A stretch of DNA of 64,000 nt, from NCBI RefSeq assembly GCF_009498275.1, contig NZ_CP045643.1, forward strand, positions 8,246,001 through 8,310,000, written 5' to 3'. Below the pieces are notes generated by a model, which was not told where the DNA came from, made no database searches, and saw nothing but the letters and a program-made list of their open reading frames with translations. This stretch comes from Streptomyces fagopyri. Lineage in GTDB: Bacteria; Actinomycetota; Actinomycetes; Streptomycetales; Streptomycetaceae. Shown piece after piece: positions 1 to 64,000 of the stretch (positions are counted from its first letter, which is position 1; each line of letters starts with the position of its first letter). A program made the position numbers and the translations under genes.

Positions 1-146
1 CCGAACCCGCTCCCACGTGGCCATTCTCCCTCTCCGAGCCCCCAGGACGCCCCATCCTCGCACGGGGTACCGACAGTGGCGCCACTCCCTGTGAGGACAC
101 CGCTCCACTCCCTTCACGGCGCCGTCACACGTATCGGGGAGATTCC

Positions 147-2639
147 GTGACCATCGGTGCGGGCGCGGCCCCCGGCGGAGATCCTTGTTCCCGGCCCATG
201 ACACAGGGACGGACACGGCACGGGGGAAGCACAGGAAGAGTGGAGCGCGCACGGGAACAGACCTCGGCGGGAGAGCTCACCGGCCCCGCGCAACGGCCCG
301 AAGCGGCCGAGACCGCCCTCGAACTCCTGGTCCACGGAGTCGGTGGCACCACGCCCGAGGAGATGCTGGACGATCCGCGCACGGTCCGGATCAGCGGCGA
401 CGACGTCGCGGCCGTCCACCGGCGCCGCGAGGACGCCGACGCGGAGCGGCGCCCCGACGACTACCGGGGCAGACCGGTCCCCGAGGCCTATGTGTGGTGC
501 AACCTCACCTCCGGCAACGGCACCCGTGCCCTGTGGCTGTTGCTGCTGCCCTTCATGGTCGTCAACCTCGCCCACTGGATGCGCCCCGCCGGCCGCGGCC
601 GGCGGCGGACGGTCCGCCTCTACGGGCTGCTCGTCCGGCTGACCGGTCTCACCCTGACCGTGCTGCTGGTCGCCGCCGCCTGCGAGGTCGCCCTCGACCT
701 GGCCGCCTGGCAGTGCGCGGGCACCCGCGCCTGCGCCGAGGAACACTCCTGGCCGGCCTTCCTCTCCCCCGAGCTGTCCCACGACGGCTGGTGGAGCCGG
801 CCCGGCCGCCGCCTCGCCCTGGCCTGCGTGGTGCCCACGGCCCTGACCTGCCTGCTGTGGTACCTGTCCCACCGCACCTGGAGCGCGTACGAATCCCAGC
901 TGCCGGTGTCCCGCGCGGCCGAACCCGAGGAGGAGACCGACCCCACCGCGCTCGGCCGCCCCGGCTTCTGGTACGGGCGCCGCCTGGTGGCACGGCTGCG
1001 CGCGGCGCACACCGCCGCGGGTCTGCTGACGGTCACCGCGGCGGTCGGCGGCCCCGCGGCCAGCTTCGACAGCGAGGCCGCAGGTCCCGTCCTGCTCGGG
1101 TTCCTGGGCCGGTCGCTGTACACGGTCCTCGCGGCGGGCGCGGTCGTCGTGCTGTGGGTGGTCTGCCGTCGCGGGCGCAGCGAGCACCGCCTCGACCGCG
1201 AACTGGACGCGAGACTGGTACGCGCGCTGCCGGTGGGCGCGACCCTCCTGCTCGTTCTCACCCTGCTGTACGCCGGCTGGTCACGGCCCGGCTGGCGGTC
1301 GACGGGCCGGCTGCCCGGTGACGCGGCCTTCGGCGGCATCGCCCTCGGCCAGGGACTGCTCGTCGTCGCGCTCGGTGTGGTGGCGAGCGTCCTGTACCGC
1401 GGCCTCCCGGGGGGCGGCGCTGCCGTACGGACGGAGGACACCCCCGCCGACACACGCACGGCGATGCGAGGGCTGGCCGGGCCCGCCGTCGCGATGCTGG
1501 CCTGCGCCCTGGGCGGTGTGATGTCCGGCGGAGTGGCCCAGCGCGTCGCCGACTGGCTGGACGGCACGCAGGGCTCGCTCCCGGGGCCGCCCGTCCTGCT
1601 GACCTGGCAGGCGTCCGTGATCCCGCTGACGCTGCTCGTGCTCCTCGGACTCTGCGGCCGACTGGCCCTGCGCACCTGGCGTCTGCGCGCCCGGGAGACG
1701 CGCGCGGTGGAGCGCGACTACCGCGGGGAGCCCAAGGACAGAGCCCGTACCCGCCGCATCGCCGGCACCCGCGCCATGGCCGCCCTCACCGACCGGGCAC
1801 CCCTCGCCGTCGGGACCTTCTCCTTCGTGACGCTGCTCCTCGGTTCCGGAGCCCTGGTGGGCGCGCTGACGACCGGCGACACGCCGGCCCGGGCCGCGCG
1901 AGGGTCGTACGCCTTCGTCCACGGCGCCGCCGAAACCGCGCAGTCCCTCGGGTCCTGGCTGATCGGGCTCGGATTCATACTGCTCGTCGCCTCGGGCCGG
2001 CGTGCCTACAAGGACCCCGCGGCCCGCCGCACCATCGGCATCCTCTGGGACGTCGGCACCTTCTGGCCGCGCGCAGCCCACCCCTTCGCGCCGCCCTGCT
2101 ACGCCGAGCGCGCCGTGCCCGACCTGACCTGGCGCATGGTCACCTGGACCCGTACCACCGGCGGTCGCATCGTGCTGTCCGGGCACTCCCAGGGCAGTGT
2201 GCTGGCGGCCGCCGCGGCCTGGCAGTTGCGGCCCTCGGTCCGCAGACGGGTCGCCCTGCTCACCTACGGCTCACCGCTGGAACGGCTCTACGGGCGCTGG
2301 TTCCCCGCCCACTTCGGGCCGGCGGCCCTCGTCTCGCTGCACCGCGAGGTCGACTGCTGGCGCAACCTGTACCGGCTCACCGACCCCATCGGCGGCCCCG
2401 TACGCCTGCCCGGGGACTGCGGCCCCCAGGTCGACCGCGCGCCCCTGGAGGACCCGCTCGTCTACGGACGCACCCTGGAGAACCCTCTGCCCGCGCCGAT
2501 CCTCGGGCACTCGGAGTACCAGGCGGATCCGGCCTTCGCCGAGGAGCGGGAGCGCCTGCTGGCGCGGTTGCGGCACGACGTGCCGGGCCCGCGTCCCGAC
2601 GGGGACGCTCAGGGCAGCTCCGGAAGATCGTCGGCGTAG
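147..2639 (+). CDS. Multi-pass membrane protein with lipase-like GHSQGS motif
   Basis: Large protein (830 aa from the GTG at 147, or 813 aa from an in-frame ATG at 198). An N-terminal cytosolic part reads LLVHGVGGTTPEEML, resembling the HG motif near the start of alpha/beta hydrolases. Many hydrophobic stretches follow between about residues 130 and 625. The C-terminal 150 residues carry GHSQGS, with the likely nucleophile Ser at about residue 681. This fits a membrane-embedded alpha/beta hydrolase-like protein. The substrate cannot be read from the sequence. Its 3' end overlaps the convergent gene downstream by 31 bp. The start is uncertain because neither candidate has a strong Shine-Dalgarno sequence. 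Confidence 0.75.
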   Translation: MTIGAGAAPGGDPCSRPMTQGRTRHGGSTGRVERAREQTSAGELTGPAQRPEAAETALELLVHGVGGTTPEEMLDDPRTVRISGDDVAAVHRRREDADAERRPDDYRGRPVPEAYVWCNLTSGNGTRALWLLLLPFMVVNLAHWMRPAGRGRRRTVRLYGLLVRLTGLTLTVLLVAAACEVALDLAAWQCAGTRACAEEHSWPAFLSPELSHDGWWSRPGRRLALACVVPTALTCLLWYLSHRTWSAYESQLPVSRAAEPEEETDPTALGRPGFWYGRRLVARLRAAHTAAGLLTVTAAVGGPAASFDSEAAGPVLLGFLGRSLYTVLAAGAVVVLWVVCRRGRSEHRLDRELDARLVRALPVGATLLLVLTLLYAGWSRPGWRSTGRLPGDAAFGGIALGQGLLVVALGVVASVLYRGLPGGGAAVRTEDTPADTRTAMRGLAGPAVAMLACALGGVMSGGVAQRVADWLDGTQGSLPGPPVLLTWQASVIPLTLLVLLGLCGRLALRTWRLRARETRAVERDYRGEPKDRARTRRIAGTRAMAALTDRAPLAVGTFSFVTLLLGSGALVGALTTGDTPARAARGSYAFVHGAAETAQSLGSWLIGLGFILLVASGRRAYKDPAARRTIGILWDVGTFWPRAAHPFAPPCYAERAVPDLTWRMVTWTRTTGGRIVLSGHSQGSVLAAAAAWQLRPSVRRRVALLTYGSPLERLYGRWFPAHFGPAALVSLHREVDCWRNLYRLTDPIGGPVRLPGDCGPQVDRAPLEDPLVYGRTLENPLPAPILGHSEYQADPAFAEERERLLARLRHDVPGPRPDGDAQGSSGRSSA

Positions 2640-5038
2640 AGCAGGGTCAGGTCGTCCGTGCTCGGTTCGTCGAGCTGGGCGACCCGGCCCGCGTGCCGCT
2701 CGACCATCGCCTCGAAGGTCTGCCGCGCGGTGCGGCCGTTGCCGAAAGCCGGTCCCTTGGGGATGGCCGTGAAGTATTTCAGCAGGGCCTCGGAGGCGCC
2801 GGCCCCGAGACTGTACTCGTGCTCCTCGGCCTGCTGCTCCACGATCCGCAGCAGTTCCTCGGGGATGTAGTCGCTGAAGGTGATGGTCCGGGAGAAGCGG
2901 GACGCCACACCGGGGTTGACCGTGAGGAAGCGCTCCATCTCCGCCGTGTACCCCGCGACGATCACGACGACCGCGTCCCGGTGGTCCTCCATCAGCTTGA
3001 CCAGCGTGTCGATGGCCTCGCGGCCGAAGTCGCGTCCCGAGTCCTCCGGCGACAGCGCGTACGCCTCGTCGACGAAGAGCACACCGCCGCGCGCCCGGTC
3101 GAAGGCCTCCTGGGTGCGGATCGCCGTGGAGCCGATGTGTTCGCCGACCAGGTCCACGCGGGACACCTCGACCAGGTGTCCCTTCTCCAGGACGCCGAGC
3201 GAGGCGAGGATCTCGCCGTACAGCCGGGCGACCGTCGTCTTGCCGGTGCCGGGGGAGCCGGTGAAGACCAGATGGCGCCGCGCCGAGGCCGCCTTGAGGC
3301 CTGCCTCCTGACGACGACGGCCCACCTCGATCATGTCGGTGAGGGCGCGCACCTCGCGCTTCACGCTCTCCAGGCCCACCAGCGTGTCGAGTTCGCCGAG
3401 AACGGCCTTGGAGGAGCGGGCGGGCTGCTCGGGCTCCGCGGACGCCGCGGGCGACTCCTGCTCGGTGGTGCGCTGGCCCGGGATCGCGCCCAGCAGACCG
3501 GCGGACGGACCGGACGTCTGGACGGCCGTCTCGGGGGCCGGGGACCGCGCTCCGGCGCTCTCGTCGCTCGTGCAGTCCTCGACGACCGGGCCGCCGCCCG
3601 CCGTGTTGCCGCCGTCGGCGAACTCGTAGCCCCCGCGTGCGCAGCGTTCCGTACGGCACTTCTTCAGCGTCGCGCGGCAGCCGTCGATGACGTGGAAGCC
3701 GTAACCGCCGCTGCCCGTCACCCGGCAGTGGTGGAAACTGCCGCGACCGGCCGCCGACACGTAGAAGCCCGCTTCGGCGGGGGAGTCGACCGTGCAGCGT
3801 TCGATGGTGGGGTCGGCGCCCTTGGTGACGATGACACCGGTCTGGGTGCCGTCCACGGTGCAGCCGGACAGCGTTCCGCCGCTTCCGTGGTCGCGGAACC
3901 AGGCGCCCGTCGCGGCGTCCCGGATGCGGCAGTCGTCGAGCTGCGCGGTGGCGCCGTCGCTCACCGACACGGCGGTGTTGCGTACTTGGGAGAGGTCGCT
4001 GTCGACGACGTCCACGCGCGAACCCCGGTCGAGGACGAACAGGGCGTCCGGCACGTCGTGCACCCGGCACGACTCCAGTACGGCGGTGGCGCCGTCGCTG
4101 ACCCAGACCGCCGGATAGTCGCCCGTGCTGTCGAAGATCTCGCACTGGTTGGCGTCCACACGCGTGCCCGGGTCCCACACCGACAGGCCGTTGCGCCCGA
4201 ACTTGCGGACAGTGGTGCGGGTGAGGGTGAGGACCGAGCGGGAACGCAGATCGACCGCGTTCTCCGGGATGTCGTGGATGCGGCAGTCGGCGAGTGTGAG
4301 CACCGCGTCCGTGTCCAGCGTGACGCCGTCCGAGGTCGTACGGTGCACATCGCAGTCGGTGAGGTGGGCGGCGGCCCGGCCGGTGATCTGCACCCCGGAG
4401 CCCTTGACCTCGTAGACCTCACAACCGACGGCCTCCAGCGAGGAGTTCTTGCCGGTGGCCGACAGACCCGCGCCCGAGGTGTGGTGCACCCGGCAGCGCT
4501 CCAGGCGGGGGCGGCCGCCCCCGCGGACCGCGATGCCCGACTGCCCGGCCGCGACGACCTCGCACTCCTCGAACACCCCACCGCCGCCGTCGAGTACGGC
4601 GATACCGACGCCCGCCGGATTGTCGACCGTGCAGCGGCGCACGGTCGGACGCGCGCCGCCGCGCACCTCGATGCCGGCCGAGGACCGGGTGACGATCCGC
4701 ATGTCCAGCAGCTCCGGGGTGCCCTCCTCGACGAGCAGCGCGGGCGCGGCCGAGTCCTGGCCCTCCACGTGCAGATCCTGGACCACGGCGGAGGCGCGGA
4801 CGGTCAACGGCACCCCGTCCACGGGCGCGATGCGCACGGAGCCGGGCGAACCCTCGGGACCGCGCAGCGTCACTGCGCGCTGGACGACGAGGTTCTCCCG
4901 GTAGGTTCCGGGGGCGACGGTGAGGACGTCGCCGTCGGCGGCCGCCTCCAGGGCCGCGGCCAGCGATGCGTACTCTCCCGTGCGGCGCCGCCACCGCGAG
5001 GTGCCGGTGTGCGTCACCTGGACCGTGCCCTGTGCCAT
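2609..5038 (-). CDS. Right-handed beta-helix repeat protein fused to CbxX/EccA-type AAA+ ATPase
   Basis: An 809-aa fusion. Residues about 20-480 are a long series of roughly 23-residue repeats (patterns such as V-x-x-C-x-V-x-x and GGARPTVRRC), typical of a pectate-lyase-like right-handed parallel beta-helix. Residues about 540-805 form an AAA+ module with Walker A GSPGTGKTT (about residue 593), Walker B VLFVDEAYAL (about residue 650) and an arginine-rich sensor region (ASRFSRTITF). The AAA part resembles the CbxX/CfqX and EccA/SpoVK families. These act as remodelling ATPases, so the beta-helix may serve as a binding platform, which is inference. It is convergent with the preceding membrane protein. 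Confidence 0.85.
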   Translation of the reverse strand: MAQGTVQVTHTGTSRWRRRTGEYASLAAALEAAADGDVLTVAPGTYRENLVVQRAVTLRGPEGSPGSVRIAPVDGVPLTVRASAVVQDLHVEGQDSAAPALLVEEGTPELLDMRIVTRSSAGIEVRGGARPTVRRCTVDNPAGVGIAVLDGGGGVFEECEVVAAGQSGIAVRGGGRPRLERCRVHHTSGAGLSATGKNSSLEAVGCEVYEVKGSGVQITGRAAAHLTDCDVHRTTSDGVTLDTDAVLTLADCRIHDIPENAVDLRSRSVLTLTRTTVRKFGRNGLSVWDPGTRVDANQCEIFDSTGDYPAVWVSDGATAVLESCRVHDVPDALFVLDRGSRVDVVDSDLSQVRNTAVSVSDGATAQLDDCRIRDAATGAWFRDHGSGGTLSGCTVDGTQTGVIVTKGADPTIERCTVDSPAEAGFYVSAAGRGSFHHCRVTGSGGYGFHVIDGCRATLKKCRTERCARGGYEFADGGNTAGGGPVVEDCTSDESAGARSPAPETAVQTSGPSAGLLGAIPGQRTTEQESPAASAEPEQPARSSKAVLGELDTLVGLESVKREVRALTDMIEVGRRRQEAGLKAASARRHLVFTGSPGTGKTTVARLYGEILASLGVLEKGHLVEVSRVDLVGEHIGSTAIRTQEAFDRARGGVLFVDEAYALSPEDSGRDFGREAIDTLVKLMEDHRDAVVVIVAGYTAEMERFLTVNPGVASRFSRTITFSDYIPEELLRIVEQQAEEHEYSLGAGASEALLKYFTAIPKGPAFGNGRTARQTFEAMVERHAGRVAQLDEPSTDDLTLLYADDLPELP

Positions 5039-5196
5039 GGCGCTGTTCTGCCCCCACCTCGTCGTACGCGGGTCCTGCGAGGCCGTGCTGAAACGCCGTC
5101 GCGATCAAGAACAGCTTCTCACGACGATTCCGAGCAGTCCGGCCGTCCCACCGTAGCGTGCGCGGAGACGGAGGGTTGACCGGAGCGGGAAGGCGG

Positions 5197-5802
5197 TCAA
5201 CTGCCGGTACCCGTCCTGCCCCAGTCCGGGCCCGCCCTGTCCCACGCCTGATCCCAACGGGCGTACCGGCCAAGGACCATGCGCCAGACGATCAGGCGCC
5301 GTGCGGCCTCCAGCAGCGCCACGGCCATGAGGGCCGCGCCGACCCCGGCCAGCACCGCGTGCGTGGTCGCCGCGGCCGGGTCCAGCGGGCGGCCGACCAG
5401 CCGGCCGTGCCGGTCGGTCCAGAGCGTGAAGTGGTCGCCCCGGTGCGGGGATCTGAGCACCGTGATCACCCCGCCGTGGTGCGCGGAGCCGTCCGGCGCG
5501 GTCCAGTCGGCGAGCACACGGCTGTGCGGGTCCTGCGCCGACGAGGCCTCGGGGTCGGGCTCCAGCGGGGCGCGCGACAGCTTCCTGACCACGGTGGCCA
5601 CCACTTCGTGCCGGGCTCTGTGCTGGTCCCGGACGGACTGCTGGAGGGCGTGCTCGGCGGCGGCTCCGGCGAGGGCACCGGTCAGGGGAGCGACGACGGC
5701 GATCAGTACGAGGGCCAGCAGGGCCAGCCAGGCCTCGGCCAGATCCGTTCCGCGGCGCAGCGGATTGTGCCGCCAGCGCCAGAGCCCCCCGATCGCGCGC
5801 AT
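5197..5802 (-). CDS. Rv1733c-like transmembrane protein
   Basis: A 201-aa membrane protein. The ATG at 5802 is chosen because an AAGGGGG stretch lies about 8 nt upstream; an upstream TTG at 5838 would add 12 residues without a ribosome site. The N terminus (GLWRWRHNPLRR) is typical of the actinobacterial Rv1733c family. One hydrophobic helix lies at about residues 20-45 and a second at about 140-165, flanking an extracytoplasmic domain. The family is uncharacterised biochemically. It reads divergently from nothing nearby and appears to be a single-gene unit. Confidence 0.75.
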   Translation of the reverse strand: MRAIGGLWRWRHNPLRRGTDLAEAWLALLALVLIAVVAPLTGALAGAAAEHALQQSVRDQHRARHEVVATVVRKLSRAPLEPDPEASSAQDPHSRVLADWTAPDGSAHHGGVITVLRSPHRGDHFTLWTDRHGRLVGRPLDPAAATTHAVLAGVGAALMAVALLEAARRLIVWRMVLGRYARWDQAWDRAGPDWGRTGTGS

Positions 5803-6024
5803 CGCCGCGCCCCCTTCCGCCTTCCACGTCCGTGACAACCCCCGGCCGAGCCGATCACCAGCGGGCCGGGGAAGGGGAGAGCGACATCACCCCTCCCGCG
5901 GTTCCCGCGGTCCTCTCATGAATTTCTCACACAGCCTCAACGAGCGTGCCCGGGGCTCGGGTTCCCGTGTGCGGGTCCCGGGCCGGACAGGGGCTGAAGG
6001 GCGACTGGAAACCGATCGCGCCGG

Positions 6025-6852
6025 TCAGGCCACGACCGTGACCGGATCGCCGACGCGCACGGTGCCGGTGGACTCCGGCACCAGGTTCTGTCCGAAGATC
6101 AGCCGGGACCCGAAGCGGCGATGGCGGCCGAGCGTGCGCAGGGGTTCCCCGCCGCGCTCGGCGGTGTCCTGGTCGGTGGTGGTCACGACGCAGCGGCCGC
6201 ACATCTTGGTGACCCGGAAGGCGACCTCGCCGATGGTGACGCGGGTCCAGTCGTCCTCGGCCCAGGCCGTGGTGCCCGACACCACCACGTTCGGCCGGAA
6301 GCGGTTCATCGGAAGCGGTCCCTCGTGGGCGCGGTCACCACGGGCGATCAAGGCGTTGAGCGCGTCCAGGGAGGCGAGGGTGGTGAGCAGCAGCGGATAG
6401 CCGTCCGCGAAGCTGACGGTCTCGCCCGGTCGCCCGTACTCCGGGTCCACGGGCCTGCGGGTGGCGGGATCGTCCATGTGGACGAGGCGTGTCTCGGACC
6501 CCAGGTACTCGCTGCACCAGACGTGCGCGGCGGTGCCGGCGAGGACTGCCTCCACCTTGTCACCGAAGAGGTGCACCGCGACCCTGCCGGCGGCCGTCGG
6601 CTCGGGCACCGGGACGCCGAGCGGGGCACGGCCGGGAGCGGACAGCCGAACGCCGCCGGGCATGAGCTCGGCGGCGGCCTGCGCCAGACGTGGCTGCTGC
6701 CGCTGGGTGACGACCTTTCCCCCGTCGTCGATCAATGCCCAGCGCCGGTCCCCGGCCAGACCCCAAGGCTCCACCACGGCGTCCCGCGGCGACTGACCGC
6801 GCAACGCCTTGACCGGATGGACGTGGATCGAGTGCAGCTCCGCGTTCCCCAT
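6025..6852 (-). CDS. MOSC domain-containing protein
   Basis: A 275-aa protein with an N-terminal MOSC beta-barrel domain (LHSIHVHPVKALRGQ, about residues 5-110) and a C-terminal MOSC domain. The latter includes RFRPNVVVSG and the conserved cysteine region KMCGRCVVTTTDQ. The domain pair is the same as in mARC-type and YiiM/YcbX-type molybdenum cofactor sulfurase-related enzymes, in which the cysteine ligates the cofactor. The likely role is N-hydroxylated substrate reduction or sulfur carrier activity. The exact substrate is not shown. Confidence 0.85.
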   Translation of the reverse strand: MGNAELHSIHVHPVKALRGQSPRDAVVEPWGLAGDRRWALIDDGGKVVTQRQQPRLAQAAAELMPGGVRLSAPGRAPLGVPVPEPTAAGRVAVHLFGDKVEAVLAGTAAHVWCSEYLGSETRLVHMDDPATRRPVDPEYGRPGETVSFADGYPLLLTTLASLDALNALIARGDRAHEGPLPMNRFRPNVVVSGTTAWAEDDWTRVTIGEVAFRVTKMCGRCVVTTTDQDTAERGGEPLRTLGRHRRFGSRLIFGQNLVPESTGTVRVGDPVTVVA

Positions 6853-6896
6853 GGCGCCATCGTGTCAGGCGGCGCCGACAATGCCGTCCCGAGACC

Positions 6897-7340
6897 TCAG
6901 TACCCGCGGTACTGCTGGTTGTTGTACGGGTCCTGGTAGGGGGCCGGGGCGGGGCGCGGCGCGGCGGGGCGCATCGCCTCGTAGCCGGTACCGGTCGCCA
7001 TCGGGCGCTGCGGCTGCTGCTGCGGTCCCGGGTAGCCGCGCGGGGCGCCGACCTGCTGCGGGATGTAGGGCGCGGGGGCCTGCTGCAGCGGGGACGGCTG
7101 CTGGGCCTGCGGGTAGCCGCCGTAGGACGGGACCTGCTGGGAGGGCCCGGCGGGCAGGGCCGGGAGTGCCGACGGGAGCGCGGGCAGGTAGCTGCTGCTC
7201 GTGTCGTAGGCGGCGGGAACCCGGATCGGGGCGATCTGGGGGGTGCCCCGCTCGGCGACGAGCGAGTCGTAGATCGGGGTGTCCGGGAAGGACGGCGCGG
7301 AGTAGTAACCGCCGCCATAGGTGGAGCGGGGGGAGGTCAT
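6897..7340 (-). CDS. Small Pro/Gln/Tyr-rich hypothetical protein
   Basis: A 147-aa protein that starts at the ATG at 7340. The reading frame is open to 7445, but the upstream part does not look coding. The sequence begins MTSPRSTYGGGYYSAPSF, contains a short conserved-looking segment (FPDTPIYDSLVAERGTPQIAPI), and then becomes a low-complexity tail rich in Pro, Gln, Ala and Tyr. It resembles a Streptomyces-specific family of unknown function. No catalytic motif, signal peptide or membrane helix is visible. It is divergent from the TerD-family gene. Confidence 0.7.
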   Translation of the reverse strand: MTSPRSTYGGGYYSAPSFPDTPIYDSLVAERGTPQIAPIRVPAAYDTSSSYLPALPSALPALPAGPSQQVPSYGGYPQAQQPSPLQQAPAPYIPQQVGAPRGYPGPQQQPQRPMATGTGYEAMRPAAPRPAPAPYQDPYNNQQYRGY

Positions 7341-7634
7341 GGGACATAAGTTAAGCCCACGATGTGCTGGTTGGGGAGACCGATAAGAGGGTTGTTTTCC
7401 GTGTCGGCGACACCTCGGGATCCCCAATGCGAGCGAACTCGGCAAAAAAGGGCGTCAAGCCGGGTTCAGATCGTGTAAAGGCCGAGTTCCCAGGGGGTTA
7501 CCGGGGGTTGACCATTGGTCTTCCCGGGCTCTCCGGGCGCTTCCCGGCCCTGGAGGAATAGGTTGGTCGGCAACGGGCCGGAGAGGCGGCCCGGGGGCAC
7601 GGCCTGGCGCGGTGAGCACATGATGGGGGCGGAC
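7341..7634. promoter_or_regulatory. Divergent intergenic region upstream of TerD gene
   Basis: This stretch of about 294 bp separates two divergently transcribed genes and must hold both promoters. It is locally richer in A/T than the flanking genes around 7376-7460. I could not assign a specific -35/-10 pair with confidence, and no coding sequence is supported. Confidence 0.4.
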
Positions 7635-8987
7635 ATGACAATGTCTAAAGGATCAAATGTTCCGGTGCCGACGAGTGCGCTGCGCGTCGAAATGGGCTGG
7701 AGTTCGGGCCCCGGAGTGCCCGACGCGGATGCCTCGGCGCTGCTGCTGGTGTCCGGCAAGGTGCGGTCCGACGGCGACTTCGTGTTCTACAACCAGCCGG
7801 AGCACTCCTCCGGCGCCGTGCGGCACGAAGGGAAGCGTGACGCGGGGGGCCGGGTGACCGACACGCTGCTCGTCGACCTCGCGCGCGTGGAGCCCGCCGT
7901 CGAGACCGTGGTGCTGGCCGCCTCCGCCGACGGCGGCACCTTCGGGCAGGTGCCCGGTCTGTACGTCCGGGTGCTCGACGCGGGCCGGGGCGCGGAGGTC
8001 GCCCGCTTCGACAGCGGGGACGCGACGGTCGAAACGGCCTTCGTCCTCGGGGAGTTCTACCGGCGCCAGGGCGCCTGGAAGTTCCGCGCCGTCGGGCAGG
8101 GGTACGGCAGCGGCCTGGAAGGTCTGGCCACGGACTACGGGATCGCGGTGGACGAGCCGCAGCACGCGACACCGTCCGCCGCCCCTCCCGCCCCCGCGCC
8201 CTCTCCTCGGCCGGCCACTCCGCCGCCCGCCGCCTCTCCGCCGCCCGCGCCCGGCACCCGCGTGGCCGGTCCGCCCCCGCCGGTCCCCACGCCCGCCGCC
8301 GTGACGCCGCCTCCGCCGCCCATACCGCCCGCGCCGCCCCAGGCCCCGGTGCGTCTGTCGAAGGTCACCCTCACCAAAGAGGCCCCGTCGGTGTCGCTGG
8401 CCAAACAGGGCGGAACATCCGGTTCCATGCGTGTGAACCTCAACTGGCAGGTGCGCAAACAGTTCTCGGGGTGGGGCAGCAAGCGGGGCCGGGCCGTCGC
8501 GATGCACGCGGACCTCGACCTCGACCTGTGTGCCCTGTACGAACTGTCCGACGGCAGCAAGGGAGTCGTCCAGGCGCTCGGCAACGCCTTCGGAGCGCTC
8601 CACCAGCCGCCGTACATCCATCTCGACGGCGACGACCGCACCGGTGCCGTCGCGAGCGGCGAGAACCTCACCGTCAACCTCGACCACCGCCGGAGCTTCC
8701 GGCGCATCCTCATCTTCGTGACCATCTACGAGGGCGCGCGCTCCTTCGCAGACCTGCACGCCACGGTCACCCTCCAGCCGACGAACGGCGCGGCGGTCGA
8801 CTTCTCGCTCGACGAGTGCACCGTGCCCTCGACCGTCTGCGCCCTCGCCCTGATCACCAACAGCGGTGGTGACCTGATCGTCCAGCGCGAGGCCCGCTAC
8901 CTCGTGCCCGAACGCGGCGTGAGCCCGCAGCGCACCGTCGACCGCGTCTACGGGTGGGGCATGAACTGGACGCCCGGCCGGAAGTGA
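7635..8987 (+). CDS. TerD family protein with proline-rich linker
   Basis: About 450 aa. The start is placed at the ATG at 7635 because a GGGGGCGGA ribosome-site-like stretch precedes it and TerD proteins begin close to a (M)xKGSNVPV motif, seen here as MSKGSNVPVP; an ATG at 7641 is also possible. Residues about 3-185 form a TerD domain with its calcium-binding acidic pattern (DADASALLL, GDFVFYNQP). A Pro/Ala-rich linker of about 60 residues follows (about residues 190-245). A second beta-rich domain with DLDLDLCALYEL is a degenerate TerD-like repeat. TerD proteins are linked to tellurite and stress responses and to calcium-dependent scaffolds. No other ter genes are adjacent. Confidence 0.88.
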   Translation: MTMSKGSNVPVPTSALRVEMGWSSGPGVPDADASALLLVSGKVRSDGDFVFYNQPEHSSGAVRHEGKRDAGGRVTDTLLVDLARVEPAVETVVLAASADGGTFGQVPGLYVRVLDAGRGAEVARFDSGDATVETAFVLGEFYRRQGAWKFRAVGQGYGSGLEGLATDYGIAVDEPQHATPSAAPPAPAPSPRPATPPPAASPPPAPGTRVAGPPPPVPTPAAVTPPPPPIPPAPPQAPVRLSKVTLTKEAPSVSLAKQGGTSGSMRVNLNWQVRKQFSGWGSKRGRAVAMHADLDLDLCALYELSDGSKGVVQALGNAFGALHQPPYIHLDGDDRTGAVASGENLTVNLDHRRSFRRILIFVTIYEGARSFADLHATVTLQPTNGAAVDFSLDECTVPSTVCALALITNSGGDLIVQREARYLVPERGVSPQRTVDRVYGWGMNWTPGRK

Positions 8988-8995
8988 CAGGAGCG

Positions 8996-10171
8996 TCAGC
9001 GCTCGTCGAGGGCGGTGTCGGGGCGCGCGTAGGTGCGGCCCTTCCAGGCCGCGCCGCGCCCCCTGTAGTGCCGCACCGCGGAATCGACCGTCATGAGGAG
9101 GTACAGGAACGCGGTCACCGGCAGCAGGGGAGCGAGCCACCAGGGCTGCCGGTAGTAGCGCAGCATCGGAAGGTACGTCGCCGTCATCAGCAGCCACGCG
9201 AGCCCTCCCGCCGCGGAGGCCCCCGTGTTCCCTGCGACGAGCCCGGTGACGAGCGCGAGCGGAGGGACCAGGTAGACCAGCACCAGGCCGAGGACCGTCC
9301 CCAGGAGCAGCAGGGGGTTGTGCCGCAGCTGGGTGTACGCGCTGCGTGAGACCATGTGCCACAGATCGCGCAGCCGCGGGTAGGGGCGCACGCTGTCCAC
9401 CCGCTCCGCGAGCCCCAGCCAGATGTGACCTCCCACGCCCTTCACCGCCCGCGCGAGGGCCACGTCGTCGATGACGGCGTGCCGGACGGCGTCCGGGATC
9501 CGGGCCCGCTCGGCGGTGTCCGCGCGCAGCAGCACACAGCCACCGGCCGCGGCCGCCGTGCGTGAACCCCTCACCGCGATCCGCCGGAAGGGATAGAGCT
9601 GGGCGAAGAAGTAGACGAACGCGGGCACGACGAGCCGCTCCCACACGCTCTCCACCCTCAGCCGGGCCATCTGGGAGACGAGGTCGAAACCGCCGGTCCG
9701 CGCCGCGGCCACCAGTGTCCGCAGGCTGTCGGGCGCGTGTGCGATGTCCGCGTCCGTCAGCAGCAGGTACACGGGCTCACGCGTGCGGGCCAGCGCGATG
9801 CCGTGGCGTACGGCCCAGAGCTTGCCGGTCCAGCCCGCGGGCGGCTCCCCGGGCGACTCGACGGTGAGGGGGAGGCCGCCGTGCGCGCGGGCCAGCTCAC
9901 GGGCCAGTTCCCCGGTGCCGTCCGAGCTGCCGTCGTCGACGAGGAAGACCTCGGCCCGTCCCGGATAGTCCTGCGCGAGCAGGGTCGGCAGGCTCGCGGG
10001 CAGCACGCCGGCCTCGTCGCGTGCGGGGACGACGACACAGACGGGCGGCCAGGCGTCGGGCTCCCGGCACGGCGGCAGCCGCAGATCCGTACGCCAGAAG
10101 AAGCCCTGGCCGAGCAGCAGCCACAGCCAGGCGGCCAGGGATCCCACGGCGGTCCACGCGACTGCACTCAC
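8996..10171 (-). CDS. Family 2 glycosyltransferase, HpnB-like
   Basis: A 391-aa membrane-anchored glycosyltransferase. An N-terminal hydrophobic helix (residues about 5-25) is followed by a GT-A fold with CVVVPARDEAGVLPASL, VDDGSSDGT and the metal-binding LLTDADI. Three or four hydrophobic helices lie near the C terminus (about residues 285-370). The overall plan matches glycosyltransferases annotated as hopene-associated HpnB. No hopanoid genes lie next to it, so that role is only family-based. It is convergent with the TerD gene, with an 8-bp gap. Confidence 0.85.
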   Translation of the reverse strand: MSAVAWTAVGSLAAWLWLLLGQGFFWRTDLRLPPCREPDAWPPVCVVVPARDEAGVLPASLPTLLAQDYPGRAEVFLVDDGSSDGTGELARELARAHGGLPLTVESPGEPPAGWTGKLWAVRHGIALARTREPVYLLLTDADIAHAPDSLRTLVAAARTGGFDLVSQMARLRVESVWERLVVPAFVYFFAQLYPFRRIAVRGSRTAAAAGGCVLLRADTAERARIPDAVRHAVIDDVALARAVKGVGGHIWLGLAERVDSVRPYPRLRDLWHMVSRSAYTQLRHNPLLLLGTVLGLVLVYLVPPLALVTGLVAGNTGASAAGGLAWLLMTATYLPMLRYYRQPWWLAPLLPVTAFLYLLMTVDSAVRHYRGRGAAWKGRTYARPDTALDER

Positions 10172-10229
10172 GCGCGGCAGTCTGCCCCACCCAGAAGGCC
10201 CGCCGGGGCCGATCGTCTATGGTGACCGG

Positions 10230-11015
10230 GTGAAGATCGCGCTCATGGACTCCGGAATCGGACTGCTCGCCGCCGCCACCGCGGTACGCCGGCTGCGGCC
10301 CGACGCCGATCTCGTCCTCTCCTCGGCGCCCGACACCATGCCCTGGGGACCCCGTACGCCCCAATACGTCAACGAGCAGGCGCTCGCGGTCGCCGAGGCG
10401 GCGGCCGAGCACCGTCCGGACGCGCTGATCGTCGCCTGCAACACCGCCTCCGTGCACGCGCTGCCCGCCCTGCGCGCCCGCCTGGAACCGGACGTGCCCG
10501 TGATCGGCACGGTCCCGGCGATCAAGCCCGCGGCGGCCGGCGGCGGTCCTGTCGCGATCTGGGCCACGCCCGCCACCACCGGCAGCCCTTACCAGCGGGG
10601 ACTCATCCGCGAGTTCGCGGAGGGGGTCGCCGTCACCGAGGTGCCGTGCCCCGGGCTCGCGGACGCCGTGGAACACGGGGACCAGGCGGGCATCGACGCC
10701 GCGATCGCCGCGGCCGCCGCCCTGACCCCCGGAGATGTAAGGGCCGTCGTCCTGGGCTGCACCCATTACGAGCTGGTCGCCCAACGGATCCGCGCGGCCG
10801 TGCAGCGGCCCGGCCTCCCGCCGCTCGTCCTGCACGTGTCCGCCGGTGCCGTCGCGGCGCAGGCCCTGCGCAGGATCGGCGCGGTCCCGGACCCGGGCGC
10901 GGTCGCCGAAGGCACCGTCACCGTACTTCTCGGTGGCCGGGTGGGGACTCTGCCCGAGCCCGCGCTGGGATACGACGAGGGCCGTCTCCTGCAGGCGGTC
11001 GGCTCCGCCCGCTGA
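10230..11015 (+). CDS. Glutamate racemase-like protein (Asp/Glu racemase superfamily)
   Basis: A 261-aa protein from the GTG at 10230. It has the two catalytic cysteines of the Asp/Glu racemase fold in their usual settings: ACNTAS (Cys70) and LGCTHYE (Cys177). The N-terminal DSGIG motif matches MurI. MurI makes D-glutamate for peptidoglycan. Streptomyces usually carries a canonical MurI elsewhere, so this may be a paralogue; that is inference. It is divergent from the glycosyltransferase gene with a short spacer. Confidence 0.8.
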   Translation: MKIALMDSGIGLLAAATAVRRLRPDADLVLSSAPDTMPWGPRTPQYVNEQALAVAEAAAEHRPDALIVACNTASVHALPALRARLEPDVPVIGTVPAIKPAAAGGGPVAIWATPATTGSPYQRGLIREFAEGVAVTEVPCPGLADAVEHGDQAGIDAAIAAAAALTPGDVRAVVLGCTHYELVAQRIRAAVQRPGLPPLVLHVSAGAVAAQALRRIGAVPDPGAVAEGTVTVLLGGRVGTLPEPALGYDEGRLLQAVGSAR

Positions 11016-11120
11016 CCGCCGGTCACGGCTCGGACACCCTCCGTCCGCGGCCGCCCGGCCGGAACGGTGACGCTCCGCAAGCCGATGCCCGCGCTGCGGA
11101 ACATGAGTAGTCTCTTAGGC

Positions 11121-11666
11121 ATGAGGGACCACCCCCACGGCCAATACATCCCGCACTCCGATGTCTGGACCGGGCGTGCGACGAACCGGGTCCAGTGGCT
11201 TCCGGCGCTCGCCGGGGCCGCCTGCATCGCGCTCGGCATCGAACTGGCCGTCGACTCGACATGGAACTCGGGCGTCGCCGCGCTCGCCATGTCCGTCGTC
11301 GGCTGCATCGCCGCGGGACTGCTCGTCCTGTTCGGCACGCTCGCCTTCGTGCACGTCGCCGTGAAGGTCGACAAGGATTCCCTGGAAGTGCGCTGCGGTC
11401 ATGTCGGTCTGCCCCGGCGCCGCATCCCCCTCGCGGACGTGGTCGGCGCCGACTTCGCGCCCAGTGTCACGCCGTGGCAGTGGGGCGGCTGGGGCTACCG
11501 CTGGCGTCCCGAGAAGGGCACCGCCGTCATCGTCCGGCGCGGCGAGGGCATGGTGCTCCGGCTCGGGGACGGTCATACGTTCACCATCACGGTGGACAAC
11601 GCGGAGGCGGCCGTACGGGTGATCCGGGACAGACTCCGGCCGGCCACTCCCGGCACCGTGATCTGA
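11121..11666 (+). CDS. Small membrane protein of unknown function
   Basis: About 181 aa from the ATG at 11121. In-frame starts at 11067 (GTG) and 11103 (ATG) would extend it, and none has a clear ribosome site. Two hydrophobic helices (about residues 28-47 and 58-82) are followed by a soluble beta-rich domain (RRIPLADVVGADFAP, GWGYRWRPEKG) reminiscent of bacterial PH-like domains in DUF3093-type actinobacterial proteins. The N terminus GQYIPHSDVWTGRATNRVQW looks conserved. No catalytic motif is seen. Confidence 0.65.
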   Translation: MRDHPHGQYIPHSDVWTGRATNRVQWLPALAGAACIALGIELAVDSTWNSGVAALAMSVVGCIAAGLLVLFGTLAFVHVAVKVDKDSLEVRCGHVGLPRRRIPLADVVGADFAPSVTPWQWGGWGYRWRPEKGTAVIVRRGEGMVLRLGDGHTFTITVDNAEAAVRVIRDRLRPATPGTVI

Positions 11667-11751
11667 TCCCGCACGCCTGTCTTTTTGTACGGTCATGAGG
11701 TCGCGGGGTTCACGGGCTCATGGGCTCACGGTTCGAGCCGCATCAGCGGGC

Positions 11752-12879
11752 TCACGGTTCGAGCCGGTGCGCCCAGAGGCGCTCGTCCTCCTTGACGGCG
11801 TTGTCCGGACATCCGTCCGCCAGGGGTCTTGCCGTCGCGAGACCGGCGAGCAGTCCCGCGCCCGCCGTCACCGTGGTGAAGCTCAGCGCGTTGCCCACCG
11901 AAGCGATGACGGCCAGGGCGGTCAGCGCCGCGCCCGCCGTGAGCGCGATCGGCGTGGACCGCGGTGAGCGCCACAGTGAGTAGAGGACCCAGCAGAACAG
12001 CGCGGCGAGCAGCAGAGCGCCGACCACGCCCTGCTCGGCGACCTGCTGCAGCGCGGCGGAGTGGGGCTTGCCGTCGGGCAGCGGCGCCTGCGCGATCGTC
12101 GGACTGAGCTCTCCGTAGCGGCCCGGTCCCACGCCCAGTGCCGGATTCCGGCCGGCCAGATGGAGCGCGTCCCGCCAGAGCAGCACCCGGTGCTCGGTGA
12201 GCTGGCCCTCGAGGGAGGCGGTCAGTCCGTCCGGGAGCGCGTCCTCGGCGATGGCCCAGGCCGTCGACGTGACCAGCGCCGCGGCGAGCGTGAGGCCCCC
12301 GAGGCCGAGAGCGCGGCGCCGCACGCGGTCGGCGGCCAGCGAGCACAGCAGTACCGCGGCGCCGAGGGCGCATCCCGCGGCCGAGCCGAGGACGGCGGCG
12401 GTCACCGTGATCCCGACGGCCAGCAGTCGCAGCGCGAGCCGCAGAGCCGGCGGACGTGCCGCCCAGGCCGCGCAGCACGCCGCCGCGACGGACAGGGTCA
12501 GCAGAGCCGCCGTGGCGCCGGTGTGCCCGAGCACCACCGTGACCTGCGGGCCCGGGGTGGTGTACCGCGCGGTGAGGGCCAGTCCGAGTCCGGCGAGGGC
12601 CCCGGCGCAGGGGGCGGCGACCGGTGCGACCGCGCCCAGGATCCGGCCCGAGGCGTAGCCGGCGGCCATCGCGAGCACCGCCAGCAGGACGCCCTCGGGG
12701 CGTCCGTCGTGCACGGCCGCGGTGATCAGCGACCAGACCGCGCAGGATCCGAGCACGACCACACCCGCGGCGTCCGAAACGTTTCGTCTCTCGTTCACGG
12801 CCGTCGTACCGGCCGCGGACGTCATCCCCGTGGAACCCACCCCATTGCCCCCCGACCCGTGGCGAACCCCGACCGTCAT
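11752..12879 (-). CDS. O-antigen ligase-like (Wzy_C) membrane protein
   Basis: A 375-aa polytopic membrane protein with about ten hydrophobic helices. The large extracytoplasmic loop contains LLWRDALHLAGRNPALGVGPG and HSAALQQVAEQGVVG. This is the signature of the O-antigen ligase/polymerase (Wzy/WaaL) superfamily, with Arg and His at the expected places. In Streptomyces such proteins are thought to act on surface glycans or teichoic-type polymers; the substrate is unknown. A second ATG lies 18 codons in. Confidence 0.75.
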   Translation of the reverse strand: MTVGVRHGSGGNGVGSTGMTSAAGTTAVNERRNVSDAAGVVVLGSCAVWSLITAAVHDGRPEGVLLAVLAMAAGYASGRILGAVAPVAAPCAGALAGLGLALTARYTTPGPQVTVVLGHTGATAALLTLSVAAACCAAWAARPPALRLALRLLAVGITVTAAVLGSAAGCALGAAVLLCSLAADRVRRRALGLGGLTLAAALVTSTAWAIAEDALPDGLTASLEGQLTEHRVLLWRDALHLAGRNPALGVGPGRYGELSPTIAQAPLPDGKPHSAALQQVAEQGVVGALLLAALFCWVLYSLWRSPRSTPIALTAGAALTALAVIASVGNALSFTTVTAGAGLLAGLATARPLADGCPDNAVKEDERLWAHRLEP

Positions 12880-13125
12880 GGCCGCAATCCGGCCACGTCA
12901 GAGGCTCGGGCACACCGTAACGGCTGATGCGCCGGTTTGTGGATGACTTGCGCAGAAAAACGATGCATCCGGAGGGCGGTGAGCGGCCTCCGGGACGCGT
13001 GATCCGTCTCCTGGGCGGTGCGGAGCCCGGGGCCGGGGCCGATCGCGGACGGTGCGAGCCTCCGGGAGAGGCGTGGGGACGGACCGTGCTGTCGGTGCCC
13101 AGGTCACGCGCCGTACACTCCCCGG

Positions 13126-14733
13126 GTGACCGCCACCGCAACCCCCGTAGACGAGCCGGAACAGCTCGAACCCCATGCCGCGCCCGCATCGCGCGGGGCC
13201 AGACTGGCACGGCGATACGCTCCGGCCGCCGCCGCGGCGCTCTCCGGAGTGCTGCTCTACGTCAGCTTTCCGCCGCGCACGGTGTCGTGGCTGGCCCTGC
13301 CCGCCTTCGCGGTCTTCGCCTGGGTCCTGCGCGGTCGCTCCTGGAAGGCCGGGCTCGGGCTCGGCTATCTGTTCGGCCTCGGCTTCCTGCTGCCGCTGCT
13401 CGTGTGGACCGGTGTCGAGGTCGGCCCCGGGCCGTGGCTGGCGCTCGTCGCCGTGGAAGCGGTGTACATCGCGCTCGTCGGCGCGGGCATCACCCTGGTG
13501 TCCCGGCTGCCCCTCTGGCCCCTGTGGGCCGCCGCGGTGTGGATCGCGGGAGAGGCGGCCCGCGCGCGTGCGCCGTTCGGCGGCTTCCCCTGGGGCAAGA
13601 TCGCCTTCGGGCAGGCGGACGGCGTCTTCCTGCCGCTGGCCGCGCTGGGCGGCACCCCGGTGCTCGGCTTCGGGGTGGTGCTCTGCGGTTTCGGGTTGTA
13701 CGAAGTCGTGCGCCAGGTCGTCGACGGCCGTCGCACCGGTGTCGTGCGACGGGGCGCCGCAGCGGTGGCGCTGCTGAGCGTGGCGGTCCCCCTGGCGGGA
13801 GCGTTCGCCGCGCGTTCGCTGGTGAGCGACAAGGCCGAGGACGGCACGGCGACCGTCGCGGTGGTCCAGGGCAACGTGCCGCGCGCGGGACTCGAATTCA
13901 ACGCCCAGCGGCGGGCGGTCCTCGACTACCACGCACGGGAGACCGAGCGGCTGGCCGCCGAGGTGAAGGCGGGCAAGGTCGCGCGGCCCGACTTCGTGCT
14001 GTGGCCGGAGAACTCCTCCGACGTCGACCCGTTCACCAACTCCGACGCCCGCGCGGTCATCGACACCGCGGCCAAGGCCATCGGCGTGCCCATCTCGGTC
14101 GGCGGTGTCGTCGAGCGGGACGGCAAGCTCTACAACGAGCAGATCCTGTGGGACCCGGTGAAGGGGCCCCTGGACACGTACGACAAGCGGCAGGTCCAGC
14201 CGTTCGGCGAGTACCTTCCGCTGCGCTCGCTGCTCGGCGCGATCAACAAGAACTGGACGACGATGGTGCGCCAGGACTTCAGCCGGGGCCACAAGCCCGG
14301 CGTCTTCACGATGGACGGCACCGGCGTCGGACTCGTCACCTGTTACGAGGCGGCCTTCGACTGGGCCGTGCGCAGCACCGTGACGGACGGTGCGCAGATC
14401 ATCTCGGTGCCGAGCAACAACGCGACCTTCGACCGCAGCGAGATGACCTACCAGCAGCTCGCCATGTCCCGGGTCCGCGCCGTGGAGCACAGCCGTACCG
14501 TCACCGTACCGGTGACCAGCGGCGTCAGCGCCGTCATCATGCCGGACGGGAAGATCACCCGGCGGACCGGGATGTTCGTGGCGGACTCGCTGGTCCAGAA
14601 GGTCCCGCTGCGATCGTCCGAGACCCCCGCCACGCGGCTGGGGATCCTCCCCGAGATGCTGCTGGTGCTGGTCGCGGCGGGCGGCCTCGGATGGGCCGGA
14701 GCCAGGGCGGTCCGCGGGCGCCGCGCGGTCTAG
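13126..14733 (+). CDS. lnt: Apolipoprotein N-acyltransferase
   Basis: A 535-aa protein from the GTG at 13126. The frame is open upstream to 13018, but the residues there do not look coding. Several N-terminal membrane helices (about residues 25-210) are followed by a nitrilase domain with the catalytic triad in context: WPEN (Glu295), YDKRQVQPFGEYLP (Lys354) and CYEAAFDW (Cys406). A final hydrophobic helix closes the protein. It N-acylates the N-terminal cysteine of diacylated lipoproteins on the outer face of the membrane. Length and motifs match Streptomyces Lnt proteins. Confidence 0.92.
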   Translation: MTATATPVDEPEQLEPHAAPASRGARLARRYAPAAAAALSGVLLYVSFPPRTVSWLALPAFAVFAWVLRGRSWKAGLGLGYLFGLGFLLPLLVWTGVEVGPGPWLALVAVEAVYIALVGAGITLVSRLPLWPLWAAAVWIAGEAARARAPFGGFPWGKIAFGQADGVFLPLAALGGTPVLGFGVVLCGFGLYEVVRQVVDGRRTGVVRRGAAAVALLSVAVPLAGAFAARSLVSDKAEDGTATVAVVQGNVPRAGLEFNAQRRAVLDYHARETERLAAEVKAGKVARPDFVLWPENSSDVDPFTNSDARAVIDTAAKAIGVPISVGGVVERDGKLYNEQILWDPVKGPLDTYDKRQVQPFGEYLPLRSLLGAINKNWTTMVRQDFSRGHKPGVFTMDGTGVGLVTCYEAAFDWAVRSTVTDGAQIISVPSNNATFDRSEMTYQQLAMSRVRAVEHSRTVTVPVTSGVSAVIMPDGKITRRTGMFVADSLVQKVPLRSSETPATRLGILPEMLLVLVAAGGLGWAGARAVRGRRAV

Positions 14734-14778
14734 CGCGGCCGAGGCCGGGTGCCCGACGCGGACCGTTAGGGTCGGGCC

Positions 14779-15252
14779 ATGGCTACTCCTGACTTCATCC
14801 GTACGATCCGGGCCTCCGCGGGGCATCAGCTGCTCTGGCTCCCCGGAGTCACCGCCATCGTCTTCGACGACGAGGGCAGAGTGCTGCTGGGCCGGCGCAC
14901 GGACACCGGCAAGTGGTCGGTCGTCGGCGGCATCCCCGATCCGGGCGAGCAGCCCGCGGCCTGCGCCGTGCGGGAGGTGTTCGAGGAGACGGCCGTGCAC
15001 TGCGTCGTCGAGCGCGTCGTGCTCGTCCAGGCCCTGGATCCGGTCACCTACGAGAACGACGACACCTGCCAGTTCATGGACGTCACGTTCCGCTGCCGGG
15101 CCGTCGGCGGCGAGGCGCGGGTCAACGACGACGAGTCGCTGGAGGTCGGCTGGTTCTCGGTCGACGCCCTGCCGGAGCTGAACGAGTTCGCCATGTTCCG
15201 GATCAAGCAGGCACTGTCCACCGCACCCGCATGGTTCGACACCACGACCTGA
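14779..15252 (+). CDS. Nudix hydrolase
   Basis: A 157-aa protein with a full Nudix box running from GIPDPGE to REVFEETAV (GX5EX7REUXEEXGU pattern with a terminal Val variant). It also has the usual N-terminal strand TAIVFDDEGRVLLGRR. Members hydrolyse nucleoside diphosphate-X compounds with Mg2+ bound by the Glu residues. The substrate cannot be read. It lies 45 bp after lnt on the same strand and might be co-transcribed. Confidence 0.92.
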   Translation: MATPDFIRTIRASAGHQLLWLPGVTAIVFDDEGRVLLGRRTDTGKWSVVGGIPDPGEQPAACAVREVFEETAVHCVVERVVLVQALDPVTYENDDTCQFMDVTFRCRAVGGEARVNDDESLEVGWFSVDALPELNEFAMFRIKQALSTAPAWFDTTT

Positions 15253-15312
15253 AGCGGAACTGTGTGAGATGAGCACATGTGTGGGGGCGGTCGGGCTGCC
15301 TAGGGTCGAGCC

Positions 15313-16113
15313 ATGACCTCGCCCAGCGCCCTCCCGGGCCCCCACGCCCCCTCGTCCGGACTCGACGGCCGTACCGCCCTGGTCACCGGCGCCGCCGGCG
15401 GCATCGGCCGGGCCTGTGTACTGCGGCTGGCCGGCGAGGGGGCCAGGGTACGGGCGGTCGATCTGGACGCCGCGGGGCTGGACGAACTCGCCGAGCTGGC
15501 CCGAGGTCTCCCGGGCACGGTGGAGCCGCATCCCCTGGACCTCACCGACCTCGACGCGGCGGAGCGGGCCGCCGAGGGCACGGACGTCCTCGTCAACAAC
15601 GCCGGACTGCAGACGGTGCGGCCCATCGAGGAGTTTCCCCCCGAGGACTTCCGCACCATGCTCACGGTGATGCTGGAGGCCCCGTTCCGGCTGATCCGCG
15701 GCGCACTGCCACACATGTACGGGCAGGGCTGGGGCCGCATCGTCAATGTGTCCTCGGTCCATGGGCTGCGCGCGTCAGCCTTCAAGTCGGCCTATGTGGC
15801 CGCGAAACACGGGTTGGAGGGGCTGTCGAAAACGGCCGCCCTGGAAGGCGCCCCCCATGGAGTGACCTCGAACTGTGTGAACCCCGCCTATGTGCGCACC
15901 CCACTGGTCGAGAGGCAGCTCGCGGACCAGGCGCGGGCCCACGACGTTCCCGAGGAACGCGTGCTGTCCGAGGTGCTGCTGCGGGACAGCGCGGTCAAAC
16001 GACTCGTCGAACCCGACGAGGTCGCCGACGCGGTGGCCTATCTGTGCGGGCCCCGGTCCTCCTTCGTCACCGGCACGTCGCTGGTCATGGACGGCGGCTG
16101 GACGGCGCACTGA
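15313..16113 (+). CDS. 3-hydroxybutyrate dehydrogenase-like short-chain dehydrogenase
   Basis: A 266-aa classical SDR. It has the nucleotide-binding TGAAGGIG, NNAG, the catalytic Ser region NVSSVHGLRA and Tyr-Lys in YVAAK. The segment SAFKSAYVAAKHGLEGL with CVNPAYVRTPLVERQ is characteristic of D-3-hydroxybutyrate dehydrogenases. The predicted reaction is NAD-dependent interconversion of 3-hydroxybutyrate and acetoacetate. The downstream GAF/PucR-like regulator and MHS transporter form a plausible catabolic and uptake locus with it. Confidence 0.88.
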   Translation: MTSPSALPGPHAPSSGLDGRTALVTGAAGGIGRACVLRLAGEGARVRAVDLDAAGLDELAELARGLPGTVEPHPLDLTDLDAAERAAEGTDVLVNNAGLQTVRPIEEFPPEDFRTMLTVMLEAPFRLIRGALPHMYGQGWGRIVNVSSVHGLRASAFKSAYVAAKHGLEGLSKTAALEGAPHGVTSNCVNPAYVRTPLVERQLADQARAHDVPEERVLSEVLLRDSAVKRLVEPDEVADAVAYLCGPRSSFVTGTSLVMDGGWTAH

Positions 16114-16348
16114 GGGCAGTCCCGCAGTCCCCGGTGGATCGGCGCACGGCGTCGGATGCCGTGTGTCCCGAGGCGGAGAGTCGTCCTCGTACCGGGTGTG
16201 CCCGGGCGACCCCGGCAACGCGGCGAGGTGCCGCGGCTGTCGTCGTGCGCTCGCCGGGGATCACCAGGACAGCCCTCAGCGATCCGGTACCCGCCGAGTT
16301 GTCCACAGGGCCGGCCGGGCCGGCCTCACGACAGGTCATCCTTTGAGC

Positions 16349-18274
16349 ATGTCCCGCGATCACGAGCAGTCCGCCGAGCGCTCCGCCGACAACGCCGAGA
16401 CGCCCTTCCTCCAACTGCTGGCCAGAGGCGCGCCCGCCGAGGCGTACGAGCAGCCGGTCCTGCTCGCCCGCGCCGAGAGCTGTCCCGCCGCCCGCGTCGC
16501 CGCGCTCGAAGAGGCCAAGCAGCTCGCGCTGCGGGTGCGCTCCGAGATGGAGGGCCGGCGCCGTCGCGAGGCCGAACTGTCCGCGCTCTTCGAGACCGCC
16601 CACGACCTGGCGGGCCTGCGCGACGTCGACGCCGTACTGCGCGCGATCGTGCAGCGGGCCCGGTCACTGCTGGGCACGGACGTCGCCTACCTCAGCCTGC
16701 ACGACGAGGCCGAGGGTGACACGTACATGCGTGTCACCGAGGGCTCGGTCGCGGCGCGCTTCCAGCAACTGCGGCTCGGCATGGGGGAGGGGCTCGGCGG
16801 CCTCGTAGCCCAGACCGCCCGCCCCTATGTCACCGACGACTACTTCAAGGACGACCGCTTCCAGCACACCCGGGCCATCGACGCGGGCGTACAGGACGAG
16901 GGACTGGTCGCCATCCTCGGCGTACCCCTCATGATCGGGCCGCACGTCATCGGAGTGCTGTTCGCCGCGGACCGGCGGGCACGGATCTTCGAACGCGAAC
17001 AGATCGCCCTGCTCGGTTCGTTCGCGGCGCTGGCCGCGGCGGCCATCGACACGGCGAACCGACTGACGGAGACCCGCTCGGCCCTCGACCGCCTGGGCCG
17101 TGCCCACGAGATCATCCGGGACCGCAGCGGAGTGATCGAGCGCGCCTCGGACATCCACGACCGCCTCGCCGAACTGGTGCTGCGCGGCGGCGGAGTCCAT
17201 GACGTGGCCGCGGCCGTCTCCGAAGTACTGGACGGCACGGTCGAGTTCACCGGGACGGACACCGCACCGGGCGCCGCTCTCCAGGCCTCCCGCACCGAGG
17301 GGCACGCGGTGCGGCACGGCCAGGACTGGGTCGCGGCCGTGGCGGCCGGGGGCGAGCTGCTGGGCGCGCTGGTGCTGGGCGGACACCCGGGCCTCGACCC
17401 CGTCGACCAGCGCACGTTCGAGCGCGCCGCGATGGTCACGTCACTGCTCCTGCTCGCCAGACGCTCGGCGGCCGAGGCCGAACAGCGCGTCCGCGGCGAG
17501 CTGCTGGACGACCTGCTGGACGTCCGGGACCGCGACCCACGCCTGCTGCGCGAGCGCGCCACCCGTCTCCACGCCGACCTGGACGCCGTCCATGTGGTGC
17601 TCGCCGCCCGCCTGGACACCACGGCAGCCGACGCCGACCGCGAGGCGGACGCCCGCCGACGGCTCTGGTCCGCCGCGTCCCATCTTGCCGCGACCGGACA
17701 CGGACTGGCCGCCGCGCGCGACGGTGGCACGGTGCTGCTGCTCCCGCTCGGACCGGACGAGACCGCCACCGACCTGGCCCGCCGCACGGCCGGACAGCTG
17801 GGCACCGCCGTCCAGGAGGCCGTCACGGTCGGCGCCTCGGCACCCCTCGAAGACCTCGCCGCGCACCCCGAAGCGGTGGCGGCGGCCTACGCGGAGGGGC
17901 AGCGCTGCCTCGAAGCGCTGCGCCTGCTCGGCCGCGCCGGGGACGGCGCGGCCGCCGAGGACTTCGGGTTCCTGGGGCTGCTGCTCGCCGGGGACCGTGA
18001 CATCTCCGGCTTCGTCGGGCGGACCATCGGCCGGGTCGTGGACTACGACCAGCAGCGCGGCACCGACCTGCTGCGCACCCTCGACGCCTACTTCGCGTGC
18101 GGGATGAGCCCGGCGCGCACCAAGGACGACCTGCACGTCCATGTGAACACGGTGGCCCAGCGGTTGGAGCGGGTGGGCCGGCTGCTGGGGGAGGACTGGC
18201 AGAGCCCGGCCCGGGTACTGGAGATCCAACTCGCCCTGAGACTGCATCGGTTGTCCACGACCGCACGGCACTGA
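16349..18274 (+). CDS. GAF domain transcriptional regulator with PucR/CdaR-type C-terminal HTH
   Basis: A 641-aa protein starting at the ATG at 16349. The open frame upstream is the shadow of the SDR gene. A short coiled N terminus is followed by a GAF domain (about residues 70-235). A middle region lies at about 250-590. The C-terminal helix-turn-helix at about 590-640 contains RTKDDLHVHVNTVAQRLERVGRLLGEDW, the typical PucR family ending. It probably senses a small metabolite and controls the flanking SDR and/or transporter genes. The gene ends just before a perfect palindrome. Confidence 0.85.
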   Translation: MSRDHEQSAERSADNAETPFLQLLARGAPAEAYEQPVLLARAESCPAARVAALEEAKQLALRVRSEMEGRRRREAELSALFETAHDLAGLRDVDAVLRAIVQRARSLLGTDVAYLSLHDEAEGDTYMRVTEGSVAARFQQLRLGMGEGLGGLVAQTARPYVTDDYFKDDRFQHTRAIDAGVQDEGLVAILGVPLMIGPHVIGVLFAADRRARIFEREQIALLGSFAALAAAAIDTANRLTETRSALDRLGRAHEIIRDRSGVIERASDIHDRLAELVLRGGGVHDVAAAVSEVLDGTVEFTGTDTAPGAALQASRTEGHAVRHGQDWVAAVAAGGELLGALVLGGHPGLDPVDQRTFERAAMVTSLLLLARRSAAEAEQRVRGELLDDLLDVRDRDPRLLRERATRLHADLDAVHVVLAARLDTTAADADREADARRRLWSAASHLAATGHGLAAARDGGTVLLLPLGPDETATDLARRTAGQLGTAVQEAVTVGASAPLEDLAAHPEAVAAAYAEGQRCLEALRLLGRAGDGAAAEDFGFLGLLLAGDRDISGFVGRTIGRVVDYDQQRGTDLLRTLDAYFACGMSPARTKDDLHVHVNTVAQRLERVGRLLGEDWQSPARVLEIQLALRLHRLSTTARH

Positions 18275-18296
18275 CCCCCGTACGCGCGTACGGGGG
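18275..18296. terminator. Perfect 22-bp palindrome between convergent genes
   Basis: An 11+11 bp perfect inverted repeat starts directly after the stop codon of the regulator gene. It is G/C-rich at its ends (five C, then five G). It sits in the 43-bp gap between the regulator and the convergent transporter gene, so a bidirectional transcription terminator is likely. It lacks a U-tract, which is usual in Streptomyces. Confidence 0.75.
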
Positions 18297-18317
18297 CCCG
18301 GAGATGGGGGATCGCGG

Positions 18318-19706
18318 TCAGGCCGTGGAACGCGCGTCCGCCGCCGGCACGGTCGCCTCCGCCTCGTCGTGGTCCGCCACGCCGGCAAGGTCGCGGTGCC
18401 GGGTCTCCTCGGCGACGCCCACCGCGATCAGGGTGAGAACGGCCGCCGCGATGACGTACAGGGAGATCGGTGTGGAGCTGCCGTAGTCGGACAGCAGCGC
18501 GGTCGCGATCAGCGGGGCGGGGGCCCCTGCCGCGACCGAGGCGAACTGGGCACCGATCGACGCACCGGAATAACGCATCCGCGTCGCGAACATCTCGGAG
18601 AAGAAGGCGGCCTGGGGCGCGTACATCGCGCCGTGCAGGACGAGCCCGACGGTGACGGCGAGGATCAGGTTGCCGAAGCCGCCTGTGTCGATGAGCGAGA
18701 AGAAGGGGAACATCCACAGGCCCACTCCGGCGGCCCCCAGCAGGTAGACGGGCCTGCGGCCGATCCGGTCCGACAGCGCGCCCCAGGCGGGGATGACCGC
18801 GAAGTGCACGGCGGAGGCGATCAGTACCGCGTTCAGCGCGGTCTGCCGGGAGACGCCGGCGGACGTGGTGGCGTACACGAGGATGAAGGCGGTGATCACG
18901 TAGTAGCTGATGTTCTCCGCCATGCGGGCGCCCATCGCGACCAGGACGTCGCGCCAGTGGTGGCGCAGCACGGACACCAGCGGCAGCCTCTCCGCGGCGG
19001 ACTCCCGCGTCCGCCCGCGCGCCTCGGACCGTGCCAAGGCCTCCTGGAAGACAGGTGATTCATCGACAGACAGACGTATCCACAAACCGACGACGACCAG
19101 TACGCCCGACAGCAGGAACGGGACGCGCCAGCCCCAGGCGACGAAGGAGTCGTCGGACAGGGTGGCGGTGAGCAGCGAGAGCACGCCGGTCGCGAGGAGC
19201 TGACCCGCGGGCGCTCCGGTCTGCGGCCAGGAGGCCCAGAACCCGCGCCGCTTCGCGTCCCCGTGTTCGGACACCAGCAGGACGGCGCCGCCCCACTCGC
19301 CGCCCAGTGCGAAGCCCTGGACGAGGCGGAGTGCCGTCAGCAGCACGGGGGCCGCCGCGCCGACGGTCGCGTGCGTCGGCAGCAGACCGATCGCGAACGT
19401 CGCGCCGCCCATCAGCAACAGGCTGAGCACGAGCAGTTTCTTACGGCCGAGGCGGTCGCCGTAGTGTCCGAAGACGAGCGCGCCGATGGGCCGGGCCGCG
19501 AACCCGACCGCGTAGGTGAGGAACGACAGCAGCGTGCCGACGAGCGGGTCGGAGCCGGGAAAGAAGAGCTTGTTGAAGACGAGCGCGGCCGCCGAGCCGT
19601 ACAGGAAGAAGTCGTACCACTCGATGGTGGTGCCGATGAGGCTGGCGGCGACGATGCGCTTGAGATTGGTGGCGGGTGGTGGGGGAGCGGTGGTCTCGGA
19701 GGCCAT
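18318..19706 (-). CDS. MHS family MFS transporter
   Basis: A 462-aa transporter. The start at the ATG at 19706 is supported by an AAGGAAGTG ribosome site about 8 nt upstream; a further 16 codons upstream are unlikely to be used. Twelve membrane segments are apparent. The metabolite:H+ symporter signatures GTTIEWYDFFLYGSAAAL, RPIGALVFGHYGDRLGRKK and GGEWGGAVLL are present. Members import organic acids, shikimate, betaine or similar compounds by proton symport. With the neighbouring hydroxybutyrate dehydrogenase, a short-chain hydroxy acid or ketone is a reasonable guess. Confidence 0.9.
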   Translation of the reverse strand: MASETTAPPPPATNLKRIVAASLIGTTIEWYDFFLYGSAAALVFNKLFFPGSDPLVGTLLSFLTYAVGFAARPIGALVFGHYGDRLGRKKLLVLSLLLMGGATFAIGLLPTHATVGAAAPVLLTALRLVQGFALGGEWGGAVLLVSEHGDAKRRGFWASWPQTGAPAGQLLATGVLSLLTATLSDDSFVAWGWRVPFLLSGVLVVVGLWIRLSVDESPVFQEALARSEARGRTRESAAERLPLVSVLRHHWRDVLVAMGARMAENISYYVITAFILVYATTSAGVSRQTALNAVLIASAVHFAVIPAWGALSDRIGRRPVYLLGAAGVGLWMFPFFSLIDTGGFGNLILAVTVGLVLHGAMYAPQAAFFSEMFATRMRYSGASIGAQFASVAAGAPAPLIATALLSDYGSSTPISLYVIAAAVLTLIAVGVAEETRHRDLAGVADHDEAEATVPAADARSTA

Positions 19707-19929
19707 GCGCGCCACTTCCTTGTGTGCGGTGGGGACGGGTACGTGTGGGCACACCGTAGGAAGACGCAGGTCAGGGGCACATGTGGTGGGGCACCATAGT
19801 TGGGGGGTTGGCTATGCGTGCGGCCACCATGCCGGTTCGAGGGCGGGCGGCTCAGGAGCTCTAAGGTGATCGAAACGAGCGCCGTCCGGGAAGCGTAGTT
19901 CAGGATGGTTTGACTATGCGGTGCTGACT

Positions 19930-20006
19930 CCCGTGCTGGCTTGGTGCTGACCAAAAGCCCATGTCATCACCCGTCTTCACCCGTCCCGTGCTGACTTGGT
20001 GCTGAC
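19930..20006. repeat. Pair of 22-bp direct repeats
   Basis: Two copies of a GTGCTGAC-rich 22-mer (19930-19951 and 19985-20006, 21 of 22 identical) are spaced 55 bp start to start. Further GTGCTGAC octamers lie at 19921 and within the repeats. The surrounding stretch (19,707-20,150) has no supported gene. The location at the edge of the accessory region suggests recombination or a former integration site; this is inference. Confidence 0.6.
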
Positions 20007-20150
20007 TACGCTCCGTTGAACTCGGGCATCTGGGGTTGATCGGTTCAGGGTCGTTGCGTGGTGTCCGGGTTGAGAGACCAAGGCCGGCTTTGCTGCTCGG
20101 TCGCCGTGAGCACGGGCCAGGTGCTGCGCCTGGGTGCGGTGCTCACTCGT

Positions 20151-20273
20151 CTTCCACGGCAGCCGCCAAGGGCGGCCGCGCTGAACATCACCACCACGAC
20201 GCCGCACCAACGCCACCAGTCGGTTGAACTGCGACTTGCTCAGCCCAGAAAACGACTCGATTTCGCCGCCCAC
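20151..20273 (-). pseudogene. Truncated IS5-like transposase N-terminal remnant
   Basis: The minus strand encodes about 40 residues including SGLSKSQFNRLVALVRRRGG and GRPWRLPW. This is the typical start of IS5-group transposases with an N-terminal helix-turn-helix. The expected continuation (a DRVLL-type segment followed by the DDE domain) is missing and the sequence becomes unrelated. It is therefore an IS fragment, not a functional gene. Confidence 0.6.
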
Positions 20274-20329
20274 GTACCGTGGGCGGCGGCTCCCGAGTGC
20301 TGAACCCGTGCGAGAAGAAGGAATGATGC

Positions 20330-21148
20330 ATGGATGTATACGTGGAGGCAACCCTCGATCCGCTTGGTGCGGCAGATCGGGGGGCCGTCCTGGTCGACTG
20401 GTTCGAGAGGGCATTTTCCGGGCCTTTTGCTGAACTGGTCCATCAGGAGGAGCGCGCTGAATTTGGGGTGCAAACCGGGACGTCCGTCCGGCAGTCCGGG
20501 GGGAGCCGTCGAAGTAATATGTCTCATCTGGGAAGGAACCGCGCGCGACTGAGGGTGGAGCTGGAGCAGAGCCCGGATTGGGTCGTTACAGAGTTCTACG
20601 GAGATGACACTCTTGGTCGGGTGCAGTGCTCCTATTTTCCGGAGGAGGGCGGTTGGTCGAAGCTCGTTGTCGGCCTGCAGGCGGGATCTTTGAGGCTGGC
20701 CGATCCGAAGTACTGTGCAGATCTGGTGGATTTCCTCGCGCAGGCGGTCGACGATCTGAACCCGGTGTTCGCCCGTATCGAAAGGGACTCATTTTCCGAC
20801 TGGTCGAACATCGAGGCCGCTTTGACGCGAAATCTCGATGACTCGCTTCCCGAGGGCCGGGAATTCCTGCGTGGCTACGCGTGGGTCACGGTATGTCCTC
20901 AAGAACTGGCGATCCGGCTGGGCGGCCCGGAGACGCTGGCGGCTTCCGGGGCTTTCCACCGTGTGGTCCCTTTGCGGAAAGGAGGGGTGCTGTTGCAAGC
21001 GTCCGAGACGCTGGCCGGGTATACCGACCACGTCGTGGAACGCGTGTTCGCGGCGCTCGCCCCGGTGCTGCCGGAAGGTCAGCCCCATCCGGATCCGGCC
21101 CATCCCGACCTCCGTTTCGTGTTGCGAGACGCTGCCGATGCTCGCTGA
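20330..21148 (+). CDS. Hypothetical protein of unknown function
   Basis: A 272-aa soluble protein, ATG at 20330, with an AGAAGGA-like site upstream. There is no signal peptide or membrane helix. The middle resembles small beta-rich proteins (VELEQSPDWVVTEFYGDDTLGRVQCSYFPEE), and the C-terminal half has GYAWVTVCPQELAIRLGG and GVLLQASETLAGY. The layout loosely recalls immunity or DUF3396-like proteins, but I do not recognise it. Codon use is less G/C-biased than in the flanking core genes (GAATTT, GTATAC and similar). It lies between two transposase remnants, so it probably arrived by horizontal transfer. Confidence 0.6.
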   Translation: MDVYVEATLDPLGAADRGAVLVDWFERAFSGPFAELVHQEERAEFGVQTGTSVRQSGGSRRSNMSHLGRNRARLRVELEQSPDWVVTEFYGDDTLGRVQCSYFPEEGGWSKLVVGLQAGSLRLADPKYCADLVDFLAQAVDDLNPVFARIERDSFSDWSNIEAALTRNLDDSLPEGREFLRGYAWVTVCPQELAIRLGGPETLAASGAFHRVVPLRKGGVLLQASETLAGYTDHVVERVFAALAPVLPEGQPHPDPAHPDLRFVLRDAADAR

Positions 21149-21531
21149 GCGGGCCATCACGTACGTGTGCACTCGCACGCCGCCTGACTGCTGACAGCGG
21201 GGAAGGCCCCTTTCCGGAGGGTCGGCCAGCCTTCAGGGGGCATGCTCACGAACGCTCAAGCGGTGTCGCGCGGCACGGTTCCTGTGGCGGGCGCCGGCCG
21301 CAGTGACCGTGGACTCCCTGGAGGACGCCGACTCGTGTAGCACGCTGGTCGAGCTCCTGCGCAAAATCTCAACGACCTGGCCGATCGCAGTTGCGGCAGC
21401 CGCGCTTGCAGCCTGCTTCACGCCGACAATCCTCTTCGAGGACGTCGATGCGGCGTAGAGCTCGTAACAGGATCTTGTTGAAGTACCTTCTTCGGGCGTG
21501 ACCGATGTGACGATTCGGCCGTTCGGATGGT
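21149..21531. other. Gap without a convincing gene
   Basis: This 380-bp stretch lies between the orphan gene and a transposase remnant. I see no conserved gene. A 51-codon GTG-start frame at 21303-21458 encodes one hydrophobic helix but has no supporting evidence. The segment around 21457-21500 may hold the end of the adjacent IS element. Confidence 0.4.
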
Positions 21532-21870
21532 GTGAGTACCCGGCCGTGGGTCGTGGGCGACGGCTTGTGGGCGTTGATCGAACTGCTGCTGCCGCCCCGG
21601 CCAGAGAAGTCGCCGGGCCCGCAGCCGGTGGCGGACCGGCTGTGTCTGCGGGGCATCCTGTACGTCCTCCACAACGACATGGCCTGGCAACTCCTGCCGC
21701 TGGAGTTGGAGTTCGGCTCGGGACAGACCTGCTGGCGGCGTCTGGATCGCCGGCAGCAGGCGGGCGTCGTCGACCGGCTGCACCGCATGCCGGCTGCGCG
21801 CCCGAGCGAAAGGCCGGATCCACAGCGCCACCCGAACCCGGCAGTGGAACCCGGCGTCCACCCGACGTGA
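21532..21870 (+). pseudogene. Truncated IS5 family transposase (DUF4096-type N-terminal part)
   Basis: The frame encodes VVGDGLWALIELLLPPRPEK, then RLCLRGILYVLHNDMAWQLLP and GSGQTCWRRLDRRQQAGV. This is the standard N-terminal region of Streptomyces IS5-group transposases. After about 85 residues the similarity stops and the frame ends at 21870, with no catalytic DDE region. It is a broken insertion sequence at the left flank of the gene cluster. Confidence 0.8.
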
Positions 21871-22100
21871 CAGCCGGGCCGCCGAAGAGGTCCGGCGACT
21901 CCGGCCACGCCCCTCACGCAGGACCGAGGTTGGTCAACAATGTTCTGAATGGGCGATTTGGGGGTCGGGGTGGGTTCGTGCTCGACACTTTGATGAGGGG
22001 CCTGGAGTGTGGATCCGCCTTACCCGCGCTGGCAACCTGATGGTGCGAGGGAAAACGACCCGAGCGCACCACAGGAAAACCGTCAGAACGGGAAGATTCC

Positions 22101-22259
22101 ATGAAGTGCACCGTCGGCCTCTTCGTCCCCCTCGCGCTTTCCTTCGCTGTTCTGGCGGGCGTCTCGGAAATAGCGGCGAACCTGTCGCCTTCAAAGGGCG
22201 GCGAGAGTGATTCTGCTGTCGTGGCGTCTGACGCGGATGACACCGGTTGGGGTGGCTGA
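22101..22259 (+). CDS. Candidate small exported peptide (52 aa)
   Basis: The ATG at 22101 has a good ribosome site (GGGAAGA, about 6 nt upstream). The 52-residue product has a basic start (MKC), a hydrophobic core (VGLFVPLALSFAVLAGV) and a polar, acidic tail ending DADDTGWGG. This is the plan of a short secreted or membrane-anchored peptide. It could be a real small gene or a chance frame. It lies 185 bp upstream of mbtH on the same strand. I do not recognise a family. Confidence 0.4.
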   Translation: MKCTVGLFVPLALSFAVLAGVSEIAANLSPSKGGESDSAVVASDADDTGWGG

Positions 22260-22444
22260 TCGCTCAGTTCCGCACGGGATGCGTCCAGTGCTCACTTCGT
22301 GCCTTGCCGAGTCAAGGTATCCAGGCCATGCGTGCTGGCCACTCCCACCGGCCACCATCTGGCAACTCCCTTCCCGCGCCTTGGTTCAGGATCCGAGTTC
22401 CTGCCTCGGCTATTTCGGGCCATGCCGAAAAATGGAGCACTCTT

Positions 22445-22657
22445 GTGACCAATCCCTTTGACGATCCGGACGGCGTCTTTTTCGTCCTGATCAATGATGA
22501 ACTTCAGTACTCTCTGTGGCCGGCATTCGCCGATGTTCCTCCTGGTTGGGCGGTCGCCCGTGAGGCCGGAACTCATCGGGACAGTGTCGCATTCATCGAG
22601 GAGAACTGGACGGACATGCGTCCCAAGAGCCTTGTCGACCGCATGGCCGGACACTGA
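22445..22657 (+). CDS. MbtH family protein
   Basis: A 70-aa protein from the GTG at 22445, with a GGAG site 8 nt upstream. The family signature is complete: NPFDDPDGVFFVLINDELQY, SLWPAFADVPPGW and NWTDMRPKSLVDRM, including the invariant tryptophans. MbtH proteins bind adenylation domains of NRPSs and are needed for their solubility and activity. It is the first gene of the long plus-strand cluster run, and its client is presumably one or more A domains of the two NRPS genes 29 kb downstream. Confidence 0.95.
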   Translation: MTNPFDDPDGVFFVLINDELQYSLWPAFADVPPGWAVAREAGTHRDSVAFIEENWTDMRPKSLVDRMAGH

Positions 22658-22662
22658 ATCGA

Positions 22663-22687
22663 CCGGTTCGAAGATTCTTGGAACCGG
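22663..22687 (+). other. Possible hairpin between mbtH and hmaS
   Basis: A 7-bp inverted repeat (CCGGTTC / GAACCGG) with an 11-nt loop lies in the 51-bp gap between mbtH and hmaS. It could be an attenuator or RNA-processing site that sets a different level for mbtH, or it may be chance. Confidence 0.3.
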
Positions 22688-22708
22688 CGGAAAACGAAAG
22701 GAAGAACA

Positions 22709-23812
22709 GTGGCAGGAAGCACGGCAGCCCAGTCTTTGACGCTCAGTCATGTGGAGATGTACGTCGGCGACGCCCCGTCCGTCGCCGCCGACTTTGTGGA
22801 CGGCTACGGGTTCGAGGTCTTCGCAACCGCCGAGGGACATGGCCCCGAAGGCGCGGCACGGTCCCTGGCGCTGCGTCACGGCGGGATTGTGCTGGTGGTC
22901 ACCGAAGCCCTGGATTCGGCACACCCGGCCGCGGGCTTTGTGGAGCGGCACGGAGACGGTATCGCGGACATCGCGCTCACCGGGGCGGACGTACGCGCCG
23001 CGTTCCGTCACGCGGTCGAGCGCTCTGCCGTCGTGCTCACCGAGCCGGCGGAGCGGGACGGGTACGTGACGGCGGTCCTGGCCTCCGGCTTCGACGACGT
23101 TCGGCACACCCTGGTGCAGCGCCCCGAGGACGAGCGGGAGCGACCCGGCCCGCTCCCGGGATTCGTCCCCGCTCCGGAGGCCGGACCCGCGCCGGCAGAG
23201 TCCCCCGAACTGACGCTGCTGGACCACATAGCGGTCAGTGTCAGGACCGGCGAACTCGCCGACAGCACCACCTATTACGAGCGGGTCTTCGGCTTCCACA
23301 CGGTCTACGAAGAGCTCATGGTCCAGGGCACTGAGGCGATGGACTCCAAGGCGGTGCGCAACGCGGCTGGGGACGTCACGTTCACCGTGCTGGCTCCGAG
23401 CGCCGACCACGACGCCGGACACATCGGGGACTTCCTCGAGCGCCATGGAAGTGGTGGCATTCACCACCTGGCCTTCGCCACCGAGGACATCGCCACCTCC
23501 ATAGCGCGGCTCACCAAGCGCGGCGTCAACTTCCTGGAGACGCCCGACGTGTACTACGAACGTCTGGCGGACCGGCTGACGCTGGCCCGGTATTCGGCCG
23601 CGGAACTGCGCGAGGCCGGGATCCTCGCCGACGAGGACCACGATGGCCAGCTCTTTCAGATCTTCACCCGCACCACCCACCCCCGGCGGACCCTGTTCTT
23701 CGAGATCATCGAGCGGCTGGGCGCCGACACCTTCGGCAGCGGCAATGTCCGTGCCCTGTACGAAGCCGTGCAGGCCGAGCGGAGCGACGGTTCGCAGGAG
23801 CGCGTGCAGTGA
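22709..23812 (+). CDS. hmaS: 4-hydroxymandelate synthase
   Basis: A 367-aa Fe(II)-dependent dioxygenase of the HPPD/HmaS family with two vicinal-oxygen-chelate domains. The metal ligands are His173 (LLDHIAVS), His253 (GIHHLAFA) and Glu332 (LFFEIIER). The ending FGSGNVRALYEAVQAER and the N-terminal LSHVEMYVGD match HmaS of glycopeptide clusters better than HPPD. It converts 4-hydroxyphenylpyruvate to 4-hydroxymandelate. Its stop overlaps the next gene by 4 bp. The next two genes complete the 4-hydroxyphenylglycine pathway, which settles HmaS over HPPD. Confidence 0.93.
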   Translation: MAGSTAAQSLTLSHVEMYVGDAPSVAADFVDGYGFEVFATAEGHGPEGAARSLALRHGGIVLVVTEALDSAHPAAGFVERHGDGIADIALTGADVRAAFRHAVERSAVVLTEPAERDGYVTAVLASGFDDVRHTLVQRPEDERERPGPLPGFVPAPEAGPAPAESPELTLLDHIAVSVRTGELADSTTYYERVFGFHTVYEELMVQGTEAMDSKAVRNAAGDVTFTVLAPSADHDAGHIGDFLERHGSGGIHHLAFATEDIATSIARLTKRGVNFLETPDVYYERLADRLTLARYSAAELREAGILADEDHDGQLFQIFTRTTHPRRTLFFEIIERLGADTFGSGNVRALYEAVQAERSDGSQERVQ

Positions 23813-24978
23813 CTGCCACCACCGTGTCCCCGGCGACCACGAACGCGTGCCTGCTCACCCCGGCCGACGCGGAAGAGCACGCACGGCTGGCTCTGCCGCC
23901 GACGGTCGAGCGGTTCGTCAACGGAGCGGCCGGCACCGGGCTCACCTTGCGTGCCAACCGTGAGGCGTTGGACCGGGTGTGCCTGGTGCCGCGTGTGCTG
24001 ACGGACGTGTCGTCGCCGGTCACCGCCGGACGCCTGCTCGGCGTCGATGCCAAGATGCCGGTGGCGGTGGCACCCATGGCCTACCAGCGGGCCGTCCACG
24101 AGGACGGGGAGCTCGCCACCGCCGGTGCGGCCCGCGATCTCGGGGTGCCGTTCACGGTGAGCATGTTCAGCAGCCACAGCGTCGAGGAGATCGCCGCGGT
24201 GGGCGCCACGATGTGGTTCCAGGTGTACTGGCTCAGAGACCGGGGCCGCACTGTGGAACTCCTGCGCCGCGCCGAAGCGGCCGGCTGCGTGGCGGTGATG
24301 CTGACTGTGGACACCCCTCGAATGGGGCGGCGTCTGGACGATCTGCGGGCCGGGTTCAGCCTTCCCGACGGGGTGAAAGCCGCCCACTTCCGCGACCTCT
24401 CCGGGCCCGGGCCGGGCGACCCCACGCCCGGGGTGAGCGAAGTCGCAGCCCAGACCGCAGCTTTGGTGGATCCTTCGCTGAGCTGGTCGGACATCGAGTG
24501 GCTGCGGGAGCAGACACGTCTGCCGCTGATCCTCAAGGGGGTCCTGGATCCGCTGGACGCGCGGCGGGCGGTGCGGCACGGGGTGGACGCCGTGGTGGTG
24601 TCCAATCACGGTGGCCGCCAACTCGACGGGGCGGTGGCGAGTGTCGATGCCCTGCCCGCCGTGGCCGAAGCGGCTGACGGCTGCTGTGAGGTGCTGCTGG
24701 ACAGCGGTGTGCGCAGCGGCACGGACATCATCAAGGCGGTCGCTCTCGGGGCCACGGGCGTCCTGCTGGGACGCCCCGTGCTGTGGGGGCTGGCCGCGGG
24801 AGGCGGCGAAGGGGCGAAGCACGTGCTCCGTCTCGTCCAAGAGGAGCTGGAGCACGCTCTGGCCTTGGCGGGCTGCCCGGACCTCGGCGCCGCCTCGCGG
24901 CTGCGCACCGTCACAGCGGACGGGCGGACCGGGGCTGTCCTGGAACGGGCCAGGGGCGACATGGTGGGTGCTCGGTGA
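23809..24978 (+). CDS. hmo: 4-hydroxymandelate oxidase
   Basis: A 389-aa FMN-dependent alpha-hydroxy acid oxidase starting at the GTG at 23809 (overlapping the hmaS stop). The catalytic histidine lies in VVSNHGGRQLDGA (His267, with Arg270). The FMN phosphate site LDSGVRSGTDIIKAVALGA is conserved. It oxidises 4-hydroxymandelate to 4-hydroxybenzoylformate. It overlaps the aminotransferase gene by 4 bp, indicating translational coupling. Confidence 0.93.
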   Translation: MTATTVSPATTNACLLTPADAEEHARLALPPTVERFVNGAAGTGLTLRANREALDRVCLVPRVLTDVSSPVTAGRLLGVDAKMPVAVAPMAYQRAVHEDGELATAGAARDLGVPFTVSMFSSHSVEEIAAVGATMWFQVYWLRDRGRTVELLRRAEAAGCVAVMLTVDTPRMGRRLDDLRAGFSLPDGVKAAHFRDLSGPGPGDPTPGVSEVAAQTAALVDPSLSWSDIEWLREQTRLPLILKGVLDPLDARRAVRHGVDAVVVSNHGGRQLDGAVASVDALPAVAEAADGCCEVLLDSGVRSGTDIIKAVALGATGVLLGRPVLWGLAAGGGEGAKHVLRLVQEELEHALALAGCPDLGAASRLRTVTADGRTGAVLERARGDMVGAR

Positions 24979-26321
24979 AGCTCTCCACCTCAGCCCCTGA
25001 ACTCGCTCCCGTTCCGGGAAGCGATCTGTCCCTGGAGGATCTCCACCCCGCAGTCGGCGATCCGTTGCTCGGATCGATGAACTTCCTCAACGAGATCGCC
25101 GGCCGGTATCCCGGGGCGCTGTCTCTCGCCGCGGGCGCTCCCTACGAGGGTTTCTACGACGTCGAGGACGTCCATCGCTGTCTGCGGCGGTTCTGCGAGC
25201 ATCTGCGTGCCGATCGCGGGTACAGCGAGGAGCAGGTCAGGCGGACGCTGCTCCAGTACGGCAGGACCAAGGGCATCGTGCATGACCTGATAGCCCGTCA
25301 CCTGTCGGTCGACGAAGGCATGGACGCGGACCCGGAGTCGATCGTCGTCACAGTGGGCTTCCAGGAGGGGCTCTTCCTCACCCTGCGAACTTTGCGCCGT
25401 GACGCCCGCGACGTGCTGCTCGCCGTCACTCCCGCCTACGTCGGGGCGACCGGCGCCGCCCGCCTGCTGGACATGCCGGTGCATCCGGTCGCCGGCGGCC
25501 CCGGCGGCGTGGATACCGACGACCTCGTTCGGCACATCCGGGCCGCCCGGGGCGCGGGACTGCGCCCCAGAGCCTGCTACCTCGTGCCCGACTTCGCCAA
25601 TCCGTCCGGCGTGCGGATTCCCCTGGATCTCCGGCACGAACTGCTCGACATCGCCCGGCGCGAGGACATCCTGCTGCTGGAGGACAACCCTTACGGTCTC
25701 TTCCCGCTGAAGGGTGAGCGACTGCCTACGCTGAAGGCGCTGGACACCGCACGCAGTGTGGTCTACCTGGGCTCCTTGTCCAAAACCGTCTTTCCCGGCA
25801 CCCGGGTCGGGTACGTGATGGCCGACCAACTGGTTGCGGACGGTGCGGGCGGGTCCGTGCGGCTCGCCGATCATCTGGCGAGGGTCAAGAGCATGATCAC
25901 GGTCAACACCTCGCCGTTGGCGCAGGCTGTCGTGGGAGGGCGGCTGCTGGAGCACGGCTGCAGTCTGGAGCGCGCCAACGCTCGGGAGGCCGTGTTCTAC
26001 CGGCGAGGTCTCGAGCGGTTGTCCGACGGCCTCGCCCGCCGTTTTCCGGCACCGTGCCCTGTCACATGGAATGCCCCCGATGGCGGTTTCTTCGTAGTCG
26101 TGTCGGTCCCGTTCGAGGTGACTGACGCCCTGCTGGAGCGCTCGGCGCGCGAGCACCGAGTGCTCTGGACGCCTCTGCACCCCTTCTACGACAGTCCCGG
26201 GCCGATGCGCCAACTGCGCCTGTCGTGCAGTGCGCTGCCGCCTGACGGGATCGACGAGGCCCTGGACCGGTTCGCGGTGTTCGTCCGCGCCCGCGCGGCC
26301 GAGGACGGAATCCGATGGTGA
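24975..26321 (+). CDS. hpgT: 4-hydroxyphenylglycine aminotransferase
   Basis: A 448-aa fold-type I PLP aminotransferase from the GTG at 24975; the longer upstream frame overlaps hmo and is not used. The PLP lysine is Lys270 in GSLSKTVFPGTRVGY. The cofactor region DNPYG and the motif VPDFANPSGVRIPL are conserved. It transaminates 4-hydroxybenzoylformate to L-4-hydroxyphenylglycine, usually with tyrosine as donor, which regenerates 4-hydroxyphenylpyruvate for HmaS. With hmaS and hmo this is a full Hpg cassette. Confidence 0.92.
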   Translation: MKLSTSAPELAPVPGSDLSLEDLHPAVGDPLLGSMNFLNEIAGRYPGALSLAAGAPYEGFYDVEDVHRCLRRFCEHLRADRGYSEEQVRRTLLQYGRTKGIVHDLIARHLSVDEGMDADPESIVVTVGFQEGLFLTLRTLRRDARDVLLAVTPAYVGATGAARLLDMPVHPVAGGPGGVDTDDLVRHIRAARGAGLRPRACYLVPDFANPSGVRIPLDLRHELLDIARREDILLLEDNPYGLFPLKGERLPTLKALDTARSVVYLGSLSKTVFPGTRVGYVMADQLVADGAGGSVRLADHLARVKSMITVNTSPLAQAVVGGRLLEHGCSLERANAREAVFYRRGLERLSDGLARRFPAPCPVTWNAPDGGFFVVVSVPFEVTDALLERSAREHRVLWTPLHPFYDSPGPMRQLRLSCSALPPDGIDEALDRFAVFVRARAAEDGIRW

Positions 26322-27943
26322 GGCACGGCCCGCGGCGAGCGGCCGACCGGGCACCGGACATGAGAAAGGCAGGCGTGAGGGACGGCATGGACGTCGAGGA
26401 GCTGGTGGACCCGCTGCTGGCACAATTCCTGGAGGAGACCCGTCTGCGTTCCGAGACACAGGTCCCGCCGAGGGCTACCGAACCGGGGCCGCGTCCCGAG
26501 ATGCATCAGCGCTGGCTCGCCCTGGCCGAGGTCCTCTCCGTCGGGTACGGCGAGCGGGCCGGAGCGGTCATCACCAAGGGGCGGACCCTGATGCGGGCCC
26601 GCACCACCCCGTCCGCCGGCGCCCTCTACCCCTTCGACGTCCTGGTCGCCTTCCAGTCGACCGCCGGCTACCGGATCTACCACTACGACGCCGCGGACTG
26701 CTGCCTCCACAGCCCCTTCCCGGTCGGCGACCAGGACCTGGCCGCCCTGCTCGGCATGCCGCAGGCCTGGGAGCGCATGCCCGCCGCGGTGGTCGCCGTC
26801 GTCGGACGGCCGTGGAAGTCGATGCGCAAGTACGGCCGGCGAGGCTATCGCTACACCCACCTCGATGGGGGGCACGCGGCGGCGAACATCGCGCTCGCCG
26901 CCGCCGACGCCGGATTCACTCCCGCTGTCCACCTGCGGTTCGACCGGCATCGCGCGGCACGGCTTTTCGCCGTGGACGGCCGGTGCCGGGAGCCGCAGGC
27001 GCTCGTCGCCCTCTCGGCACCCGCAGGGGGACAGACATGGCAAGGCGCGGACGGCGCAGGTCATGCCAACCCGTTCGCCGTTCCCGTGTGGCGGCACGAG
27101 GGCGATGCCGGCTCGGAGCGACCGGACGCCGCGGAATGTGACAACTGGTTGGATATCAGCTCAATAAGTACGTATGGCGGAGAGTCGTCTCCGCCTCCGC
27201 ACTGGGGGACTGTTCGTTCCGTGACCTGTGCGGACGAAGCAACAGACACAGCGGACGACATCCTGTTGCCTGGGGCCGATACTGCCCCGACGCCACCGTT
27301 CCCGCAGGTGGCGGTGGAGCGCACCTCGGCCAAGGGCTTCTTGCCCGGGGCACTGGACCGCGCCTCCCTGGGACGCGCGCTGGCCGGCCTTCGCGGGTCC
27401 CTCGCGGTCGACAGCGCGGACGGCCCCCTCGTCGGCCTGCGCGTCCTGGCCCGGACCGTCGAAGGGATCGCACCCGGCAGTTATGCGTACGTGCCGCAGA
27501 CCCACGCGCTGAGCCCGCGAGGCGGCGACGGCGCGAGTTCCGAGTCGGTCGCCGCGGCCTGCGTCAACCAGGACGTGGTCCGCGACGCAGCGGTCCTGAT
27601 AGCTCTGCACGCGCCGATGCGCGCGTTGCGGGGACGGCACGGACGGCAGGGACTGGCCGAGCTGCACTTCCACGCGGCTGCCGCCGCCCAGCGGATCTGC
27701 CTGGGCGGATGCGCCCACGACGTCGGTGTCACCTGCCTGGGCGGATTCGACGCTGAGCGGATCGCGGAACTGACCATGCTGAACAGCTCGGAAGAGGTCA
27801 TCTACGTCCTCGCCGCAGGTGTCCCCGACGCGTCGGCCGTCAAGTGGGACCGCGCCCCGATCGCCTACAGCCACGGCGCACGCCGCACGAGCGGCGCGCC
27901 CGAACAGATACGAGGAGAAGAGTCAGTGGTGGTCCCACGGTGA
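26315..27943 (+). CDS. SagB/ThcOx-type nitroreductase-like dehydrogenase (two domains)
   Basis: 542 aa from the ATG at 26315 (7-bp overlap with hpgT); ATGs at 26360 and 26387 are alternatives. Two nitroreductase-fold halves are visible. The N-terminal one (about residues 55-230) has RTTPSAGALYPFDVLV and GGHAAANIALAAADAG. The C-terminal one (about residues 335-520) has ELHFHAAAAAQRICLGG and YVLAAGVPD. SagB-type enzymes use FMN to oxidise azolines to azoles, or act as general oxidases on carrier-bound substrates. No cyclodehydratase or RiPP precursor is near, so the substrate here is probably an NRPS/PKS intermediate; this is inference. Confidence 0.82.
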   Translation: MVRHGPRRAADRAPDMRKAGVRDGMDVEELVDPLLAQFLEETRLRSETQVPPRATEPGPRPEMHQRWLALAEVLSVGYGERAGAVITKGRTLMRARTTPSAGALYPFDVLVAFQSTAGYRIYHYDAADCCLHSPFPVGDQDLAALLGMPQAWERMPAAVVAVVGRPWKSMRKYGRRGYRYTHLDGGHAAANIALAAADAGFTPAVHLRFDRHRAARLFAVDGRCREPQALVALSAPAGGQTWQGADGAGHANPFAVPVWRHEGDAGSERPDAAECDNWLDISSISTYGGESSPPPHWGTVRSVTCADEATDTADDILLPGADTAPTPPFPQVAVERTSAKGFLPGALDRASLGRALAGLRGSLAVDSADGPLVGLRVLARTVEGIAPGSYAYVPQTHALSPRGGDGASSESVAAACVNQDVVRDAAVLIALHAPMRALRGRHGRQGLAELHFHAAAAAQRICLGGCAHDVGVTCLGGFDAERIAELTMLNSSEEVIYVLAAGVPDASAVKWDRAPIAYSHGARRTSGAPEQIRGEESVVVPR

Positions 27944-29106
27944 GCAACAGCATCCTGTCCGCGCGCATGACAGACGCCCATCGCGAACTCGGGGAACGCG
28001 CCCGCGCCTACTTCACCCCGCGATGGCTGGAACAGTGGCGTGCCGCCCCCGGGGGCCCGCTCCGCAAGGACGTATGGCCCGAACTGGCCGAACGGGGATT
28101 TCTCGGCGTGTCCCTGCCCCGCGAACACGGCGGCCAGGGACTGGGACTGCTGGGCGCCCTGGTGGTGGGAGAGGCCCTGGCCCAGGTGGGCGACAGCGGC
28201 GTCGCACTCGGCATGCACGTCCACAACGAAGTCGCCGGCGAATGGCTCACCTCGGCGGCAGACCCGACGCTGCGTGAGCGCTACCTGCCGAAGCTGCTGT
28301 CGGGTGAACTTCTCGCCTGCCAGTGCGACACCGACCCCTCGGCACAGGAGCCGACCACCGCCGTACGGGACGGCGACCGCCTCATCCTCCGGGGACAGAA
28401 GAAGTTCGTAGTCAACGGTGCACAGGCCGACCTGTGCTTCGTCAGCGCGCGGCTCGACGGACAACCTGCCGTGGTCGTCGTCGAGAAGGACGCCCCCGGA
28501 GTCCGCGTGACCCACGCCTACGACAAGCTCGGCACCCGGTCGATCGACTCCGCGCTACTGGAGTTCGACGACGTCGAGGTGCCCGCGGACCGAGTGGTCG
28601 CCCGAAGCGGCGTCAGCCAGCTGATGCGCTGGAACAGAGTCATGTCCCGCATGAGGTTCCTCATTGCGGTGGACGCCTGGCTCATCCACCGGATGTTGCT
28701 GACCCACATCGTCGACTACTCCACCAACCGCGAACTGGGCGGGCGCGCGCTGTCGGCCTGGCCGATCAACGCCCACGCACTGGCGCGAGCCCGCGCCGAC
28801 CAGGAGCTGATGGAGGCGGGCATCACCGACGGCTACCTACGACTGACCGAAGGCGGCAGCACCGTCCCGGAGATCGCCGAACTCAAGTGGTTCTGCGTCG
28901 AGCGAGCCACCGAACTGGCCTCGTTGTCCACCGATCTCGAAGGCGGAGCAGGCTACATGTGGGACAGCGTCGCGCTGCGGGCCCACGCCCAACTGAGGGG
29001 ACTGCGAATGTCGGGCGGCAGCCAGACGACGATGCTCACCATCGCCAACCACAGCATGGCGTGCCGAGCCGAACTCGGCGACCAGGACCGCGCGGGCGTG
29101 GCGTGA
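27940..29106 (+). CDS. Acyl-CoA dehydrogenase family protein
   Basis: A 388-aa protein from the GTG at 27940 (overlap with the SagB-like gene). It has the full acyl-CoA dehydrogenase layout: an N-terminal helical domain (FLGVSLPREHGGQG), a middle beta domain (CQCDTDPSAQEPTTAVRDGDRLILRGQKKFVVN) and a C-terminal helical domain with GGAGYMWD. The usual ALTEP flavin-contact motif is replaced by QCDTDPSAQEP, and the catalytic glutamate is not obvious. It probably oxidises an acyl group on the carrier protein encoded two genes later. It overlaps the ligase gene by 1 bp. Confidence 0.88.
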   Translation: MSNSILSARMTDAHRELGERARAYFTPRWLEQWRAAPGGPLRKDVWPELAERGFLGVSLPREHGGQGLGLLGALVVGEALAQVGDSGVALGMHVHNEVAGEWLTSAADPTLRERYLPKLLSGELLACQCDTDPSAQEPTTAVRDGDRLILRGQKKFVVNGAQADLCFVSARLDGQPAVVVVEKDAPGVRVTHAYDKLGTRSIDSALLEFDDVEVPADRVVARSGVSQLMRWNRVMSRMRFLIAVDAWLIHRMLLTHIVDYSTNRELGGRALSAWPINAHALARARADQELMEAGITDGYLRLTEGGSTVPEIAELKWFCVERATELASLSTDLEGGAGYMWDSVALRAHAQLRGLRMSGGSQTTMLTIANHSMACRAELGDQDRAGVA

Positions 29107-30578
29107 TGACCGCGGAACACTCACTGGACGAGGTCTTCCTACGGGCGTGCGAGGAGCACGGCAACCGACGCGCCCTGGTGGGGGACGGCGAAGAGCTGAC
29201 CTACGACCAGTTCGCCGGACGGGTGCGCGAACGCGCGGCCGCACTGAGCGAACTGCTGGCCGACGACGACCGCCGTGTGGCGATTCACGCCGCCAACAGC
29301 GTGGATTACCTCGTCAGCTACTACGCCCTGGTCATCGACAGACGTCTGCCACTTCTCGTCGACGCCCAGTTCGGCGCCCTGGAGCTCCAGGGCATCGATG
29401 ACTCCTGCGGTGTCGACGTCTATCTCACCGACCGGCCCGACACCTTCCCGCTGCCCGCCACGACGCGCACGGTTCCCGGTTCCCGGCTCGCACTCGCCAC
29501 CCCCGTGCGACCGCACCCCCGCCCGCCCGCCCCCGAACCGCATCCGGCGACGGCCACCTGCCGATTCACCTCGGGCACCACCGGAGCTCCCAAGTGCCTG
29601 GAGTTCTCGCATGCGGCGATCCACAGCGCCGCACGCGCCTGGGCGGACGGCACCGGGCTCCGGGCCGGCGACCGGGTGCTGTGCCTGGCTGCCTTCACCA
29701 ACGGCCTGGCATTCAACACCTCCCTGCTGCCGGTCTTCTTGACCGGCGCCGAACTGCACCTCTATCGCGGCCTGCCCACCTCGGGCGGCATCACCCGGGC
29801 GCTGCGCCGATCCCGGGCAACCCGCCTGGTGGCCTTCCCGCTCGCCTACCGGCTGCTCACCCAGGCGGCCGAGCCCGACCACGCCGCCTTCGCCACCGTC
29901 ACCAGGGCCATTTCGGCGGCCGCTGCCCTAGACCCTGCCATCCGGTCCGCCTTCCACACCCGCTACGGGATTCAGATCGCCGACTACTACGGGATCGCCG
30001 AAACCGGTCCCTGCACCTTCGAACGCGACTCGCACCGCACCACGGGCCTCGGCACCCCGCTGCCCGGGGTCACGCTGCGCATCGACGCCGACCCAGCCGG
30101 GCGGTCGCAGGTTCATGTGCGCACCGCCTCCATGGCCACCCGCTGTCTCAACGTGCCGGGAGCGCTGGAGGCGCGCACCGGCCCCGACGGCTTCTACGCG
30201 ACCGGCGACACCGGGAGCCTCGACGCGGGCCGGCTGCACATCACAGGGCGGATCGGCGGTCCCATCAACCTTGCCGGACGCAAGATCGACCCCACCGAGA
30301 TCGAACGGGTGGCGCTCGCCCTGGACGGCGTCCTCGACTGCGTGTGCTTCGCCGACACCGACACGCGCGGCGAGACGGTCCTGCACCTGGTGCTGTCCGG
30401 GCCGCGCACACCACGCCGAGCCGAGGTCGTAAAAGTCTGTCAGGTGGGCTTGGCGCCCTACAAGGTCCCCGGGTGGGTCTCCGTCCTGGAGGCCATCCCC
30501 CGGTCTTCGGCGGGCAAGGTCCGCCTCTCGGAACTCAAAGAACTTCTCAGGACAGGAGCGCCCGCACATGACCGCTGA
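29106..30578 (+). CDS. Acyl-AMP ligase (ANL superfamily)
   Basis: A 490-aa protein from the ATG at 29106 (TGATG overlap). The P-loop is FTSGTTGAPKCLEFS. YYGIAETG supplies the A5 motif, YATGDTG the A7 motif and the ending PRSSAGKVRLSEL the C-terminal catalytic lysine. The N-terminal subdomain is short. It most likely activates a carboxylic acid and loads it on the small carrier protein encoded immediately downstream (10-bp gene overlap). The pocket does not match an amino acid code that I can assign. Confidence 0.85.
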   Translation: MTAEHSLDEVFLRACEEHGNRRALVGDGEELTYDQFAGRVRERAAALSELLADDDRRVAIHAANSVDYLVSYYALVIDRRLPLLVDAQFGALELQGIDDSCGVDVYLTDRPDTFPLPATTRTVPGSRLALATPVRPHPRPPAPEPHPATATCRFTSGTTGAPKCLEFSHAAIHSAARAWADGTGLRAGDRVLCLAAFTNGLAFNTSLLPVFLTGAELHLYRGLPTSGGITRALRRSRATRLVAFPLAYRLLTQAAEPDHAAFATVTRAISAAAALDPAIRSAFHTRYGIQIADYYGIAETGPCTFERDSHRTTGLGTPLPGVTLRIDADPAGRSQVHVRTASMATRCLNVPGALEARTGPDGFYATGDTGSLDAGRLHITGRIGGPINLAGRKIDPTEIERVALALDGVLDCVCFADTDTRGETVLHLVLSGPRTPRRAEVVKVCQVGLAPYKVPGWVSVLEAIPRSSAGKVRLSELKELLRTGAPAHDR

Positions 30579-30834
30579 CACCGACCGCACGGACCTGCAC
30601 CGCGAGATCGAGAGGCTGGTGGAAGTAGCGACAGGGCGAGTGGTCACCGCAGCCGACCTGCGCGCCGCGGACGGCGCGCTGGACCGGGCCGGGGTGAACT
30701 CCATCGGCTACATCAACCTGATGGAGGGCCTGGAGCTGCGCTTCGGTGCCGTCGTGGACCCCGAGGCCGACCCTCAGTACCTGATGTCGGTGGATTCCAT
30801 CGTGAGCTTCGTTCGCGCCCAGAAACGGCCGTGA
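30568..30834 (+). CDS. Stand-alone acyl carrier protein
   Basis: An 88-aa carrier protein. The phosphopantetheine serine lies in GVNSIGYINLMEGLE, a variant of the DSL motif with Asn before Ser. The C-terminal part (VDPEADPQYLMSVDSIVSFV) is longer than in simple ACPs. It overlaps the ligase gene by 10 bp, so it is the presumed substrate of that ligase and of the flanking dehydrogenases. Confidence 0.85.
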   Translation: MTADTDRTDLHREIERLVEVATGRVVTAADLRAADGALDRAGVNSIGYINLMEGLELRFGAVVDPEADPQYLMSVDSIVSFVRAQKRP

Positions 30835-30875
30835 CCCGTGGTGCCCCGCAACGGCAGTCCAAAGCAAGGAGAACC

Positions 30876-31838
30876 GTGAGTATCACCCTTACCGCAGCCG
30901 ACTCCGAAACGGAGGCGGACCCAGGCCCGGGGCTTGGCGACGTGTGGGCGACGGCCACATTCGGAGAGGCAGCGGCCCGGATGGAGCACCAGTGCGCGGT
31001 AGTGCCGCTGCTCAATCTCTTCGACCAGGACCCCCACGGGTTCGTCGAGGGCACCCGCACCGGCAAACTGCGCGCCGCACTGGGGCTCTTCACCCCCAAC
31101 GCCCGCTTCTCGCTGTCCCACCCCACGGTCACCGCCGTCCGCGACGGCGTCGACGTCCTCCTCGACGGGCGCTACCGCTACGCCGGCGAGCGGGCGGACG
31201 TGGCCTTCGTTCCTCTCGCGATCGACGGTGAGGTGCGCCTCGCTCTGCTTCCGCACAACCCGGAGGCCCGACACCCCGACACCGGTCCGACCCATGAGTA
31301 CGGCTGGAGAGTGCTGAGCGGAGTGAGGCTCGCGGCTCACGCGTTGTCGCGGCCTGTCACCTTTGACGCTGACGGCCCTTTGGCGGCCGTACTCGACGCC
31401 TATGGCTGGCAATTCTCCCGCGGATCGGCCGAGCTGTGCGCCCGCGTCGTCGCCGATCTGCGCCGGACGCTCGCCCGGTCCGGCCAGGGCACCGAGGCGC
31501 TGAGCACCTCCCAGTATGTTGCCCACGAGCTGAGCCGCCTGGAGATCGAGATCTCGCTGGCGTCCCAGGCCGCCTCACTGGGCGCCGCCTTCAAGAACGA
31601 GGGTCCTGGCGGACAGAGTGCCACATCCGTCCTGCTGGCCTGCACCGGTCTGCTGTGGCGTACGGCGCGGATGGCCGAGGACCTCACCACCGAACTGGGG
31701 CTGCCCGCGACCGATTCCGGCACAGGCCTCACAACCGCCTCCCTCCAGGCGTACTTCGGCGGCCGGCGCATGGTGGAGGGCGAACTCGCGCGCCGTATGG
31801 GCCTGCTGAACCCCGAAGTCCGGGGGAGCCTGACATGA
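30876..31838 (+). CDS. Divergent acyl-CoA dehydrogenase-like protein
   Basis: 320 aa from the GTG at 30876, chosen for its AGGAGA site; an earlier GTG at 30831 overlaps the carrier gene. No standard flavin motif is present. The beta-domain-like PTVTAVRDGVDVLLDGRYRY with ADVAFVPLAIDG, and the helical C terminus (SRLEIEISLASQAASLGAAF, then AYFGGRRMVEGELARRMGL), follow the acyl-CoA dehydrogenase pattern. I read it as a shortened, degenerate member that may partner the intact dehydrogenase upstream or act as a non-redox enzyme. The assignment is tentative. Confidence 0.6.
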   Translation: MSITLTAADSETEADPGPGLGDVWATATFGEAAARMEHQCAVVPLLNLFDQDPHGFVEGTRTGKLRAALGLFTPNARFSLSHPTVTAVRDGVDVLLDGRYRYAGERADVAFVPLAIDGEVRLALLPHNPEARHPDTGPTHEYGWRVLSGVRLAAHALSRPVTFDADGPLAAVLDAYGWQFSRGSAELCARVVADLRRTLARSGQGTEALSTSQYVAHELSRLEIEISLASQAASLGAAFKNEGPGGQSATSVLLACTGLLWRTARMAEDLTTELGLPATDSGTGLTTASLQAYFGGRRMVEGELARRMGLLNPEVRGSLT

Positions 31839-32602
31839 CGACTCCCGTGGTGGTCTGCGGGCGATCGGGACGCATGGCCGGACTGATCGCGGACGCCGTC
31901 AGCCGCGAACCGGACCTGCACCTGACAGCAAGACTCAGCACACGTCCGCAGCCCGCCGCCGATGCCCTTGCCGCGCTGGCGGATCTGGACCGCGACCGAC
32001 CGCCGGTGGTCGTCGACTTCACTGCCCGTGAGGCGACCGCCGCCCTGCTGGTCCAGGCCCGTACTGTTCCCTGCTCGCTCGTGATCGGCACGAGCGGCCT
32101 CGGCGAGTCCGAGACCGCGCTGCTCGAGGAGGCAGGTCGCCACCGCGCCATTGTCACCGCCGCCAACTTCAGCGTCGCGCTGCTCGCCGTCGCCGGTTTC
32201 GTACGGGACTTGTCGGGCCGCACCGATGACAGCTGGGACGCGGGGGTCCTCGACATCCACTTCACGGGCAAACGGGACCGCCCCAGCGCAACGGCCCGGC
32301 TCCTTGCCGCGCAGTGGCGCACTGCGCGGACCCGGAGGAGGGGCAGACCCGAGACAGGGGAGGAAGGGGCGGAAGAGGCCCCCGACATCGCAGCCTTCCG
32401 GATCGGGAACGCGGTCAGCGAGCACAGGATCCTCGCAGCCGGCCCCGGTGAACACGTCGAGGTGGTCCACCGAGTGGCCGACCGGACCGCGTTCCTGCCG
32501 GGCATCCTGCAGTCCGTGCGGTTCGCCGCCGGCGCGCCCCCCGGCCTCTACTCCCTGGAGGACGTGGCGTGCGAGCGCCTCCCGGCCGCCCTTGGTCCCT
32601 GA
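31835..32602 (+). CDS. DapB-like (4-hydroxy-tetrahydrodipicolinate reductase family) protein
   Basis: A 255-aa protein from the ATG at 31835 (ATGA overlap). The fold signatures are VCGRSGRMAGLI (dinucleotide site), VVDFT, IGTSGL, ANFSVALLAVA and the catalytic HFTGKRDRPSATA, all in DapB order. It ends in HRVADRTAF and LYSLEDVA as in DapB. In lysine synthesis DapB reduces a cyclic imine or dihydropyridine using NAD(P)H. In this cluster it may instead reduce a cyclic imine-type intermediate; this is inference. A housekeeping DapB would not be expected inside a biosynthetic operon. Confidence 0.82.
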   Translation: MTTPVVVCGRSGRMAGLIADAVSREPDLHLTARLSTRPQPAADALAALADLDRDRPPVVVDFTAREATAALLVQARTVPCSLVIGTSGLGESETALLEEAGRHRAIVTAANFSVALLAVAGFVRDLSGRTDDSWDAGVLDIHFTGKRDRPSATARLLAAQWRTARTRRRGRPETGEEGAEEAPDIAAFRIGNAVSEHRILAAGPGEHVEVVHRVADRTAFLPGILQSVRFAAGAPPGLYSLEDVACERLPAALGP

Positions 32603-33327
32603 GCCCCTCCGTCCCGCCGCCGACCCTGTTCTGGGGAAGGGTGCCCCCCGCCACCGCGCCGACCGAAGCCCTGACTCGCCGCACGGCAACGGAGTTCACG
32701 TCCGCGGCCCGTCGCACGCAGAGCACGGCAGCCAGGCACACACTGGTACACGGCCTGGCACACCTCGGACTCCTTCCTGACCCGGCCGGGGCAACCCATC
32801 GACTGGGCCTGGCCGGACCAGGTGCGGTCCGACCGGTCCTCTGGGACGACGGACCTCTGCGCCCCGCCGTCCAGTTCTCCCTGGCCCACACAGCCCATCG
32901 CGTGGTGGTCGCGGTCCGGTACCACAACGACGAACCCGGCCTGACCATCGGACTCGGCGTCGACGCGGAGGACGACTGGGCCAGCGCCGAGCGCAACCTG
33001 CACCGTTTCGGCACTCCCGGGGAACTGTCCGCCCTCGCGGCGGCCTGCGGCACCGTACGGCCCCTGCATCTGTGGTGTGTCAAGGAAGCCGTCGCCAAGG
33101 CGACAGGTCTCGGCTTCCACGTACCCGTCCGCCGCTACCGGGTCCGCCCCGGCGACGGAACTCCCCAGCAACTGTCCGTGGAAATCGATGAGTTCGCCCC
33201 GGTGCCGAACAGCTCGTACCGCGCCCGGGTGCGTGTCGGTACCCGGCCCACCCGGCCGCCCACTGCCTGGGCTGTCGCCGAACTGCCCTTGTGCCCCCTC
33301 GCCGACGAAAGAAGTAACCGCCGATGA
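32569..33327 (+). CDS. Divergent Sfp-type phosphopantetheinyl transferase-like protein
   Basis: 252 aa from the GTG at 32569, 34 bp inside the DapB-like gene; a GTG at 32641 is an alternative start. The PPTase landmarks are present in altered form: FSLAHTAHRVVVAV, the metal-binding GLGVDAE (usually GVDVE) and LWCVKEAVAKATGLG (WxxKEAxxKA). It could modify the discrete carrier or the ligase-fused carrier. It overlaps the next gene by 4 bp. Confidence 0.75.
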   Translation: MRAPPGRPWSLSPSVPPPTLFWGRVPPATAPTEALTRRTATEFTSAARRTQSTAARHTLVHGLAHLGLLPDPAGATHRLGLAGPGAVRPVLWDDGPLRPAVQFSLAHTAHRVVVAVRYHNDEPGLTIGLGVDAEDDWASAERNLHRFGTPGELSALAAACGTVRPLHLWCVKEAVAKATGLGFHVPVRRYRVRPGDGTPQQLSVEIDEFAPVPNSSYRARVRVGTRPTRPPTAWAVAELPLCPLADERSNRR

Positions 33328-35252
33328 CCACGACCGCCGACGCTGCTTTTGCCAGCCTGGGAGAGTTGCTGAGCCGTCAGGCCGCCGCCCGGCCGCGGGC
33401 TGCCGCCCTCCATGCCCCAGGCCGTCCCGTCCTGGATTACGGGGCTCTCGACACACTGGTCAGCCGGGCAGGAGAACAGCTCAACAGAGCCGGTATCGGG
33501 CGCGGGCACCGTGTGGCAATCGTGCTGCCCAACGGGCCGGACATGGCGGTCGCCTTCCTGGCTGTCGCAGCCCACGCGTGTGCCGCCCCCCTCAACCCCG
33601 CCTACAAGCAGGAGGAGTTCGCCTTCCATCTCGACGACATGGGGGCCGACGCCCTGCTCGTCGAGGAGGGCAGCGACTCCCCGGCCATCGAGGTCGCCCG
33701 GGCACACGGCATACGGATCATCGAGCTGATCGCCCGGCCGGCCGACCCCGCCGGCACCTTCGAACTGCACTGCGCCGATCCGGGGCCCGAGCCCGCCCGG
33801 TCCGGCCGCGCGGGACGGGACGAGACCGCGCTGGTCCTGCACACTTCCGGCACCACCTCGCGGCCCAAGCTGGTCCCGCTGACCCACGCCAACCTGAGTG
33901 CCGCGGCACGCAACACATGCGCAGCCTTCGGAATCAGTGAGGACGACCGCTGTCTGAACATGATGCCGCTGTTCCACGCGCACGGCCTCACCAGCACCCT
34001 TCTGGCCACCCTCGCCGGCGGCGGCGGAATCGTCTGCGCACCGGGGTTCAGCGACACCGGGTTCTTCACCTGGCTGCGGGAGTTCGACCCCACCTGGTAC
34101 TCGGCCGTCCCCACCATGCACCAGGCACTGCTGGCCGTGGCCGGTGACCACACCGCCACACTGTCGGCCGCACGGCTGCGCTTCATCCGCTCGGCATCGG
34201 CCCCTCTGCCGGGGCCGGTACTCAACGCGCTGGAGGACGCCTTCGGGGTGCCCGTGATCGAGGCGTACGGAATGACCGAGGCCGGATCGCTGGCCACAGC
34301 CAATCCACTGCCGCCCGGCGCCCGCAAGCTGAGGTCCGTCGGTCTGCCAGTGGGGGAGCCCGTCGCCGTACTCGACCGGGACGGGCGGCCGCGACCGGCT
34401 GGAAGCAGCGGGGAGATCGCCATCCGGGGCGAGAACGTCATGGCCGGCTACGAGGACAACCCGGAGGCCAACCGACAGGCGTTCACCGGCGGTTGGCTGC
34501 GCACCGGCGATGAAGGATGGCTCGACGAGGACGGCTACCTGTATATCTCCGGGCGGACCAAGGAGATCATCAACCGGGGCGGCTCCAAGGTGACCCCCGC
34601 CGAGATCGACGAGGTATTGGCAGGCCATCCGGCGGTCAAGCTCGCGGTTGCTTTCGCCGTACCGCACCCCACGCTGGGCGAGGACGTGGCTGTCGCCGTG
34701 GTGCCCCGGCCGGACACCCACGTCACCGAACGCGACATCCGCGAGTTCACCTCCCTCCACCTGGCGGACTTCAAGGTCCCGAGCAGGGTCTTCCTGGTCG
34801 CGGACGTCCCCAGGACACCTGCGGGAAAGGTGCAGCGGCTGAAGCTCGCCGAGTCGCTGGCGGCCACAGGACCCGTGCAGCGGTCCGGAGACCGGCCCCG
34901 GGGCCCGATGGAGCGACTCATCGCCGACGTCTGGTCCGAGGCGCTCGGACGTGATCACGTGGGCCCGGACGACAACTTCTTCGACCTCGGCGGAAACTCG
35001 CTGTTGCTGGCCCGGGTGGCCGGACGGTTGAAGCAGCTGCTGGACCGTGAACTGCCCCTCGTCGTGCTGACCATGTACCCGACCGTGGGCGCCCTGGCGG
35101 ATCACCTGTCCCATGCCGCTACTGACTCCCCGGACCCCGACCGCACCCCGGGCCGGACCCGGTCGAAGGAGTCGGTCCGGCACAACCACGGCAAGGAGCG
35201 CCTGCTCCGCCAGCGCGCGGTCCGCGGACACGACGAGAGGGAGGCCCGCTGA
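33324..35252 (+). CDS. Acyl-AMP/CoA ligase fused to a carrier domain
   Basis: 642 aa. Residues about 10-520 form an ANL ligase resembling FadD/oxalate-CoA ligases: P-loop LHTSGTTSRPKLVPL, YGMTEAG, RTGDEGWLDEDGYLYISGR, and the catalytic Lys in TPAGKVQRLKL. Residues about 530-610 are a carrier domain with the serine in FFDLGGNSLLLARV. This looks like a self-loading starter unit for the PKS encoded next (1-bp overlap). The acid activated is unknown. Candidates are 4-hydroxybenzoylformate-derived or dicarboxylic acids, which is speculation. Confidence 0.87.
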   Translation: MTTTADAAFASLGELLSRQAAARPRAAALHAPGRPVLDYGALDTLVSRAGEQLNRAGIGRGHRVAIVLPNGPDMAVAFLAVAAHACAAPLNPAYKQEEFAFHLDDMGADALLVEEGSDSPAIEVARAHGIRIIELIARPADPAGTFELHCADPGPEPARSGRAGRDETALVLHTSGTTSRPKLVPLTHANLSAAARNTCAAFGISEDDRCLNMMPLFHAHGLTSTLLATLAGGGGIVCAPGFSDTGFFTWLREFDPTWYSAVPTMHQALLAVAGDHTATLSAARLRFIRSASAPLPGPVLNALEDAFGVPVIEAYGMTEAGSLATANPLPPGARKLRSVGLPVGEPVAVLDRDGRPRPAGSSGEIAIRGENVMAGYEDNPEANRQAFTGGWLRTGDEGWLDEDGYLYISGRTKEIINRGGSKVTPAEIDEVLAGHPAVKLAVAFAVPHPTLGEDVAVAVVPRPDTHVTERDIREFTSLHLADFKVPSRVFLVADVPRTPAGKVQRLKLAESLAATGPVQRSGDRPRGPMERLIADVWSEALGRDHVGPDDNFFDLGGNSLLLARVAGRLKQLLDRELPLVVLTMYPTVGALADHLSHAATDSPDPDRTPGRTRSKESVRHNHGKERLLRQRAVRGHDEREAR

Positions 35253-38200
35253 TGACGCATCCGACCGCCCCCGGAACCGCGGATGTCGAGACAGGGCTGG
35301 AGATCGCCGTCATCGGCATGTCCTGCCGCTTCCCCGGAGCCGCGGACACCGAGCGCTTCTGGGAGAACATCCGTTCCGGCACCGAATCGATCACCGTCCA
35401 CTCCCGCGACGAACTGCTGGCAGCAGGAGTGTCCGAGGCGCTGCTCGACGACCCCGACTTCGTCCCCGCGCAAGGAGTGCTGGAGGGAGCCGACCTGTTC
35501 GACGCCGACTTCTTCGGGATCAATCCCAAGGAAGCCGACCTGATGGACCCCCAGCACCGCCTTCTGCTGGAGTCTGCCTGGCAGGCCGTTGAGGACGCGG
35601 GCTACGACCCGAGAGGGGTCCCGGGCCCGACCGGGGTCTACGCCGGCTCGTACTACAACACCTACGTCAACAACCTGGACGGCCACATCGATCCGAACGA
35701 CGCCGACGAGGTCTTCGCCCGCAACATCGCCAACGAGAAGGACTACCTGGCCACTCGAATCGCCTACAAACTCGACCTCGACGGCCCGGCGGTGACCGTC
35801 CAGACCGCCTGCTCGACCTCCCTGGTCGCCGTCCACCTGGCCTGCCAGGCGCTGCTCAGCGGGTCATGTGACACGGCCCTCGCGGGCGGTGTCACCGTCC
35901 GGGCGGAGCAGACCGGGTACGTGTACCAGCCCGGCGGCATCTTCTCCGCCGACGGGCACTGCCGCCCCTTCGACGCCTCGGCCCAGGGCACCGTCGCCGC
36001 CAACGGAGCCGGTGTGGTGGTCCTGAAGCGGCTCCGGGACGCCCTGGCCGACGGCGACCCGGTACGCGCGGTCATCAAGGGATCGGCGATCGGGAACGAC
36101 GGCGCCGGACGCGTCGGATTCACCGCACCGGGCGTGGCCGGCCAGGCCCGCGTGGTCCAGGCCGCCTGGGACATGGCCGAGGCCGATCCCGCCACCGCTT
36201 CCTACGTCGAGGCGCACGGCAGCGCCACACCGGTCGGCGACCCGATCGAGATCGAGGCGCTCACCCGGGTCTTCGCGGCCACGGGCGCCGCACCCGGCGC
36301 CTGCGCCATCGGCTCGGTCAAAGGCAACATCGGGCACACCCACGCAGCCTCCGGCATCGCCGGACTGATCAAGACAGTGCTCGCCCTGCAGCACCGGCAA
36401 CTCCCGCCCAGCCTCCACTTCGACACGCCGAACCCCGCGATCGACTTCGGCAGCGGCCCTTTCCGCGTCCACACCCGCCTGACGCCCTGGCATCGTGGCA
36501 ACGGCCCACGCCGTGCCGGAGTGAGCTCCTTCGGCATGGGCGGCACCGGCGCCCACGTCGTGCTGGAAGAGGCCCCACCCGGATTCGCCCCGACGGCGGG
36601 ACGCGGCCGGCAGGTCCTGCCGGTGTCCGCGCGCACCGCCGCCGCCCTCGACACCGCCGTCGAGCAGCTCGCCGACCGGCTCGAGGCTGAGCCCCCCGCC
36701 GCGCTCACCTCCGTGGCTCGCACCCTGCAAGAGGGGCGTCACGACTTCACCCACCGGCGTCTGGTCGTGGCCAGGGACCCCGCCGAAGCCGCTGCTGCTC
36801 TGCGGAACCGGGAGCCCCGCTTGGTGCGCGACGGGCACCACGAGGGCGCGCCGCCCCCACTGGCGTTCCTGCTGCCCGGGCTGGGCGAGCAGCGCCCCGG
36901 GATGGGGCGCGAGCTCTACGACAGCGAACCGGTCTTCCGCGCCGCGATCGACCTGTGCGCCGACGGATTCCGGACGCACCTCGGGAGAGACCTGCGACAG
37001 CTGCTCTACCCCGAGCGGCCGCCGGCGGCCGACGACCCTGGCCCAATGGACCTGCGGCGCCTGCTCGGCCGAGGCCCCGCGCAGGCGGACCCCGTCCGCA
37101 CGGAGCTGGACCGGACCCTGTTTGCCCAGCCGGCCACGTTCGCGGTCGAGTACGCCCTGGCACGGCTGTGGCAGTCCTGGGGTGTGCGGCCCGATGCCCT
37201 GATCGGCTACAGCCTGGGTGAGTACGTTGCGGCCTGCCTGGCCGGCGTGCTCTCCCTCGACGACGCCCTTCTGCTCGTGGCCCACCGGGCCCGCCTGATC
37301 GACGGGCTGCCCGAAGGGGCGATGCTCGCGGTGCCGCTGCCCGAGGAGCATCTCCGCCCGCTTCTGGACGGCGGCCTGTCGCTGGCCGCGGTCAACGGCC
37401 CGGCTCTGTGCGTGGTCGCGGGCACACAGGAGCGGATCGGTGAACTCCAGGCACGGCTGACGGAACGGGCGACCGCGGTCCGCCGGCTGCGCACCACCCA
37501 TGCCTTCCACTCCCACTTGATGGCCCCGCTCATGGAGGATTTCGCAGAGATCGTCGCGGAGGTGAGCCTGCACCGGCCGGCCGTTCCGTACGTCTCCACC
37601 ATCACCGGCGACTGGGTGACCGGATCGCAGGAGCCGGACCGCGGCCTGTGGGTGCGTCACCTGGTGGAGCCCGTGCGCTTCGCGGAGGCGGTCGCCCGGT
37701 TGTGGGCGGAACCCGGACGCGCGCTGCTGGAGGTCGGCCCGGGCCAGTCACTGAGCAGCCTTGCCCTGCAGGCCCGGGCGGCCGGCGCTCCCCCGGGCAG
37801 GGCGTTCGCGTCGCTGCCGGGCGAGTTCGACCGACAGAGCGAGGAACAGCACCTGCTCGGGACGGCCGGCTCGCTGTGGGCGGCCGGAGTGGAACTGGAC
37901 TGGGCCGCCGTGCGCGGCGACGACGCCGCCTCTCCTCGGGTGCCGCTGCCGACGTATCCCTTCCAGCGACGGCGGCACTGGATCGCCCCACGGCGGACGG
38001 ACGGGCCGCCTCCCGTACGGTCCTTGGCGAAGAAACCTGACCTCGCCGATTGGTTCCACGTCCCGGTGTGGGAGCCGCTGGCGCCTCTCGTCGCCCCGTC
38101 ACCCGGCCACCACGCCGATCGCTCGTGGCTGCTGTTCACCGACGACCAGGGCACCGGGGAGGGGCTTGCGGAGCGGCTGACCGCGGCCGGACACCGGGTG

Positions 38201-40843
38201 ACCACCGTCAGGCGCGGGACCGGCTGGTGCCGTCTCCCGGAGCGGCGCTACCGGATCGACCCGGCCTCGGAGGAGGACTACCGCGAGCTGGTCGAATCCC
38301 TGTACCGCGAGGGGGACTTCCCTCAGCACGTGGTGCACCTGTGGTCGGTCGGCGCACAGCACGACACGGACACGACGATCGAGCACGGATTCTCCAGCAT
38401 CCTGCGGTTCAACCGTGCGGCCGTCGCGGTCGCCGCAGGTCGGCCCGTGGATCTCACCGTGGTCACCAGCGACGCTTACGCCGTGCTCGGAAACGAGCAG
38501 ACCGCCCCGGAGAAGGCGACCGCGGCGGCAGTCAGCCTCGTCCTGCCGCTGGAACAACCGGAATCTGCCTGCCGCGCTGTCGACATCTCTCTCCCGGGAG
38601 GCGGCCGGTCCACGCCCGCGGACATGGACCGGCTGTTCGCCGAAGTCCTGCACGGAGGCGAACACCGGCAGGTCGCCCTTCGCGGAAGAGGGCGCTGGAC
38701 GCGCGGCCACCGCCCGGTACGTCTGGAGACAGCCGGCCCGGACCGCTCGGCGCTGCGGCACCAGGGCGTGTACCTGCTGACCGGGGGCTTGGGAGGAATG
38801 AGCCTGGCGATCGCCCGACACCTCGCAGAATCCGTCGCGGCCAGGCTCGTCCTGGTCGGCCGCACCGCGCTGCCGCCCCGCGAGAGCTGGGACGAAGTCC
38901 TTGCGCAGCCCCTGGGCGCCGCACCCGTGGACACAGCGGCCGTCGACCGGGTGAGGGCGGTCCGCGAGCTGGAGGGTCTCGGCGCCGAGGTCATGGTCGT
39001 GACGGCGGACGTCACCGACCAGGAAGCGATGGAGCAGGCAACCGAGGCGGCCGTAGCGCGGTTCGGTGCGGTTCACGGCATTGTGCACGCCGCCGGCCTG
39101 CCGGGAGCGGGCCTGGCCCAGCTCAAGGACATCGACGAGGCGCAACGGGTGCTCGCACCCAAGATCCATGGAGGACGGATCGTCGACACCCTGGCCCGCA
39201 GACTGCGACCGGACTTCACCGTCCTGTGCTCCTCCACACTGGCACTCACCGGCGGCATCGGGCAGGTCGACTACGTCGCGGCCAACGCGTTCCTGGACGC
39301 ACTGGCCCACCACACGGACGCCACCGGAAGCCCGCGGGTCGTGTCGGTCAACTGGGACGGTTGGCAGGAGTCCGGTATGGCCGCCCGCCTGATCGGGGCC
39401 GGCGCCCCCGAGCCCGGGCGCCGGGGGCCGGTGGACCACCCCCTGCTGGGGGAATGCCTGACCGACGACGGCGTCACGGCGGTGTACCGCGTGCCGCTGT
39501 CCGTCGCGGACAACTGGCTGATCGATGAGCACCGCATGGCGGGCAACGCCGTGGTGCCGGGCACCGGCCACCTGGAGCTGGTCCGCGCCGTCTACGAACA
39601 CCAGAGTGGCAGCTCGGCCGGCGTGGAGCTGACGGATGTGACCTTTCTGGCACCCGTCGTGGTGGGTGAGGAACAGCGCCGCGAGCTGCGGATCGTGCTG
39701 GACAAGCAGCGCACGCCGTTCGGGTTCACGGTGGCCGGCCGGGAGACGGACGCAACAGCGGGGACCGACACCGACTGGCAGGTGCATGTGACCGGCAGGG
39801 TGGGTCCGGCAGAGCCTGTCGAACGGCGTCGGCACGATGTGGACGCCCTCATCGCGAACGCGGCCATGCGGGACCTGGGAGCTGTCGAGCACACCGGGCC
39901 CATGGGCTTCGGTCCCCGCTCCCGGTGCCTGCGCCGGGTCCACCTCGGGGCGACCGAGGCGCTGGCCGAACTCGAACTACCCGCTGAATTCGCCGCGGAC
40001 CTCGAGCGGATCCGCCTGCACCCCTCGTTGCTGGATCTGGCCGCCGGATTCCACGGCATGAACCTCGCCCGGGAGTTCCGCATCCCGCTGTCCTACGGGC
40101 GGCTGGTGCTGTCGGCTCCCCTACCGCGTCGGATCTACAGCCACCACCGCTTCCGTGAGACCGATCTGCCTGGCAAGGAAACGTTCACGGCCGACTTCAC
40201 TCTGCTGGACGAGACCGGTCTGGAGGTTGCACGCGTCGACGGCTTCGTCCTCAAGCGCGTCGCGGCACTGAGTGACCGGCTGACGTCCCTGCGGGACGGC
40301 ACCTCACAAGAGGTGGAGCCCTACCGGTTCCCGGCTCCGGCCCGGCCGGCCGGCAACGGACCGCTGCGCGACCACCTGGAGCAGGGCATCCTGCCGTCAC
40401 AGGGCGTCGAGGCACTGCTACGAGTGCTTGCCTCGGACGTCGGACCACAGATCGCGGTCGTCGCGAAGGACCTCGACGCGGTCGCGGCCGATATCGCCCG
40501 CGGCGGAGCCGACCGGCCCATCGAGGCAACGCCCGAAGGCGGAAGTGCGCACCCCCGCCCGGGGGTGGCTAGCCGTTACCAGGCGCCGCGTGACGAGATC
40601 GAAGACCGTCTTGCCGCGCTCTGGGCCGAAATGCTGGGACTCGACCGCGTCGGTGTCCACGACAACTTCTTCGAACTCGGTGGGCACTCCCTGCTCGGCC
40701 TGCAACTCGTCGCGCGGATCCGACGGCGGTTCGGAGCGGACCTCCCGCTCAGCGCCCTCTTCGACGCGCTCACCGTGGCCGAGCTCGCGTCCTCGCTGCG
40801 CACCGACGGCGCGCCGGGCCCGGACGCAGCCCGAACACCATGA
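35252..40843 (+). CDS. Single-module type I PKS: KS-AT-KR-DH-ACP
   Basis: 1,863 aa. The KS (about residues 12-435) has Cys187 in TACSTSL and the two histidines EAHGS and GNIGHTHA. The AT (about 545-840) has GYSLGEY (Ser654) and HAFH, a malonyl-type marker. A structural KR segment is followed by the catalytic KR (about 1170-1350) with TGGLGG and Tyr1341. A DH domain (about 1395-1660) has HRMAGNAVVP (His1427). The carrier at the end has Ser1813 in GGHSL. The KR before DH order is unlike ordinary actinobacterial modules (DH-KR). One extension is predicted, and hydroxymalonyl-ACP from the following genes may be the extender. Confidence 0.9.
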   Translation: MTHPTAPGTADVETGLEIAVIGMSCRFPGAADTERFWENIRSGTESITVHSRDELLAAGVSEALLDDPDFVPAQGVLEGADLFDADFFGINPKEADLMDPQHRLLLESAWQAVEDAGYDPRGVPGPTGVYAGSYYNTYVNNLDGHIDPNDADEVFARNIANEKDYLATRIAYKLDLDGPAVTVQTACSTSLVAVHLACQALLSGSCDTALAGGVTVRAEQTGYVYQPGGIFSADGHCRPFDASAQGTVAANGAGVVVLKRLRDALADGDPVRAVIKGSAIGNDGAGRVGFTAPGVAGQARVVQAAWDMAEADPATASYVEAHGSATPVGDPIEIEALTRVFAATGAAPGACAIGSVKGNIGHTHAASGIAGLIKTVLALQHRQLPPSLHFDTPNPAIDFGSGPFRVHTRLTPWHRGNGPRRAGVSSFGMGGTGAHVVLEEAPPGFAPTAGRGRQVLPVSARTAAALDTAVEQLADRLEAEPPAALTSVARTLQEGRHDFTHRRLVVARDPAEAAAALRNREPRLVRDGHHEGAPPPLAFLLPGLGEQRPGMGRELYDSEPVFRAAIDLCADGFRTHLGRDLRQLLYPERPPAADDPGPMDLRRLLGRGPAQADPVRTELDRTLFAQPATFAVEYALARLWQSWGVRPDALIGYSLGEYVAACLAGVLSLDDALLLVAHRARLIDGLPEGAMLAVPLPEEHLRPLLDGGLSLAAVNGPALCVVAGTQERIGELQARLTERATAVRRLRTTHAFHSHLMAPLMEDFAEIVAEVSLHRPAVPYVSTITGDWVTGSQEPDRGLWVRHLVEPVRFAEAVARLWAEPGRALLEVGPGQSLSSLALQARAAGAPPGRAFASLPGEFDRQSEEQHLLGTAGSLWAAGVELDWAAVRGDDAASPRVPLPTYPFQRRRHWIAPRRTDGPPPVRSLAKKPDLADWFHVPVWEPLAPLVAPSPGHHADRSWLLFTDDQGTGEGLAERLTAAGHRVTTVRRGTGWCRLPERRYRIDPASEEDYRELVESLYREGDFPQHVVHLWSVGAQHDTDTTIEHGFSSILRFNRAAVAVAAGRPVDLTVVTSDAYAVLGNEQTAPEKATAAAVSLVLPLEQPESACRAVDISLPGGGRSTPADMDRLFAEVLHGGEHRQVALRGRGRWTRGHRPVRLETAGPDRSALRHQGVYLLTGGLGGMSLAIARHLAESVAARLVLVGRTALPPRESWDEVLAQPLGAAPVDTAAVDRVRAVRELEGLGAEVMVVTADVTDQEAMEQATEAAVARFGAVHGIVHAAGLPGAGLAQLKDIDEAQRVLAPKIHGGRIVDTLARRLRPDFTVLCSSTLALTGGIGQVDYVAANAFLDALAHHTDATGSPRVVSVNWDGWQESGMAARLIGAGAPEPGRRGPVDHPLLGECLTDDGVTAVYRVPLSVADNWLIDEHRMAGNAVVPGTGHLELVRAVYEHQSGSSAGVELTDVTFLAPVVVGEEQRRELRIVLDKQRTPFGFTVAGRETDATAGTDTDWQVHVTGRVGPAEPVERRRHDVDALIANAAMRDLGAVEHTGPMGFGPRSRCLRRVHLGATEALAELELPAEFAADLERIRLHPSLLDLAAGFHGMNLAREFRIPLSYGRLVLSAPLPRRIYSHHRFRETDLPGKETFTADFTLLDETGLEVARVDGFVLKRVAALSDRLTSLRDGTSQEVEPYRFPAPARPAGNGPLRDHLEQGILPSQGVEALLRVLASDVGPQIAVVAKDLDAVAADIARGGADRPIEATPEGGSAHPRPGVASRYQAPRDEIEDRLAALWAEMLGLDRVGVHDNFFELGGHSLLGLQLVARIRRRFGADLPLSALFDALTVAELASSLRTDGAPGPDAARTP

Positions 40844-40863
40844 CCAGAACAGGAGCGGAAGAC

Positions 40864-41736
40864 ATGACCAAGAGCACACCGACAGTCGGCGTGGTGGGCG
40901 CCGGAGTGATGGGCACAGGCCTCGCCCAGGCACTGGCCACCACCGGCCACGAGGTGATCCTCGTGGACCGGAGCGAGGATGTCCTCGCGAGCGCGGAGCG
41001 CAGCATCGAACAGGGACTGCGCCTCGCGCGGCTGCTTGGCGCGAAGGGACCGCGCGAGGACCGGGGGACGGTGCTGAAGCGGATCTCCTGCACGACCGAC
41101 TACGAGGGCTTCGAGCGGGCCGACTTCGTCATCGAGAACGTCACGGAGGACTGGGAGACCAAGCGGAGTGTGTACGAGCGAATCGACCCGCTCTGCCCGC
41201 CGCACTGCGTCTTCGCCGCCAACACCTCCGTCATCCCCGTCACCCGCATCGCGGGAGCCACCTCCCGCCCGGACCGGGTAGTGGGCATGCACTTCATGAA
41301 CCCGGTCCCCCTCAAGCACACCGTCGAGGTGATCCGCGGCCACCACACGAGTGATGAAACCCTGCGGGCCGCCGCCCGACTGCTCGCCGGCATGGGCAAA
41401 GAACAGGTGGTGGTGCAGGACTCCCCGGGATTCGTCTCCAACCGGGTCTTGATGCTCACTGTGAACGAGGCCATGTACCTCGTCCACGAGGGCGTGGCCA
41501 CGGCGGCTGAGGTCGACCGGATTTTCAAGACCTGCTTCGGCCACCCCATGGGCCCGCTGGAGACGGCCGACCTCATCGGCCTCGACACCATTCTGCAGTC
41601 CGTCGAAGGCCTCTATCAGGCCTTCAGCGACAGCAAGTACCGGCCGTGCCCCCTGCTCAGGCGCATGGTCGACGCCGGCCTGCTCGGCCGCAAGAGCGGC
41701 GAGGGCTTCTTCAGCTACGCCATCACCCGCCCCTGA
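40864..41736 (+). CDS. 3-hydroxyacyl-CoA dehydrogenase family protein (FkbK-like)
   Basis: 290 aa; the ATG at 40864 has an AGGAG site 8 nt upstream and is preferred over the ATG at 40840 that overlaps the PKS stop. The Rossmann motif VGVVGAGVMGTGLA and the C-terminal HCDH motif GHPMGPLETADLIGLD are present. In hydroxy- and methoxymalonyl-ACP pathways (FkbK, ZmaG-type) it oxidises glyceryl-ACP. Its position beside FkbJ-, FkbI- and FkbH-like genes fixes this role. Confidence 0.9.
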   Translation: MTKSTPTVGVVGAGVMGTGLAQALATTGHEVILVDRSEDVLASAERSIEQGLRLARLLGAKGPREDRGTVLKRISCTTDYEGFERADFVIENVTEDWETKRSVYERIDPLCPPHCVFAANTSVIPVTRIAGATSRPDRVVGMHFMNPVPLKHTVEVIRGHHTSDETLRAAARLLAGMGKEQVVVQDSPGFVSNRVLMLTVNEAMYLVHEGVATAAEVDRIFKTCFGHPMGPLETADLIGLDTILQSVEGLYQAFSDSKYRPCPLLRRMVDAGLLGRKSGEGFFSYAITRP

Positions 41737-41772
41737 GCCACACCCGCACACCCCCGAACCGGAGGAATGGCC

Positions 41773-42030
41773 ATGACCACGCACGACAACAAGCCCGCCA
41801 TCCGCGCCTTCCTTGCCCAGTACTTCGGCGAACACCGGCTCGCCGACGACGCGGACATCTTCGCCACCGGCCTCGTCAACTCCCTCTTCGTGATGCAGCT
41901 CGTCCTCTTCGTCGAGGGGGAGTTCGGCATGGCCGTCGAGGACGACGACCTGGAAATGGAGAACTTCAGCAGCGTCGATGCCATTGACGCGCTGATCACC
42001 CGCAAGCGCTCCGCGGCCGTCAGCCGCTGA
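41773..42030 (+). CDS. Acyl carrier protein (FkbJ-like)
   Basis: 85 aa from the ATG at 41773. The GGAGG site ends 7 nt before it, whereas an ATG at 41767 would lie almost on the ribosome site. The carrier serine is in TGLVNSLFVMQLVLF, the variant typical of glyceryl-ACP carriers. It carries the C3 unit from 1,3-bisphosphoglycerate through oxidation to hydroxymalonyl-ACP. Confidence 0.88.
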   Translation: MTTHDNKPAIRAFLAQYFGEHRLADDADIFATGLVNSLFVMQLVLFVEGEFGMAVEDDDLEMENFSSVDAIDALITRKRSAAVSR

Positions 42031-42056
42031 CCGCTATCGGACCCATGGAGACCTGA

Positions 42057-43262
42057 ATGGCCACACGCGTACAGCTTTCCCGCGCCCAGACGGAGGCACG
42101 GGAGACCTACGAATCATTCGCCCGCGATCACATCGCGCCCTTCGCCAACGACTGGGACCTCAAGGGCGAACTGCCCGAAGACTTCCTCGCCGCCTTCGCC
42201 GGGGACGGGCACCTGGGCGCCATCGTCCCTGCCGCCTACGGCGGCCGCGAGACCGACCCGATCACCTTCGGACTGCTCAACGAGGAGACAGGCAGGGCCT
42301 GCTCCTCCGTCCGCAGCCTGGTCACCGTCCACAGCATGGTGGCGCATGCCGTCACTCGGTGGGGCAACGAGAGACAGCGCGCGCGATGGCTGCCACGGCT
42401 GGCGACCGGCGGGAGTGTCGGCGCCTTCGCGCTCACCGAACCCGGCGCCGGTAGCGATGTGCAGGGCCTGGCGGCCACGGCACGACGTACCGACGACGGC
42501 TTCGTCCTGAACGGCGAGAAGCGGTGGATCACCTTCGGCCGCCGCGCCGACGTGTACCTGCTCTTCGCCCGGCTCGAAGGCCGTCCGACGGCGTTCCTGG
42601 TGGAGCGCCGCAATCCCGGCCTCGATGTCCGGCCGGTCGAGGGTGTCCTGGGCACACGAGCCTCGATGCTCGCCGACCTGAGCCTGACCGACTGCCGAGT
42701 ACCGGCGGACGCTGTTCTCGGCAGGCCCGGCTTCGGGCTGGCGGCAGTCGCCGCCGACGCCCTCGAACTGGGCCGCTACAGCGTGGCCTGGGGCTGCGTC
42801 GGCCTGTCCCAGGCATGCCTTGACGCCTCGCTGGACTATGCCGAACAACGGCAGCAGTTCGGCGCCCGCCTGCGGGACCACCAGCTGGTGCAGCGCATGC
42901 TCGCCGACATGGCGACCGGCACCAGCGCCTCCCGCCTGCTGTGCCAGCAGGCGGGGTGGTTGAGGGCGTCAGGAGACCAGCAGGGCGTCCACGCAACCTG
43001 GCTGGCCAAGTACTTCGCCACAACCACCGCCTTCCGTGCCGCCTCCGACGCCGTACAGATCCACGGCGCCCGCGGTTGCGGCGGGGAGTACCCCGTGCAG
43101 CGCTACCTCCGGGACGCCAAGGTCATGGAGATCATCGAAGGAAGCACCGAACTCCAGCAGACGACGATCGCCGGCTCCGCCTACCAGAACCATGCGGCGT
43201 CCAGCTCATTCACCGCTCCGGCCGCCATGGCCGAAGCTGCCGGACAGGAGGCCCGGACATGA
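42057..43262 (+). CDS. Acyl-CoA dehydrogenase (FkbI-like)
   Basis: 401-aa canonical acyl-CoA dehydrogenase. It has the flavin motif FALTEPGAGSDVQG, EKRWITFG and the C-terminal HGARGCGGEYPVQRYLRDAKVMEIIEGSTELQQ. In the FkbH pathway it oxidises the C3 acyl group on the carrier protein. Unlike the dehydrogenase at 27,940 it has all standard motifs. It overlaps the FkbH-like gene by 4 bp. Confidence 0.92.
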   Translation: MATRVQLSRAQTEARETYESFARDHIAPFANDWDLKGELPEDFLAAFAGDGHLGAIVPAAYGGRETDPITFGLLNEETGRACSSVRSLVTVHSMVAHAVTRWGNERQRARWLPRLATGGSVGAFALTEPGAGSDVQGLAATARRTDDGFVLNGEKRWITFGRRADVYLLFARLEGRPTAFLVERRNPGLDVRPVEGVLGTRASMLADLSLTDCRVPADAVLGRPGFGLAAVAADALELGRYSVAWGCVGLSQACLDASLDYAEQRQQFGARLRDHQLVQRMLADMATGTSASRLLCQQAGWLRASGDQQGVHATWLAKYFATTTAFRAASDAVQIHGARGCGGEYPVQRYLRDAKVMEIIEGSTELQQTTIAGSAYQNHAASSSFTAPAAMAEAAGQEART

Positions 43263-44344
43263 CCAGGAGCACCACGCAGGGACAGAACATCACCAGGCCG
43301 GCGCCGACCGTCAAATGCGTGGTGTGGGATCTCGATCACACAGTGTGGGACGGCATCCTGCTGGAGGACGGCTTCGTTCCACTGCGCCCAGGTATCCGTG
43401 AAGTGATCACCGAGCTGGACCGGCGCGGAATTCTCCAGTCGGTAGCCAGCCGCAACGACCACGAGGCGGCGATCACCGCACTGGAACGGCATGGACTGGC
43501 CGAGTACTTCCTGTGCCCGCAGATCAACTGGAACGCCAAGTCCTCCTCGGTGCAGGCCATCGCCCGCTCGCTCAACCTGGGGCTGGACTCCTTTGCCTTC
43601 GTCGACGACGACGCCTTCGAGCGCGGTGAGGTGGCCTTCGAGATTCCCGAGCTGCTGTGCGTGGACGCCGCCGATGCCGCCGGTCTCGCCGGCCGCCCGG
43701 AGTTCACTCCGGTGTTCGTCACCAACGAATCCGGGATGCGCCGCACCATGTACCGCGCGGACGAGGAACGCGGCCGTCTGGAGACGGAGTTCACCGGCCC
43801 CACGCCGGAATTCCTCGCCACCCTCGGCATGGTGTTCACCGTCGAGCGGGCCCAGGAGGAGGATCTGCGGCGGGCCGAGGAGCTGACGGTCCGGACCCAT
43901 CAGCTCAACACCACCGGCTACACGTACTCCTACGAGGAACTTGACGCGTTCCGGCGGTCACCCGACCACGAACTGCTGGTCGCCCGGCTGGAGGACCGCC
44001 ACGGCCCCTACGGCACCATCGGACTGGTCCTCCTGGAACGCGGCACCGACACCTGGCGGATCAAACTGCTGCTGATGTCCTGCCGGGTCATGTCCAGAGG
44101 AGTCGGCGCTGTGCTGATCACCTGGCTGCGTCGGCGCGCCCGGGATGCCGGGGTCCGCCTGCTGGCCGAGTACCTCCCCAACGGGCGCAACCGGATGATG
44201 CTGGTGACCTACAAGTTCTCGCGCTTCCATGAGACCGGACGCAGCGGCGGACTCCTCCGGCTGGAGGCGTGTCTGGACGACATCCCACCGTTCCCGCCGT
44301 ACATGACAGTGCGTGTCCCGGACGAGGGGGAGGGCGGCCGGTGA
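43259..44344 (+). CDS. FkbH-like glyceryl-ACP synthase (HAD superfamily)
   Basis: 361 aa from the ATG at 43259. The N-terminal HAD domain has CVVWDLDHTVWDG (the DxDxT nucleophile) and FVDDDAFERGEV. The C-terminal half is the FkbH-type acyltransferase domain (VRTHQLNTTGYTYS, LLMSCRVMSRGVG). FkbH takes 1,3-bisphosphoglycerate, removes phosphate and loads glyceryl on the carrier protein. No FkbG O-methyltransferase is in the window, so the pathway should stop at hydroxymalonyl-ACP. Confidence 0.93.
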   Translation: MTRSTTQGQNITRPAPTVKCVVWDLDHTVWDGILLEDGFVPLRPGIREVITELDRRGILQSVASRNDHEAAITALERHGLAEYFLCPQINWNAKSSSVQAIARSLNLGLDSFAFVDDDAFERGEVAFEIPELLCVDAADAAGLAGRPEFTPVFVTNESGMRRTMYRADEERGRLETEFTGPTPEFLATLGMVFTVERAQEEDLRRAEELTVRTHQLNTTGYTYSYEELDAFRRSPDHELLVARLEDRHGPYGTIGLVLLERGTDTWRIKLLLMSCRVMSRGVGAVLITWLRRRARDAGVRLLAEYLPNGRNRMMLVTYKFSRFHETGRSGGLLRLEACLDDIPPFPPYMTVRVPDEGEGGR

Positions 44345-45111
44345 GCAGCGACTGGCTGGTACGACACGCACCCCGTCCGGGAGCCCGGCTGCGCCTGCTG
44401 TGCTTCCCCTATGCGGGCGGCGGCAGTTCGGCCTTCGCCGGATGGGCTGAGCTCGTCCCGCCGGACGTGGAGGTCTGCTCCGTCCGGCTGCCTGGCCGGG
44501 AGTCACGACTGATGCAGCGGCCCTACACGGACATCGAGGAACTTCTGCCGGATCTGGCCGAGGCTGTCTCGGACTACTGCCAAGAGCCATTCGTGCTGTT
44601 CGGGCACAGCATGGGTGCTCTGATCGCCTTCGAGCTGGCACGCTGGCAGGCGGCGAATGGCGGGCCCTCGCCACGGCATCTGGTGGTCTCCGGCCGACGG
44701 TCGCCCCATCTGCCGCACAATCGGCCTGCCATTGACGCCTTGCCCGACGAGGTGTTTGTGCAGCGGCTTCGGGAGCTGGGAGGCACAGCCGAGGAACTGC
44801 TCGCCGACCCGCGGGTGATGCGGCTGCTCTCACCGGGGCTCCGCGCGGACTTCCGGCTCAACGACCTGTACCGGTACCGGACGGGACCACGCTTGGCGTG
44901 CCCGGTCACCGCTTTCGGGGGACGTGCCGACGCGCACGTGGACCGGGCGGGGCTGGCGGCCTGGGAGCCGCATTCGACGGGTCCCTTCGCCCTGCGGATG
45001 CTGGACGGAGGTCATTTCTTCCTTCACTCCTCGCGCCGGGCGCTGCTGGAGGAGCTGGGAGCCGTCCTGCGGCACGCGCGCAGCGAGGTGGACGGGGCTG
45101 TGATTCGGTGA
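44341..45111 (+). CDS. Type II thioesterase
   Basis: 256 aa from the GTG at 44341, overlapping the fkbH-like stop. It is an alpha/beta hydrolase of the RifR/TEII class: LLCFPYAGGGSSAFAGWAE near the N terminus, the nucleophile in LFGHSMGALIAFELAR, and the terminal histidine in DGGHFFLH. Type II thioesterases remove stalled or mis-primed acyl groups from PKS and NRPS carriers. It overlaps the PPTase gene by 4 bp. Confidence 0.93.
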   Translation: MSSDWLVRHAPRPGARLRLLCFPYAGGGSSAFAGWAELVPPDVEVCSVRLPGRESRLMQRPYTDIEELLPDLAEAVSDYCQEPFVLFGHSMGALIAFELARWQAANGGPSPRHLVVSGRRSPHLPHNRPAIDALPDEVFVQRLRELGGTAEELLADPRVMRLLSPGLRADFRLNDLYRYRTGPRLACPVTAFGGRADAHVDRAGLAAWEPHSTGPFALRMLDGGHFFLHSSRRALLEELGAVLRHARSEVDGAVIR

Positions 45112-45824
45112 CACGCCATTCCGATCGATGGCGGCCGGGCCCCGCGCGGGCGGTGCTTGCCGACCGTGAGGTCCATGTGTGGCGGGCCGGGCTGGTGATC
45201 GGCTCCGAGGAGTTGCGGAAGTTCGCCTCCCTGCTCGGCTCCGAGGAAACCGATCGCGCCCGTAGCTGTCTGCTTCCGGTCGAGCGGCGGCGTTTCGTGG
45301 CGGCACATGGATCGCTGCGGCTGGTGATCGCCCGCTACGTGGATAGGCCGGCAGCCGATCTCCGGTTCGGCAGGAGTGCGAGGGGCCGGCCGTTTCTTCT
45401 CGAACCCGGCGGCAGCCCCATCGACTTCAGTCTCTCGCACTCGTCCGGTACCGCGCTGATCGCGGTCGCGAGAGGGCGGCGGGTCGGTGTCGATGTCGAG
45501 CAGATCGATCCGGCGGTCGACCACCGTGCCATGGCCAGGCGCTTCCTCACCGCGGAGGAGGCTGAGATGATCCGCGTGCTTCCCGAGGAGGCGGCTCGGC
45601 GTGAGTTCTTCATGCGGTGGACGTGGCGTGAGGCGCACGCGAAGGCGGTGGACGGTCCCCTGTCACGGGTGCTGGACGGTCTCGACCCGAGTCGCACGCC
45701 GGTGCGTGCAGGGTCGTGGGGGCTGTGGCGGCTGCCCGTCGGGCCGGAGGCGTGTGCGACCTTGGCCATGGCCCGATGCCGGGCGCCAGTGCTGCCCCTG
45801 CCGTTATTCGAGTATTCCGGATAG
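45108..45824 (+). CDS. Sfp-type 4'-phosphopantetheinyl transferase (TTA codon)
   Basis: 238 aa from the GTG at 45108. Motifs: FSLSHSSGTALIAVA, the metal-binding RVGVDVEQID and WTWREAHAKA (Arg replaces the usual Lys in the WxxKEA motif). It converts apo carrier domains to holo form, and the PKS and NRPS carriers of this cluster are the likely clients. Codon 233 (45804-45806) is TTA, the rare leucine codon read by the bldA tRNA. That can make antibiotic production development-dependent. It is the last gene of the 23-kb plus-strand run. Confidence 0.92.
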   Translation: MTRHSDRWRPGPARAVLADREVHVWRAGLVIGSEELRKFASLLGSEETDRARSCLLPVERRRFVAAHGSLRLVIARYVDRPAADLRFGRSARGRPFLLEPGGSPIDFSLSHSSGTALIAVARGRRVGVDVEQIDPAVDHRAMARRFLTAEEAEMIRVLPEEAARREFFMRWTWREAHAKAVDGPLSRVLDGLDPSRTPVRAGSWGLWRLPVGPEACATLAMARCRAPVLPLPLFEYSG

Positions 45825-45863
45825 GTCGTCTCGCCGCATCGTTTCCCTGTGTTCATGGGTAGT

Positions 45864-46895
45864 TCACTCTTGCAGGGTGGGCTTATCCTCTTTGAGCAGC
45901 CCTCGGGAGGCCATGATGACGCCAGCCTGAAAGCGGCTTTCGGCGCCCAGCGACTCCATGATGTCGGCTATGTGTCGCCGCGCCGTTCGCAGCGACATGC
46001 CGAGCCGCCGCGCGATCGTCTCGTCCTTGAGGCCGGCCGCCAAGAGTCTGGCGATGGTGCGGTCGACCTCCCTGGCCACCGTTTCCAGACCGTCCGTGGT
46101 GGCGTCGGAGAACGGCTGAGCGAGGCTCCACGTCTGTTCGAATATGTCGCACATGTAGTGCACGATCGAGGGCTCACGAATGATGACCGCGCCCCAGGTG
46201 CCACCGGCCTCGGGAATGAAGGCCACCTCGCGGTCGAAGACGATGAGCCGTCCGAACAGTTCGTGCGCGGTGCGGTACTCGGCGCCGAGCTGGGTCATCG
46301 CCGCGACGTAGGACTGGCTGGGGCCGTTGAACCGGGCGGTGTGTTGGTAGAGGGTGCGCATGCGCACGCCCCGAGCGAGGGTGACTGAGTCGCGTTTGAG
46401 CGCCTCCTCCAGTGCCTCGGGCACTCGGTTGCCACCGGGCTGGCTGGTCAGAACCTCCGTTTTGCACTCGGCGGCGGCGCGGTTGAGCGCGGCCCTTACT
46501 TCCTCCAGACGGGGAACGAGTTCGACCTTGAGGGATCTGCGGCGCATGCCTTCCAGGTAATGCTCGTGGAGTCCGGAGAAGCGGCCGCGGGCGGCGTCCA
46601 GGCTCGCCTGCTGACGACGAATGGCCATTTCCATGGGAGCGGTGACCACGTCCGCGACGAGCTTTGGATCCATCAGACGCAGCGGGGCGGCATCGTCGTC
46701 GGAAAGGTGGATCAGCCCGCGTTCGGTCAGGGAGGAGAGGGCGCTCAGGATGCCGTCACGGGAGAGCTCGAGGTCGATTGCCGCGGCATCGACATCCATT
46801 CTCTCGTGCACCGCCGCCCATCCGTAGAGGGCGACTTCGTCACTGGTCGGCTGCGCGGGGTGGCCGATAGCAACCTCTTCGTCCATTTCATACAT
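45864..46895 (-). CDS. LuxR-type transcriptional regulator with TrmB-like N-terminal region
   Basis: 343 aa. The N-terminal 70 residues resemble a winged helix (DGILSALSSLTERGLIHL). The middle region has a PLD-like effector fold (EVLTSQPGGNRVPEALEE). The C-terminal LuxR helix-turn-helix is LLAAGLKDETIARRLGMSLRTARRHIADIMESLGA. This class is common in Streptomyces gene clusters as pathway-specific regulators. It is convergent with the PPTase gene and divergent from cysD, so it may control the cysDN unit and the rest of the cluster. The ATG at 46886 is an alternative start. Confidence 0.87.
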   Translation of the reverse strand: MYEMDEEVAIGHPAQPTSDEVALYGWAAVHERMDVDAAAIDLELSRDGILSALSSLTERGLIHLSDDDAAPLRLMDPKLVADVVTAPMEMAIRRQQASLDAARGRFSGLHEHYLEGMRRRSLKVELVPRLEEVRAALNRAAAECKTEVLTSQPGGNRVPEALEEALKRDSVTLARGVRMRTLYQHTARFNGPSQSYVAAMTQLGAEYRTAHELFGRLIVFDREVAFIPEAGGTWGAVIIREPSIVHYMCDIFEQTWSLAQPFSDATTDGLETVAREVDRTIARLLAAGLKDETIARRLGMSLRTARRHIADIMESLGAESRFQAGVIMASRGLLKEDKPTLQE

Positions 46896-47217
46896 TTTCT
46901 TTCTCTATTCTTCTTATTGCCGGACAGCTTCCTGAGTGGAGCTCGTCCTGGCGCGGCATCGAGCAGCAGAAGACGCTGGAGAGGCGAAGTCGAGCAAACC
47001 TGCGGGCTCCGAAGGCGACAAGGCGGGGTTCATAGGAGCGAAAATCCGGACATGGAAGGTCTTTTGGCGTGTCAACTGCTATTCACCTGAGGGATTCTCG
47101 GCGTGTTCTGATCGACGGAGCGTCCTGGGGCGGTCCGCAAGGCAATTCAAAGATAAAGCAGTGTGGATCTTCGTGTGCGCCCGCCGTCCCCGGGGCGGCT
47201 GCGATGGGGAGCGGGGT
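46896..47217. promoter_or_regulatory. Divergent intergenic region between LuxR-type gene and cysD
   Basis: 322 bp without a supported gene; the open frame running into cysD lacks coding character. It must contain the regulator promoter and the cysD promoter. The segment 46890-46920 is A/T-rich, and A/G-rich stretches precede both starts. I could not fix -35/-10 boxes or an operator. Confidence 0.4.
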
Positions 47218-48159
47218 ATGACAACGCTGGCTCACGGCGCTCTCCTCGCGGGAGCGGACATGTACCGGGACATTTGCCACCTGGACGCCTTGGAGTCCGA
47301 GTCGGCACACATCCTGCGTGAGGTGGCGGGCCAGTTCGAGCACCCGGTTCTGCTCTTTTCAGGCGGCAAGGACTCGTTGGTCATGCTGCATCTCGCACTC
47401 AAGTCCTTCTGGCCCGCTCCGTTGCCCTTTGCTCTGCTGCACGTGGACACCGGGCACAACTTCCCCGAGGTGATGGCCCATCGTGACCAGGTGGTCGCGG
47501 AGCACGGGCTGCGACTGCTGGTCGCCTCCGTCCAGGAGTACATCGACAGTGGTCAGCTGCGCGAACGCCGCGACGGTACCCGCAACCCCCTGCAGACGCT
47601 GCCCCTGACCGATGCCCTTCGCGACGGGGGCTTCGACGCGGTGCTGGGCGGCGGCCGGCGCGACGAGGACAAGGCTCGGGCGAAGGAGCGCGTCTTCTCG
47701 CTGCGCGACGAGTTTTCCCAGTGGGATCCGCGCCGCCAGCGTCCCGAGCTGTGGTCCCTCTACAACGGCCGGCACGCACCGGGTGAGCATGTACGGGTCT
47801 TCCCCCTGTCGAACTGGACCGAACTCGACGTGTGGCAGTACATCGAGCGGGAACAAATCGGCCTGCCGGGAATCTACTTCGCCCATGAACGAGACGTCTT
47901 CCTACGGTCCGGCATGTGGTTCACTCCCGGCGCATGGGGCCGCGCCCGCGACGGCGAGACCGTCCAACGACGCCTGGTCCGCTACCGGACTGTCGGCGAC
48001 ATGTCCTGCACGGGTGCCATTGACTCTGCCGCCGCAACCGTGGCCGAGGTCATCGCGGAGGTCACCGCGAGCCGGATGAGCGAGCGGGGGGCCACTCGCG
48101 CCGACGACCGGCTCTCCGATGCAGCCATGGAAGACCGCAAGCGTGAGGGGTACTTCTGA
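47218..48159 (+). CDS. cysD: Sulfate adenylyltransferase subunit 2
   Basis: 313 aa from the ATG at 47218 (GGGGAGCGGGG upstream; ATG at 47260 is an alternative). The PP-loop is SGGKDS (residues 48-53). VDTGHNFPEV, GGGRRDEDKARAKER and FPLSNWTELDVWQYIE are typical of CysD. With CysN it makes adenylyl sulfate from ATP and sulfate, the first step towards PAPS. It overlaps cysN by 1 bp. Its presence between cluster genes suggests extra sulfate activation for the sulfotransferase encoded at 61,635. Confidence 0.95.
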   Translation: MTTLAHGALLAGADMYRDICHLDALESESAHILREVAGQFEHPVLLFSGGKDSLVMLHLALKSFWPAPLPFALLHVDTGHNFPEVMAHRDQVVAEHGLRLLVASVQEYIDSGQLRERRDGTRNPLQTLPLTDALRDGGFDAVLGGGRRDEDKARAKERVFSLRDEFSQWDPRRQRPELWSLYNGRHAPGEHVRVFPLSNWTELDVWQYIEREQIGLPGIYFAHERDVFLRSGMWFTPGAWGRARDGETVQRRLVRYRTVGDMSCTGAIDSAAATVAEVIAEVTASRMSERGATRADDRLSDAAMEDRKREGYF

Positions 48160-49466
48160 TGACGACACACACTTCAGCCACGCAGAGCCTCTCCGGCGGC
48201 GCAATCGACCCCGCCCTGTTGCGATTTGCCACGGCGGGTTCGGTCGACGATGGTAAGTCGACCCTTGTGGGACGGCTGTTGCACGACTCCAAGTCGATTC
48301 TCCGCGACCAACTGGAGTCTGTCACCGCGGCCTCTCGGCGGCGGGGCTCCGATACCCTCGACCTGGCCCTGCTGACCGACGGTCTGCGCGCCGAACGGGA
48401 GCAGGGCATCACGATCGACGTGGCCTACCGGTACTTCGCCACGCCCCGCCGCCGGTTCATCCTCGCCGACACCCCTGGCCATGTGCAGTACACCCGCAAC
48501 ATGGCGACCGGTGCCTCCACTGCCGACGTCGCGGTCATACTCGTCGACGCACGCCACGGCGTCGTCGAACAGACCCGCCGCCACGCTGCCGTGGCCGCGC
48601 TCCTGGGCGTCCCTCACGTGGTGCTGGCTGTGAACAAGATGGACCTCGCTGGATATGCTGAGTCCGTCTTCGGCGCCGTGACGAAGGAGTTCGACGCGTG
48701 CGCGGCGTCCCTGGGGCTCCGGGCGGTCACCGCCATACCCCTCTCTGCCCTGGCGGGCGACAACGTCGTGCATGCTTCACGGACCATGACCTGGTACACC
48801 GGGCCCACTCTCTTGGAGTACCTCGAGACCGTGCCCGTCGGAGACACCGTCCGCCGGCGGCCGGTGCGCCTACCCGTGCAGTACGTGATCCGACCGCCGG
48901 GGGCGGAGTATCGCGACTACCGCGGATACGCGGGACGTCTGGCCTCTGGTGTGCTGCGTACCGGTGACAGGGTCACTGTTTTGCCCTCCGGTCTCGTCTC
49001 CACTGTGGCGGCCATCGACATCCTCGGTGAGCCCGCGCAAAAGGCGTGTGCGCCGCAGTCCGTAACCGTCAGGCTCGCTGACGACATCGATGTCTCCAGG
49101 GGGGATCTGATCGCCACCGGCCGGCCGCCCGCCCCCGTCACGGATGTCCGGGCCACGGTCTGCCACCTCCGCGAGCGTCCTCTGCGTGTGGGTGACCCCG
49201 TGTTGCTGCGGCATACCACTCGTACGGTGCGAGCACGCGTCGTGGAGATCCCTTATCGTCTCGACACCGATCGTCGGGAACGGCATGCTGCTCCCGACGG
49301 GCTCGCAGTCAACGACATCGGCCGGGTGGTACTGCACACCGCCGAGCCCTTGGCCCTGGATCCGTACGAGTGCAACCGCGAGACCGGATCGTTTCTCCTG
49401 CTCGACCCCACGGACGGAGCGACGCTGACCGCGGGCATGGTGGGGGAGCCCTTCGGCGTCGCCTGA
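48159..49466 (+). CDS. cysN: Sulfate adenylyltransferase subunit 1 (GTPase)
   Basis: 435 aa. Elongation-factor-like GTPase motifs: GSVDDGKSTLVGRLL (G1), DTPGHVQYTRNM (G3) and NKMD (G4), followed by beta-barrel domains. CysN hydrolyses GTP to drive APS formation by CysD. There is no C-terminal APS kinase (CysC) domain and no separate cysC in the window, so PAPS formation relies on a kinase encoded elsewhere. Confidence 0.95.
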   Translation: MTTHTSATQSLSGGAIDPALLRFATAGSVDDGKSTLVGRLLHDSKSILRDQLESVTAASRRRGSDTLDLALLTDGLRAEREQGITIDVAYRYFATPRRRFILADTPGHVQYTRNMATGASTADVAVILVDARHGVVEQTRRHAAVAALLGVPHVVLAVNKMDLAGYAESVFGAVTKEFDACAASLGLRAVTAIPLSALAGDNVVHASRTMTWYTGPTLLEYLETVPVGDTVRRRPVRLPVQYVIRPPGAEYRDYRGYAGRLASGVLRTGDRVTVLPSGLVSTVAAIDILGEPAQKACAPQSVTVRLADDIDVSRGDLIATGRPPAPVTDVRATVCHLRERPLRVGDPVLLRHTTRTVRARVVEIPYRLDTDRRERHAAPDGLAVNDIGRVVLHTAEPLALDPYECNRETGSFLLLDPTDGATLTAGMVGEPFGVA

Positions 49467-49521
49467 GGCCATGACGGAACACGTCCGCGGGTGGCTGTCT
49501 TCCCGCGGACGTGTCCTGCTC

Positions 49522-50037
49522 TCACGACACCGTGCCGCTGAACACCAACTGGATCACGATGCACGGAGCGTGCACCTCTGCGAGGGTGTAGCAGAAGTGG
49601 GCAGGCAGATAGAGGGCTTCGCCCAGGCGCAACCGGAGCCTGACCGGTGTGCCGAACACCGCTCCGCCTTCCTGCTGCGGCACGGGCTGGGCCCGGCACT
49701 CGCACCCGCCTCGGACGGGCAGGAGAACCATGTCCCGTCCCGGCCAGGTCTCCGGGGTTTCATACCCGACGGCCAGGTGCCACACGTGGGCACCGACGGG
49801 CTCGCCCAGCACAGTACCGAGCCGACGTGCCACTTCCTGTGCCATCTCGGAGGCGGTACGGAGGGCGGGAGGCGGCGCCTCCTCCGGGTGGTCCGCCTCG
49901 GCGATACCGCGCAGTACGGTATCGCTCATCTCCGGCCAGACGAGAGCCGGCCCCATACCCCGGTGGGTGGAGACGCACAGTGCGATGTCGCGTAAAAACC
50001 TCCACTCCTCGTCGGGCGGTTTGTCGTGGACAGACAC
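49522..50037 (-). CDS. Cupin-like protein of unknown function (TTA codon)
   Basis: 171 aa from the GTG at 50037, with an AAAGGAG site 5 nt upstream. The C-terminal half contains RLRLGEALYLPAHFCYTLAEVHAP, which recalls the cupin turn with histidines, and HVWHLAVGYE. It could be a small metal-binding dioxygenase, hydroxylase or sensor. Codon 15 (49993-49995) is TTA, so translation is expected to depend on bldA. It is convergent with cysN. Confidence 0.6.
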   Translation of the reverse strand: MSVHDKPPDEEWRFLRDIALCVSTHRGMGPALVWPEMSDTVLRGIAEADHPEEAPPPALRTASEMAQEVARRLGTVLGEPVGAHVWHLAVGYETPETWPGRDMVLLPVRGGCECRAQPVPQQEGGAVFGTPVRLRLRLGEALYLPAHFCYTLAEVHAPCIVIQLVFSGTVS

Positions 50038-50252
50038 TCGATCTCCTTTGTTCGGCCCCGGACACGGTCTGTTCCGGGAGGTTCATGTGGCCCTCTCTCG
50101 CCCGTTCGATGACTCGGGGACGGGCCGGAACCGCAGACCACGTGCCCTTCGCGAGGGTCTGGACATAACATCGCAAACGGCATCGAGCGGGCGGCGACCC
50201 AGCCGCGCCCGCTCGATTTCGAAACCTCAAGGTGCTGTCGCTCCGCAGAGGT

Positions 50253-50534
50253 TCAGCGTGTGACCGCCCCGCTCACCTGGCGGGTGGCCCTGCGATCCTC
50301 GGTCGTTCCCACGGTCTGCGCGGAAGAAATCGAGAGCGCGTACAGCAGCAGCTGCACCCTGTTGGTCGCCCCGGTCTTCGCCCGGATCCTGCGCAGATAG
50401 GTGTCAACGGTGTGGGGGCTGAGCCGCATACACCGAGCGATGGCCGCATGTGTCTGACCGGTCGCCAGGTGGGTGAGCACCTCACGTTCACGAAGACTGA
50501 GTGTGGCAGGTGACATCAGGTCGGAGTTGGTCAT
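50253..50534 (-). CDS. Small LuxR-type DNA-binding protein
   Basis: 93 aa from the ATG at 50534. The longer open frame upstream is not convincingly coding. The protein is almost only a GerE/LuxR helix-turn-helix: LSLREREVLTHLATGQTHAA, then MRLSPHTVDTYLRRIRAKTGATNRVQ. There is no receiver or ligand-binding domain. It may act as a stand-alone regulator or compete for operator sites. The ribosome site is weak and the start is uncertain. Confidence 0.75.
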   Translation of the reverse strand: MTNSDLMSPATLSLREREVLTHLATGQTHAAIARCMRLSPHTVDTYLRRIRAKTGATNRVQLLLYALSISSAQTVGTTEDRRATRQVSGAVTR

Positions 50535-51037
50535 CTGGTGTTCACATCTTCCCGTCGAAGCCTGGCAGTAAGAGTTGGAGGACGCCGTAGGTGTCGCACC
50601 TGTGACGGTTGGCCCGCTCCGGAGCGGCCCTGGCTGCCGACGGAGCGCGGATCGCGAACTCGGCCTGCCCTCAGAGCCTCTCCGTACTCCGTGCCTGATG
50701 CCAGGAGCGGTACCGCTCAGCAAACTGTCTGTCCACAAGACGAACTGAGAAGAAAGAGGGTGACACAAGGCGAAAGCTGCTATTTCCGACCGCCGCGCTG
50801 ACGCCGGTCGACACGCCGGCTTGCGGCCGGGCGCCTCTGTCGGGGAATCCGGTACCGGAAACCCGTGACTGGGACGGCCGCCACGGCCACGACAGCATGT
50901 GCGGCGTCGGGAGGATCGCCTTCCCTGCCCGGGGAGCCGGGGCCCACCCCTGTCGTGCAGACCCACGGGATCCCATCGGTCGCCCGGTGGCCGTCAGCCG
51001 CCGCGACAGGGGCCACATCGCGAAAGAGGTGTGAAGC
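50535..51037. promoter_or_regulatory. Divergent intergenic region upstream of the NRPS operon
   Basis: About 500 bp between the small LuxR-type gene and the accE-like gene. I see no conserved gene; the open frames here lack coding signals. It must contain the promoter of the NRPS operon and is the best place to look for operator sites of the two LuxR-type regulators. No specific promoter elements could be assigned by eye. Confidence 0.4.
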
Positions 51038-51217
51038 ATGGTCAATCCGTCCCAGGAGCCCGATGGCGGCGCTTTCGGCATCGCTCCGCAGGGCGACGAT
51101 CGGCCGCTGGTCCGCGTGGTCCGAGGGAACGCCACGGACGAGGATCTGGCAGCCATCGTGAGCGCCTTCGCCGCGGCAGGAGCGACGGTCGCTGTTGCCA
51201 CCGAACGCCACCAGTAA
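51038..51217 (+). CDS. Acyl-CoA carboxylase epsilon subunit-like protein
   Basis: 59 aa, ATG at 51038. The segment [24 protein letters not shown] matches the short AccE/epsilon proteins of actinobacterial acetyl/propionyl-CoA carboxylases, which carry an RVVRGxPTxEELAAL motif. Such subunits bind the beta subunit and raise activity. No alpha or beta subunit gene is nearby. It may boost malonyl-CoA supply, or be a remnant of a larger cassette. It lies 37 bp upstream of NRPS 1 in the same direction. Confidence 0.75.
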
Positions 51218-51254
51218 CGACACAACGCGCAGCAGCATCACCAGGAGGTACTCC

Positions 51255-54200
51255 ATGAGCGACTCACCCGGTCACCGTTTCGGCCTGTCTGCCGCGCAGC
51301 TCGGCTTCTGGTACGCACAGAAGTTCGGCGCGGAGAAGCGCAACGACAACATCGCCGAATACATCGACATCCGCGGGCGGGTGAACCGCGGCCTACTGGA
51401 GACCGCCTGCCGCACGGCGGTCGACGAGATCGATGCGATGCGTGTGCGGATCATCGAGCGCGCGTCCGGAGTCGAGCAGTACGTCGCGGAGCGCATGCCC
51501 TTCGACGTTCCCTTCGTGGACCTGCGTGACCGCCAGGACCCGCAGGCGGCCGCGCACGCCTGGATGCGCACGGAGTGGGACCGGCCGGTCGACGTCTGCC
51601 AGTCGCCACTGTTCGCCTTCGCCCTGCTGCGAGTCGAGGACGCACGCTACTTCTGGTACCAGCGCTTCCACCACATGGCCATGGACGGATTCTCGATCTC
51701 CTTCTTCAGAGACAGGGTGGGTCGCATCTACACCGCTCTGGCCGAGAACAGCCCGCAGCCCGCCGGCGACTTCGGGAAGCTGGAGACTCTGGTGGCCGAG
51801 GAGGCGGAATACCGAGCCTCCCCGCAGTTCGAGGAGGACCGCGCGTACTGGCTCGACACCTTTCCGCGGGGCACCGCCCCGTCCGGCCTGTCCGGCAAGC
51901 CGGCGACAGGACCCAGCCCAACCTTCCTGCACCACGGGACGAGCCTGCCCCCGGCAGGTGTGACACGTCTCAACGATGCCGCGCGCGCCCTCGGAGTCCG
52001 CCGGTCCGCGCTTCTCATCGCCGCCCTGGCCGCATACGTCCACCGGACAACCGGTACGGAACAGGTCGTCCTCGGCCTGCCCGTAACCGGACGGCAGACC
52101 CCACAGTCCCGGCGGTCACTGGGGAGCGTCGTCAACGTCGTACCACTCGTCCTGCAGGTCCCTTCCGGTACAAGCGTCATGGACCTGGTCCGACAGGTGT
52201 CGGACCAGGTCGGACATGCCCTTCGGCACCAGCAGTACCGCTACGAGGACCTGCGCCGCGACCTCAAGGCCGTGGGCGGCGCGGCCAACCTCTACGGCGC
52301 CTTCATCAACATCCGAAAGTTCGACGCTGTGAGGTTCGCCGACCACCATGCCTCGGTGCACACGGTGTCGAACGCCAGCGTCGAGGACTTCTCGCTCACC
52401 GTCTGCGACTGGAACGACGCCACTGGTTTGGCCGTCCACGCCGACGCCAACCCCGCCCTGTACACGCAGGAGCAGGTCGACACCCACCTGAACCGGATCG
52501 TGACGGCCATCGAGTGGCTCCTGGAGGCCGGGGCGGCAGACCTCATCGCTGATCTGGACGTGCTTCCCGACGCGGAACGCCACACGATGCTGACCGACTG
52601 GAACGACACCTCCGCCGAGGTGCTCCGTGGGTCGCTGCCGGAACTCTTCCGCGCCCGCGTCGAGGGCACGCCGGACGCGACCGCCGTCGCTTTCGGCAGC
52701 GTCCACGTCACCTACGCAGAGCTCGACGCCCGCGCCAACCGGCTCGCGCACCGTCTCATCGGACTGGGTGTCGCCCCGGACACACCCGTCGCGCTCTTCC
52801 TCGAACGCTCCGTGGAATTGGTGGTGGCCACGCTCGCCGTACTGAAGGCCGGCGCGGCCTACCTGCCGCTCCACGCCGGCTACCCAGCCGAACGCTTGGC
52901 GTGGGTGATGTCCGACAGCAGGGCCACCGTGCTGATCACCGACCGCGCAATGGCCCAGCGGGAGTTCACCCACGACGCCCGGGTCATTGTCATCGACGAC
53001 GCGGATCTCGCCGCCGAGCCTGAACACGACCCGGCCCTCACCGTGCACCCGGACCAGCTCGCCTATGTGATGTACACCTCCGGATCCACCGGCAAGCCGA
53101 AGGGGGTGGCCGTGACACATGAGGACGTGGTGTGTCTCGCTACCGATCACCGATGGCGCGGTGGCGCCCACAAACGGGTCCTGATGCACGCGCCGCACGC
53201 GTTCGACTCCTCCACCTACGAGATCTGGGTGCCGCTCCTCGGCGGAGGCCGCATCGTGGGCTTGCCACCCGGCGAATTCGATCTGGCCTCACTGCGCCGC
53301 ACGATGACGGAGGGAGGCGTCACCGGCGTGCTGTTCACGGCTGGGCTCTTCAGCCGGATCGCTGAGGAGGACACCGACTTCCTGGCGGGAGTCAGCGAGG
53401 TCTGGACCGGAGGGGACGTGGTGTCTCCAGTGGCCGTACGCGCACTCCTCGACCGGCATCCGCACCTGAAGGTCGTAGACGTGTACGGACCCACAGAAAC
53501 CACACTTTTCGCCACGTGCTTTCCCATGAAGCAGGGCGATGCCCCTGATGCCGGAGTCCCCATCGGTCACCCCATGGACAACACGCGGGTCTATGTCCTG
53601 GACGCTCGGTTGCGGCCGGTGCCGGTGGGGGTTGCTGGTGAGTTGTACATCGCGGGTGCGGGTCTGGCGCGGGGTTATTTGGGTCGGGCGGGTTTGACTG
53701 CGGGTCGTTTTGTGGGGTGTCCGTTTGGTGGTGTGGGGGAGCGGATGTATCGGACGGGGGATGTGGTGCGGTGGGGTGTGGGGGGTGAGTTGGAGTTTGT
53801 GGGTCGTGCTGATGATCAGGTGAAGGTGCGGGGGTTCCGGATCGAGTTGGGTGAGGTGGAGTCGGCGCTGGGGCGGTGTCCGGGTGTGGGGCAGGCGGTG
53901 GCGGTGGTTCGGGGGGAGGGGGTTGAGAAGCGGCTGGTGGGTTATGTGGTGCCGGCTGTGGGTGGGGTTTCTTCGGGTGGGGTGCGGGAGTTTGTGGCGG
54001 GGGTGTTGCCGGATTACATGGTTCCGTCGGCGGTGGTGGTTCTGGATGACCTGCCGCTGACTCCGAACGGCAAGGTCGACCGCAAAGCGCTCCCCGCACC
54101 CCTGCCGGCCGAAGGCGCCGCAGGGGGCCGCCGACCGAGAACGCCCAGGGAAGAGATTCTCTGCGCACTGTTCGCCGAGGTCCTCAACGTCTCCTCGGTA

Positions 54201-54410
54201 GGGATCGACGACTCCTTCTTCGAGCTGGGCGGCCACTCCCTGACCGCCACCCGCCTGATCAGCAGGATCCGTTCCACTCTGGGCGCCGAGCTTTCCATCC
54301 GCGCCCTCTTCGACGCACCGACCGTGTCGGGGATCACCAGCAGGCTCGGTCCCGCCGCCGCGTCCCGCCCTGCCCTCCGCCGTACGCCGCGATCCCAGGA
54401 GTTGTCATGA
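51255..54410 (+). CDS. NRPS 1: C-A-T
   Basis: 1,051 aa from the ATG at 51255 (AGGAGGT site). The C domain (about residues 8-440) has HHMAMDG (139-145). The A domain (about 460-960) has [18 protein letters not shown] and [15 protein letters not shown]. The T domain has Ser995 in GGHSLTA. The A-domain pocket, aligned by eye to GrsA, reads D-S-Y-L-W-G-V-L-F and matches no code I know. The surrounding TAGLF and WTGGDVV motifs are common in hydroxyphenylglycine and valine-type A domains. The N-terminal C domain implies an upstream acyl or peptidyl donor such as the PKS. A 4-bp overlap joins it to NRPS 2. Confidence 0.93.
53580..54091 (+). repeat. A-domain C-terminal repeat, copy 1 (NRPS 1)
   Basis: About 512 bp nearly identical to 59966-60477 in NRPS 2, with isolated differences such as GGGGGGAGG versus GGGAGGAGG. 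It encodes the A-domain segment from the [15 protein letters not shown] region to KVDRKAL. Third positions are rich in T and G, unlike the flanking C/G-ending codons. Confidence 0.9.
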
Positions 54411-57400
54411 TGCCCGCCTCGTTCGCCCAGCGCCGCCTGTGGTTCCTGAACCAGATCGAGGGCGGATCCACCTACAACCTTCCCCTGGCGTTCCGGCTGT
54501 CCGGGACACTCGACGAGGACGCGCTGCGTGACGCGCTGGCGGATCTGACCGCCCGCCACGAGAGCCTGCGAACGCGGATAACCGACGTCGACGGGGAGCC
54601 CGTTCAGGACATCCTGCCCGCCGGGAGCGCCCGTCCTCTGCTCCAGGTGACCGAGACCACCGAGGCCGAACTGAACGGCCGTATGACCGAGGTGATCGGC
54701 ACGGGCTTCGATCTGGCTGTCGATCTGCCGTTGCGTGGCGAGTTGTTCGCCGTCGCTCCGGATGAGTGGGTGCTGGTGCTGGTGGTGCATCACATCGCGT
54801 GCGACGGGTGGTCGATGGGGCCGTTGTGGCGGGATCTGTCGGTGGCGTACGAGGCGCGGTGCGCGGGCCGGGCGCCGTCGTGGGAGCCGCTGCCGGTGCA
54901 GTACGCCGATTACGCCTTGTGGCAGACCGAACTCCTCGGCGAAGCGGGCAACCCTGGCAGCATCCTGGCCGGCCAGCTGGCCTACTGGCGCGGTGCCCTC
55001 GCTGGTCTTCCCGAAGAACTCGCCCTCCCCCTGGACCGGCCCCGCCCCGCGACGGCCAGTCACCGCGGCAGCCGGACCCCGGTGGTCATATCCGCTGCGA
55101 CGCACGCAGGACTGGCTCGACTGGCCCGGCAGCGCGGCGTGACCATGTTCATGCTGCTCCAGACCGCCGTGGCGGTAGTGCTGTCCCGGCTCGGCGCGGG
55201 CACCGACGTTCCCATCGGCACGCCGGTGGCGGGCCGCACGGACGAGCAACTGGACGACCTCGTCGGCTTCTTCGTCAACACACTCGTCCTGCGTACCGAC
55301 CTGTCCGGCGACCCCACGTTCACCGAACTACTGGACCGGGTCAGGGAGACATGCCTGACCGCCTTCGAACACCAGGACGTGCCCTTCGAGCGACTGGTGG
55401 AGGAGCTGGCCCCCGCCCGCTCCATGGCCCGACACCCGCTGTTTCAGGTCATGGTAGCCGTCCAGAACACCGACGACAGCAGCCTTCAGCTGCCCGGAAT
55501 CCAGGCCACGCCCCTCCCCGAGCCCCTCCCTGCCGCCAAGTTCGACCTCGACTTCGAGTTCCGCGAGCGGTTCGGTCCGAACGGCGAGCCGGCGGGCTTG
55601 GAAGGCAGGCTCGTGCACGCGGTCGAGTTGTTTGACGGTGAGTCGGTGGGGTTGGTGGTGGAGCGGTTGGTGCGGGTGTTGGAGGCGGTGGTGGCTGATC
55701 CGGGTGTGCGGGTGTCTGGGGTGGAGTTGTTGTCGGCGGAGGAGCGTCGGCGGGTGTTGGTGGAGTGGAATGACACGGGGGTTGAGGTGGGGGGCGGGGT
55801 GTTGTCGGGGTTGTTCGAGGCGCGGGTGGGGGAGTGCGCGGATCGGACGGCTGTGGTGTTCGAGGGTGTGGGTGTGTCGTATGGGGAGGTGAATGCGCGG
55901 GCGAATCGGTTGGCGCGTTTGCTGGTGGAGGGGGGTGCGGGGCCGGAGGGGGTGGTCGCGTTGGCGGTGCCGCGTTCGGTGGAGATGGTGGTGGCGCTGT
56001 TGGCGGTGGCGAAGACGGGTGCGGCGTATTTGCCGGTGGATCCGGAGTATCCGGTGGAGCGGATCGGGTTCATGGTGGGTGATGCGGGTCCGTCGTGTGT
56101 GGTGACGACGGGTGGGGTGGTGGCGTCGTTGCCGTCGGATGTGTCGTGTGTGGTGTTGGACGATGCGCGTACGGTGGAGGCGTTGGCGGGGTATTCGGAT
56201 GCGGATCTCAGTGATGCGGAGCGGTTGGCGCCGCTGGACGCGGCGCATCCGGCGTATGTGATCTACACGTCCGGCTCCACCGGCCGCCCCAAAGGCGTCC
56301 AGATCCCGCACTCCGCGGTGGTCAACTGCATCGCCTGGATGCAGCACCGATTCCGGATCTCCACGGACGACCGCATGCTGCAGAAGACCCCCTCAGGCTT
56401 CGACGTCTCGGTATGGGAGTACTTCTGGCCGCTCCTGTACGGCGCGACGCTCGTGGTCGCCCAGCCCGGCGGCCACCGCGACCCGGCGTACCTTGGCGAG
56501 CTGATCCGCCGAGAGCGCGTCACCATGGTGCAGTTCGTTCCGTCGATGCTCCAGGCCTTCATGCAGGACACGAACCTCTCCGACTGCGACAGCCTGCGCC
56601 TGGTCGTCTGCGGTGGCGAGGCGCTGCCCGAGGGGCTCGGCCGGGAATTCCGCGACGCCGCGGACACTCTTTTGGTCAACATGTACGGGCCCACCGAGGC
56701 CACCATCCAGATCACCGCATGGGACCTGGACATCGAGGCAGACGTCATCTCGATCGGCACCCCCGTCTTCAACACCCGCGTGTACGTCCTCGACCACCAC
56801 CTCAACCCGGTGCCGCCGGGCGCGGCGGGCGAGCTGTACATCGCCGGCGACCAGTTGGCGCGGGGTTATTTGGGTCGGGCGGGTTTGACTGCGGGTCGTT
56901 TTGTGGGGTGTCCGTTTGGTGGTGTGGGGGAGCGGATGTATCGGACGGGGGATGTGGTGCGGTGGGGTGTGGGGGGTGAGTTGGAGTTTGTGGGTCGTGC
57001 TGATGATCAGGTGAAGGTGCGGGGGTTCCGGATCGAGTTGGGTGAGGTGGAGTCGGCGCTGGGGCGGTGTCCGGGTGTGGGGCAGGCGGTGGCGGTGGTT
57101 CGGGAGGAGGGGGTTGAGAAGCGGCTGGTGGGTTATGTGGTGCCGGCTGTGGGTGGGGTTTCTTCGGGTGGGGTGCGGGAGTTTGTGGCGGGGGTGTTGC
57201 CGGATTACATGGTTCCGTCGGCGGTGGTGGTTCTGGATGACCTGCCGCTGACTCCGAACGGCAAGGTCGACCGCAAAGCGCTGCCGGTGCCGGATTTCAG
57301 TGCGGCGGTGTCCTTTCGTGCTCCGCGTACTGCCCGCGAGGAGGTGTTGTGCGGGGTGTTCGCCGACATTCTCAACCTTGCGTCGGTAGGGATCGACGAC

Positions 57401-60400
57401 TCCTTCTTCGAGTTGGGCGGGCACTCGCTGACCGCCACCCGGCTGGTCAGTCGAGTCCGCAGTGTGCTGGGTGTCGACCTGACGGTCCGCGCCCTGTTCG
57501 AGGCACCCACCGCCGCCCGCCTCGCCGAAAAACTGGCCGAGGCGGACGAGCAGGAACCCACAGCGTCGGTCCGCCCCGCTCTCGTCCCCACCCAACGACC
57601 CCACCCGGTACCCCTGTCACCAGCCCAGCAGCGCCTGTGGTTCATCGATCAAATGGAGGGTTCGAGCCCCTTCTACACCATGCCCTTCGCGTTCCGCCTG
57701 TCCACGGAACCCGACACCCAAGCCCTACGGGAAGCCCTGGCGGACGTCGTCGCCCGCCACGAGAGTCTGCGCACCGTCTTCCCCCAGACGAACGGAACAC
57801 CGAACCAACTGATCCGGGAGCCCGGCGAAGCACATCCGGACCTGATGGTCACCCCGGTGACACCACAGGAGCTGCCGTCAGCCGTTGCCGCCGCCGCACA
57901 GCGCCCCTTCGATCTGGCTGTCGATCTGCCGTTGCGTGGCGAGTTGTTCGTCCTCGCTCCGGATGAGTGGGTGCTGGTGCTGGTGGTGCATCACATCGCG
58001 TGCGACGGGTGGTCGATGGGGCCGTTGTGGCGGGATCTGTCGGTGGCGTACGAGGCGCGGTGCGCGGGCCGGGCGCCGTCGTGGGAGCCGCTGCCGGTGC
58101 AGTACGCCGATTACGCCTTGTGGCAGACCGAACTCCTCGGCTCGGAGTCCGCTCCCGACAGCCTCATCAACACCCAGGCCGCCTACTGGCGCACCGCCTT
58201 GGCCGGCCTTCCCGAAGAACTCAACCTTCCGCTGGACCGGCCCCGCTCGCCGCGTCCCTCCCACAGAGGAGACGGAGTCGAGGTTGCGATCGGCGCGGAA
58301 CTCCACCACGCCCTGACGACACTCGCGCACGACCATCAGGTCAGTGTGTTCATGGTGTTCCAGGCCGCGTTCGCCTGCGTGCTGTCCCGGCTCGGCGCGG
58401 GCACCGACGTTCCCATCGGCACGCCGGTGGCGGGCCGCACGGACGAGCAACTGGACGACCTCGTCGGGTTCTTCGTCAACATGTTGGTCCTGCGCACCGA
58501 CCTGTCCGGCGACCCCACCTTCCGCGACCTGCTGGCACAGGTACGCGAGACGAATCTGTCCGCCCACGCTCACCAGGACCTGCCCTTCGACCGTCTCGTC
58601 GATCTTCTGAACCCGCACCGTTCCACCTCCTGCCACCCCCTTTTCCAGGTAATGCTCGCCCTCGACAACACCGTTGAGACCCGCCTGGACCTGACCGGGA
58701 CAACTGTCACCGGATACCCGGTGAAAACCGGCGTCGCCAAGTTCGACCTGGCTCTGAACCTCCTTGAGCACCACACTCCCGATGGCCGGCCCGGTGGCAT
58801 CGACGGTGTCCTCCAGTACGCGGTCGAGTTGTTTGACGGTGAGTCGGTGGGGTTGGTGGTGGAGCGGTTGGTGCGGGTGTTGGAGGCGGTGGTGGCTGAT
58901 CCGGGTGTGCGGGTGTCTGGGGTGGAGTTGTTGTCGGCGGAGGAGCGTCGGCGGGTGTTGGTGGAGTGGAATGACACGGGGGTTGAGGTGGGGGGCGGGG
59001 TGTTGTCGGGGTTGTTCGAGGCGCGGGTGGGGGAGTGCGCGGATCGGACGGCTGTGGTGTTCGAGGGTGTGGGTGTGTCGTATGGGGAGGTGAATGCGCG
59101 GGCGAATCGGTTGGCGCGTTTGCTGGTGGAGGGGGGTGCGGGGCCGGAGGGGGTGGTCGCGTTGGCGGTGCCGCGTTCGGTGGAGATGGTGGTGGCGCTG
59201 TTGGCGGTGGCGAAGACGGGTGCGGCGTATTTGCCGGTGGATCCGGAGTATCCGGTGGAGCGGATCGGGTTCATGGTGGGTGATGCGGGTCCGTCGTGTG
59301 TGGTGACGACGGGTGGGGTGGTGGCGTCGTTGCCGTCGGATGTGTCGTGTGTGGTGTTGGACGATGCGCGTACGGTGGAGGCGTTGGCGGGGTATTCGGA
59401 TGCGGATCTCAGTGATGCGGAGCGGTTGGCGCCGCTGGACGCGGCGCATCCGGCGTATGTGATCTACACGTCCGGCTCCACCGGCCGCCCCAAAGGCGTC
59501 CTGGTCACCCACACAGGCATCCCAAGTCTGGTGGCAGCCCAGCGCGAGCGGCTGGCCGTCGACGCGCACAGCCGCGTCCTGCAGCTAGCCTCCCTCAGCT
59601 TCGACGCCGCGTCCGGAGAAATCCTCCGCGCCCTGCTGTCAGGAGCGGCACTCGTCGTCTCCCAGGAGGCCACCTCCGGCCCCGACGGACTGGCCCGCGT
59701 CCTCCACGAGGAATCAGTCACCCACGCCTTCATCCCGCCCGCACTCCTGTCCACCCTGCCCGAAGACGCTCTCGACGGGCTGAAGACCCTGACCGTCGGT
59801 GGTGAGGCGAGCCCGCCGGCCCTGGCGGAACCCTGGGCGACCGGCCGCCGGATGCTCAACGGCTACGGTCCCACCGAATCCACGGTCGTCGCGACCCACT
59901 ACCGGGTTCGCTCCGGGGACGCTGCCCTGGCCAGGACAGCGCTGCCGATCGGAACACCGATCTGGAACACGCGGGTCTATGTCCTGGACGCTCGGTTGCG
60001 GCCGGTGCCGGTGGGGGTTGCTGGTGAGTTGTACATCGCGGGTGCGGGTCTGGCGCGGGGTTATTTGGGTCGGGCGGGTTTGACCGCGGGTCGTTTTGTG
60101 GGGTGTCCGTTTGGTGGTGTGGGGGAGCGGATGTATCGGACGGGGGATGTGGTGCGGTGGGGTGTGGGGGGTGAGTTGGAGTTTGTGGGTCGTGCTGATG
60201 ATCAGGTGAAGGTGCGGGGGTTCCGGATCGAGTTGGGTGAGGTGGAGTCGGCGCTGGGGCGGTGTCCGGGTGTGGGGCAGGCGGTGGCGGTGGTTCGGGA
60301 GGAGGGGGTTGAGAAGCGGCTGGTGGGTTATGTGGTGCCGGCTGTGGGTGGGGTTTCTTCGGGTGGGGTGCGGGAGTTTGTGGCGGGGGTGTTGCCGGAT

Positions 60401-61552
60401 TACATGGTTCCGTCGGCGGTGGTGGTTCTGGATGACCTGCCGCTGACTCCGAACGGCAAGGTCGACCGCAAAGCGCTGCCGGTGCCGGATTTCAGTGCGG
60501 CGGTGTCCTTTCGTGCTCCGCGTACTGCCCGCGAGGAGGTGTTGTGCGGGGTGTTCGCCGACATTCTCAACCTTGCGTCGGTAGGGATCGACGACTCCTT
60601 CTTCGAGTTGGGCGGGCACTCGCTGACCGCCACCCGGCTGGTCAGTCGAGTCCGCAGTGTGCTGGGTGTCGACCTGACGGTCCGCGCCCTGTTCGAGGCA
60701 CCCACCGCCGCCCGCCTCGCCGAAAGACTGGGAGCACAGACCGCCGACACCGCCTTGGACGTGGTACTTCCTGTCAACGCGCGAGGGACAGGCGCCCCAC
60801 TCTTCTGCGTCCATCCCGCCGGCGGTCTGAGTTGGGTCTACGCCCGACTCCTTCCCCACCTCCCGAAGGACCAGCGGGTCTACGGCCTTCAAGCCCGTGG
60901 GCTCGCGCGTGAGGAGCATGTTCCGGCGACGGTCGAAGAGATAGCCGCGGACTACGTCCGGCAGATGCGCGACATCCAGCCGTCCGGCCCCTACCGACTG
61001 CTCGGCTGGTCCTTCGGCGGGGTCATCGCTCACACCGTGGCCGTCCAGCTCCAGCGGCAGGGCGAGAAGGTCGACTTCCTCGCCCTGCTGGACGCACACC
61101 CCGTACCAGGAAACGAGGACACGGACGACGACACTCAGCTGCTGGCAGATCTCGCCAGGTCGATCGGGGTGACCCTGGACGCCGGAGCGGCCGTCCAGGA
61201 CTTCCCCCGCACGATCCTCGATTGCCTGAGGACGACGGGTCACCCCCTGCAAGACCTACCGGTAGCCGCGCTCCTTGCGATGCGCCAGGACTACCGGATC
61301 GCCCGGGCCGCACGACGTACCCACGTTCCCGAGGTCTTCCGAGGAAGCGTGCTGGAGTTCACCGCCACCGGGAGTTCCCCGGAAGGCACCTCCCGGACTG
61401 GACGCTGGGCGGCCTTCGTCGAGGGAGACATCACACATCACCTGGTCATGTGCCGGCACGAGGACATGATGCAACCCCAACAACTGCCCCTCCTCGGGAA
61501 GATCCTGCGGGAAGAACTGCGCACGCTGCGCGGACCCACCCCGACGTCCTGA
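54407..61552 (+). CDS. NRPS 2: C-A-T-C-A-T-TE
   Basis: 2,381 aa. Module 1: C (HHIACDG at 128-134), A and T (Ser1007). Module 2: C (HHIACDG from 1195), A and T (Ser2072). The terminal TE has GWSFGG (Ser2202). Pocket residues read by eye are D-V-W-Q-V-G-M-I-Q for module 1 (close to the Thr/Ser type) and D-A-G-F-T-G-G-V-V for module 2 (unassigned). No epimerase or methyltransferase domain is present. Long stretches of modules 1 and 2 are almost identical in DNA sequence, with an unusual GT-rich codon style. The TE should release or cyclise the product. Confidence 0.95.
54707..54940 (+). repeat. C-domain repeat, NRPS 2 module 1 copy
   Basis: This 234-bp stretch around the HHIACDG motif is almost identical to 57908-58141 in module 2 (offset 3,201 bp), with only a few changed bases. 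It covers the donor/acceptor active-site region of the condensation domain. Confidence 0.9.
55617..56300 (+). repeat. C/A junction repeat, NRPS 2 module 1 copy
   Basis: 684 bp read as identical to 58818-59501 (offset 3,201 bp). It encodes the end of the C domain, the linker and the A-domain N-terminal part up to the [10 protein letters not shown] core. Identity stops abruptly where the substrate-binding region begins. Confidence 0.9.
56856..57530 (+). repeat. A/T repeat, NRPS 2 module 1 copy
   Basis: 675 bp essentially identical to 60051-60725 (offset 3,195 bp), with one T/C change noted near 56888. It runs from the A-domain end through the whole T domain to the linker. The first 500 bp also match NRPS 1. 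The divergent substrate core lies between this and the 55617-56300 repeat. Confidence 0.9.
58818..59501 (+). repeat. C/A junction repeat, NRPS 2 module 2 copy
   Basis: This is the second copy of the 684-bp block at 55617-56300. Translated products are the same residue for residue from the C-domain end ([12 protein letters not shown]) to [10 protein letters not shown]. Confidence 0.9.
60051..60725 (+). repeat. A/T repeat, NRPS 2 module 2 copy
   Basis: This is the second copy of the 675-bp block at 56856-57530. The region is extended upstream to 59966 where it also matches NRPS 1. It ends at the T-domain/TE linker. Confidence 0.9.
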
Positions 61553-61634
61553 AGCCACATTGCCGGACGGCCATGCCGCACACCCTTGCGGTGCCCCTTA
61601 TCTAGTGAAATCCACCGACTGGAGAAGTCACGCA

Positions 61635-62351
61635 ATGTCCCATCCCCTGCTCTTCCTTTGGGCCCACTCCCGCTCACGTTCCACCGCCTTCTTCCGCATG
61701 ATGCTGGAGCGCGGGGACTTCGTCGGCGTGCACGAGCCGTTCTCCAGCATCGTCGCCCAGGGCTACGCAGACGTCGGCGGGGAAAAGGCCACCACCGGCG
61801 CGGAGGTCCTCGACCTGCTGCAGACCATGGCGCAGAGCACCCCGGTCTTCGTGAAGGAAGTGACCGAGTACCGCTACGACGTCCTCGACGACCCGCGGCT
61901 CCCGCGGCTGGGAACACATACGTTCCTCGTCCGCCACCCCGAACCCACCATCGCCTCACACCACTTCATGAATCCGGAGGTGACCTGCGGCGAGATCGGC
62001 TATGAGCATGAGTACGAGACGTTCGATCTCATCCGGCAACGGACTCGTCGCACGCCCGTCCTCATCGAGGCAGAAGACCTCGTGGCGTCCCCCGAGACGG
62101 TCGTCGAGGACTACTGCCGGCGCACCGGAATCCCCTACGACCCTGCGGCCCTGTCGTGGAGCGAGGGCGAGCAGAACGAGTGGGAGCGCACGGCGAAGTG
62201 GCACCAGGACGTCGTCCGAAGCACCGGCTTCTCGGCCCGGAGCAACACCTACGCCGCCGACATGCACAACCACCCGCGTCTGGCTGAGTACTACGCCCAC
62301 CACCTGCCGTTCTACGAGCGTCTTCGGACCGCTTCGCCCCTGGACGCGTAG
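61635..62351 (+). CDS. Sulfotransferase family protein
   Basis: 238 aa from the ATG at 61635 (GGAGAAG site). The 5'-phosphosulfate loop is AHSRSRSTAFFRMM near the N terminus, and the 3'-phosphate-binding strand-turn is LVRHPEPTIASHHF (about residue 97). These are the PAPS-binding marks of the sulfotransferase fold. It probably sulfates a hydroxyl of the peptide or polyketide, for example a phenol or the hydroxyl derived from hydroxymalonate. cysD/cysN in the same cluster support the PAPS demand. The acceptor is unknown. Confidence 0.82.
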   Translation: MSHPLLFLWAHSRSRSTAFFRMMLERGDFVGVHEPFSSIVAQGYADVGGEKATTGAEVLDLLQTMAQSTPVFVKEVTEYRYDVLDDPRLPRLGTHTFLVRHPEPTIASHHFMNPEVTCGEIGYEHEYETFDLIRQRTRRTPVLIEAEDLVASPETVVEDYCRRTGIPYDPAALSWSEGEQNEWERTAKWHQDVVRSTGFSARSNTYAADMHNHPRLAEYYAHHLPFYERLRTASPLDA

Positions 62352-62415
62352 CGCGCTCCACGACCGATCCGACCGCACGCCGCTGAATACCGGCCTCCTG
62401 GAAAGAGACAGATAG

Positions 62416-63363
62416 ATGCGCATCGTTTTCATGGGCTACCAGACCTGGGGGCACCGGGTCCTCGAGCAGCTCCTGACTGCCGGGCACGAAATTCCCCTCG
62501 TCATCACCCACCCCGCCAGCGATCACGTCTACGAGACGATCTGGAACGACTCGGTTGTAGCCCTCGCCGAGCGCCACGGCATACCCGTCCTGGAGCGTGC
62601 TTACGCCAACGACGACGAGGTCGCCGCACTGCTTCGCGAACTCCGCCCCGAACTGCTGGTCTCCTCCGACTGGCGCACGTGGGTGGCGCCCGAGATCTAC
62701 AGCCTTGCCCAGCATGGCGCCATCAACGTCCACGACGCCCTACTGCCCCGCTACGGCGGCTTCGCTCCGCTGAACTGGGCGCTGATCAACGGCGAGTCCG
62801 AGGTCGGCGTCACGGCGCACTTCATGAACGAGCACTTCGACCTGGGCGACATCCTTGTCCAGAAGCGCGTCCCCGTCGACGACAAGGACACGGTCACCGA
62901 CCTGTTCCACAAGACGATCGACCTGTTCGGACCAGTCACCCTGGAGGCTGTCGACCAGATAGCCTCCGGCCGCACGGACTGGACCAAGCAAGACCCCAGC
63001 CAGGCCACCTTCTTCCACAAGCGGTCGGTCGAGGACAGCCGTATCGACTGGACCTGCTCAGCTCAGGAGATCGTCAACCTGGTCCGCGCCCAGGTGGACC
63101 CGTATCCCAATGCCTTCGCCTACTTCAAGGGCGAGCGCATCCGCATCCTGGCCGCGTCCGTTTCGTCCCAGCGACTGGGCGGCACCGCGGGCCGGGTCTT
63201 CCGACCCGAGGGCGAGGGCGTCGCGGTTGTCTGCGGGCCGGGCGCGCGCAAGGGAACGGAGTACGGACTGGTCATCGACCGACTCAGGACCGACAGCGGC
63301 GAGGAGTACCGGGGCGTCGACTTTTTCGCCCGGATGGGCGGCTACGTCACCAGCCGAGCCTAG
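62416..63363 (+). CDS. Formyltransferase (CchA-like)
   Basis: 315 aa. The formyltransferase domain has the motif INVHDALLPRYGGFAPLNWALINGE with the catalytic Asn-His-Asp set (HDALLPRYGG, GVTAHFMNEHFDLGD). The N terminus MRIVFMGYQTWGH and the ending FFARMGGYVTSRA closely resemble CchA, the N5-hydroxyornithine formyltransferase of coelichelin. It transfers formyl from 10-formyltetrahydrofolate. The acceptor here may be hydroxyornithine or another amine. No ornithine N-hydroxylase was seen in the window. Confidence 0.9.
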   Translation: MRIVFMGYQTWGHRVLEQLLTAGHEIPLVITHPASDHVYETIWNDSVVALAERHGIPVLERAYANDDEVAALLRELRPELLVSSDWRTWVAPEIYSLAQHGAINVHDALLPRYGGFAPLNWALINGESEVGVTAHFMNEHFDLGDILVQKRVPVDDKDTVTDLFHKTIDLFGPVTLEAVDQIASGRTDWTKQDPSQATFFHKRSVEDSRIDWTCSAQEIVNLVRAQVDPYPNAFAYFKGERIRILAASVSSQRLGGTAGRVFRPEGEGVAVVCGPGARKGTEYGLVIDRLRTDSGEEYRGVDFFARMGGYVTSRA

Positions 63364-63439
63364 CCGCGCCGTCGCCGACAGTGCCCGCCAGGAAAGCAGT
63401 GACGAAAGACCGCATCAGGTCAGGACGGAGTATGTCGTG

Positions 63440-64000
63440 ATGAGCTGGATCAGCAAGAAGCGCCGCGTCGCCGTGGTAGGCGCGGGCGCGGCGGGGACGC
63501 TGACCGCCGCCCGGCTGCTGAAGACGGCCGCGGCGCGCCGTCTTCCACTGGAGGTGGTGCTCGTCGATCCCTGCGCTGAGGCCGGGCGGGGTGTGGCCTA
63601 CCGAACCGAGGATCCGCGTCACGTTCTCAATGTGCCCGCGGGCAGGATGAGCGCCGACCCCGACGACCCGGACCACTTCACACGCTGGCTGGCGGAGCGG
63701 GGATGGCCCGAGGACGCGAGCACCGAATTCGTACCGCGGGCGCAGTTCGGAGCCTACCTGGCGCACGTACTGGCGGCAGCCGCCACCTGTCCTGGCCCGG
63801 CACGACTCCGCCGCAGAGCCGCGAGGGCAGTGGGCATCCGGCGCGGCGGGCCGGCACTCCAGCTCGACCTGGGACCGGACGGAATCCTTACTGCCGACGC
63901 GGTCGTCCTGGCCACCGGAAACCCCCCTCCCTCCCAAGCCTGGGCGCCGGCGGGGCTCCGCGGCGCCGAGGCATTCGTGCCCGATCCATGGGCACCGGGG
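63440..64000 (+). CDS. FAD/NAD(P)-binding oxidoreductase (truncated by window end)
   Basis: ATG at 63440 with GGACGGAG upstream; the frame is open to the end of the window (187 codons seen). The N terminus RVAVVGAGAAGTLTAARLL is a GxGxxG dinucleotide fold, followed by GRGVAYRTEDPRHVLNVPAGRMSADP, VVLATGNPPP and DPWAPG. This pattern belongs to the NAD_binding_9 group of FAD/NAD(P) proteins, not to the classic ornithine monooxygenases. The role is unknown. It is likely co-transcribed with the formyltransferase gene. Confidence 0.8.
   Translation, partial: MSWISKKRRVAVVGAGAAGTLTAARLLKTAAARRLPLEVVLVDPCAEAGRGVAYRTEDPRHVLNVPAGRMSADPDDPDHFTRWLAERGWPEDASTEFVPRAQFGAYLAHVLAAAATCPGPARLRRRAARAVGIRRGGPALQLDLGPDGILTADAVVLATGNPPPSQAWAPAGLRGAEAFVPDPWAPG

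Follow-up and report, generated by a model that had tools for sequence, protein, structure and literature searches.

A putative composite cluster for a sulfated acyl-peptide in Streptomyces fagopyri harbors a conserved, mostly stand-alone hydroxymalonyl-PKS cassette

Introduction

A region of the Streptomyces fagopyri genome brings together genes for Hpg supply, hydroxymalonyl-ACP formation, a PKS module, three NRPS modules, sulfation, and formylation, which raises the question of whether it encodes a single unprecedented pathway or one put together from older parts. The stretch of DNA analyzed here, hereafter the window, comprises 64,000 nucleotides (positions 8,246,001 to 8,310,000 of NZ_CP045643.1). 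A preliminary description, made from the sequence of the window, had considered the region an unrecognized whole, yielding a sulfated and/or N-formylated acyl-peptide. On balance, we favor a composite cluster in which a formerly stand-alone pathway now supplies an unusual acyl cap, the product being an N-acyl tripeptide that is sulfated and probably formylated.

Results

Gene content and limits of the cluster

The cluster extends from window position 22445 (MbtH) to ~66145, that is, 2.1 kb beyond the window end and past the limit of 64000 proposed initially. Four parts can be distinguished: Hpg supply; the hydroxymalonyl-PKS cassette (26315-45824); cysDN; and an NRPS part, whose three modules are followed by a sulfotransferase and a formyltransferase. 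Profile searches located all the functions named in the preliminary description where it had placed them: a 4HPPD-family HmaS, FMN-dependent Hmo, and class-I aminotransferase HpgT; two AMP ligases, a free ACP-like protein (recognized through orthologues), and a ligase-carrier fusion; FkbK/J/I/H; the PKS module; C-A-T plus C-A-T-C-A-T-TE; and CysD, CysN, the sulfotransferase, and the formyltransferase. That gene list had, however, left out MbtH, the two-domain SagB-like protein, the DapB-like reductase, two PPTases, a third acyl-CoA-dehydrogenase-like protein, two LuxR-type regulators, and the FAD/TPR gene at the window end, which is counted in the cluster by position only. The features are as follows.

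22445..22657, +, MbtH-like NRPS helper (GTG start; PF03621, 76.9 bits)
22709..23812, +, hmaS, probable 4-hydroxymandelate synthase, Hpg supply (TIGR01263, 299.3 bits)
23809..24978, +, hmo, FMN-dependent hydroxymandelate oxidase (PF01070, 415.7 bits)
24975..26321, +, hpgT, Hpg aminotransferase, class I (PF00155, 85.3 bits)
26315..27943, +, two-domain SagB/ThcOx-like FMN oxidoreductase, first gene of the cassette (PF00881; TIGR03605, 112.3 bits)
27940..29106 (start approximate), +, acad1, acyl-CoA-dehydrogenase homologue (PF02771/PF02770/PF00441)
29106..30578, +, lig1, stand-alone AMP-dependent ligase (PF00501, 146.9 bits)
30568..30834, +, acp1, free carrier protein with conserved GVNSI motif (tblastn orthologues)
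30831..31838, +, degenerate acyl-CoA-dehydrogenase-like protein (weak profile match; AF2 model)
31835..32602, +, DapB-like reductase (TIGR00036)
32569..33327 (start approximate), +, ppt1, phosphopantetheinyl transferase (PF01648, 39.9 bits)
33324..35252, +, ligT2, oxalyl-CoA-ligase-like AMP ligase fused to a carrier domain (PF00501+PF00550)
35252..40843, +, PKS module KS-AT-KR-DH-ACP (profile search; active-site residues)
40840..41736, +, fkbK-like 3-hydroxyacyl dehydrogenase, hydroxymalonyl-ACP set (PF02737, 193.6 bits)
41767..42030, +, fkbJ-like ACP (PF00550, 20.8 bits, exactly the cut-off)
42057..43262, +, fkbI-like acyl-CoA dehydrogenase (PF00441, 140.2 bits)
43259..44344, +, fkbH, glyceryl-ACP-forming HAD-family enzyme (TIGR01686)
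44341..45111, +, stand-alone thioesterase, TE (PF00975, 154.3 bits)
45108..45824, +, ppt2, Sfp-type PPTase, last gene of the cassette (PF01648, 43.8 bits; HetI model below cut-off)
45864..46895, -, LuxR-type regulator (PF00196, 30.2 bits)
47218..48159, +, cysD, sulfate adenylyltransferase small subunit (TIGR02039, 440.6 bits)
48159..49466, +, cysN, sulfate adenylyltransferase large subunit without kinase domain (TIGR02034, 542.3 bits)
50253..50966 (start uncertain), -, small LuxR-type regulator (PF00196, 53.2 bits)
51255..54410, +, NRPS1, C (starter type, EntF/MxcG-like)-A-T (profile search)
54407..61552, +, NRPS2, C-A-T-C-A-T-TE (profile search; hand-read codes)
61635..62351, +, sulfotransferase (PF19798, 52.5 bits)
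62416..63363, +, formyltransferase (PF00551+PF02911)
63437..64000, continuing to 66145, +, FAD/NAD(P)-binding and TPR protein (PF13454, 130 bits; PF14559)

The 19 genes between 22445 and 45824 form one run with intergenic gaps of -11 to +51 bp, so that chance grouping is of no concern. The cassette lies in the same operon as mbtH-hmaS-hmo-hpgT, behind them, with hpgT and the SagB-like gene overlapping by 7 bp. The NRPS half constitutes a separate operon, beyond a 1.4-kb gap with a divergent regulator. The ppt2 gene contains a TTA codon.

The cassette in other actinomycetes

Nine related loci, all from actinomycetes, were fetched from two other Streptomyces (S. fragilis and S. uncialis) and five other genera (Kitasatospora, Actinokineospora, Micromonospora, Actinomadura, and Saccharothrix). 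The gene order, covering the SagB-like protein, dehydrogenase pair, ligase and carrier, DapB-like reductase, ligase-carrier, PKS, Fkb genes, and TE, is kept in all nine, with 53-68% identity over six concatenated proteins; ppt1 is present in four. In all of the 8 loci followed further downstream, fkbH comes next, directly followed by the TE, and the stretches include a LysE-type exporter in 6 cases and a PPTase (ppt2) in 4. The stretches read around the related cassettes contain no match to the Hpg genes (hmaS, hmo, hpgT), cysN, the sulfotransferase, or the formyltransferase. Three loci (L016, L088, and L089) have NRPS-type matches nearby; hence, the cassette is not always alone. Judged by these comparisons, it is a conserved, mostly stand-alone pathway, for the product of which we found no description in the open-access literature. 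In a midpoint-rooted tree, the window copy falls inside the Streptomyces/Kitasatospora part, where the copies of S. fragilis and S. uncialis form its sister group (support 1.0).

Cassette enzymes

Stand-alone ligases, carriers, and dehydrogenases provide starters in the anatoxin (AnaB/C/D) and prodigiosin (RedW/PigA) systems. The cassette resembles these in having a stand-alone ligase, a free carrier, and an acyl-CoA-dehydrogenase-fold enzyme upstream of a PKS, but differs in several respects. The acad1 protein is far from RedW and PigA (91 and 76 bits versus cut-offs of 650 and 500) and is not a canonical acyl-CoA dehydrogenase, in that the catalytic Glu is absent from both usual sites, as we take their positions in the alignments to be: in all 10 sequences, the IVD site is occupied by Met or Leu and the MCAD site by Gly. 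Furthermore, lig1 carries an A4-like FTNGLAF instead of FDxS and lacks Asp235 (presumed numbering) of amino-acid-activating domains, and the dehydrogenase has a degenerate neighbor. This protein (30831..31838) has no Pfam match and 29 relatives at E<=1e-3 among 8000 candidates scored; its profile weakly matches acyl-CoA-dehydrogenase middle domains (best E=0.0028), and its AF2 model (pLDDT 77.6) displays a helix-sheet-helix layout. It is a possible partner of acad1.

Orthologues of acad1, the SagB-like gene, and acp1 (the latter by tblastn) occur in all nine related loci; acp1 has no Pfam match, and its Ser is conserved in the 9 aligned sequences. The DapB-like reductase matches the structure 4f3y (E=2.4e-24), and the His and Lys, presumably catalytic, are kept in 10/10 sequences aligned with DapB structures; since its TIGR00036 score of 111.2 bits is below the DapB equivalog cut-off of 122, we refer to it as DapB-like. 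Among proteins of solved structure, ligT2 is closest to oxalate-CoA ligases (416 bits to 5ie0).

For the hydroxymalonyl-ACP set, FK520-type fkbH-K and zwittermicin-type supply serves as the comparison system. In the window, the FkbH-type protein scores 268.6 bits with the glyceryl-ACP model TIGR01686 (cut-off 146.65), the fkbI-like enzyme keeps EGST at its catalytic site, and the ACP, acyl-CoA dehydrogenase, and 3-hydroxyacyl dehydrogenase genes are adjacent, with spacing too tight for an O-methyltransferase. In the FK520- and zwittermicin-type pathways, FkbH, an ACP, and two dehydrogenases likewise feed a type I PKS. Here, however, no FkbG-type methyltransferase lies between fkbK and the TE (nor between fkbH and the TE in the 8 relatives read), and the PKS is a single module with KR and DH. 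To our knowledge, the ligase/ACP/SagB/DapB set has no place in either pathway type. The PKS module has conserved active-site residues, including AT motifs GYSLG and HAFH, which are not diagnostic of hydroxymalonyl-ACP use; in the window KR, the glycine motif (TGGLGGMS) departs from the TGGxG(G/A)xG shared by 8 relatives, so that KR activity is not assured.

Hpg supply, NRPSs, and tailoring

As in glycopeptide, CDA, and nocardicin clusters, which contain the known Hpg pathways, a putative HmaS, Hmo, and HpgT are encoded side by side with MbtH. Unlike in those systems, there is only a three-module NRPS, none of its hand-read A domains has DIFHLGLL, which we take to be the Hpg code, and no P450 family is among the Pfam hits of the region. 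A second hmaS-hmo-hpgT set resides at 674 kb in the same genome (49%, 58%, and 61% identity for HmaS, Hmo, and HpgT). Although TIGR01263 is an HPPD-family model, the cluster HmaS is 49% identical to the HmaS-like copy of the second set versus 36-38% to an apparently ordinary HPPD encoded at 5.72 Mb.

NRPS1 best matches MxcG (736 bits), followed by a general NRPS model (596) and EntF (578), and its hand-read A-domain code is DSYLWGVLF. The hand-read NRPS2 codes are DVWQVGMIQ (Ser/Thr-like) and DAGFTGGVV, and its TE nucleophile is Ser (GWSFG). Module 2 outscores modules 1 and 3 against Txo2 (464 versus 360 and 337 bits), FscH (459 versus 324 and 346), and EntF (395 versus 282 and 310), the domains of which are presumably of the Ser/Thr type.

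Dedicated sulfation is supported because the cluster has its own cysDN beside a second genomic cysN (2.49 Mb, 67% identical) and because NRPS-type genes are near the sulfotransferase relatives in all 10 neighborhoods read (15 found), one also with cysDN; the initial idea of a sulfated, possibly formylated acyl-peptide is likewise supported. A CchA-like role for the formyltransferase, if taken to mean formylation of hydroxyornithine, is not supported: the closest models are PRK06988 (222 bits, cut-off 316) and ArnA, both below cut-off, and no ornithine N-hydroxylase/oxygenase family is among the Pfam hits of the region. The neighboring FAD gene belongs to PF13454.

The NRPS-sulfotransferase half also has a relative of its own. 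The locus in genome G275 encodes an NRPS of 2374 residues that shares 48% identity with NRPS2 along its length, with two modules by alignment versus three here, followed by a sulfotransferase that is 59-60% identical; the last A-domain cores are alike (hand-read DAGFTGGIA versus DAGFTGGVV). The 80 kb read there contain no cassette, Hpg, cysDN, or formyltransferase matches; by sequence, this half thus has a relative without the cassette or Hpg genes.

Discussion

Under the composite reading, lig1 would load an acid lacking an alpha-amino group onto ACP1, where the SagB-like enzyme, the acad1/partner pair, and the DapB-like reductase would reshape it. The PKS would condense hydroxymalonyl-ACP with a starter delivered either by ACP1 or by the carrier domain of ligT2 itself, and KR and DH would give an enol equivalent to an alpha-keto-acyl thioester. 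NRPS1, through its starter-type C domain, would then join the acyl cap to residue 1; residue 2 would be Ser/Thr-like, with Hpg either incorporated at one of the remaining positions or serving as a precursor. The cluster CysDN would contribute to PAPS formation, allowing the sulfotransferase to sulfate the peptide, and the TE would release it. In the relatives, the cassette's own TE may release, and the LysE exporter export, a free product; we propose that no such exporter is found here (the window plus 35 kb yields only a 28-residue chance match, E=0.025) because the cluster itself consumes the product.

The TE kept in the cassette would, however, also suit free-acid release. The cassette could make a free amino-acid-like building block, TE-released and then activated by an NRPS A domain (e.g., that of module 1), with the N-terminal acyl group coming from elsewhere. 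The invariable placement of the TE, the exporters of 6 of 8 relatives, which suggest a free amino-acid-like product, and the retained His/Lys pair, which would suit reduction of a cyclic imine acid, all fit this possibility. Nevertheless, the starter-type C domain needs an acyl donor, no other donor is seen in the cluster, and no aminotransferase is among the cassette genes; we therefore regard the free building block as possible but doubtful.

It is rather unlikely that the cassette, preceded by the MbtH and Hpg genes, and the NRPS-sulfotransferase cluster are adjacent but independent pathways with separate products. Each half does have relatives without the other, and the two are separate operons; on the other hand, the Hpg genes and MbtH, which serve NRPSs, share the cassette operon, the LysE exporter is missing, and both halves seem to have been kept together elsewhere. 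Specifically, a 98% identical sulfotransferase and a 94% identical cassette protein (the latter labeled S. fagopyri) seem to come from one further genome, so that a second species probably carries the composite as well.

In sulfazecin biosynthesis, diaminopropionate is N-sulfonated on the carrier and a TE with a Cys nucleophile closes the beta-lactam. A monobactam-like route, with module 3 activating 2,3-diaminopropionate ahead of carrier-bound N-sulfonation and ring closure, would fit the pairing of an NRPS-TE with a sulfotransferase, which the cluster shares with sulfazecin. The sulfotransferase gene directly follows the NRPS-TE both here and in G275, whose last-module core resembles the one here and whose locus has SbnA/SbnB (diaminopropionate) genes close by; among 8 genomes tested, only G275 and S. 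fagopyri have SbnB above cut-off. Such a route is nevertheless extremely improbable. SbnA/SbnB have no match in the window plus 35 kb downstream; the S. fagopyri SbnB gene (8,369,368) is located 57 kb past the cluster and belongs to a different NRPS operon, and by visual comparison it is an operon with this same composition that adjoins the G275 locus. None of the 6 other genomes, all with a sulfotransferase relative, has SbnB above cut-off, and the TE has Ser. A further difference from the sulfazecin cluster is the presence of Hpg and PKS parts.

Collectively, our results favor the composite with an acyl cap. Given that the cassette is mostly stand-alone in other soil bacteria, the cluster probably arose by one pathway absorbing another, an order of events that depends on the midpoint root of the tree. 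The initial view of a unique whole thus has to be revised as regards the parts, the middle being a conserved pathway and the NRPS-sulfotransferase half having its own relative, but stands for the combination: among the matches listed in the open-access literature, no described cluster has this gene set. We further put forward, tentatively and as an unlikely possibility, that the cassette represents an undescribed conserved route extending a carboxylic acid by two carbons to an alpha-keto acid via hydroxymalonyl-ACP, with KR/DH unmasking the keto group and a two-subunit dehydrogenase lacking the usual base, and that a sulfated peptide pathway has here recruited this route to make its cap; equally tentative is a variant in which ring closure and DapB-type imine reduction would give a cyclic amino acid.

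The locus offers a traceable case in which one complete pathway has become a sub-cluster within another, and both halves have relatives available for comparison. The cassette, a conserved pathway for which no described product was found, is small enough to be expressed whole, and, if the keto-acid logic is true, it would represent a new way to make alpha-keto or non-protein amino acids.

Extent and gene content of the cluster

The genome is a single contig of 8.88 Mb, of which the window covers bases 8,246,001-8,310,000. When the sequence beyond the window is included, the cluster spans 22445 to about 66145, past the window edge, with the right end placed by position only. Pfam and NCBIfam scans bore out the gene functions named in the preliminary description, the observations of which were sound, and added to its list an MbtH protein, a SagB-like two-domain oxidoreductase, a DapB-like reductase, a 335-residue protein without an assigned family, two PPTases, two LuxR-type regulators, and a FAD/TPR gene. 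From mbtH to ppt2, 19 genes follow one another at intervals of -11 to +51 bp, with a 7-bp overlap between hpgT and the SagB-like gene; two other gene runs comprise cysD-cysN and nrps1-nrps2-sulfotransferase-formyltransferase-FAD gene. The features referred to here are as follows (window coordinates):

21498-22040, left of the cluster: open frame that by eye resembles a broken transposase, without a Pfam match
26315-45824: hydroxymalonyl-PKS gene set, from the SagB-like gene to ppt2 (the cassette)
30831-31838: family-less protein
35252-40843: gene carrying the KR domain
45108-45824: ppt2
49522-50037, minus strand: 171-codon reverse ORF
51255-54410: NRPS1, module 1 (C-A-T)
54407-61552: NRPS2, modules 2 and 3, with TE
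63437-66145: single gene with a PF13454 FAD/NAD(P)-binding domain and a TPR region

Among 29 reading frames counted, only ppt2 and the reverse ORF contain a TTA codon, which makes these two a possible bldA control point.

Cassette enzymes and proposed chemistry

Hydroxymalonyl-ACP genes are enumerated in a legend of PMC3469384. The KS Cys is kept in all 10 sequences compared, as are the AT Ser, KR Tyr, DH His and Asp, and ACP Ser in all 9 sequences reaching that far. The nucleotide-binding motif of the KR reads TGGLGGMS in the window (near residue 1176) and TGGxG(G/A)xG, with Gly last, in 8 relatives. Condensation of the chain with hydroxymalonyl, followed by KR and DH action, would produce an enol equivalent to an alpha-keto acyl thioester.

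The acyl-CoA dehydrogenase homologue acad1 carries Met or Leu at the IVD-type catalytic position and Gly at the MCAD-type position in 10 out of 10 sequences; unlike acad1, FkbI retains the catalytic Glu (EGST). The sole match of the family-less protein is a weak one to the acyl-CoA dehydrogenase middle domain (best E=0.0028), and the helix-sheet-helix arrangement of its AF2 model (mean pLDDT 77.6) would fit an acyl-CoA-dehydrogenase fold. Of the two ligases, lig1 has FTNGLAF in place of the FDxS of amino-acid A domains. The nearest relatives of ligT2 are oxalate-CoA ligases (416 bits to 5ie0), but Ser replaces the His that is seen in the three solved oxalate-CoA ligases of the alignment. The DapB-like reductase retains the catalytic His and Lys of DapB.

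Hpg, NRPS, and sulfation genes

The genome holds a second hmaS-hmo-hpgT set at about 674,084-677,600, as well as a gene at 5.72 Mb that by its look is an ordinary HPPD. Given this second set and the separate HPPD-like gene, we take the window set to be a real Hpg triad, with HmaS told from HPPD by neighbourhood and similarity.

The A codes of the three NRPS modules, read by hand with PheA numbering, are DSYLWGVLF, DVWQVGMIQ, and DAGFTGGVV; the Hpg code DIFHLGLL is found in none of them. Module 2 outscores modules 1 and 3 against Txo2, FscH, and EntF, which are of the Ser/Thr type, the solved-structure scores being informative for module 2 only. The first C domain, for which MxcG is the best model, requires an acyl donor because there is no upstream module. 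Within NRPS2, modules 2 and 3 have A-domain flanks without a difference across eight alignment blocks of 50 residues, and the cores between these are 28-40% identical; therefore, either the substrate cores were swapped or the flanks homogenised.

No CysC family is among the matches in the cluster, and PAPS formation would thus need a general APS kinase. A second cysN, 67% identical, lies at 2.49 Mb in the same genome.

Identity of the product

The preliminary description left the cluster unassigned and proposed a sulfated and/or N-formylated lipo- or aryl-peptide. The lack of assignment holds for the open literature searched, where we found no described pathway with this gene set, and the cluster probably makes a sulfated acyl-peptide.

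Among the candidate identities, a monobactam seemed at first a strong lead, based on SbnA and SbnB near the NRPS-sulfotransferase genes of another genome, G275, and on a last A core there resembling that of module 3. It was largely dropped, since SbnB in the window's own genome lies 57 kb past the cluster, in a separate operon, and the TE of the present NRPS2 carries Ser. This separate NRPS operon (L132/L133) occupies 8,362,342-8,370,381 of the genome; the operon beside the G275 locus has model matches to Pls/PosA, SbnA, and SbnB and by eye has the same make-up. Azaserine, considered because Streptomyces fragilis carries a related cassette, was set aside on the published description, PMC10445470 reporting hydrazinoacetate genes. 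A nocardicin-type beta-lactam formed through a C domain that carries an additional His was rejected for want of an HHH motif, and for azatyrosine, a guess as to the product, no paper was found in the open literature.

The two gene sets in other genomes

Of the 8000 candidates scored against the family-less protein, 29 proved to be relatives at E<=0.001. Scanning a collection of one genome per species (84,980 species) with a profile of the window protein and 18 relatives and with two peptide patterns uncovered 9 loci related to the cassette, a lower bound because the two-pattern scan may miss near kin of the window's genome. In all 9, the order is SagB-like gene, acad1, lig1, acp1, family-less protein, dapB, ligT2, and PKS. 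The Actinomadura contig stops inside the PKS; in the remaining 8 loci, an fkbK homologue comes next, with FkbH 3' of it in 8 out of 8 genomes searched. Within 20 kb onward from FkbH, a TE is present in 8/8, ppt2 in 4/8, and a LysE-type exporter in 6/8 (three LysE matches were verified against Pfam); ppt1 occurs in 4 of the 9 loci. FkbJ was found in 4 loci and FkbI in 3 within the stretches read; in the other loci, they would fall in the gaps of 1.1-3.1 kb between these stretches.

When the whole cluster was sought elsewhere, the dapB query matched, among 120 genomes, only the window's own (E<=1e-20), and the plasmid search gave no match. Across 392 genomes of the genus, the A1 profile had a single strong match, again in the own genome; 53 genomes had any match at E<=0.001, the others listed being partial and weak (from E=2.6e-6), and we read these as ordinary acyl-CoA dehydrogenases.

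On the sulfotransferase side, NRPS-type matches lie near the relatives in all 7 neighbourhoods read from a first set (11 found) and in all 3 from a second (4 found), those near the gene at L109, L110, and G391 being of adenylation type only. At a single locus, L113, cysDN is present as well. In G275, a two-module NRPS (48% identical to NRPS2) is followed by the sulfotransferase, with no match to the cassette, Hpg genes, cysDN, or formyltransferase in 80 kb. One sulfotransferase relative is 98% identical, and the nearest named cassette relative, from Streptomyces fagopyri, 94%; these two proteins probably come from one genome, which would hold the same composite of cassette and NRPS-sulfotransferase genes.

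In the stretches read around the related cassettes, there was no match to any of hmaS, hmo, hpgT, cysN, the sulfotransferase, or the formyltransferase. NRPS-type matches lie near three of them, L016, L088 (adenylation part only), and L089 (Saccharothrix, Actinokineospora, and Micromonospora), which are possible further mergers. A tree based on a 3906-column concatenation of six proteins makes the S. fragilis and S. uncialis copies the sister group of the window copy (support 1.0). With midpoint rooting, all three fall within the Streptomyces/Kitasatospora part, the split of which from the other copies has a support of 0.961.

The earlier interpretation of the cluster was partly right, but its oddness appears to come from two pathways having merged, a conserved hydroxymalonyl-PKS one and one of the Hpg/NRPS/sulfotransferase kind. 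Given the relatives without Hpg and sulfation genes and the midpoint-rooted tree, the cassette looks like a conserved old unit, the stand-alone form of which would be ancestral and the composite derived.
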